DNA of 36,147 nucleotides from Bacteroidales bacterium (lineage in GTDB: Bacteria > Bacteroidota > Bacteroidia > Bacteroidales > UBA932), in the NCBI GenBank assembly GCA_016290725.1, contig JAEEUZ010000006.1:1-36147 (forward strand), written 5' to 3'. The stretch's first letter is position 1. The number at the start of each line of letters is the position of its first letter. The notes under the pieces are model-generated. The model saw nothing but the letters and a program-made list of their open reading frames with translations, made no database searches and was not told the origin of the DNA. This document shows, piece after piece, positions 1 to 36,147 of the stretch. A program made the position numbers and the translations under genes.

Positions 1-723
1 CGCCTGGCGGCATTCCGGATTTCCATGAATGAAGCCTCTCCCACGCAGCTGGTTTCTTTCTCCACGGCCCACATGGGTCCCAAGGCGGTGTTCATCGGCG
101 ACAGCATCACCTGGCAGTGGGGGCTGACTTATCGCGACATCGACAAGAGCACGATCGTCATTCCCATGAATCCCCTCCCCTCCTGGATGGAGATAAGGGA
201 CACCAAGGTAAGGGTTACCTGGCACAGCCAGTTCTTCTCCTCCAACGACTATGTGGACATGGGCATCAGCGCCAACAACACCAGCCAGATGGTGGTGCGC
301 TATCAGAACGACGTTCTCAAGCGCGACCCTCAGTGCGTTGTGATAATGGGCGGCACCAACGACCTCGCCCAGGGCGTGACCAAGGCCAATATCCTTCTGA
401 ACATCAAGAACATGGCCGAACAGGCCGATGCTCTGAACATGAAGGTCGTCCTCTGCTCTGTCACTCCCTGCAACCGCGAGTATTCGGCTCTGTCGAACCC
501 CAAGACCAAGGGCGCCCACATCATCGAACTCAACCGGATGATTAAGGAGTATGCCGACAGCAAGGGTTTCATCTACTGCGACTACTTCCCCGTCCTGGTC
601 GATGCCGACGGCCTGTCCATGCAGCAGCGCTTCTGGCTCTATGACGACCTTCATCCCAACCCGGACGCCTACACCGCCATGGAGGGCGTTATCAAACCCA
701 TAATCGATAGTATAACTGAATAA
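1..723 (+). CDS. SGNH/GDSL-family hydrolase (5' end probably outside the window; first in-window ATG at 25)
   Basis: Frame is open to base 1 with no upstream stop. SGNH blocks visible: FIGDSITW (block I), GISANNTS (II), VIMGGTNDL (III), DDLHPN (V). Confidence 0.85.
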   Translation, partial: RLAAFRISMNEASPTQLVSFSTAHMGPKAVFIGDSITWQWGLTYRDIDKSTIVIPMNPLPSWMEIRDTKVRVTWHSQFFSSNDYVDMGISANNTSQMVVRYQNDVLKRDPQCVVIMGGTNDLAQGVTKANILLNIKNMAEQADALNMKVVLCSVTPCNREYSALSNPKTKGAHIIELNRMIKEYADSKGFIYCDYFPVLVDADGLSMQQRFWLYDDLHPNPDAYTAMEGVIKPIIDSITE

Positions 724-733
724 TAATAACATT

Positions 734-892
734 ATGGTAAAAACTTATCTGACAACACGGCAGGCGTACGAGGCTCCCGATACGTCTGTGACACAGATTC
801 AGATGGAGACACGTTTCCTGGACTCCATTACTACAACAAACAACGAGATTCAGGACATGTATCTCGAGGAAATTGAAGACGAAGATTTTTAA
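734..892 (+). CDS. 52-aa small protein upstream of GLUG lipoprotein 1
   Basis: ATG..TAA read by hand: MVKTYLTTRQAYEAPDTSVTQIQMETRFLDSITTTNNEIQDMYLEEIEDEDF. Below the ORF-track length cutoff. Lies 10 nt after the SGNH stop and 15 nt before the GLUG ATG. Resembles the small ORFs at 5645 and 32499. Confidence 0.75.
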   Translation: MVKTYLTTRQAYEAPDTSVTQIQMETRFLDSITTTNNEIQDMYLEEIEDEDF

Positions 893-907
893 TAGGAGGA
901 AAGAAGT

Positions 908-3406
908 ATGAAAAAGTATTTGATTTTTGCTTTCGTCCTCTTTGCAGGACTTTCTGTAGTTCTTTCCTGCTCCAAGATCGAGAAGGAAATCGACAATCCC
1001 GTTGTTGAACCTGAAACCGAGGTTGTAAGCATTCCCGTGACCGTTACTGCCACACTCCCTGATGTCGACACCAAGGTTGCATTTGAAGCCACATTTGACG
1101 CAGCCAGCAAACCCACTGCGATGAAACGCACCTGGGAAGCTGATGATAAGCTTCGCGTCATCAATCCGTCGAACACCTCCCAGTATGTCGACCTTGATCT
1201 TGAATCCGGTTCCACCACAGCAACTGCTGTTTTCCATGGCACGCTGGATTTCACTTCATCGACCTACAATGTTGAAGTTTTCGATGGCAAATCTCCTGTC
1301 ACCAATTACAGCGTTCAGACTCAGGCCAAAAACGACGATACCGATCACCTGCGTTTCGTTGCATCTGCAACTGGCGTTACCGACCTCACCGCTGCAATCG
1401 CTCTGACTGAGTCCTCCGGAGTCCTTGGCATCATTGCTCAACTCCCTGCCTCTGCAACCGAAATCGAGTCTGTCGAGATTGTGAAAATCAGCACCAACTC
1501 AACGGTCCTGAAAATTAATCTCACCAACCCCGCGGTAAGCGGTCAAGTGTTGAAGCTCTATGCAAATATGCAGGCCGGTTTAACCATCGACAAAGGTGAA
1601 TACTTCATCCGCTTCAATGCCCCTTCAACAGCAGCGCACACGGTTTACACACGCTACTACAATCTTGCAAGCGACGTTGCTTTCGGGACCCAGGCATCCG
1701 GCGTAGGCGAATACCGCACCCTCAAGCTGAACTGCGTCAATACCGACAAGTATGCCGGCGGCTCCGACAATGGCTCCGCCACCGCTCCGTACCTCATTGC
1801 GGATGGATATCAGCTCGCCGCGATTAATTCTTATGCGAGCACCTCTGCTACGACATACTTCAAGCTGATTGATAATATCGACATGACAGGTATTACTCAT
1901 GCTCCCATCAACACTGGCATTTCTGGCTATACGATTAATGTGGACTTTGACGGAAACAATAAAACCATCAGTAAACTTGGCACCAGCTTGTTCTATGTGT
2001 TTAAAGGCTCTATCAAGGACCTTACCCTGGATAATTGTTCGGTTAGCAAGAGAGGAATCTTTGCTGAGTATTGCCAGGGAACAGGGCATGTTATCACCAA
2101 CGTGGATATAACAAACGGAACTTTAGAGGGAGGCAGTTTTTCTGGTGGATTGATTGGAAGAATCAACAACGGCAGTGACGGAGTTACCTCTGTGACTATC
2201 ACGGACTGTACTATTTCTGATACCAAAGTAAAAGGTGCAGGTAATGTTGGCGGGATGATTGGTCAAGCAGATGCATTAGTAAAGGTCTCCAGATGTGCTG
2301 TTTCCGGAGGTACTGTTACCTCAACCGCTCAGTTTTGTGGCGGTTTGATTGGCAATGCCAGAAATTACGCTTCTACCTTTACAGACTGCCACGTCTCAAA
2401 TATTACCGTTACTTCTTCCGCTGACCGAGTCGGTGGCCTTGCAGGACAAACTGAAAAACTGACAGCAGTCAATAATTGTTCTTCCACGAATGCAATTGTA
2501 ACGGGAACCATAAACCTTGGCGGACTTTTGGGTATTCTCTATGGTAGTGCCACGGACTGCACTTCAGCCGGAGGATCAATCACCTCAACCAATACGACCT
2601 CTAATACCGACATCGGTCTTGGCGGCCTGGCTGGTTGGTTACAGTACGGCATCATTTCACACTGCTCTTCATCGGTGAGTATCAACCAAACCACAAATGG
2701 CCGTGACATCGGTGGCCTCGTGGGCAAAATGGTTGATGGAACTATTGAAAAGAGCTATGCAACCGGCAATGTCAGTGGTATTCAACGCAATGTCGGCGGT
2801 CTGGTGGGCTTGATTACTCTCGATTCTGGTACCGCGAGTATATCCAACTGCTATTGTACTGGCAATGTTACTGCAAATTCATATTGCGGAGGATTCCTTG
2901 GCCTTCAAGAGAAGGGAAGCGTTTTAATTCAGAATTGTTATGCAAGCGGCAATATTTCTGCGACTGGCGGCTTTGCCGCAGGCGGTATGATAGGTGTTGC
3001 GAGTACCGCGGACTTTACTATGAGTAACAGTGCTGCCTGGAATGGGTCCATTACCCCCAAGAACTACGGTGCAGAAAACTGGAGTTCCGGTGCTGTCGTA
3101 GGTGTAACCTTCCCGAAATGCACACTTACAGACAACTACCGTAACCCCGCAATGTCTTTGACTGCATATTGGGTGCCAGCTGCTGGCTTTAACCATCCTA
3201 ACGTCATCTCTACACGCCCTCTAACTGTTAGCGATGGTGCAGAGATGTCCGATACCGGTACAGGTAAAGGACAGGCTCACTATCCTCAGTATCCTTACCA
3301 CGGCAAGGTAGAAGCAGGTAAGACACTCTCTCAGCTCGCTTCCACCACTCTTGGCTGGGACAGCACCGTCTGGGACTTCACCGACGACCTGCCTACTCTG
3401 AAGTAA
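908..3406 (+). CDS. Large surface lipoprotein: fimbrillin-like N-terminal region plus GLUG-motif repeats
   Basis: Signal peptide and lipobox (MKKYLIFAFVLFAGLSVVLSCSK). N-terminal TKV...TWEADDKLRV resembles FimA/Mfa-type domains. Many GGL(I/V)G repeats. Conserved tail LGWDSTVWDFTDDLPTLK. Confidence 0.85.
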   Translation: MKKYLIFAFVLFAGLSVVLSCSKIEKEIDNPVVEPETEVVSIPVTVTATLPDVDTKVAFEATFDAASKPTAMKRTWEADDKLRVINPSNTSQYVDLDLESGSTTATAVFHGTLDFTSSTYNVEVFDGKSPVTNYSVQTQAKNDDTDHLRFVASATGVTDLTAAIALTESSGVLGIIAQLPASATEIESVEIVKISTNSTVLKINLTNPAVSGQVLKLYANMQAGLTIDKGEYFIRFNAPSTAAHTVYTRYYNLASDVAFGTQASGVGEYRTLKLNCVNTDKYAGGSDNGSATAPYLIADGYQLAAINSYASTSATTYFKLIDNIDMTGITHAPINTGISGYTINVDFDGNNKTISKLGTSLFYVFKGSIKDLTLDNCSVSKRGIFAEYCQGTGHVITNVDITNGTLEGGSFSGGLIGRINNGSDGVTSVTITDCTISDTKVKGAGNVGGMIGQADALVKVSRCAVSGGTVTSTAQFCGGLIGNARNYASTFTDCHVSNITVTSSADRVGGLAGQTEKLTAVNNCSSTNAIVTGTINLGGLLGILYGSATDCTSAGGSITSTNTTSNTDIGLGGLAGWLQYGIISHCSSSVSINQTTNGRDIGGLVGKMVDGTIEKSYATGNVSGIQRNVGGLVGLITLDSGTASISNCYCTGNVTANSYCGGFLGLQEKGSVLIQNCYASGNISATGGFAAGGMIGVASTADFTMSNSAAWNGSITPKNYGAENWSSGAVVGVTFPKCTLTDNYRNPAMSLTAYWVPAAGFNHPNVISTRPLTVSDGAEMSDTGTGKGQAHYPQYPYHGKVEAGKTLSQLASTTLGWDSTVWDFTDDLPTLK

Positions 3407-3408
3407 TT

Positions 3409-3457
3409 GTCATTTCGACCAAGGCCCTTTGGGCCGCGTGGAGAAATCTCATTCTCA
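3409..3457. repeat. Possible REP-like extragenic element (TGTCATTTCGACC...GTGGAGAAATCTC)
   Basis: ATTTC/GAAAT ends enclosing GGCCC..GGGCC. Resembles dispersed 'TCATTTCGA...GAGAAATCT' intergenic repeats known from Bacteroidetes. Only one copy in this window. Confidence 0.4.
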
Positions 3458-3462
3458 CACCA

Positions 3463-3496
3463 CTTCCCCACCCCTCCCGGGCGGGGAAGTTTTTTT
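3463..3496 (+). terminator. Rho-independent terminator after GLUG lipoprotein 1
   Basis: CTTCCCC..GGGGAAG hairpin followed by TTTTTTT. Confidence 0.75.
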
Positions 3497-3504
3497 GAAA
3501 TAGA

Positions 3505-3535
3505 TTTGTTTGAAAGAAATAAAAGCGTATCTTTG
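3505..3535 (+). promoter_or_regulatory. Bacteroidetes sigma-AB promoter for the 58-aa ORF cassette
   Basis: -33 TTTG (3505-3508), 19-nt spacer, -7 TATCTTTG (3528-3535), matching TTTG / TAnnTTTG. Confidence 0.7.
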
Positions 3536-3569
3536 TAGCAGCATAATGAAAGATTTCCCGCTTCGGCGG

Positions 3570-3681
3570 TTTGAGTCCATTCATCTAAAGGTATTTCAGC
3601 CCTCACTGGAATACCTTTTCCTATAGAAATAAAGCCGCAGGGGTACTTCTGCCCCTCCCGAAATCCTTCAGCGGACTCAAA
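3570..3681 (+). ncRNA. Candidate structured 5' leader RNA (three-way junction) upstream of the 58-aa ORF
   Basis: Closing stem TTTGAGTCC (3570-3578)/GGACTCAAA (3673-3681). Hairpin AAAGGTATTTCAG (3587-3599)/CTGGAATACCTTT (3606-3618), 13 pairs including one G-U. Hairpin AGGGGTA-CTTC-TGCCCCT (3639-3656). Confidence 0.6.
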
Positions 3682-3691
3682 ATCTTTTATT

Positions 3692-3868
3692 ATGCAAACA
3701 GTGAAGGACATTCGCTTGAGCGTGAGCCTGTACTTAGAGTATGGGACTCCTAAGCTTGTCAAGGTAAAGGCGCACAATCGCCATCACAATGGCAAGATCG
3801 TGAAGGTTCGTTCTCACTACCGACGCGTTGAGGGACGCCAAGTAGCAAAGAACGGACATTCCCGTTAA
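3692..3868 (+). CDS. 58-aa basic conserved hypothetical protein
   Basis: MQTVKDIRLSVSLYLEYGTPKLVKVKAHNRHHNGKIVKVRSHYRRVEGRQVAKNGHSR, with internal repeat (K)VK(A/S)HxR / VKVRSHYRR. Own promoter and downstream terminator. Confidence 0.6.
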   Translation: MQTVKDIRLSVSLYLEYGTPKLVKVKAHNRHHNGKIVKVRSHYRRVEGRQVAKNGHSR

Positions 3869-3923
3869 GGCAACCCTGATTCGACCTGCGGCCCGGGGAG
3901 AGCGACAGCTCTCCCTTTATTCT

Positions 3924-3950
3924 GCCCCTCCCGGGCGGGGAAGTTTTTTT
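3924..3950 (+). terminator. Terminator after the 58-aa ORF
   Basis: GCCCCTCCCGGGCGGGGAAGTTTTTTT; 26 nt identical to 3471-3496. Confidence 0.6.
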
Positions 3951-3978
3951 GTGTTCAACACGAAAATGACTATATTTG
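3948..3978 (+). promoter_or_regulatory. Promoter for the MNT/HEPN pair
   Basis: -33 TTTG (3948-3951), 19-nt spacer, -7 TATATTTG (3971-3978), immediately before the ATG at 3985. Confidence 0.7.
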
Positions 3979-3984
3979 CAGAGG

Positions 3985-4308
3985 ATGAGTCGTAAAGAAG
4001 AACATATTCTGAGTTTGCTGAAAGCAAAGGTCCGAGAGGTGATGCCCCCCGGTGTCCGTGTTTTTCTTTACGGGTCACGGGCAAGAGGTGATTATCATCG
4101 CGATTCAGACTGGGATTTACTTATTCTTGTTAATAAACCCAGGGCTGAGATGAAGGATTTTGACAATCTATCATATCCTCTCACAGAAATCGGCTGGGAG
4201 AATGGCGCTGCGGTCATTCCTGTTGTATACGGGCGCGAAGAGTGGAGCCACCCGGCCTCCCTCCTTTTTAGAAAGAGTGTTGAACAAGACGCAATTGAAC
4301 TGACATGA
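3985..4308 (+). CDS. MNT-type nucleotidyltransferase (MntA-like antitoxin)
   Basis: Pol-beta NTase motif YGSRARGDYHRDSDWDLLIL (GSx10D). Start set to the ATG at 3985; the track start at 3976 is a TTG inside the promoter -7 box. Confidence 0.85.
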   Translation: MSRKEEHILSLLKAKVREVMPPGVRVFLYGSRARGDYHRDSDWDLLILVNKPRAEMKDFDNLSYPLTEIGWENGAAVIPVVYGREEWSHPASLLFRKSVEQDAIELT

Positions 4309-4700
4309 GTTTAACCAACGAAGAAAGGACATACATAGTCCAAATGGAACTCGAAAAAGCCGACAGATTTCTGGGGCAGGCCAAGTCGGTTGCCGAAAGC
4401 CAGATGTGGGATTTGGTTGCCAACAGGATTTATTATTCTGTCTACCATGCAGTACTGGCATTGTTTATCCATGATAAGATAGAAGCAAGAACCCACAAGG
4501 GTGCCGTAGTAGTATTCGGACAACGATATGTATCTACTGGCATATTCGACAAGAAGTGGGGTAAGCTTTATGCCAAACTCCAGGACCTTCGGGAAAAATG
4601 TGACTACAATTTAGTATACGCCACAACCGAAGAAGAAATGAAACCACTCATGGATGAGGCCGAACTCTTGATTGCAGAGATTAAGAGTCATATCTTATAA
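4305..4700 (+). CDS. HEPN-domain protein (HepT-like toxin, UPF0332-like)
   Basis: ATGA overlap with the MNT gene. NRIYYSVYHAVLALFI matches the HEPN R-X4-6-H signature. Confidence 0.85.
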   Translation: MSLTNEERTYIVQMELEKADRFLGQAKSVAESQMWDLVANRIYYSVYHAVLALFIHDKIEARTHKGAVVVFGQRYVSTGIFDKKWGKLYAKLQDLREKCDYNLVYATTEEEMKPLMDEAELLIAEIKSHIL

Positions 4701-4708
4701 GCCTCCCA

Positions 4709-5539
4709 ATGATAGTAATAGTAGAAAGCGGCGCCACTAAGAGCGATTGGCGCGTACTCTCCCCCGACGGCCGGGAACTCAAACGCTTCACCCGCGGCGG
4801 CACCAACGTCTCCACGATGCGCCTGGAGGACATCAAGGCTACTCTCGCGGAGGCCATCACTTCCGAAGGCCTCTCCGGGGCCGATGGCTTCTACCTCTAC
4901 ACAGCCGGCGTGGTTACTCCGGAAATATCGGCCTCCCTCACTTCCTTCCTGAAGGAGCATTTTGCCGATGTGGACATCCAGAACGACCTGATGGGCGCAG
5001 CCAGGGCCGTATGCGGACACATGCCCGGGATTGCCGCCATCATCGGCACAGGTTCCAATACCTGTTTCTACGACGGAACTTCTGTTAGCCAGAAAGTGTA
5101 TTCCGGAGGCTACATCATTGGCGATGACGGCAGTGCCGCAGCTCTGGGAAAGTTGTTTCTGGCCGATTTCATCAAGGGGCTGGTCCCATCCGAGATTGCC
5201 TCCGAATTCGCCCGCGAGTTCGATGCCTCATACGCCGCAATTGTTCAGGGCGTATACCGTAGCCCCTCCCCTTCCGCATACCTTGGCAGCCTTGCGCCAT
5301 TCATCTTGAAGAGGTACGATAGACCATATATCAAGTTCCTGGTAGACAGAAACTTCCAAGCTTTCATCGACCGGTCCCTCATCCGCTATGACACCCCGGA
5401 TTATCCGGTTGGCATCGTGGGCGGCTTCGGCTGGGCCTGCCGTGAAATCATCGCCCCCCTCTGCGCCGACTCCGGCGTCCGCATCTCCCGCTTCCTCCCC
5501 GCCCCCATCGACGGCCTGTGCGAGTACCACACCCGCTAG
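4709..5539 (+). CDS. BadF/BadG/BcrA/BcrD-type ATPase, N-acetylglucosamine kinase-like
   Basis: N-terminal ESGATKSDWRVL phosphate-1 motif, GTGSNTCFYDG, GYIIGDDGSAAALGK. Confidence 0.85.
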   Translation: MIVIVESGATKSDWRVLSPDGRELKRFTRGGTNVSTMRLEDIKATLAEAITSEGLSGADGFYLYTAGVVTPEISASLTSFLKEHFADVDIQNDLMGAARAVCGHMPGIAAIIGTGSNTCFYDGTSVSQKVYSGGYIIGDDGSAAALGKLFLADFIKGLVPSEIASEFAREFDASYAAIVQGVYRSPSPSAYLGSLAPFILKRYDRPYIKFLVDRNFQAFIDRSLIRYDTPDYPVGIVGGFGWACREIIAPLCADSGVRISRFLPAPIDGLCEYHTR

Positions 5540-5545
5540 GCACAT

Positions 5546-5577
5546 TTTGCATTTTTCCTGCAAAAAACATATATTTG
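5546..5577 (+). promoter_or_regulatory. Promoter for the small ORF 2 / GLUG 2 cassette
   Basis: TTTG (5546-5549), 20-nt spacer, TATATTTG (5570-5577). Followed by the perfect palindrome TCACGCGTGA (5585-5594). Confidence 0.7.
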
Positions 5578-5644
5578 TAGGATTTCACGCGTGAGCGCGC
5601 GGAACGAAACACCACGAAACTAGTAAAACTAATAATAATCAAAA

Positions 5645-5797
5645 ATGATGAAATCCAGCATCACAACACCCGGAACGTACGAGGCTCCCGTAACGTTCTC
5701 GGTTCTGATTGAGCAGGAGCACAATTTCACGGCCACCACAAATGGCCCTGCCCTTGACACCATGGGTACGAACGAATTGTTTGACGAAGATTTTTAA
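5645..5797 (+). CDS. 50-aa small protein upstream of GLUG lipoprotein 2
   Basis: MMKSSITTPGTYEAPVTFSVLIEQEHNFTATTNGPALDTMGTNELFDEDF. Shares YEAP and the acidic (E)DEDF tail with the ORF at 734-892. 16 nt upstream of the GLUG ATG. Confidence 0.75.
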   Translation: MMKSSITTPGTYEAPVTFSVLIEQEHNFTATTNGPALDTMGTNELFDEDF

Positions 5798-5813
5798 GGG
5801 GAGGACAGAAGCT

Positions 5814-8800
5814 ATGAAAAAGATTTTCAATTTTGCCCTCGCCGCAGCTGCTATCGCAGCCCTTTCCTTGGCATGTTCCAAAGAAATCGACACAGAAAAC
5901 GAGAATCCCGGAGAGAACACCCAGGAACAGGTTGTAAAGCCTGCCGCCAAGACCATCACCATCACAGCAACCCTGCTGGACACCAAAGTCAGCTTCGACC
6001 CTGCGTTTGACTCCGGCCACAAGCCCACCGGCATGTCGCACACCTGGCAGACTGGCGACCAGCTTCGCGTTACCGACGAAAATGACCCCACCAACACCGA
6101 CCTCTTCGACCTCGTCAGCGGTGAAGGCACCGACACCGGCGTTTTCGAAGGAACAATCGCCGATGCCGCCTCTTACAGCGTAGAGGTAGTTCCCGCCGGA
6201 ACACCCAGTGAAGGCGTTGCTCAGGAGCAGGCAGGCGACGGCTCTACCGCCCATCTTAAGTATGTGGCTGGCGCAACGCATGTCACAGACCTCAAGAACT
6301 TCACCCTCACCGAGACCTCAAGTATTATCGGCTTTATTGTTAAACTCCCTGCCGGAGTAACTGAGACCATCAATCAGGTGATAATTGAGAAAAGCTCTGA
6401 CGATTTCTTGACAAAATCGACACTTCTCATCAATATTACAGGCACATTATCGGATGTCAATAATGATAACATCCTCGAGGTATATGCCAATATCCCTTCT
6501 GGCTGGGAAATAGAGGCTGACACCAAAATGTTCCTGAGATTCAAATCCACGAACGCCAACCATACTGTCTATACCCGCTACCAGGAGTTCGCCAGCGCCG
6601 CCACCCTCAATGCCGGTGAGTTCAACTACATCAAGATGAACTGCTCCAACATCGACAAGTATGCCGGAGGCGCCGACCAGGGCTCAGCTACCGCCCCGTA
6701 TCTTATCGCGGATCCGTACCAGCTAATAGCAATGGATGGCCTTCTTGCCAGCGAGAAGCACTATTTCAAGCTTCTTTGCGACATTGACATGAACGGGGTA
6801 ACCATAAGTGAATTAATCAATAAGGCCAGCCCCTACAAGCCTTTTGATTTCGATGGCAACAGCAAAACCATCAGCAACTTTAACAGATCACTATTCTACA
6901 TCATCAACAACGGCTCTGTTAAAGACCTTACACTGGACAAATTTGAAGTAACTGACAGAGGTATCCTGGCAGAGTATATCCAGGGGTCTGGCAATGTGGT
7001 ATCAAACGTTACTATCAGCAACGGAAAGGTAAACAGTTCAAGTTCTAATGTCGGCGGTTTGGTTGGGCAGATTAATAGTGGCACTTCAGGTCAGACAACT
7101 GCCACGATTACTGGTTGTACAGTTTCCGGAACCAATGTTAAAGGTGCTGGCGTAGTTGGAGGCGTTATCGGCTTTGCAAACGAACTTGTCTCTATAAGCG
7201 GCTGCAAATACACTGGTGGTACCGTAGAGACTTCTGGCCAGTACTGTGGCGGTTTTGTGGGCTCTACTGCTGACAAGGCATCCGTCATTTCTAATTGCCA
7301 GGTTGAAAATGCGACTGTCAAATCAACCCGTACAGATGATGCGCGCGTCGGTGGTTTTGTCGGACTGACTCAGACCAATGTCCAGATTAAAGGCTGCACA
7401 GTAGGAACTAGCACCAAGAAGGTAGTTGTCAATACGCCTGAGCCGGCTTCCAGTAAAGTCCTTAACGCAGGTGGTTTCGTTGGTGTCAACTACGGTACCA
7501 TTACAAAGAATGGCTCAGTCAGAAGTCAGGCCTATGCTCAGGTCACATCTGCCAATACTCTGGGACAACAGATTAATATCGGCGGCTTTGTTGGCTTTGC
7601 AAAAGGCACTATCGAGTATTCCGATGCTGTAGTTGACATGTCAGATTTGCAGGGACAGTATATCGGAGGTTTTTGCGGCTATGTTTTAACTAATGGAACA
7701 AAAGTGGATAATTGCACAGTCTCCGGTTCCGTTAAGGGTAATAATTACACGGGCGGATTTGCTGGTTATGTTACTAATAACACCACTCTAACCAATAATC
7801 AAGTTCTTACCGGCAGCACAGTAAGTGGTCAAAGTTCTATAGGTGGATTTGTCGGGTTCTGTAATGGCGGCTCAGTATTTGAGGACAATAGCAGTGCAGC
7901 AAATCTCTCCGTTAGAGGCTCCAACGCGGGAGGCTTTGCCGGAGCAATCGAGGATGCAACTATGACCCGATGCTCATCTACAGGTACCGTTACCAAGATT
8001 GAAGGGACTGGCAATGTTTTAGGCGGGTTTGCCGGATATACAGATAATGCCACCCTTGATGGATGTTTCTCCAAAGGTGCCGTATCTGCCAATGGACTGA
8101 AAACCGAATATGTCGGAGGATTCATCGGACAGGTTAAACCTGCCGCTTCCAACACCTCCGATATTCAGAATTGTTATGCAGAAGGAGATGTTAACGGAGA
8201 GGGCCGCTGGGTCGGAGGTTTCATAGGCTATATCTACATTGCCACCCCAGGAACAGCTACCATCTCAAAATCCCACGCAAGCGGCAATGTTTCTTCCACA
8301 GGCAATTACTGTGGCGGGTTTATCGGACGTATCCAGATGACTACTGACGTCTCCATTGAAAAATGCTACGCGACAGGCAGCGTATCCTCTACTGGCAGCT
8401 ATAGAGCCGGCTTTATCGGAGATATTGATGGAGAAAATGCCCATCATACCATCAGCGACTGTTATGCAACAGGGGCTGTTAACATTCAGAATACCAGATA
8501 TTGTGGCGGTCTCATGGCAGGCATACAGAAAAATCCGGCGAGCGTTACCATATCTCGTTGCTATACTGCGAGCGCTGTATCGGGAACTTTTGAAGTCGGT
8601 GGTATGATTGGACGCACTAATGCAGCAAACTTCACTCTGAATGATTGTGCAGCGTGGAATACCTCCGTTTCCGCTTCTTCGCGTGGACAGACTAACTGGA
8701 GTTCAGGTTCGATCATCGGAGTTACACATCCCAATGGCCACGCCAGCAATAACTACCGAAACCCTGATATGGTACTCGAGGTATACTGCGTCCCTGAGGC

Positions 8801-9065
8801 GAACTTTGACCAGCCAGATATAAATGGAACCACATCTCCTTTGTACTGGAATAGCCAGACCGCACCTTTCACCTGGAGCTCTTGCACTGCTACAGCCATA
8901 TCTGCTGGCTCCGGCAACGTAGATGCAGGCAGGTGGGCTTATCACGGTAAGCACAGCACAACCAATCGCCTTTCAACCCTTGCATCTACTGCTAAGGCAA
9001 GTGATGGCCTTGGTTGGGACAGCGCTGTCTGGGACTTCAGCGGAGAGTTGCCTACGCTGAGATAG
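5814..9065 (+). CDS. Large surface lipoprotein: fimbrillin-like N-terminal region plus GLUG-motif repeats
   Basis: Start reset from 5709 to the ATG at 5814, giving lipoprotein signal MKKIFNFALAAAAIAALSLACSKE. DKYAGGADQGSATAPYLIA then many GG(F/L)(V/I)G repeats. Tail LGWDSAVWDFSGELPTLR. Confidence 0.87.
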   Translation: MKKIFNFALAAAAIAALSLACSKEIDTENENPGENTQEQVVKPAAKTITITATLLDTKVSFDPAFDSGHKPTGMSHTWQTGDQLRVTDENDPTNTDLFDLVSGEGTDTGVFEGTIADAASYSVEVVPAGTPSEGVAQEQAGDGSTAHLKYVAGATHVTDLKNFTLTETSSIIGFIVKLPAGVTETINQVIIEKSSDDFLTKSTLLINITGTLSDVNNDNILEVYANIPSGWEIEADTKMFLRFKSTNANHTVYTRYQEFASAATLNAGEFNYIKMNCSNIDKYAGGADQGSATAPYLIADPYQLIAMDGLLASEKHYFKLLCDIDMNGVTISELINKASPYKPFDFDGNSKTISNFNRSLFYIINNGSVKDLTLDKFEVTDRGILAEYIQGSGNVVSNVTISNGKVNSSSSNVGGLVGQINSGTSGQTTATITGCTVSGTNVKGAGVVGGVIGFANELVSISGCKYTGGTVETSGQYCGGFVGSTADKASVISNCQVENATVKSTRTDDARVGGFVGLTQTNVQIKGCTVGTSTKKVVVNTPEPASSKVLNAGGFVGVNYGTITKNGSVRSQAYAQVTSANTLGQQINIGGFVGFAKGTIEYSDAVVDMSDLQGQYIGGFCGYVLTNGTKVDNCTVSGSVKGNNYTGGFAGYVTNNTTLTNNQVLTGSTVSGQSSIGGFVGFCNGGSVFEDNSSAANLSVRGSNAGGFAGAIEDATMTRCSSTGTVTKIEGTGNVLGGFAGYTDNATLDGCFSKGAVSANGLKTEYVGGFIGQVKPAASNTSDIQNCYAEGDVNGEGRWVGGFIGYIYIATPGTATISKSHASGNVSSTGNYCGGFIGRIQMTTDVSIEKCYATGSVSSTGSYRAGFIGDIDGENAHHTISDCYATGAVNIQNTRYCGGLMAGIQKNPASVTISRCYTASAVSGTFEVGGMIGRTNAANFTLNDCAAWNTSVSASSRGQTNWSSGSIIGVTHPNGHASNNYRNPDMVLEVYCVPEANFDQPDINGTTSPLYWNSQTAPFTWSSCTATAISAGSGNVDAGRWAYHGKHSTTNRLSTLASTAKASDGLGWDSAVWDFSGELPTLR

Positions 9066-9072
9066 CCCTGTA

Positions 9073-9257
9073 TGCGGAAGGTCCTCCGCTCACGTGCGGA
9101 AGGTCACCTTAGTTTTTGCGGAAGGTCTCGAAAAAGTGTCGGGACCTTCCGCATTGTATGTGCGCCAGTGCCCGTTTCGCGCGGAAGGTACCCACAACAA
9201 AAACAGACCTTCTGCACTGAGACGAGGGACCTTCCGCAAACAAACCAGACACCTTCC
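9073..9257. repeat. Intergenic hairpin array, copy A (TGCGGAAGGT / ACCTTCCGCA words)
   Basis: Eight copies of the word (one or two degenerate) in both orientations, including hairpin TGCGGAAGGTC (9117-9127)/GACCTTCCGCA (9143-9153). 9095-9238 is ~96% identical to 10278-10421. Confidence 0.9.
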
Positions 9258-9409
9258 GCATGGCAAAGGTTAACGATGCATCATTCCCGTCCCGCCCAGT
9301 TCGGAAGTATTATTAAGAAAAATGATTAAAAAACAGAAAAAGACATAAAAAACATAAAAATCCGCATCTGAAGAGCGAAGAGACGAGATATCTTATAGGA
9401 TTAATATCG

Positions 9410-9506
9410 ATATTTGCAGGCGTTGGTCAGAACTAAACGCCGGGGAAAACTAAACCCGATGGCTTGAATCTCTTCAGGGGCCACCGGGAATCAACACTGC
9501 AAATAT
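9410..9506 (+). ncRNA. Candidate structured RNA upstream of the Abi-family gene
   Basis: Closing stem ATATTTGCAG (9410-9419)/CTGCAAATAT (9497-9506). Hairpin GGCGTT..AACGCC (to 9441). Hairpin CCCGATGGC (9455-9463)/GCCACCGGG (9480-9488) with inner TTGAA/TTCAG. Confidence 0.6.
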
Positions 9507-9535
9507 ATAGCTTTTCAATTGAAACGCCAAATTTT

Positions 9536-10228
9536 ATGAGATTTCTTGTTTTTGAAGCCATCATGTCGCCCAAACGGATTCGACGCTACGTGAATGCTTG
9601 TGGTGGCGACACACGTAAGGCGATGACACTGTATAGGTATAATCTCAAACTGTCCCTTGAAATGTTCTCTGTTATAAGCTGCTACGAAGTTGCGCTTCGT
9701 AACGCGATTGACATGAATATGACTAAGCATTTCGGCCCGCACTGGCTGAGGGACTCAATTCTTCCGGGAGGTTTTTTTGATAATCCGGTTTTTTCGGGCA
9801 CTTCCAGAATTATTAAAAAGGTGTATGCCGATCTTATGGGTACAGGCCGATACTCTCCTTCTAAGATGATTTCAGCAATGGAATTTGGCGTATGGAAGTA
9901 TCTTTTTTCTGCAACAGAATACCGTGCAACAGGAAGGACTCTTCTTCAAGTTTTCCCAAATAAGCCTAAATCTTCACCAAAGAATCAGTATAACAATCTA
10001 TACGTATTCAACGAAATGGATGCCATTAACAGGCTTAGGAACAGAATTGCACATCACGAGCCAGTATGCTTTAATCAAGATTCAGATGAGATTTCAACAG
10101 TTCACCTTCAGAGTTGCTACTCCCGTATCATGGACTTGTTTTCATGGATGGGAATTTCATCCAAAGAACTCTTGTACGGTATTAACCATGTATTGAGAAC
10201 ATGCGAAGCAATAAACACCCTTATTTAG
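9536..10228 (+). CDS. Abi-family (Abi_2-like, AbiD/AbiF-type) HEPN protein
   Basis: IMSPKRIRRYVNACGGDTRKAMTLYRYNLKLSLEMFSVISCYEVALRNAID and HEPN motif RNRIAHHE. Start at the ATG at 9536 (alternative 9563); the track start at 9464 is a TTG inside the upstream RNA. Confidence 0.8.
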   Translation: MRFLVFEAIMSPKRIRRYVNACGGDTRKAMTLYRYNLKLSLEMFSVISCYEVALRNAIDMNMTKHFGPHWLRDSILPGGFFDNPVFSGTSRIIKKVYADLMGTGRYSPSKMISAMEFGVWKYLFSATEYRATGRTLLQVFPNKPKSSPKNQYNNLYVFNEMDAINRLRNRIAHHEPVCFNQDSDEISTVHLQSCYSRIMDLFSWMGISSKELLYGINHVLRTCEAINTLI

Positions 10229-10270
10229 CACTTCCCCGCCCTCACCGGCGATATGCCTACTCTGAAATAG
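10229..10270 (+). pseudogene. Remnant of a GLUG-protein 3' end (14 codons: HFPALTGDMPTLK*)
   Basis: CCTACTCTGAAATAGCCCTG matches the end of GLUG 2 (CCTACGCTGAGATAGCCCTG) and is followed by the same hairpin array. Confidence 0.6.
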
Positions 10271-10277
10271 CCCTGCT

Positions 10278-10421
10278 TGCGGAAGGTCACCTTGGTTTTT
10301 GCGGAAGGTCTCGAAAAAGTGTCGGGACCTTCCGCATTGTATGTGCGCCAGAGGCCGTTTCGCGCGGAAGGTACCCACCACAAAAACAGACCTTCCGCAC
10401 TGAGACGGGGGACCTTCCGCA
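10278..10421. repeat. Intergenic hairpin array, copy B
   Basis: 144 nt, ungapped against 9095-9238 with about 6 mismatches; six alternating TGCGGAAGGT/ACCTTCCGCA words. Confidence 0.9.
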
Positions 10422-10453
10422 GCAGGCAAGGCGGGCACCTCTACTAACAGTTT

Positions 10454-10594
10454 CACTGGCCCGCGCACAGGTGTGTTTTTGGAGAGGTTGTGTTTTTATG
10501 CTTGGGAACTTCTCCAAGATCATTGGCCAGTCGCTCTGTTTTGGAGAAGATCAAGTCCATGAAATCACAACTTCTCCAAAAGTGTGTGCCAGTG
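10454..10594. repeat. Second nested inverted-repeat cluster (TTGGAGAAGTT / AACTTCTCCAA words)
   Basis: Outer arms CACTGGC...TTTTTGGAGAGGTTGTG (10454-10492) and CACAACTTCTCCAAAAGTGTGTGCCAGTG (10566-10594). Inner arms AACTTCTCCAA (10507-10517) and TTGGAGAAG (10541-10549). Confidence 0.8.
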
Positions 10595-10713
10595 GCAGGA
10601 TTCAGGTGCGGGGAAGTTGTTTGTTTTCAACTGAGCCGGCAAGGATATTTGATTTTTTTTTGAAAAATCACTACTTTTACGAGTTAATTGACACTTAACA
10701 CTTTAACCAAAAT

Positions 10714-13700
10714 ATGAAGAGACTTATTATTGTGACATTCCTTGGCCTGCTGATGTGCCTCCCGCAGCTTGTGCTGGGGCAGGTCAGAGAGGTGAAGGGA
10801 ACCGTTGTGGACACGGAGGGGGAAGCGGTCATAGGGGCCGGAGTGATGGTGAAGGGCACAAGCAACGGTACTATCACCCTGACCGACGGCTCCTTCTCTC
10901 TCAGGGTTCCCGGAGATGCAACCCTTGTGGTTTCCTCCATCGGCTACAAAAGCCAGGAGGTTCCCGTTAACAACCGCACCACCATCCACATCGTCCTGGA
11001 AGAAGACCAGCAGATGCTTGAAGAGGCGGTTGTAGTGGGCTACGGCGTGCAGAAAAAGGAAAACCTTACTGGCGCCATTTCGGTTGTAACGTCCAAATCC
11101 ATCGGCAACCGTTCCAATTCCAGCCTTGGCGGAATCCTTCAGGGTACGGTTCCCGGCCTCACCGTCACATCGGCATCCGGCCGCCCCGGAGAGAGCGTTT
11201 CGCTGAATATCCGCGGTTGGAACTCCATCAACAGCGGTTCCCCTCTGGTTCTGGTCGATGGCGTAGTTGGCTCCCTGGACAGGGTTAATCCCAACGACGT
11301 GGAAAGCATTTCCGTGCTTAAGGATGCCTCTTCCGCTGCGGTTTACGGTGCAAAGGCTGCATTTGGCGTGGTGCTGGTTACTACCAAATCCGGCTCCGAC
11401 AATGAAGGCCACGCAAAGGTGAACTACAGCAGCCGCTGGGGATGGTCTTCACCCACCACATCCACCGACTGGGAAACCAGGGGATATGACGTAGTGAGAA
11501 CCACAAACAAATTCTCCGCGAACTACGATGGTTCGCAGCAAATCAAGTACAACGAAGACGACATGACTGAATTGTGGCTGAGGCGCGACGATGTTACGGA
11601 GAATCCCGCCCGTCCATGGGTTGTACTTGACGATGCCAACAACGGATACAAGTATTATGGCAACACTGACTGGTGGCATTACTTCTTCAACGACGAGAAG
11701 CCCACGCAGAACCACAATATCTCCTTCCGTGGCGGCACCAAGACCATCAAGTACTTCCTGTCGGCCAACTACAATCAGGAGCAGGGTATCTTCAGGCAGA
11801 ATCCGGACAAGTACGACAAATACAATCTGCGCGCAAGATTCTCCTTCGATGCGAACTCCTGGCTGAACATAAGCAACAATACCGCCTTCTATTCGTCCAC
11901 GTACAATTATCCGGGACTTGCCGATATGGACGACACTTTCTACAAGTGCACAGCCGGATATTTTTCCTTCCTGACTCCTACCACCCCTGAAGGAACCTAC
12001 CTCTACAAGAGCAATCACGGCGGCGGCGGTCAGACCATCCTTGGAAACCTGGCCAATCCGAACTTCGTAAACCGGAGAAGGACCAACAACTTTACCAACA
12101 CCGCGGAGGTTACCATAAAGCCTGTCAAGCAGCTTGAGATCAAAGGCAATTACACTTATTCCTATAATACTTACTCTCAGCTGAACCGCTCAGTCAACGG
12201 TACATTTGCATCTACTACCCGATTGAAGACGGAGTTAATTACTACCGGCGACAATGAGGACAAACTTTCCGAGCAGATGCAGACGATTGATATGCATACC
12301 TTGAACCTGTATGCCACTTACTCGGACACTTTTGCCGATGCCCATAATCTGAAAGTCATGGCCGGCGGCCAGTACGAATCATATTATCACAAGAAACTGT
12401 CGGCAACCGCCTACAATCTCATGTCGGAGGAACTGAACGACCAGGGCCTGGTGAGTGCACTGCCCCAGTCGATCACAGGCCCCATCGTCGGAGGGGACGG
12501 AACAACCGCCACCATCCTTTATGATTACAAAAGAATGGAAACTGCAGGCGGACAGAGTGAATACGCACTGCTTGGTTTCTTCGGACGACTCAACTACGAC
12601 TATAAAGGCAAATACCTCCTGGAACTGAGCGGCCGATATGACGGCACATCCCGCTTCCCCAGAGGCCAGCGCTTCGGTTTCTTTCCTTCCGGATCACTGG
12701 GATGGAGAGTCTCGGAAGAACCGTTCTTCGCTCCTGTGAAAAACTGGATGAACGACCTGAAACTCCGTTTCTCATACGGTAGCCTTGGCAACCAGCAGGT
12801 TGGCTATTACGATTACATCCGTTCCGTATCCACCGGCAAGCAGTCATATCTTTTCGGAGGAGACAAGTCCGCAACCGCAGCCTTTGGCAATCCCGTAGCA
12901 GGCGACCTCACATGGGAAACCGTGCAGCAGAAGAATCTCGGCGTGGATATGGCGTTCCTGGACAACAAGATAACCTTCACCGGAGAGGCCTACATCAGGG
13001 ATACGAAGAACATGCTCACCACCGGCAAGGCTCTTCCTTCCGTGTATGGAGCATCGGCCCCCAAGACAAACAATGCCGATCTGCGTACGATGGGCTATGA
13101 GCTGGCGCTTTCCTATAGGAACAGCTTCACGCTCCTTGGAAAACCTTTCGACTACAGCATTACCGGTACTTTCAACGACTATGTCGGCTATATCACCAAA
13201 TTCGACAACCCTACCAACGATCTGGACACATACTACGTAGGGATGCGCTACGGCGAAATCTGGGGATATGTCACAGACGGTTATTTCGCTTCCGATGAAG
13301 AGGCCGCAGCTTATCCCGTAGACCAGTCTCCAATCAATACGATTATCTATGGTAACGGAGGGCTCCGTGCCGGTGACCTGAAATATGTCGACCTGGACGG
13401 AGACAATATCATCAGCACCGGCGCCAATACGGTGGATAAACCCGGCGACCGCAAGATTATCGGCAACTCTCAGCCCCGTTACCAGTATGGCGCCACATTA
13501 GGCTTTAACTGGAACGGAATAGACTTCTCGGCATTCTTCCAGGGTGTTGGCCGTCAGGACTGGTATCCCAGCTCCGACGCCCGTTACTTCTGGGGCCTCT
13601 ATGCCCGTCCGTTCTCCTCCTGGATCCAAAAGGATTTCCTTGACAGATGCTGGAGTGAAGATAATACGGACGCTTACTTCCCGCGCCCCCGCGCATACAT

Positions 13701-13998
13701 CGCTTTCGACAGCAAAGGTCAGCGGTCCCTGGCCGCGGTTAACGACAGGTACCTTCAGAACCTGGGCTACTGCCGTCTGAAGAACCTTACCGTAGGTTAC
13801 ACCCTGCCGGAAAAAATCACGAAAAAGGTGAGCATCGAATCCCTCCGCGTGTACTTCTCCGGTGAAAACCTCGCTTACATCTCCCCGGGACTCCACTGCG
13901 ACTATATCGACCCCGAGGCCGCAGCCAAGACGGCCGGAAAATACCCCGTCTACCCCTGGCAGAAGACATTCATGTTCGGTATTGACATAACCTTCTAA
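10714..13998 (+). CDS. SusC/RagA-family TonB-linked outer-membrane transporter
   Basis: Signal peptide, carboxypeptidase-like domain VKGTVVDTEGEAVIGAGVMVKGTSNGTITLTDGSFSL, plug domain, LRVYFSGENLAYISPG..YPWQKTFMFGIDITF terminus. Confidence 0.95.
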   Translation: MKRLIIVTFLGLLMCLPQLVLGQVREVKGTVVDTEGEAVIGAGVMVKGTSNGTITLTDGSFSLRVPGDATLVVSSIGYKSQEVPVNNRTTIHIVLEEDQQMLEEAVVVGYGVQKKENLTGAISVVTSKSIGNRSNSSLGGILQGTVPGLTVTSASGRPGESVSLNIRGWNSINSGSPLVLVDGVVGSLDRVNPNDVESISVLKDASSAAVYGAKAAFGVVLVTTKSGSDNEGHAKVNYSSRWGWSSPTTSTDWETRGYDVVRTTNKFSANYDGSQQIKYNEDDMTELWLRRDDVTENPARPWVVLDDANNGYKYYGNTDWWHYFFNDEKPTQNHNISFRGGTKTIKYFLSANYNQEQGIFRQNPDKYDKYNLRARFSFDANSWLNISNNTAFYSSTYNYPGLADMDDTFYKCTAGYFSFLTPTTPEGTYLYKSNHGGGGQTILGNLANPNFVNRRRTNNFTNTAEVTIKPVKQLEIKGNYTYSYNTYSQLNRSVNGTFASTTRLKTELITTGDNEDKLSEQMQTIDMHTLNLYATYSDTFADAHNLKVMAGGQYESYYHKKLSATAYNLMSEELNDQGLVSALPQSITGPIVGGDGTTATILYDYKRMETAGGQSEYALLGFFGRLNYDYKGKYLLELSGRYDGTSRFPRGQRFGFFPSGSLGWRVSEEPFFAPVKNWMNDLKLRFSYGSLGNQQVGYYDYIRSVSTGKQSYLFGGDKSATAAFGNPVAGDLTWETVQQKNLGVDMAFLDNKITFTGEAYIRDTKNMLTTGKALPSVYGASAPKTNNADLRTMGYELALSYRNSFTLLGKPFDYSITGTFNDYVGYITKFDNPTNDLDTYYVGMRYGEIWGYVTDGYFASDEEAAAYPVDQSPINTIIYGNGGLRAGDLKYVDLDGDNIISTGANTVDKPGDRKIIGNSQPRYQYGATLGFNWNGIDFSAFFQGVGRQDWYPSSDARYFWGLYARPFSSWIQKDFLDRCWSEDNTDAYFPRPRAYIAFDSKGQRSLAAVNDRYLQNLGYCRLKNLTVGYTLPEKITKKVSIESLRVYFSGENLAYISPGLHCDYIDPEAAAKTAGKYPVYPWQKTFMFGIDITF

Positions 13999-15821
13999 TG
14001 AGTAAGCATATGAAAGCCATAAAAAATATCATAATCATTTTGGGCGTTTCCCTGTGCATGGCCTCATGCGAGGGTTTACTGGACAGGTTTCCTCTGGACA
14101 AGCTTTCCCCCGAGACTTTCCTCTCCACGGAAACGGAGATAAAGGCATATACCAATACGTTTTATCCGATGCTGCCCACTGGCTTCTACAGCGACGGGCA
14201 GAGCGACGCGGTGACCGGCCGCATTCTTTCCCTCGAGATGAAGGGAGGCCGTGCCATCAATTCCGGCGACAGCGGATGGAAATGGACATATCTTCGCAAA
14301 ATCAATACATTCCTGGAGTATGCCGACAACTGCAAGGACGAGCAGCTCAAGAACCAGTATATCGCCCTGGCCCGCTTCTTCCGCGCATATTTCTATTTCG
14401 AAAAAGTGCAGCAGTACGGAGACGTGCCGTGGTACGACCATACTCTCGGTTCCGACGATGAGGATCTGTACAAGCCCAGGGACAGCAGAGAACTGGTGAT
14501 GGACAAGATGATCGAGGATATCGACTTCGCCATCAGCTATCTCCCCACGAACCACTCGGATTATACGATTACAAAATGGACGGCACTTGCCTTCAAGTCC
14601 CGTTTCTGCCTGTTTGAAGGCACTTTCCGGAAATATCACGAGGGTGACGTGACGCTCCTGACACTTCCGGCCGATGCCAAGCCCTACTCCTATTATCTGG
14701 GGCTGGCTGCCGATGCCGCCGACAAGTTCATCGCCTCCAGCGGCTACTCGATTTACAACAATGGGGATCCAGACGCAAGCTACATCGGCCTGTTCACAAA
14801 GTATAACGTTTCTGAAGGAATCAACAAGGAAGTTATCCTGGGCAGGGACTACAATATCGACTACAGCGTAGTTCACACGGCCAATTCCGACTATCTGTCA
14901 ACTACCTTGAATCAGTGGAGCATAACCCGGAAGATCGTTGCCAGCTACCTGATGAAGGACGGAACCCGTTTCACGGACAAGACCGGCTGGGAGACCATGA
15001 GTTTTGTCGATGAGGTGAAGGACCGCGATCCCCGTCTTGCGCAAAGCATCCGTACGCCCGGATACTGCCGCTTGGGAACCGGCACCAAGCTTGCCCCGAG
15101 CCTCAGTACAACCACCACCGGATATTGCCCCATCAAGTATTTAATGGGACCGGCAGACGACACTTATCAGCAGTCCTACTGCGATTTCATCCTTTTCCGC
15201 GCGGCCGAGGTTTACCTGAACTACGCGGAAGCCAAGGCTGAACTGGGAGATATATCCCAGGCCGATATCGACAGGTCCATCAAGCCCTTGCGCGACAGAG
15301 TGGGAATGCCGAACCTGAACATGGAAGCGGCTAATCTGAATCCGGATCCATATCTTTTGGCAAGCGCCACGGGTTATCCCAAGGTAGCACAGAAGAACGG
15401 CACCAATGTGGGCCTTATCCTGGAAATCCGCCGTGAGAGAACGATAGAGCTCCTGGGTGAGGGCTTCCGCTACTATGACATCATCCGCTGGGCCGAGGGC
15501 CATGCGTTTGAACAGCCTATACTTGGAATGTACTTCCCCGGCGCGGGCTCGTACGACCTGGATGAAGACGGTCTTAATGACGTTACCCTTTACACAGGGG
15601 ACAAACCTGCAGACAGCGCCAAAGAGGCATTCAAGATCGGCACTGACATTTTCCTCACGGAAGGAACTTCCGGATGCGTGGATGCATATCATGACGTACG
15701 TACGGGCTGGACATGGGACGAGGGAAAGGACTATTACTATCCCATTCCCATCGAAGACCGCACACTGACTCAGGGCGCTCTTTCGCAGAATCCCGGTTGG
15801 AACGACGGACTGACATTTTAG
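13998..15821 (+). CDS. SusD/RagB-family nutrient-binding lipoprotein
   Basis: TAATG overlap with SusC. Lipobox MASCEGLLD. RAYFYFEKVQQYGDVPW, EVYLNYAEAKAELG, LEIRRERTIELLGEGFRYYDIIRW, terminal LSQNPGW. Confidence 0.95.
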   Translation: MSKHMKAIKNIIIILGVSLCMASCEGLLDRFPLDKLSPETFLSTETEIKAYTNTFYPMLPTGFYSDGQSDAVTGRILSLEMKGGRAINSGDSGWKWTYLRKINTFLEYADNCKDEQLKNQYIALARFFRAYFYFEKVQQYGDVPWYDHTLGSDDEDLYKPRDSRELVMDKMIEDIDFAISYLPTNHSDYTITKWTALAFKSRFCLFEGTFRKYHEGDVTLLTLPADAKPYSYYLGLAADAADKFIASSGYSIYNNGDPDASYIGLFTKYNVSEGINKEVILGRDYNIDYSVVHTANSDYLSTTLNQWSITRKIVASYLMKDGTRFTDKTGWETMSFVDEVKDRDPRLAQSIRTPGYCRLGTGTKLAPSLSTTTTGYCPIKYLMGPADDTYQQSYCDFILFRAAEVYLNYAEAKAELGDISQADIDRSIKPLRDRVGMPNLNMEAANLNPDPYLLASATGYPKVAQKNGTNVGLILEIRRERTIELLGEGFRYYDIIRWAEGHAFEQPILGMYFPGAGSYDLDEDGLNDVTLYTGDKPADSAKEAFKIGTDIFLTEGTSGCVDAYHDVRTGWTWDEGKDYYYPIPIEDRTLTQGALSQNPGWNDGLTF

Positions 15822-15848
15822 ATAATCTACTAATAAACCAATAGCATT

Positions 15849-17840
15849 ATGAAAAGATTTCTGTTTTTGAGTTTGGTTCTCATTCCTTGCCTCCTCACTG
15901 TTTCCTGTAAGGAGAAGGAAGATGACAACACTACAGGCGATCCCGCACAGCTGGGCGTCGTAGTTAAAGATGCTCTGGCGGTATATGAAGTACCTGAGCA
16001 CCAGAATGTGTCGCTCAGCCTTATGGTTACCGCTGATCCCACATCAGCCGAGGCATACACAATCACTCTCGGCGCCGATCCTGCCCTCGTGAACTCGTAC
16101 AATTCCAAGAACGGCACCGACTACAAGATGCTGCCCACAAGTGCTTACGCATTCTCTACGAATTCTGTCGTGCTGCCCCGCTACAGCGCCAAATCCTCGG
16201 CCTGCGAACTCAGGCTCAAGGGTGAAGACTGCGATCCCAATCTAGTCTATCTGCTCCCCGTTACCATTGACGCTGTCCAGGGCGGAACCAATTTCCAGGC
16301 ACCCGAAGAGAAGGCTGCATACATCGTGTTCAAGATGATTGCCTCCGAGTCTGAAGGTGACGGCTCGCAGGCTCATCCCTTCATAGTGAAAGATATCGAG
16401 TCTTTCCTCGCAATCAACAGCATGCTCCAGGACGATGCGACTACATATTTCAAGATGACAGCCGATCTTGATTTCAAGGATGTGGCTTTCACATACAGCG
16501 CAGTTGATGATCCGTTTACAGCGGCGGATGGAGAAACAATCAATCCCTGGATCCCCATCAACTATGCAACGGCTGATGACGCTGTGGACGCAGCCGAAAA
16601 GAGAAGGATTGTCTTCGACGGTAATAATCATAAAATCAGCAATTTCAAGGCCGGCGGCTCCATTTTCGGCATTCTGGTCGGTACTGTGCAGAACCTCACA
16701 ATCGAGAATGCTGATATCGACTGCATCTCCGGTAATCTGGGCGGTGTACTGGTCGGCATCGGCGGTGCCGGCAGCGAGGAGAACGGCATAACCGATGATG
16801 CGAATATCAAGAATGTCAGCATCAAGAATTCGAAAGTATTTAACGATTGGAAACGTACCGGTGGTCTGATGAGTTGGCTTAAATCCGGCGTGATTGAAAA
16901 TGTCGACGTGGATTGTGTGGTTGAAGGAGGAGACCAGCAGGTAGGAGGTATGTTTGGCCGTATTTCAAAAGCCACGCTTACGAATTGCAGCCAGTCCGGA
17001 GATGTGACCGGCGCAACAGCTTACTCGGGAGGTATTGTGGGTATTGCGAAAGACGTTACATTCACAGGATGCCACGCTAGCGGTAACGTCACTCACACGA
17101 CTTCCAGCTACACACGTGCCGGCGGCCTGATTGGCCAGATTGACGGAAGCGCAACAATCGAGAAGTGCTACGCTACCGGTAATGTCAAAGGTATCAACCA
17201 TATGGCCGGCGGTCTTATCGGTGTCATCGGTCTCGACGGCGCAATCATTACCATCAACGAGTGCTATGCCACCGGAAACGTCACACTGAAGACCGACTCG
17301 GGCAACGTCGCTCATGCCGGTGGCCTTTTGGGTACCATAAGCGCAGAGAACGCCAAGGTTACCATCACCAATTGCTATTGCACCGGCGCCATTGCCAACA
17401 GGCGCTACAGCGGAGGTTTCGTGGGCAGTATTTACAGCAAGGTTGCATCGCTCGATGTTTCCAATAGCTTTACCACATCAGACATCAGCGGTATCGTAGT
17501 AAAGGACAAAATCAGTGATGATCCCCTCGTATACCGCCACCGCTGCGGTCTGTTCATCGGCTTGGCCGATAGATGGGATGCTGGAACCGTTGTCAAATGC
17601 AAAGGCTTCGTAGCCTGGAGGAGCGGTGCCTGGTATGACGATGAGACTGATCCTACCCGCAAAACCAGCGAATTTGCATTCAGCTATGTCAATTATGATC
17701 ACCCGGATTGGGAAGTTCCCGTTGATGGCAACTACTGCGGCAATGAAGGAACGGTTTCCCAGCAGGCAAAAGCCCTTAACTGGGATGAATCCGTCTGGGA
17801 TCTCAGCGGTAATCTGCCCAAATTAAAGAATGTACACTAA
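15849..17840 (+). CDS. Lipoprotein: DUF1735-like (BT_3987-type) N-terminal domain plus GLUG repeats
   Basis: MKRFLFLSLVLIPCLLTVSCKEKED; KDALAVYEVPEHQNVSLSLMVTADPTSAEAYTITLGADPALVNSYNSKNGTDYKMLP; GGL(I/V)G repeats; tail LNWDESVWDLSGNLPKLK. Confidence 0.85.
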   Translation: MKRFLFLSLVLIPCLLTVSCKEKEDDNTTGDPAQLGVVVKDALAVYEVPEHQNVSLSLMVTADPTSAEAYTITLGADPALVNSYNSKNGTDYKMLPTSAYAFSTNSVVLPRYSAKSSACELRLKGEDCDPNLVYLLPVTIDAVQGGTNFQAPEEKAAYIVFKMIASESEGDGSQAHPFIVKDIESFLAINSMLQDDATTYFKMTADLDFKDVAFTYSAVDDPFTAADGETINPWIPINYATADDAVDAAEKRRIVFDGNNHKISNFKAGGSIFGILVGTVQNLTIENADIDCISGNLGGVLVGIGGAGSEENGITDDANIKNVSIKNSKVFNDWKRTGGLMSWLKSGVIENVDVDCVVEGGDQQVGGMFGRISKATLTNCSQSGDVTGATAYSGGIVGIAKDVTFTGCHASGNVTHTTSSYTRAGGLIGQIDGSATIEKCYATGNVKGINHMAGGLIGVIGLDGAIITINECYATGNVTLKTDSGNVAHAGGLLGTISAENAKVTITNCYCTGAIANRRYSGGFVGSIYSKVASLDVSNSFTTSDISGIVVKDKISDDPLVYRHRCGLFIGLADRWDAGTVVKCKGFVAWRSGAWYDDETDPTRKTSEFAFSYVNYDHPDWEVPVDGNYCGNEGTVSQQAKALNWDESVWDLSGNLPKLKNVH

Positions 17841-17841
17841 T

Positions 17842-19188
17842 ATGAGCAAGAAGTTTTTGCTCCTTCTGCTTCTTCCCGCAATTGCCCTTGCCGTCGAGAC
17901 CTGTAACGGCAAGGGGGAGGGCGGAGGTGAGGACAATACTCCCGAGCCGTATATTACCGGGATTACCACGGAATATGGCGGAAAGGTCGTAGCAGGACAA
18001 CCTGTGACTTTGAACGGACTCAACTTCAGCCCTGTCGTTTCGGAAAACAAGGTTTTATACGGTGTGGGTCTGGATGCCGTAGCTCTCCGTGTCAATGAGG
18101 CGGCTGAAGATTATGTGGTGTTCAACGCTCCCGATCTTGGTAAAAACCAGCTCAAAGTTAGGGTTGCCGTAAAAGGCAAAGAATCCAATTCGGTGGTTCT
18201 TGAATACACGACTCTGCCCGAGCCTCCCGGACCTGGCGGTGATGACGATGATAACTGGGATGGTACCCCTACCATAGACTTCACCACAATGGGCGGCACT
18301 AAGGTAACTATATGCCCCGGCGTGGAATGGATATCTTTCCATGGCAAGTGGGAGGGTCAGATCCGAAATATCAATATTGTCAAGACCACCCTCAACGAGC
18401 ATAACAAACTGGGGATGTACTTCAATTACGGAACCACTTATCCGGATGGATATGATCCCAAGTGCGGAGAAGGTGAAGACCCCCGTGACCTTGATAAGAA
18501 GTGCATTTACCTGGATGCCATCGCGGGCACCAACGGCCCCATGGCCTGCTGTCAGTTCGCCAGGGTGAACGGCGAGATCAAGCACGGTGCATCCACAGAA
18601 CATAGCCCTTGGGTACAGAATTGCGCCATGACGATTGACGGAGATGTTGTGGATATAGTGAAGGTGGCCAGCGATGTGGCCGCATCAAGACTCACCAACG
18701 ATCCCGGTGGCAACAGAAACTACCCCTACAATACCCTCACGGTTGGTTGTGCCGGTCCGCTTCTCGTTTGGGGCGGCAAAGTCCAGGGGTATCAGGACGG
18801 ATGGCTGGATGCCGATGAGGACAAATGGCTCACCTCAACGCATCCCCGCACCGCCTTCGGCCTTTCCAAGGATTGCAAGACCGTAATCCAGGTGGCTGTT
18901 GACGGCCGCTGGGACAGCAGCAGCCTGGGCACTGAAAAGAGAGCTATCGGCATGTCCTGTGAACTCCTTGGCAAACTTATGAGGGGCCTTGGTTGCTACA
19001 AGGCCATGAACTTCGACGGCGGCGGCGGCACAGCCATGTGGGTTTACGGCCATGGCAACGCCCGTAACATCGTGAACCGCGTTTCCGAGAACAGGCAGGA
19101 CGCTAATGGCAAATGGGTATGGGACTGGAACGGCACAAGGCTCCGTCCCACCGGCAATGCAGTTTACATTAAGAGTGACCTGAAATAA
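17842..19188 (+). CDS. IPT/TIG domain plus phosphodiester glycosidase (NAGPA-like) protein
   Basis: Start set to the ATG at 17842 (MSKKFLLLLLLPAIALAVETCNG). IPT/TIG-like segment ITGITTEYGGKVVAGQPVTLNGLNFSP. NAGPA-type VAVDGRWDSSSLG..MNFDGGGGTAMWVYG. Confidence 0.8.
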   Translation: MSKKFLLLLLLPAIALAVETCNGKGEGGGEDNTPEPYITGITTEYGGKVVAGQPVTLNGLNFSPVVSENKVLYGVGLDAVALRVNEAAEDYVVFNAPDLGKNQLKVRVAVKGKESNSVVLEYTTLPEPPGPGGDDDDNWDGTPTIDFTTMGGTKVTICPGVEWISFHGKWEGQIRNINIVKTTLNEHNKLGMYFNYGTTYPDGYDPKCGEGEDPRDLDKKCIYLDAIAGTNGPMACCQFARVNGEIKHGASTEHSPWVQNCAMTIDGDVVDIVKVASDVAASRLTNDPGGNRNYPYNTLTVGCAGPLLVWGGKVQGYQDGWLDADEDKWLTSTHPRTAFGLSKDCKTVIQVAVDGRWDSSSLGTEKRAIGMSCELLGKLMRGLGCYKAMNFDGGGGTAMWVYGHGNARNIVNRVSENRQDANGKWVWDWNGTRLRPTGNAVYIKSDLK

Positions 19189-21281
19189 TGCGTAAAAGCG
19201 TAGCTATCTTATTATTTATCTTATTCTCTTTGGGACTCTGCCTGGCGCAGAGCCCCAAAGAGGTTATTTCGCAGGACCCCCTGAAGGCGGCGGGCACATT
19301 CTACGTGTACGACGGCAGTGCCCTCCCGGAACTTACCCCAGCCCCGGAGGGCTATGAGCCATTCTACATAAGCCATTTCGCAAGGCACGGGGCGCGCTAC
19401 TGCACCAGCGAGTACGAATACCTCTACGGCTGGATGTCCAAGGCTGCGGAAAAGGAGCTTCTCACGGAGGAGGGCAAAGCCTTTTTCGCCCGCTACGAGC
19501 CCTTCTACCAGAAGGTTAGGTACAGCAAGGGGAATCTAACGGATCTGGGTAAATCCCAGCACCGCGCCATCGCCCAGCACATGTTCCAGCGCTTCCCCGC
19601 CGTGTTCGAGGGTCCCACGCATGTGGAATCGGTGTCCACCGAATCGGCCCGCGTAATCATGAGCATGTGGTCGTTCCTCAGCGAAATCGAGTCGCTGGAC
19701 AAGGACATGGATGTGCATGCGGATGCATCGGCCCGCTTCGCCCCCTGGCTGCAGCCGAGTCTCTCCTCCAACCCGTACCTTCTGAAGGGCAGTTGGGACT
19801 GCGGAAAGGCCGCCGAAGATGCCGCAAGGGCGTATTTCAGCGAGACGGTTCCCTGCAAAGACATCGTCTTGCGCTTCTTCACGAAGGCGGATGTCCCCGA
19901 AAAAACGCTCCGAACCACTCCGGAACGCTTCGTCACCATTCTCTATGAGGTTTGCACCAGCACACGCTGCCTGGATGCGGACCAGGGATGCTTCGACGAT
20001 GTATTCTCTGCCGATGAAGCCTTCTCCATCTGGAAGGCCTTATCGGCCCGCTACTTCCACGAACTGGCGAATTTCACCCTTTCAGAAAGCCTGGTGCAGG
20101 ATTATTCAGGTTTTACCGTGGAGCAGATAATTGCATCGGCCGATGAAGACATCGCCTCCGGAAGCACTCAGCTTCGCCTCCGTTTCGGGCACGATTCAGG
20201 GATATCGGCACTGGAGGTTTTCCTGGACGTGAACGGCTTCGGCCGGCCCACCGCATCGCTCGAAGAGAGCCTGGAAATCTTCCCCAACTACAACATTCCC
20301 ATGGGCGCATCGCTGCAGCTCGTATTCTACAGGAATGCCAGCGGGAACATCCTTGTGAAGGCTCTCGTGAACGAGGAGGAGGCGACACTCCCCTTCCAGC
20401 CGGTTCAGGGCCCATATTACAGTTGGGCGGATTTCAAGGCGCACTACCTGCCGCTCATCAGCGCCGCCAAGAGCAATATTGAAAAGGCTGAGCCTCTGTA
20501 TGTTCTTAAGAACACCAACTGGGGCTGGAAATCCGTTGCCGGCTCCAGTGTTGAATCCGCCGCTGCGTCGGTTAAGGTCTTCGGCAGCACCCAGAGCATC
20601 TCGCTCGTACGCTTCCCCATCAGGGAACACACCGTATCGGTTGTAGAATCCGACGGCCCCGACGCCATGATAACCAGCCGGTTCGGGCAGGAGAGCGGTG
20701 CCCTTGCCGCAATCAACGGCAGCTACTTCGACAAGGAGGTTATGCCGGTTACATTCGTAAAGGACGAGGGGCGCGTGCTGTCCACCTCAACGGGCGACGG
20801 ATTCACCCGCAGTAACGGCATGTTCAGGATCAAGGACCGCAAGGGCAGGAGGGTGGATATCCTCAGCATCGACTCGGTGAGCATCGCAAAATCGGCCCGC
20901 AGATGGCGCGAAGCCATCGTCTCCGGCCCGGTGCTTCTGGAAAACGGCAAGACGGTTGAGTATCCGGACGACGGCTCTCGTTCATACCGCAAGTTCTACA
21001 ACTACCGCCATCCCCGCACCCTTATGGGCTATACTTCCGACGGATGGATCTACTTCATCGTTGTGGACGGCCGATTCCCCGGGCAGGGCGAAGGAATGAC
21101 GATTTTCGAGCTCCAGACCCTCTGCCAGGCACTTGGCCTGTGGGAGGCCATCAACCTTGACGGCGGCGGCTCCTCCACCATCTGGACCAGCGACAGCGGC
21201 GTTCTGAACCACCCCTACGACAACAAACTCTTCGACCACGAGGGCGAACGCACGGTCCCGAATGCCCTCATCGTCCGTTAG
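19188..21281 (+). CDS. Bimodular enzyme: N-terminal histidine-type phosphatase, C-terminal phosphodiester glycosidase (NAGPA)
   Basis: N-terminal half SHFARHGARY and RFGHDSG (histidine acid phosphatase). C-terminal half AAINGSYFDK..VVDGRFPGQGEGMTIFELQTLCQALGLWEAINLDGGGSSTIW. Confidence 0.85.
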   Translation: MRKSVAILLFILFSLGLCLAQSPKEVISQDPLKAAGTFYVYDGSALPELTPAPEGYEPFYISHFARHGARYCTSEYEYLYGWMSKAAEKELLTEEGKAFFARYEPFYQKVRYSKGNLTDLGKSQHRAIAQHMFQRFPAVFEGPTHVESVSTESARVIMSMWSFLSEIESLDKDMDVHADASARFAPWLQPSLSSNPYLLKGSWDCGKAAEDAARAYFSETVPCKDIVLRFFTKADVPEKTLRTTPERFVTILYEVCTSTRCLDADQGCFDDVFSADEAFSIWKALSARYFHELANFTLSESLVQDYSGFTVEQIIASADEDIASGSTQLRLRFGHDSGISALEVFLDVNGFGRPTASLEESLEIFPNYNIPMGASLQLVFYRNASGNILVKALVNEEEATLPFQPVQGPYYSWADFKAHYLPLISAAKSNIEKAEPLYVLKNTNWGWKSVAGSSVESAAASVKVFGSTQSISLVRFPIREHTVSVVESDGPDAMITSRFGQESGALAAINGSYFDKEVMPVTFVKDEGRVLSTSTGDGFTRSNGMFRIKDRKGRRVDILSIDSVSIAKSARRWREAIVSGPVLLENGKTVEYPDDGSRSYRKFYNYRHPRTLMGYTSDGWIYFIVVDGRFPGQGEGMTIFELQTLCQALGLWEAINLDGGGSSTIWTSDSGVLNHPYDNKLFDHEGERTVPNALIVR

Positions 21282-21322
21282 CGCTGGCGCCTAAGTGCCT
21301 GATACACAGCGATATGCTTATC

Positions 21323-21350
21323 AAGGGGTGCAAAAAAATTTGCACCCCTT
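21323..21350. other. Perfect 12-bp stem-loop between the two bimodular enzyme genes
   Basis: AAGGGGTGCAAA-AAAA-TTTGCACCCCTT; no T-tract follows, so the terminator role is uncertain. Confidence 0.7.
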
Positions 21351-21448
21351 AACATGTAAACACATGAGTATCAAAGGTTTGGCCGCCAGAAAACACCTAT
21401 TTCGCAATTCGGTTTTTTTCATTATTTTTGTACGTTAAACAAATAACG

Positions 21449-23617
21449 ATGAAAAGATTCATTCTCGCTATCGCTGCGCTGATTCTTTGCGCCGCAGTGT
21501 GGGCACAGCCCCAGGAGGGCGGTCCCTGGACGAAAACCCGGATTGTGGACGGTATCACATACTACGAGTTCCGGGGCCTGGACGACATCTCAGGGGCGCC
21601 CCAGGAGATATTCGTCATCGACTGGGATATGTCCAACCCGTCGTATGCCCTGCGCTACACATGGACTGCTGACATGACCGTCACATCGTCGGTCTTCCGC
21701 AGGGAAAACGCCGTGGTGGCGCTGAATGCCGCATACGAGCCGGAATCGGTGGCCGTGAAGGTGGGCGGGCACATGTACTCCTGCATGCCCAAGGATACGG
21801 TTATGACTACGCCCGTTCCCAACTGGAAGAGCGAAGGTGCCGTATTCGCGGACGCCACGGGGCAAAACGTGGGAATCGCTTTTGCCGGCAAGGGAATGAG
21901 CATACAGGAGCAGAGAGAATTCTACGCCTCCGCCCCCTGGGACAACCTGTTCACAAGCGCCCCTATGCTCATTGATGATTTCAATCCGGTGGGAGCTTTC
22001 TATGTAGACAGCACTCTCACCGCAGAGCAGTTCAAGGAATATAACTACGAGGATCCCGTGCGCCATCAGGGCGTGAGGCATCCCCGCACCGCAGTTGCCA
22101 TTACGGCCGACAACCACTTCCTCATGTTCGCGGTGGACGGCCGCAAGAAGGGTATCAGCGAGGGAATGTCGGCACGGGAACTCACCCGCTTCATCGAACG
22201 CTATTTCCATCCCCGGTATGCACTGAACATGGACGGCGGCGGCTCCACAACAATGTGCGTCCGCGGCCAGGGAGACCCTCAGACCCACGTTGTAAACTAT
22301 CCCACCGGCAACAAAAAGCACGACCATGCAGGCGAACGCAGGCTGTTCTCACACTTCTGCATAGTGGAGGTGCCGCAGAATCCGCGCACTGATGTCCGCG
22401 AGGAAGTCCTCTCCGACTGGAACAAATGCTCCGGTCTTGACTGCGTGTACGACATGAGCCCCAAGCCCGCAACGGCTGCCCCCAAGGGTTACGAAGCCAC
22501 CTACGTGAGTCATTACGGCCGCCACGGTTCCCGTTACGCATATACTGCAAAGGCATACACCATCCTTCTGGGCATGCTCCGCGAAGCTGAGGAAGCAGAA
22601 AACCTCACACCATACGGAGTTGAACTGCTTAGCCGCCTCTCTGAATTCTGGGCCAACAATGAATACCGTATGGGCGACCTTACCCCCCTGGGCTGGCAGC
22701 AGCATCAGTACATCGCCAAAACCATGGTGGAATCCTTCCCCAAGGCTTTCGGCAAGGGCAGCGTGGTGGATGCGGCCTCATCGCCATCGACCAGGTCGAT
22801 AGTGAGTATGGCGTCGTTCGTATCGGCAATTTCCAGGAATGCTCCCAAGGCCGATGTCTACGCGCACCAGGGTATGCTGGACGTTCAGGCTACCAGGCCC
22901 AACCAGGGCGGTCACAATCCTTTCCGCTATAAGGGCCCGGAATCCGTATTCCCTTACGCGGAAAGCTCGGAGGAATTCTTCCTGCGCCGTTTCCCCAGCT
23001 ATAGCGACGTTCTGGAGCGCATGTTCAAGGACCCCGTGAAAGCCGTGGGAAGCCGCAAGATCTATGACGAAGTTTTCTTCAACCTGTACATGCTGGTGGG
23101 CGGAATGAACAGCATTCCGGAAGAGGTCCGCTTCGACGTGAGCGGGCTTGTAACACCTGAGGAGTACGCCCTCCTTTGGGAATGCGACAACTACGAACGC
23201 CTTCGTGAGTACCTGAAGTACAGGACGTCCTGCTCGTCCATCGTCCAGGATGTTATCGACAAGGCCGATGCACGCCTGGAGAGCGGCAGCCGCGGAGCGG
23301 ATCTCCGCTTCGGCCACGACCACGTGGTGATGGCCCTACTGATGATAATGGATATTGACGATTTCGCCAAATACCCCGCCAATCCGGACGACCTCGTGCA
23401 GGTGTTCCAGACCTTCCGCTCATGCATGGCCACGAACCTGCAGTTCGTTTTCTACACACCCAAAAAGTGCAAAAGCGGCGAGGAACCCCTTGTGAAACTC
23501 CTTCTCAACGGCGAAGAAGTCCGCTTCGGCTCCCTTAAGCCCTACGACGGCCCCTACTACCGCTGGAGCGAGCTGAAGGACTACCTGCTTTCGCGCATCG
23601 CCCTTTTCGTGGATTAG
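21449..23617 (+). CDS. Bimodular enzyme with reversed order: N-terminal phosphodiester glycosidase (NAGPA), C-terminal histidine-type phosphatase
   Basis: N-terminal VVALNAAYEPESVAVK..FAVDGRKKGISEGMSARELTRFIERYFHPRYALNMDGGGSTTM. C-terminal SHYGRHGSRYAY and RFGHDHV. Start at the ATG at 21449; the track TTG at 21428 lies in the promoter-like TATTTTTG. Confidence 0.85.
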   Translation: MKRFILAIAALILCAAVWAQPQEGGPWTKTRIVDGITYYEFRGLDDISGAPQEIFVIDWDMSNPSYALRYTWTADMTVTSSVFRRENAVVALNAAYEPESVAVKVGGHMYSCMPKDTVMTTPVPNWKSEGAVFADATGQNVGIAFAGKGMSIQEQREFYASAPWDNLFTSAPMLIDDFNPVGAFYVDSTLTAEQFKEYNYEDPVRHQGVRHPRTAVAITADNHFLMFAVDGRKKGISEGMSARELTRFIERYFHPRYALNMDGGGSTTMCVRGQGDPQTHVVNYPTGNKKHDHAGERRLFSHFCIVEVPQNPRTDVREEVLSDWNKCSGLDCVYDMSPKPATAAPKGYEATYVSHYGRHGSRYAYTAKAYTILLGMLREAEEAENLTPYGVELLSRLSEFWANNEYRMGDLTPLGWQQHQYIAKTMVESFPKAFGKGSVVDAASSPSTRSIVSMASFVSAISRNAPKADVYAHQGMLDVQATRPNQGGHNPFRYKGPESVFPYAESSEEFFLRRFPSYSDVLERMFKDPVKAVGSRKIYDEVFFNLYMLVGGMNSIPEEVRFDVSGLVTPEEYALLWECDNYERLREYLKYRTSCSSIVQDVIDKADARLESGSRGADLRFGHDHVVMALLMIMDIDDFAKYPANPDDLVQVFQTFRSCMATNLQFVFYTPKKCKSGEEPLVKLLLNGEEVRFGSLKPYDGPYYRWSELKDYLLSRIALFVD

Positions 23618-24906
23618 CGGAGCCGCAGGAAGCTGTAGCCGAAGCGCTTGCAGGCGGCCTTCTCAAGCTCTTCCCGGTCGTCCGGATGGGCGATGGAGAT
23701 GAGGAGCCGCGCACGTTCCGCCAGACTCTTGCCGCGCAAATACACAATCCCATGCTCCGTGGCAACGTACTGCGTTTGGAAGCGCGTGGTAACCACGCCG
23801 GCACCGGGCGTTAGCGTTGGCACTATCTTGGCCTTGCCTTTGGCCGTGCGCGAAGGCAGCGCGATGAACGTCCTGCCGCCCTCCGACAGCGAGCACCCGT
23901 ACATGAAGTCGTGCTGGCCGCCCACGCTGGAGAAGATCATCTCGCCGATGGAATCGGCACATATCTGCCCCGTCAGATCCACCTCTATGGCTGAATTGAT
24001 GGCACAGGCGCGCGGATTCTGCGCAATCAGGAACGGATCGTTGGTGTATGCCACGTCGAAGAATTCCATAGTGTGGTTATGGTCGATGTATTCGTACATC
24101 TCCTTCGAGCCGATGGCAAGGGCTGCGACGCTCACGCCAGGCTTCACCTTCTTAAGGGAATTGTCGATAACCCCCTCCTTCATCAGCCGTATCACGCCAT
24201 CGGTCATGGCCTCCGTGTGAAGGCCCAGGTGCTGATGGTGCTTAATGCCGTTCAAAACCGCATTGGGAATACCTCCGACGCCGATTTGCAGGCAGGCGCC
24301 GTCCGGAATCTGGGATGCCACATTTGCGCCGATGGCAGCCTCGATGGGCGTGGGCTCGCCAAATGTCATCGCAAACGGAGCCACGTCGCACAGTACGGCC
24401 GCCGAAATCTTGCTCTCGTGAATGAGGCAATCGCCATACAAATAAGGTATATTGGGGCTCACCTCCGCAATCACAACCCGCGCTACTTCAGCAGCGGCGA
24501 CGGCAATATCGGCCGATATTCCAAAGCTGCAATAGCCATTCTCGTCCGGCATCGAGCATACGATGAACGCAACGTCCACCGGGAACTCCCCCCGGCGGAA
24601 CATGCCCGGTACTTCACCCAGGAAGGCCGGCGTCATGGAGCCATACCCGGCCGCAACGTGGGCGCGCTGGTCGGCGGAAATGAATATACTGTTCACAAGG
24701 AAGGAATCCTTGTACTCCGGCTTGCAGAAAGGGGCCGGATCCTTGTGCACATTAAAGCCGGAAGTGATGGTTACGTTACGAAGTTCCGCATGCCTGCGGG
24801 CCAGCGCCTCCTGCAAAAGCACAGGCACCGAAGCTCCGCCCTGGCAGGCGATGGTATCCCCGCTGCGAACCAGTTTTACGGCCTCGTCGGCAGAAACAAA
24901 CTTCAT
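23614..24906 (-). CDS. Acetyl-CoA hydrolase/transferase family (4-hydroxybutyrate CoA-transferase-like) acyl-CoA:acetate CoA-transferase
   Basis: ADEAVKLVRSGDTIACQGG, GVGGIPNAVL, SSVGGQHDFMYG, TRFQTQYVATEHGIVYLRGKSLAERA. Confidence 0.9.
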   Translation of the reverse strand: MKFVSADEAVKLVRSGDTIACQGGASVPVLLQEALARRHAELRNVTITSGFNVHKDPAPFCKPEYKDSFLVNSIFISADQRAHVAAGYGSMTPAFLGEVPGMFRRGEFPVDVAFIVCSMPDENGYCSFGISADIAVAAAEVARVVIAEVSPNIPYLYGDCLIHESKISAAVLCDVAPFAMTFGEPTPIEAAIGANVASQIPDGACLQIGVGGIPNAVLNGIKHHQHLGLHTEAMTDGVIRLMKEGVIDNSLKKVKPGVSVAALAIGSKEMYEYIDHNHTMEFFDVAYTNDPFLIAQNPRACAINSAIEVDLTGQICADSIGEMIFSSVGGQHDFMYGCSLSEGGRTFIALPSRTAKGKAKIVPTLTPGAGVVTTRFQTQYVATEHGIVYLRGKSLAERARLLISIAHPDDREELEKAACKRFGYSFLRLR

Positions 24907-26216
24907 TGCTCTACAAGTTTTACAAACAGTTTAAGATTGCGGTCCAGAAGCTCGAAATCTTCATCATCCAGAAGCCTGGACACGCACACGCGTATACCGC
25001 ACTGGCCGCTTCCGGTGGTGTTCAGAGGTATGGCGATTATGCCGCAACAAAGCAGATTCTCCAACAGTTCGCGGTTGCTGAGGTTCTTATACTCCACGGT
25101 GTAGAAGAATCCGTCCGAAATCGTCTGCTCCATATCCTTGTCGTACACCAGGTGGAAGCCGTTGGCGTCGAAAATTTCGCGGCTGCGATGCGCTCGGAAA
25201 CCGTAATTGCGCAGCTCCTTCACAAAATTGTACTTGCCTTCCACCGCCGCTTCCATCATGGCCGAGAAAGCGTACTGGGCCGAATGCGACGCACCGGAAG
25301 TATTCACGTACAGGTAATTCAGGATGAAATTATCGCCAAAACGCGCAATCCCCCACTTCTCCTTCAGCGCCGGATACTCCCTCTGGTAGAGTTTATCCGA
25401 AATACACGCGATTGCAATCCTCTCTCCCGCGTAACTGAATATCTTGGAAGCGGAAAGCAGTATCACGTAATTATCCGTATACCTTGCCACGGTGCTCTGG
25501 AACGGCGGCTGAAACGGGACGGACATATCTTTGCGGAAGTCCATGCACAGATACGCCATATCCTCCAGCACAACCACGTCGTACTGGGTTGCCAGTTCGC
25601 CTATGGTTTGCAGTTCCTCCTCCGTGAGGCAGATCCACGCCGGATTATTGGGATTGGAGTACAGAATCGCGGCAACGTTGCCCTGCTTGAAATAGCTCTC
25701 CAGCTTGGGACGCAGTTTTTCCGCCCTATACTCGTAGATATCGAAAATCTCGTTCTTGATTCCCAGGATGTCCGGCTGCCTTCCATGGGCCGAAAAGCCC
25801 GGGCAGATATACAGGATGGTATCCTTCGCCGGATTCAGCTGCGAGCATTCCAGGATGCTGGTCATACTTCCCTGCATGGAACCGACGGTGGGAACAATTC
25901 CTTTCGGGTCGATATCTATGTCGATGAAAGCCTTGATGAAGCGGGACGCATTCTTCTTGAGCTCCGGAATACCCTGAACCGAGGGATAAACCGACGGTAT
26001 ACCGCTGTCCAGAGCCTTTTTCTGAGCCTCTATGCCGATGGGGCATGCCGGTATTCCCGGCACGCCGAATTCCAGATGGCAGAACTTCTCCCCCGCCTTC
26101 TCCTCCATGGCCGAGCCCACGAGCGAGCACTGCCGTATGGTGGTGTGGGAGATGTCCTCTATGCCCATATCGGCAAGAATGCCATCCAATACCTTTTTGG
26201 AAACGGGTTTATCCAT
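24903..26216 (-). CDS. Class I/II PLP-dependent aminotransferase
   Basis: VPTVGSMQGSM, ILYSNPNNPAWICL, VVLEDMAYLCMDF, LLSASKIFSYAGERIA (PLP lysine region). Start set to MDKPVSKK at 26216. ATGA-type overlap with the CoA-transferase. Confidence 0.88.
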   Translation of the reverse strand: MDKPVSKKVLDGILADMGIEDISHTTIRQCSLVGSAMEEKAGEKFCHLEFGVPGIPACPIGIEAQKKALDSGIPSVYPSVQGIPELKKNASRFIKAFIDIDIDPKGIVPTVGSMQGSMTSILECSQLNPAKDTILYICPGFSAHGRQPDILGIKNEIFDIYEYRAEKLRPKLESYFKQGNVAAILYSNPNNPAWICLTEEELQTIGELATQYDVVVLEDMAYLCMDFRKDMSVPFQPPFQSTVARYTDNYVILLSASKIFSYAGERIAIACISDKLYQREYPALKEKWGIARFGDNFILNYLYVNTSGASHSAQYAFSAMMEAAVEGKYNFVKELRNYGFRAHRSREIFDANGFHLVYDKDMEQTISDGFFYTVEYKNLSNRELLENLLCCGIIAIPLNTTGSGQCGIRVCVSRLLDDEDFELLDRNLKLFVKLVEQ

Positions 26217-26220
26217 ATCT

Positions 26221-26808
26221 CTATCGTTTTTCACGGGCCATTGCAAGGCCGGCGTCGAAAGCCTTCAGGTTGGTTTCCACCACGGCGTCGCCCTTGCGCG
26301 CGAAGATACGGCGTATGCCGTCGCGGAGTTTATCGGCCTCCAGGATATCCAGAACCGCGGCTACCGCTCCCAGGAGCACCATGTTTGCGCTGCGGGGCGA
26401 GAGGATTTCCTTTGCCACGGCATCCACGTCGATGGCAATCACGCGCGGATACTTTGCCAGCTCCGCCTCGATTGCCGACATTTCCGGATAATTCGGAATG
26501 TTCACGAAGGGCGTCGTATTGGTGATGATCCATCCGTTTTCCTTCGACAGGAAGGGCACATAGCGCAGCGCTTCCATCGGCTCAAGGGAAACTATCACAT
26601 CGGCCCCTCCCCTGGGGATAAGGTCACTGTGGATGGGCTCGGAGCTGAGGCGCAGGTTCGACTGTACGTCGCCGCCCCTCTGGCTCATGCCGTGAACCTC
26701 CGCCTGCTTCAGATGAAGCCCCTGTTCAAGGGCGGCGGAACCTATGACTGTTGCGATGGAGAGGATGCCTTGCCCTCCCACACCTGCGAGAATAATATCT
26801 TTTTTCAT
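26221..26808 (-). CDS. iorB: Indolepyruvate:ferredoxin oxidoreductase, beta subunit
   Basis: MKKDIILAGVGGQGILSIATVIGSAALEQGLHLKQAEVHGMSQRGGDVQSNLRLS. Confidence 0.9.
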   Translation of the reverse strand: MKKDIILAGVGGQGILSIATVIGSAALEQGLHLKQAEVHGMSQRGGDVQSNLRLSSEPIHSDLIPRGGADVIVSLEPMEALRYVPFLSKENGWIITNTTPFVNIPNYPEMSAIEAELAKYPRVIAIDVDAVAKEILSPRSANMVLLGAVAAVLDILEADKLRDGIRRIFARKGDAVVETNLKAFDAGLAMAREKR

Positions 26809-28409
26809 TTGGCTGCAGTTTTAGCGTGACGTCTTAAGGTCTGGAGGCATTCGCGGCGGCATACGATAACCGACACGCCGTGATACTCGATTTCCTCCCT
26901 TATTACCCTTTCCATTTCGGGATAGTTCTTCGGAAGAGGGACTATAGTGCGTATGTGCTCCTTCTCCACTCCCAGGCCTTCGCAAATGGCCTCTATGCGG
27001 CCCGTGCCTGCGGAATCTTGCCCTCCCGTCATTGCCGTAGTGAGATTGTCCGATATGCACAGCACCACGTCGGCCTTGCCATTCACTGCGTCCAGAAGGC
27101 CCGTCATTCCGCTGTGCGTGAAGGTTGAATCTCCCAGCACGCCAACCGACGGCCAAGTGCCGCTGTACGCCGCTCCCTGGGCCATCGTGAACGAAGCGCC
27201 CATCTCCACGCAGGTGTGGATTGCGTTGAACGGGGCCATATATCCAAGCGTATAGCAGCCGATGTCGCTGAATACGCGCGCCGTGGGATAGTCTTTCTTC
27301 AGAACGTTATTCAGCGCCGTGTAGAAATCCCTGTGGCCGCAGCCGATGCAAAGTGCCGGCGGGCGCGGAGCTACAACCTCGCTGGCGGGATAAGCCTCCA
27401 GCGCGGGCAGCCCCAGAGCCTTTCGAACGGCATCCGGAGAGAGTTCTCCGTCCCGGGGAAGAGTATTGTCGATACGGCCGATGATCTCAGTGCCGATGGG
27501 GAAAACTCCGCGGAGCCTCTCCTCCACCAGCGGCTGGCCTTCCTCGATCACAAGGATCTTAGGAACCATCCCAGCCAGTTCCTGCGCCATCTTGCGCGGG
27601 AACGGATACTGCGACACCTTGAGCACCGGGAACGGGCAGCCCTGAGGGAAATTCTCCATCAGGTAGTTATACGAAATGCCGCAGGCGATGATTCCCATCG
27701 AATGGTCCGGCCCGTCTTTAAGGAAATTGAAGGCCGATTCCGCCGCGTCCTCCTCGAACTGCGCGTAATCCTTGATGAGCTCGCGGTTGCGCACCCGGGC
27801 GTTCACCGGAAGGGTTACCCAGCGGCGAGGATGCTCCGGATAATGAAGCTCGTTCTGCTCCTGGATATCCTTCCAGGGCTCCACTACGGCGCGGGAATGC
27901 GCCATGCGGGTGGTAAGCCTCATGATCACAGGAATGCCGCGCTTTTCCGAATACTCGAAAGCGGCGCGTGCCATTGTATATGTTTCCTGCTGCGACGAGG
28001 GTTCGAACACCGGCATCATGCCGAAGGTGCCCCAGAAGCGGGAGTCCTGCTCGTTCTGCGAGCTGTGCATGGAAGGATCGTCGCAGGCCGCTACCACGAG
28101 GCCGCCGTTCGCGCCCGTCATCGCGCTTCCCATAAGGGGATCTGCACATACGTTCATGCCCACGTGCTTCATGCACACGAGCGCCCGCTTTCCGGCATAG
28201 GACATGCCCAGGGCGCCTTCCATTGCGGTTTTTTCATTGCTGGACCACACATTGTGCACCTTGCGCTCCGCCGCCAGCGGGTGCGCCTGGATGAATTCCG
28301 TGATTTCCGTGGAGGGAGTGCCGGGGTATGCATAAACCCCGCTCAGGCCCGCATGCAGCGCGCCTAATGCCAAGGCTTCGTCTCCCAAAAGAAGATTTTT
28401 TTCAGCCAT
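26805..28409 (-). CDS. iorA: Indolepyruvate:ferredoxin oxidoreductase, alpha subunit
   Basis: LLLGDEALALGALHAGLSGVYAYPGTPSTEI, KHVGMNVCADPL, CIGCGHRDFY, GDSTFTHSGMTGLLDAV (ThDP binding). Start set to MAEKN at 28409. Confidence 0.92.
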   Translation of the reverse strand: MAEKNLLLGDEALALGALHAGLSGVYAYPGTPSTEITEFIQAHPLAAERKVHNVWSSNEKTAMEGALGMSYAGKRALVCMKHVGMNVCADPLMGSAMTGANGGLVVAACDDPSMHSSQNEQDSRFWGTFGMMPVFEPSSQQETYTMARAAFEYSEKRGIPVIMRLTTRMAHSRAVVEPWKDIQEQNELHYPEHPRRWVTLPVNARVRNRELIKDYAQFEEDAAESAFNFLKDGPDHSMGIIACGISYNYLMENFPQGCPFPVLKVSQYPFPRKMAQELAGMVPKILVIEEGQPLVEERLRGVFPIGTEIIGRIDNTLPRDGELSPDAVRKALGLPALEAYPASEVVAPRPPALCIGCGHRDFYTALNNVLKKDYPTARVFSDIGCYTLGYMAPFNAIHTCVEMGASFTMAQGAAYSGTWPSVGVLGDSTFTHSGMTGLLDAVNGKADVVLCISDNLTTAMTGGQDSAGTGRIEAICEGLGVEKEHIRTIVPLPKNYPEMERVIREEIEYHGVSVIVCRRECLQTLRRHAKTAAK

Positions 28410-28471
28410 AATCAGTTTGATAGTTTCAGTACTTGGGGGAAAAGCTGTGGTTAGTAGACTTTCCCGAAACA

Positions 28472-28503
28472 CAAATATAAGTTTTTGCCGCCGTATTTAC
28501 AAA
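28472..28503 (-). promoter_or_regulatory. Promoter for the iorA-iorB-aminotransferase-CoA-transferase operon
   Basis: Minus strand: TTTG (28503-28500), 20-nt spacer, TATATTTG (28479-28472). Confidence 0.7.
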
Positions 28504-28582
28504 ATTTTCCGCAAATGAAAGAGCACGAAATATTAATTTGAAAAATTAATAAGCATCCGGCACACTTTCTTTAAAAAGTGAG

Positions 28583-28590
28583 TATATTTG
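28583..28590 (+). promoter_or_regulatory. -7 element of the divergent promoter for the EEP/OPA/phosphoesterase operon
   Basis: TATATTTG; no good -33 TTTG at the expected distance. Confidence 0.5.
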
Positions 28591-28624
28591 TATTTCGTGG
28601 ATTTGTATAACCACATGGCACTCT

Positions 28625-29458
28625 ATGAACCGATTTATTAGAATCCTTGTCGTTCTCGCAGTAGTTCTGCCGGCATTCTCCTGCAAAGGGCCGCAGAAAG
28701 ACTCCCTGCTTGTGATGTCGTACAACATCCGTAACTCCCATAAAGAGGACGGCCCCAACGCCTGGGACATCCGCCGCAGCGCAACCCCGGCAATGCTGGA
28801 CGCAGTGAATCCGGACATTTTCGGCGTCCAGGAAGCCTATCCGGAGCAGCAGGAGTACATCCTGGAGCAGTGCCCCCGTTTCAAAGCCATCGGCGTTGGC
28901 CGTAACGACGGAGACCAGGACGGCGAACGCACCACGGTCTTCTACAACACCAAAGTGCTGGAAATTCTGGATGGCGGCACCTGGTGGCTCTCCGAAACCC
29001 CGGACGTCCCTTCCGTGGGCTGGGATGCCAAGTATCCCCGCACCGCCACCTGGGTGAAGATGAAAGACCGCCGAAACGGCCGCAGCTTCTACTTCGTGAA
29101 TACCCACCTGGACCATAAGGGCGTGAACGCCCGCCGCGAAGGCCTCCGCATGGTCGTTTCCAAAATCCGCGAAATGGATCCGGATCTTCCGATGGTTTTC
29201 ACCGGAGATTTCAACGTGGAGCCCGCAGATAGCTGCCTCATGGTGCTGGATTCCCTCATGACAAGCGCCCGCGTCGCCGCTACCGTAACGGACACCACAT
29301 CCTCTTTCAACGGCTTCAAGGGCCCCAAGTCTATCATCGACTATATCTATTACAGCGGCTTTGCCGGGGCCGATGAATTCCGCGTAGTTACGGAAAGCTT
29401 CGACGGCAAGCCCTTCATATCCGACCACTATCCGATTATATCAAAACTCAAATACTAA
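28625..29458 (+). CDS. Endonuclease/exonuclease/phosphatase (EEP) family lipoprotein, probable phosphodiesterase
   Basis: Lipobox LPAFSCKG; MSYNIRNSHKEDGPNAWDIRR, DIFGVQEAYPEQ, NTHLDHKG, FTGDFNVEP, ISDHYPI. Confidence 0.9.
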   Translation: MNRFIRILVVLAVVLPAFSCKGPQKDSLLVMSYNIRNSHKEDGPNAWDIRRSATPAMLDAVNPDIFGVQEAYPEQQEYILEQCPRFKAIGVGRNDGDQDGERTTVFYNTKVLEILDGGTWWLSETPDVPSVGWDAKYPRTATWVKMKDRRNGRSFYFVNTHLDHKGVNARREGLRMVVSKIREMDPDLPMVFTGDFNVEPADSCLMVLDSLMTSARVAATVTDTTSSFNGFKGPKSIIDYIYYSGFAGADEFRVVTESFDGKPFISDHYPIISKLKY

Positions 29459-30831
29459 TGGCTTTTTTGGATTTCTACAAGATCAGCGCCCCCTCGGCTA
29501 ACAAAGTTCCCGCCGAGAAGGTAGACTCCACCTACAAGCGCCTCCGCTTCCAGTCCTTCCTGGCTGGAACCTTCGGCTACGCTCTGTACTATGTCTGCCG
29601 CCTTTCCATGGGCGTAATGAAGCAGCCGCTCATCGACGCGGGGCTTCTGAATGCAACCCAGCTGGGTATCATCGGCGCCTGCCTGTACTGGGCATACGCG
29701 GTGAGCAAACTCATCAGCGGCTTCCTTGCCGATGGCTCCAACATCAAGCGCTTCATGGCAACGGGTATCACCATCTCCGTGCTTATGAACTTCATCATGG
29801 GTATCCTTGGTGTCACCGCGCTTAACGGCGGCATCACAACCTCTCTGCTGTTCATCCTGTTCGCCATCTGCTGGGCAATCAACGGCGCCACCCAGGCCAT
29901 GGGCGCCCCGCCGGCAATCATCGCCCTGTCACGCTGGTATCCGCTGCGCATACGTGGAACATACTATGGATTCTTCAGCGCATCCCACAATATCGGTGAA
30001 GGTCTCTCCTTCATCTTCGTGGGTTCCATCGTTGCAGCATTCGGCTGGAAGTGGGGCTTCTTCGGAGCCGCCCTGGCCGGCGTCCTTGGCATCATCCTCA
30101 TCCTCCTGCTCCTCCACGACACTCCTGAATCCAAGGGTCTTCCTCCCGTGGAAGTGCTCACCGGAGAGAACGAGAAGGCGGAAACCCTCACTCCCGAGCA
30201 GAAGAGGGCCCAGACCAAGAAGATGCAAAAGTCCGTCATCAAGAACCCCGGTGTGTGGATCCTCGCACTTGCCAGCGCCTTCATGTACATGAGCCGCTAC
30301 GCCATCAACGAGTGGGGCGTCATCTTCCTGCAGGACACCAAAGGCTACGATCTGGCCGGCGCTGCCGCCATCATCGGCATCAACCCCATATTCGGTATCA
30401 TCGGCACTGTGGTTTCCGGCTGGCTGTCTGATGTGCTCTTTAAAGGCGACCGCAAGTATCCCGCTTTCGTCGCCGGTATCCTGGAAGCCATCGCCCTGGC
30501 CCTGTTCCTTTTCGGAGGAGCGTCCAAGTGGATCAATATCGTTGCAATGGTCCTGTTCGGCATCGCAATCGGCGTTCTCATCAGCTTCCTGGGCGGCCTC
30601 ATGGCAGTGGACCTCGTTCCCCGTCAGGCAACGGGTGCGGCACTCGGTATCGTGGGCATGGCATCCTATGCCGCGGCAGGTCTGCAGAACGTTGTTACCG
30701 GTCTTCTTATGGACAGCGGCGTGGAAGGTGTACGCGACTACACCTATGTGCGCTGGTTCTGGCTCGGTGCCGCTATCATCTCGTTCATCCTGCCCATCTT
30801 CAACTGGAGGCGTAAAAAGCAGCAGATTTAA
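29458..30831 (+). CDS. MFS transporter of the organophosphate:Pi antiporter type (GlpT/UhpT-like)
   Basis: TAATG overlap with EEP. GYALYYVCRLSMGVMKQPLIDAGLLNATQLGIIGACLYWAYAVSKLISGFLADGSN and SRWYPLRIRGTYYGFFSASHNIGEG are typical of OPA transporters. Confidence 0.9.
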   Translation: MAFLDFYKISAPSANKVPAEKVDSTYKRLRFQSFLAGTFGYALYYVCRLSMGVMKQPLIDAGLLNATQLGIIGACLYWAYAVSKLISGFLADGSNIKRFMATGITISVLMNFIMGILGVTALNGGITTSLLFILFAICWAINGATQAMGAPPAIIALSRWYPLRIRGTYYGFFSASHNIGEGLSFIFVGSIVAAFGWKWGFFGAALAGVLGIILILLLLHDTPESKGLPPVEVLTGENEKAETLTPEQKRAQTKKMQKSVIKNPGVWILALASAFMYMSRYAINEWGVIFLQDTKGYDLAGAAAIIGINPIFGIIGTVVSGWLSDVLFKGDRKYPAFVAGILEAIALALFLFGGASKWINIVAMVLFGIAIGVLISFLGGLMAVDLVPRQATGAALGIVGMASYAAAGLQNVVTGLLMDSGVEGVRDYTYVRWFWLGAAIISFILPIFNWRRKKQQI

Positions 30832-32487
30832 TTGGCGAAGCTTTACAATATCTGCCTCCTGGCCATACTGATGGCCTTTTCCACCTGCGACAGGGACAAT
30901 CCGGTTGAAGGTGGAGAAGGCGCCGTTCCCGGTGACTGGACCATTACCGGCACAGTCACCTGCACCGACGGCACCCGCCTGGAGGGCGTGGTGGTGTCGG
31001 ACGGTGTCAACTGCGTAAAAACAGACGCCAAGGGCAGGTATTACCTCTCATCGGACCTCTCCGCCACAGACTATGTCTTCGTCTCCACCCCGTCGGAATA
31101 CTCCGCCCCGGTGGAAAGCGGCATGGCCACGTTCTGGAAGTTCCTCCGCTACTGCCCCAGCGACTCCGAAGGCAGGTATACGGCGGATTTCACCCTGTAC
31201 AGGATCTCCAACCCGGAGTGCTACTCCGTGATGCTGTTCGCAGATCCCCAGCCGCGCAACTCCGGTGCAGCCAGGGATAAGGTGGGCTACCACTCCCTGG
31301 ACATCTGCGAAGACATGTACCACGACATGCGGGACCTTGTCTCCGACGTCCCCGGGCGCAAATTCTACGGAATCGGCCTTGGAGATATCGTCCATCAGGA
31401 CCTTTCCCTCCTTGCGAATTACCTCGCCGGGATGGCCACCACCGGAGTAACCACATACAACGTCATCGGCAATCACGACCATGGGCATCGATTCATGGCC
31501 GATGATCTCTCGTCCAAGGACTTCGAGGAGCAGATGGGCCCCGTGAACTATTCGTTCAACCTGGGCGGCATCCACTACCTCATTCTGGACAACATGATTT
31601 CGCCGGACCCGTCCACCGAAAAGTACTGCGACGACTGCGCCACCGGCCTCACGGACCGTATCTGGCAATACGTTCAGAACGACCTTGCCCTGGTGCCGCA
31701 CAATGTGCCCCTGATGGTATGTGCCCATTCCCCCATGATGCGCATGGAAAACGGGAAAAACCGCTCCGGGCAGCATCTGGACGATTTGAGGGCCCTTCTG
31801 GCCAACTATCCCAAGGCCTATGTCTGGGCCGGTCACACCCACGCAACGTTCAATTACGTGGATTTGTCCAACCCCGTGATTGAGAGCCATACGGTTTCCC
31901 GCGTCACCGGCGCCTTCTGGACCAACGACTGGCTCGGCGCCAACGGCACGCCCCGCGGCTACGTTATCATGGATTACAACAACGGCGATATTTCCTGGTG
32001 GTTCAAGCCCCTGTATTTCCAGGCAGGAGCCTGGATCGGCCGTGAAAACGACGGCACTCCGGACTACACCTGGCGGGACTGGGACTACAACTCCTCCGGC
32101 CGCGCCATCATGAAAGCCACCGGCAAACCCCTCGGCAGCAGCTACCAGATGCAGCTCTTCCCTCCCGGAACCTACGATGAAGGCGACGGCTACGTCTACG
32201 CCAACATCTTCCTCTGGGACGAAGCCTGGAAGATGCCCCAGTTCACATCGGCCTCCGGCTCCACCCCCATGGAGCGCGTTACGGACAGCTCCCACAGCTA
32301 CTCCTACAGCGACTGGTCCATCACCAGTTTCTACCACAAAAATACCCGAATCGGCGCAGACTACGTCCCCTCCACGGACAACTGCCGCTCCATCTTCCGC
32401 GTCCGCGTCCCCGACGCTCACGGCTCCGGCTCCGTATCCGTCACCGACCGCTTCGGCCACACATACACCTCGACAATAAATTGGTAA
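30832..32487 (+). CDS. Calcineurin-like metallophosphoesterase lipoprotein
   Basis: TTG start directly after the MFS stop; signal and lipobox AILMAFSTCDRD; FADPQPRN, GLGDIVHQD, NVIGNHDHGH, GHTHATFNY. Confidence 0.88.
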   Translation: MAKLYNICLLAILMAFSTCDRDNPVEGGEGAVPGDWTITGTVTCTDGTRLEGVVVSDGVNCVKTDAKGRYYLSSDLSATDYVFVSTPSEYSAPVESGMATFWKFLRYCPSDSEGRYTADFTLYRISNPECYSVMLFADPQPRNSGAARDKVGYHSLDICEDMYHDMRDLVSDVPGRKFYGIGLGDIVHQDLSLLANYLAGMATTGVTTYNVIGNHDHGHRFMADDLSSKDFEEQMGPVNYSFNLGGIHYLILDNMISPDPSTEKYCDDCATGLTDRIWQYVQNDLALVPHNVPLMVCAHSPMMRMENGKNRSGQHLDDLRALLANYPKAYVWAGHTHATFNYVDLSNPVIESHTVSRVTGAFWTNDWLGANGTPRGYVIMDYNNGDISWWFKPLYFQAGAWIGRENDGTPDYTWRDWDYNSSGRAIMKATGKPLGSSYQMQLFPPGTYDEGDGYVYANIFLWDEAWKMPQFTSASGSTPMERVTDSSHSYSYSDWSITSFYHKNTRIGADYVPSTDNCRSIFRVRVPDAHGSGSVSVTDRFGHTYTSTINW

Positions 32488-32498
32488 CACTATTTTAT

Positions 32499-32645
32499 AT
32501 GAAAGAAAACAAAACAACCACAGCACCAGGGAAGGCCTATGTCTCCCCTGAGTGTACATGTCTGCTGGTGCAGGAGGAACGGAACATCCTATCCGGCGAG
32601 TACTCAATTCCGAAAATTGAAGAAGAAGATTTAGATTGGGACTAG
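32499..32645 (+). CDS. 48-aa small protein upstream of GLUG lipoprotein 3
   Basis: MKENKTTTAPGKAYVSPECTCLLVQEERNILSGEYSIPKIEEEDLDWD; 11 nt after the phosphoesterase stop and 4 nt before the GLUG ATG. Same layout (Y-x-(A/S)-P, acidic tail) as the ORFs at 734 and 5645. Confidence 0.75.
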   Translation: MKENKTTTAPGKAYVSPECTCLLVQEERNILSGEYSIPKIEEEDLDWD

Positions 32646-32649
32646 CCGT

Positions 32650-35600
32650 ATGAATACACGTTATTACCTCCTTTCGCTTGCCGCAGTGGCACTGCTTGCA
32701 AGCTGCGCCAAAGAAATGCCCGCTCCCGTGGACAATCCCGGCGAAGCCCAGATCAAGACTTATCTTACCGTAGGTATCGCTCCCGAAACCAAAACCCACA
32801 TGGAAGACAACGCAGGCACTTCCCACAAGGTTTTCTGGTCCAACGGCGACAAGATTGCCGTGAACGGCACTGCCTCCGATGCTCTCGCCGGCCTTGCCGA
32901 TGACGTTCAGAGCACGACCTTCTCGTTCTCCGGAGTGCTCAGCACCCCTTACAATGTGGTTTACCCCGCATCCATCTACTCCGATGCAACCCACGTAACC
33001 CTTCCCGAGGTACAGACCTTCGCAGACGGTGGTTTTGCCGATGGCATGTTCCCCATGGCCGGCTACTCTGCCGACGGCAGCAGCATCACCATCAGCCACC
33101 TCTGCGCGGTTCTGAAGATTTCCATCAAGAGGGCAACCAGCGGCACCGTTGACGAAGACAATATCGTAGCCGTACGCTTCAAGGGACGCAATAATGAAAA
33201 AGTGAACGGAAGCTTTGAGATTGACTACACCGCTCCCGCCCTCACCGCTGCTACCGGCACCGGTTCGGAGACGGAAGTTCGCGTTGTCAAGAGCCAGGCA
33301 ACCTCCTCCACCGCCATCGATTACTATCTGGTAGTCCCTGCCCGCGAGTATGCAAGCGGCTTCGACATTATCGTCCAGGACGCCAGCGGCCACATCATGA
33401 CCAAGAGCGCCGGCACTTCCGGCGGAAAGACCCTCGCTGCAGGCAAACTCTACACCCTGCCCGCATTCGAGTTCGTTCCCACCGCAACGGAAGTTGGTGT
33501 GGTAATCGCTACCGCCAGCGACCTCGTTAACTTCGCCATTGCCTTCAATAACAAGGAATATGGTGAAGACGTTGTTGCAACCGTTACAGACGACCTCGTC
33601 TTCGACGCCAACACCTCCGCCGACTTCAATGCCACGAATGGCATCGGCCAGAAGAAAAACGTCCACGGCGCAACTGAGGACAACTATTTCTCCGGCGTTT
33701 TCAATGGCGGCAACCACACAATCAGCGGCCTTGCCGCCACGGTTCCCATCTTTGCCTACACCCAGACCGGCAGCCTGATTCAGAATCTCACTCTGAACAG
33801 TACCTGTTCCCTCACCATTAATGCTTCTGATACTGAAACCGTCCACGGAACACTGATTGGACGCGGTAAAGGTTTTGTCAAGAACTGCACAGTAAATGCG
33901 AATGTGGTGATTAACAACATTCAGAATGTCACCACTGCCACGCAGCATTACGGCGGACTTGTTGGCCGTAACTACGGCGGAACCATTGAGAACTGCACCA
34001 TGACTGGCGATATTACCTGTTCTCAGACCGGACAGACAATAACCGCGAATGATGCCTACTTCGGCGGTATTGCCGGTTCCTTGGGCGATAGTGGTACCGT
34101 GAACAATAGTTCATTCACCGGCAATATCATCCTATCTGACGGCAACACTTATGGCGGAATCACTGCTGAATCGAGAAACTTTATGTTTGGAGGCATTGTT
34201 GCTTATTCGGAAGGCGGTGTTATTTCCGGTTGTACAGCTGGCATAGATGGAACTCCAAAATCTATTGATGTTCGCGGAGTATTTGTCCCTGCTGTCGGAG
34301 GAATTCTCGCCTGGTCCACTACTGCAAAGGATTCTGAAACAAAGAATTGTAATAACTATATGTCCCTGTCTATCGCAAGCGATGGTGCCAGGGCAAAAAC
34401 CACTCCCTGTCGTATCGGTGGTATTGTTGGGCATTCAAATGCCCCCATAAGTGGCTGCAACAATTCAGGAGCTATCTCATCTGCCACAAACTCAACAACC
34501 CTTTACCTTGGTGGTATAGTTGCAGACGGAGTCAATGTCAGCAATTGCACCAACAACGCAGAAGGAACTGTCACCAGATCAAATGCTGACCAGGCTGCGG
34601 ATCAAGCTAATAGGTATATGTATTTGGGTGGTATCATGGGAACGGCCATGGCTTCTGGTGACATAACCAACTGTACCAATCATGCTGCAATTACCAGTAA
34701 TGTTCCCGGAACGGCTACTGCAACGACACTTGACATGGGAGGTATCGCAGGAGCTAATGGATCTTCGACCAATTTTTATCAAATTGACATATCCGGATGC
34801 GTGAACGATGGAGAAGTTAAGCTTGATAATGATAATGCTTCTGCCGTTGCTGCTGCGAGGAACGACGTTGGTGGAATTATGGGTTATAATAATGCCGCCT
34901 CATCTACCCTTTCTGGTTGTACAAACGAAGGTAAAGTCTGGTGTAATAACAATGCTTCCGGTTCTTATGGTCCTATCGCTATTGGCGGTATGGTTGGACG
35001 TTCTTCAGCGGCTTGCACGGTTACGGATTGCGTTAACAAAGGAGCCATACTCTGCCATAATGTTGGCGCTTCCACAAAAACCACAGTAGATGTCGGTGGA
35101 ATTGTTGGTTGGGCCGAAGGAAAGATTACGATTTCCGGCACCAATTCTGGTGATACAAGGAATAGCGGGACTATAGATGTTGAAGATACAGCCAGCGCAA
35201 TAGCTTATGCAAGAACTACGATGGGTGGTATTTTAGGTTTTGCTTCTGCCGCTGACAGCAAGATTACCAATTGCAATAATTCTGCACAGGTTCATTGTGA
35301 ATATACGACATCGGGTACTGACCGCCGTTCCTATATTGGCGGTATTGCAGGAGTGATGGCTAATTTAACCTATAATACTGACGGTACACCAAAGGGATTT
35401 GGCGGGTGCAAAGGATTTGAGATAGCTTCCTGCAACAATACCGGAGCAGTTTGGTCTCGTAATCTTAACACATCCGGTGGAAATAAGACTGGAAACTTTA
35501 CAGGAGGAATCGTTGGCGCTTTGGCAGGTCTTGATGCTGACAACAAAGCATCTCTACATGATTGCACATCCGCTACAGGGCAAACCACGAACTATCGTGG

Positions 35601-36033
35601 GTTCGCCGGAGGTATTGCCGGTTACTTGTCTTCTGCAGATCTTTCAGACAATTCCGCTTCTCAAACCATTACAGGCAATCAAAAGAATTCAAGGGGATCT
35701 GGTGGCATTGTTGGTTCAGCCAATAACAGCTCCACCCTTTCCAATTGTACTTTTAGCGGGACTATCAATTCCGCTTATAACATTGGCGGTCTTGCATATG
35801 TTTTCAATGGTGGGTCCATTACCGGATGTAAGGTTAACGGAGCAACAATTACAAAGGGGACCAATGCTTCGGCTACCGCAGCGGCAGTCCTTGTGAGCAA
35901 TGCAGCTTCCGGTACCACGATCTCCAACTGTGGTGTAAAGGGCACCCTTGACGGTGCGGCCATCACCCTGTCTTCCAATATGATTACCACTGACGGCGGC
36001 GCCACTGTAAGCGGCACCTACCTCATTCCGTAA
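32650..36033 (+). CDS. Large surface lipoprotein: fimbrillin-like N-terminal domain plus GLUG-motif repeats
   Basis: Lipobox ALLASCAKE; APETKTHMEDNAGTSHKVFWSNGDKIAVNG (fimbrillin-like); many GG(I/L)(V/M/A)G repeats. Confidence 0.87.
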   Translation: MNTRYYLLSLAAVALLASCAKEMPAPVDNPGEAQIKTYLTVGIAPETKTHMEDNAGTSHKVFWSNGDKIAVNGTASDALAGLADDVQSTTFSFSGVLSTPYNVVYPASIYSDATHVTLPEVQTFADGGFADGMFPMAGYSADGSSITISHLCAVLKISIKRATSGTVDEDNIVAVRFKGRNNEKVNGSFEIDYTAPALTAATGTGSETEVRVVKSQATSSTAIDYYLVVPAREYASGFDIIVQDASGHIMTKSAGTSGGKTLAAGKLYTLPAFEFVPTATEVGVVIATASDLVNFAIAFNNKEYGEDVVATVTDDLVFDANTSADFNATNGIGQKKNVHGATEDNYFSGVFNGGNHTISGLAATVPIFAYTQTGSLIQNLTLNSTCSLTINASDTETVHGTLIGRGKGFVKNCTVNANVVINNIQNVTTATQHYGGLVGRNYGGTIENCTMTGDITCSQTGQTITANDAYFGGIAGSLGDSGTVNNSSFTGNIILSDGNTYGGITAESRNFMFGGIVAYSEGGVISGCTAGIDGTPKSIDVRGVFVPAVGGILAWSTTAKDSETKNCNNYMSLSIASDGARAKTTPCRIGGIVGHSNAPISGCNNSGAISSATNSTTLYLGGIVADGVNVSNCTNNAEGTVTRSNADQAADQANRYMYLGGIMGTAMASGDITNCTNHAAITSNVPGTATATTLDMGGIAGANGSSTNFYQIDISGCVNDGEVKLDNDNASAVAAARNDVGGIMGYNNAASSTLSGCTNEGKVWCNNNASGSYGPIAIGGMVGRSSAACTVTDCVNKGAILCHNVGASTKTTVDVGGIVGWAEGKITISGTNSGDTRNSGTIDVEDTASAIAYARTTMGGILGFASAADSKITNCNNSAQVHCEYTTSGTDRRSYIGGIAGVMANLTYNTDGTPKGFGGCKGFEIASCNNTGAVWSRNLNTSGGNKTGNFTGGIVGALAGLDADNKASLHDCTSATGQTTNYRGFAGGIAGYLSSADLSDNSASQTITGNQKNSRGSGGIVGSANNSSTLSNCTFSGTINSAYNIGGLAYVFNGGSITGCKVNGATITKGTNASATAAAVLVSNAASGTTISNCGVKGTLDGAAITLSSNMITTDGGATVSGTYLIP

Positions 36034-36080
36034 TCCCTAACCCCCGCGGGGCACAGCGCCCCCGGGCCCTCCCCTATTCA

Positions 36081-36116
36081 GCCGACGCAAGCACACTCTT
36101 GCGCCGGCTTTTTTTT
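36081..36116 (+). terminator. Rho-independent terminator after GLUG lipoprotein 3
   Basis: GCCGaCGCAAG-cacact-CTTGCGcCGGC followed by TTTTTTTT. Confidence 0.9.
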
Positions 36117-36147
36117 CGTCGGAGGCCATTCGAGTGCGCCTAAAGGT

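Follow-up and report, generated by a model that had tools for sequence, protein, structure and literature searches.

Adhesin-like lipoproteins let Bacteroidales dominate gut and rumen surfaces, and the partners of these lipoproteins are mostly unknown. Three small open reading frames (ORFs) on a single Bacteroidales contig, each placed immediately 5′ of a large lipoprotein gene, raise the question of whether such a partner is encoded there. The window analyzed is this entire contig, 36,147 bases from a 2.4-Mb genome assembly of 232 contigs. The first-pass annotation of the window had proposed that each small ORF specifies either a dedicated partner, perhaps a modified peptide, of a GLUG lipoprotein or a translated regulatory leader.

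Small ORFs in the window

We confirmed the three ORFs; all window features described here are on the forward strand. Peptide 1 (734–892, 52 aa) has the leader MVKTYLTTRQAYEAPDTSVTQIQMETRFLDS followed by a variable acidic tail with the end EEIEDEDF; peptide 2 (5645–5797) has 50 aa and peptide 3 (32499–32645) has 48 aa. The Y-x-(A/S)-P motif and the acidic tail described earlier are present in each peptide, and a hydrophobic signal segment is present in none of the three. The lipoprotein genes have start codons at 908, 5814 and 32650, at measured distances of 15, 16 and 4 nt from the peptide ends. A Shine-Dalgarno-like sequence AGGAGGA (894–900) is situated between the stop of peptide 1 and the start of lipoprotein 1; the second junction has GGAGG (5800–5804). 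Cassettes 1 and 3 start 10–11 nt from the preceding gene. Cassette 2 may be transcribed from its own promoter, as suggested by a Bacteroidota-type promoter-like site, TTTG-N20-TATATTTG (5546–5577), ~68 nt upstream of peptide 2.

Among the 394 small ORFs of the window, clear scores with a genus-level HMM (A4, built with the three window peptides) were obtained for these peptides only. With an HMM built without them (A6), ORF 734–892 was detected at E = 4.5e-8, while matches to the other two were weak (0.01–0.05).

Family size, distribution and coding selection

A search of the genome with an HMM made from the three peptides, as had been suggested, added ten small ORFs; an HMM made from the 13 sequences brought the family to 25 members in all. 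The three copies first reported are thus an underestimate for a genome with at least 25 (by HMM). Each of the 22 further copies is located directly upstream of a gene for a secreted protein, so the match in the window is far from a chance one. For all 25 members the distance to the start codon of the secreted protein is between −4 and +20 nt; 23 of these proteins are lipoproteins by a simple rule and two have a signal peptide, and almost every partner is a fimbrillin-like lipoprotein.

Members were found in 32 of 41 genomes (40 sampled from the same genus plus the window's own). In the same-genus sample, 26 out of 27 inspected complete-ORF matches precede a gene for a lipoprotein or a secreted or membrane protein; in one of those 26 (locus L086) the gene that follows encodes an MlaE-like permease. 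A DNA motif scan of 84,980 bacterial and archaeal species (one genome per species) produced at least 118 stretches. Among the 80 matches listed, all but one were titled Bacteroidales, Bacteroidia, Bacteroidaceae, Prevotellaceae or Phocaeicola, and the sources were mostly MAGs from rumen and gut. In this 80-locus sample, the next gene encodes a lipoprotein or secreted protein in 73 of 81 cases; the one clear false match (L176) is a non-Bacteroidales frame. Because the motif scan favors the EG..C.S subtype, position statistics were repeated on 69 members found by HMM.

The codon-level check revealed purifying selection. In-frame pN/pS was 0.41 (CI 0.35–0.47) over 33 independent pairs picked by nucleotide identity, and the two remaining frames gave 1.06 and 1.28; substitutions at codon positions 1, 2 and 3 numbered 229, 196 and 405, respectively. 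The pN/pS values and the codon-position pattern argue that the peptide is translated and selected as a protein. Searches of Pfam, NCBIfam and PHROGs with the peptides gave no meaningful family, and a search of open-access papers turned up no prior description of the peptide system. The small genes of the window are confirmed members of a large, unnamed family of ~46-residue peptides of gut and rumen Bacteroidales, encoded beside adhesin lipoproteins.

Partner lipoproteins

Lipoprotein 1 (908–3406, 832 aa) has a signal peptide and lipobox, a fimbrillin-like N-terminal domain and GLUG repeats. Lipoprotein 2 (5814–9065, 1083 aa) has ~40% identity to it and likewise combines a fimbrillin-like N-terminus with GLUG repeats. 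An AlphaFold model (mean pLDDT 67) covering the first 400 aa of lipoprotein 3 (32650–36033, 1127 aa) matched solved fimbrillins; the best Foldseek match was 3sy6 (BF1861, E = 3e-7; TM-scores were low, 0.2–0.5), and other fimbrillin-fold matches were 3t2l and Mfa4 (5dhm). Judging from the model, the partner lipoproteins would have the fimbrillin fold. Their lipobox has an invariant Cys19 (A9). Fold and lipobox are shared with the FimA/Mfa-like adhesins (fimbrillin/type V pilus); unlike these adhesins, the paired lipoproteins bear GLUG, LRR or Ig-like C-terminal parts. In the papers searched, such a peptide is not described for fim and mfa operons.

GLUG repeats had been taken as the mark of the partner. 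The contrast case is the GLUG protein of the SusCD operon (15849–17840), which indeed has no peptide: its N-terminal domain is BT_3987-like, not fimbrillin-like, and it aligns with other GLUG proteins only from ~residue 171 on. We therefore reject GLUG as the key feature of the partner, which is a lipoprotein with a fimbrillin-like N-terminus. The expected association with neighbors elsewhere was borne out for fimbrillin-like lipoproteins, not for GLUG. No peptide accompanies L329 either, a fimbrillin-like lipoprotein encoded within a SusCD operon on contig C122; the peptide is thus a mark of stand-alone cassettes and not of all fimbrillin-like lipoproteins. Relatives in other families are found 3′ of genes for large secreted proteins, and two of them (L088 and L098) follow proteins with T9SS type A sorting domains.

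Conserved leader and variable core

The N-terminal half of the peptides has the pattern Y-x-x-P...V..V..E..hC-x-S, common to members whatever the lipoprotein. Numbered from Tyr, the positions are K-3, Y0, [AS]2, P3, E6, V7, [VI]10, E13, G14 (often), [IL]16, C17 and S19. Past S19 there is a stretch rich in Gly, Asn and Ser and then the acidic tail, with W or F close to the end. Of the 69 HMM-found peptides, 62 have small residues at C17/S19, in keeping with the (−3,−1) rule for signal peptidase sites; at shifted positions the count is 0–40.

The two halves differ in their relation to the lipoprotein. In 129 cassettes, core similarity was associated with lipoprotein similarity when the leader was controlled (partial r = 0.093, 0/1000 permutations); for the leader, with the core controlled, the association was not significant (272/1000). 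Removal of related lipoproteins (n = 101) gave 0/1000 for the core and 211/1000 for the leader. The core–lipoprotein correlation is small across all pairs; rho was 0.37 (0/1000) for 83 non-redundant pairs whose leaders resemble each other, and over the sets of leader-similar pairs it ranged from 0.37 to 0.48. The leader sequences of L163 and L177, two cassettes located on the same contig, are identical, and their cores and lipoproteins differ. The peptides thus have the conserved leader and variable core of RiPP precursors, and the core is matched to the partner. Such a pattern would be expected if shared machinery reads the front half and the partner reads the back half.

Candidate maturation machinery

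Because YxxP is a lasso-leader motif (PMC10368454), we searched for a PqqD-type RRE. Of the 41 same-genus genomes, 35 have a stand-alone RRE ORF, which usually shares an operon with genes for an HprK-like kinase, an S24/S26-type peptidase and an ABC exporter, and sometimes NTP_transf_5. The sole significant PDB relative of the RRE is TfuB1, a lasso RRE (6jx3, E = 6e-5). S-M-x-P, H-R and G-D-G are all present in the S26-like proteins, a pattern that we assign to Ser-His signal peptidases. The machinery of the window's genome is spread over three contigs (RRE and ABC on C137, S26 on C142, HprK on C105), none adjoining a peptide; NTP_transf_5 was not found there in a search run without a positive control.

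Co-occurrence was assessed in 247 genomes of the order with a genus-only RRE profile and a broad peptide profile. The RRE was present in 15/18 peptide genomes versus 34/247 overall (p = 3e-12) and in 11 of the 12 peptide-bearing families (p = 1.7e-7); with a peptide search that predated the RRE idea the figure was 8/9. The association is modest when the genus alone is considered (p = 0.015). Four genomes had a strong RRE match and no detected peptide (G088, G114, G122 and G207), and three had a peptide and no RRE match (G096, G193 and G272).

The peptide is also physically linked to the machinery. At locus L306, one strand carries the peptide (5792–5929), the lipoprotein (end at 7962) and genes for HprK (8026–8919), S24/S26 (8923–9420), RRE (9417–9683) and ABC (10672–12408). 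At L307 the peptide (16343–16486) is 38 nt upstream of HprK, S26, NTP_transf_5 and ABC genes on the same strand, with an RRE match between S26 and NTP_transf_5. Peptide, lipoprotein and machinery genes occur together in L308 and L316 as well. Of 13 genomes with both peptide and RRE from families other than the window's, five have a peptide within 6 kb of the RRE (0.21 expected, P = 3e-6). Linkage of RRE, peptidase and transporter to the precursor, as in RiPP clusters, is therefore seen in other families; in the window's genome the set is located in trans.

Comparison with lasso peptides and other systems

Lasso pathways with tailoring genes (bsf, paeninodin, pseudomycoidin) comprise A, the B1 RRE, B2, C, D, the K kinase and the N nucleotidyltransferase (PMC10368454, PMC8498205). 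Common to these pathways and the system described here are a discrete PqqD-type RRE, an HprK-like kinase, a nucleotidyltransferase and an ABC exporter; the leader register, [YW]xxPxx-E-[VL]xx-[VI], also appears to correspond. The hhalign alignment with lasso leaders keeps this register but is weak (14 columns, E = 0.002, probability 14%). YxxP is present in all members by the search criterion; position P+2 has T, V or A and no conserved L.

The differences are substantial. Among 416 ORFs of the RRE loci, matches to the cyclase C (Asn_synthase-like) and B2 (Transglut_core3) were confined to a separate lasso-like cluster, L235, and an S26-type peptidase takes the place of the transglutaminase-like B2. 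E13 occupies the register of the penultimate Thr of lasso leaders in 57 of the 69 HMM-found members; the peptides show neither the lasso Gly1/Asp8 ring pattern nor a fixed acidic ring residue (Asp/Glu at core positions 7–9 in lasso peptides). Unlike in the lasso pathway, there are ~25 dispersed precursors, each with its own lipoprotein gene. Given the lack of cyclase and B2 in the RRE loci (apart from L235) and the Thr to Glu change, we reject an assignment as lasso peptides. The lasso kinase phosphorylates a C-terminal Ser, and the nucleotidyltransferase puts hexoses on the phosphate (PMC8498205); the YxxP peptides rarely end with Ser, so the target of these two enzymes would be different here.

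SynChlorMet-type and other PqqD/HprK cassettes of NCBIfam (TIGR04248, TIGR04249, TIGR04352) gave weak matches to the kinase-like and PqqD-like proteins, all far under the curated cut-offs, and the partner genes differ. RiPP clusters of Bacteroidales (PMC10352776) come from the same taxonomic order as our system and likewise have short precursors and ABC export; that survey curated clusters via modification enzymes adjoining the precursors, and no mention of YxxP, S24 or fimbria was found in its text. A GG-leader (C39) bacteriocin was rejected on inspection, as the double-glycine site is absent.

Proposed function and alternatives

We propose, with a probability of roughly two in three, that the small ORFs encode RiPP-like two-module precursors: the RRE would recognize them in trans, and after trimming and export they would serve their lipoproteins as ligands or partners. 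The leader, K..Y-x-x-P..E-V..V..E..h-C-x-S (residues ~1–20 from Tyr), would be bound by the stand-alone PqqD-type RRE. The S26B-type signal-peptidase-like enzyme would cleave behind C-x-S, and the ABC transporter would export the acidic core, which is rich in Gly and Asn and has W or F at its end. The HprK-like kinase, and in many genomes the NTP_transf_5 nucleotidyltransferase too, may modify the peptide. Each core would be produced from one mRNA with its matched fimbrillin-like outer-membrane lipoprotein and most likely works outside the cytoplasm, as a ligand or accessory subunit of that lipoprotein.

Both earlier suggestions have to be weighed against this proposal. The idea of a dedicated partner or modified peptide pointed in the right direction: it is backed by the coding selection, by recurrence beside fimbrillin-like lipoproteins across Bacteroidales and by covariation of the variable half with its own lipoprotein; its GLUG framing did not hold. 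A partner could also act inside the cell, as a cytoplasmic chaperone or assembly tether that binds the nascent lipoprotein and steers its export or surface assembly. Tight one-to-one pairing, the acidic tail, the lack of a signal peptide, translation just ahead of the lipoprotein with a Shine-Dalgarno sequence (SD) at the junction and covariation of the C-terminal half are all what a chaperone would lead one to expect. It leaves unexplained, however, why the peptide co-occurs and is linked with the RRE, signal peptidase and exporter genes and why one leader is common to all partners; moreover, some relatives adjoin T9SS cargo, which takes another export route. We regard a chaperone as improbable, though it is the strongest of the competing explanations.

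Somewhat less probable still is the regulatory leader, a uORF whose translation controls or couples translation of the lipoprotein. Position and spacing fit this model, and an SD of at least 5 nt occurs at 28/68 junctions, versus 10/69 other operon junctions and 14/189 other starts, with a count of zero at the starts of the small ORFs themselves. This enrichment makes translational coupling likely as an additional feature. As the main function, regulation is disfavored by the conserved amino-acid motifs and by the relatives situated 3′ of a surface-protein gene in other families. Amino-acid selection acts along the whole ORF, which sets the peptides apart from uORFs; the fixed motifs are N-terminal and not at the stop, and the association with the RRE set does not follow from the model. 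Nor was a consistent RNA structure found at the three junctions (z = −1.7, −1.8 and +0.8); an RNA attenuator, with z of about −1.7 at two of three and +0.8 at the third, is unconvincing.

The least probable alternative is a bacteriocin or signal peptide matured along the same path; the exported core would act on other cells, and the lipoprotein would confer immunity or be the receptor. In its favor, each genome has many hypervariable cores that go with large surface proteins, and RRE/ABC machinery is typical of secreted RiPPs. Against it, the partners are adhesin-like proteins of 400–1100 aa that contain GLUG, LRR or Ig-like repeats and do not resemble known immunity proteins, and the loci inspected have no linked gene for lysis, immunity or regulation.

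Returning to the exported two-module precursor, the original observation is right but understated. The first-pass annotation, partly supported in its interpretation as a whole, missed the shared leader, the candidate trans-acting set of RRE, signal peptidase and exporter, and the size of the family. If the proposal is true, a hidden co-gene of Bacteroidales adhesins would be named, the orphan RRE/S26/ABC operon would gain its first candidate substrate family, and lasso-type machinery would be serving many precursors in trans. Since annotation misses peptide genes of such small size, dozens per genome may go overlooked. More speculatively, one RRE/signal-peptidase/exporter machine might supply dozens of dispersed precursors in a 'peptide-armed adhesin' system, each core docked in its own lipoprotein as a ligand or complementing strand and the cell surface diversified in this way. 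If so, this would be a cyclase-less branch of lasso machinery that makes surface structures, not antibiotics.

Junctions and neighbouring genes in the window

Strong Shine-Dalgarno sites lie between the YxxP peptide gene and the lipoprotein gene at window positions 893-908 and 5798-5814, as well as at the junctions in loci L112-L191 from other genomes. Sites of this strength are unusual for Bacteroidota. In two window junctions GGAGG is predicted to pair with CCUC further downstream.

An Abi_2-family (abortive-infection-like) gene (9464-10228, plus strand) is located directly upstream of the SusC operon. Positions 10714-23617 of the window span the SusC/SusD operon and, after it, three genes whose products carry NAGPA phosphodiester glycosidase domains; two of these three have His_Phos_2-like matches, and the target of the locus is possibly a phosphoglycan.

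YxxP peptides and their partners in other genomes

No YxxP peptide was detected in genomes G088, G114, G122 and G207, which carry RRE/NTP_transf_5 operons (loci L320-L322; RRE, the PqqD-type recognition element); HprK-like kinase, S26 peptidase or ABC exporter accompany them in the inspected operons. Either the search missed the precursors or these operons act on a different substrate. In G013, a genome of the same genus as that of the window, Asn_synthase, HprK, sulfotransferase, PqqD and Transglut_core3 form a separate lasso-like cluster (L235:2613-12930), which adjoins a fimbrillin-like lipoprotein gene (L235:594-2180).

Rumen Bacteroidales MAGs encode secreted ubiquitin-like proteins with YxxP peptide genes in front (L137:1101-3029 and L113:5889-6611, both minus strand; PF00240, E=1.7e-16 and 1.9e-25, respectively); in one of the two, BspA-type LRR repeats are fused to the ubiquitin domain.

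In genome G144 many YxxP-peptide relatives are situated 3′ of genes for large secreted proteins (L102, L105, L106, L107 and L093). Three of these proteins share near-identical C-termini (GIETVQVSEPEANGYYNLAGQRVAKATKGLYIVNGKKVIMK), which suggests that the C-terminal end and the peptide constitute shuffled cassettes.
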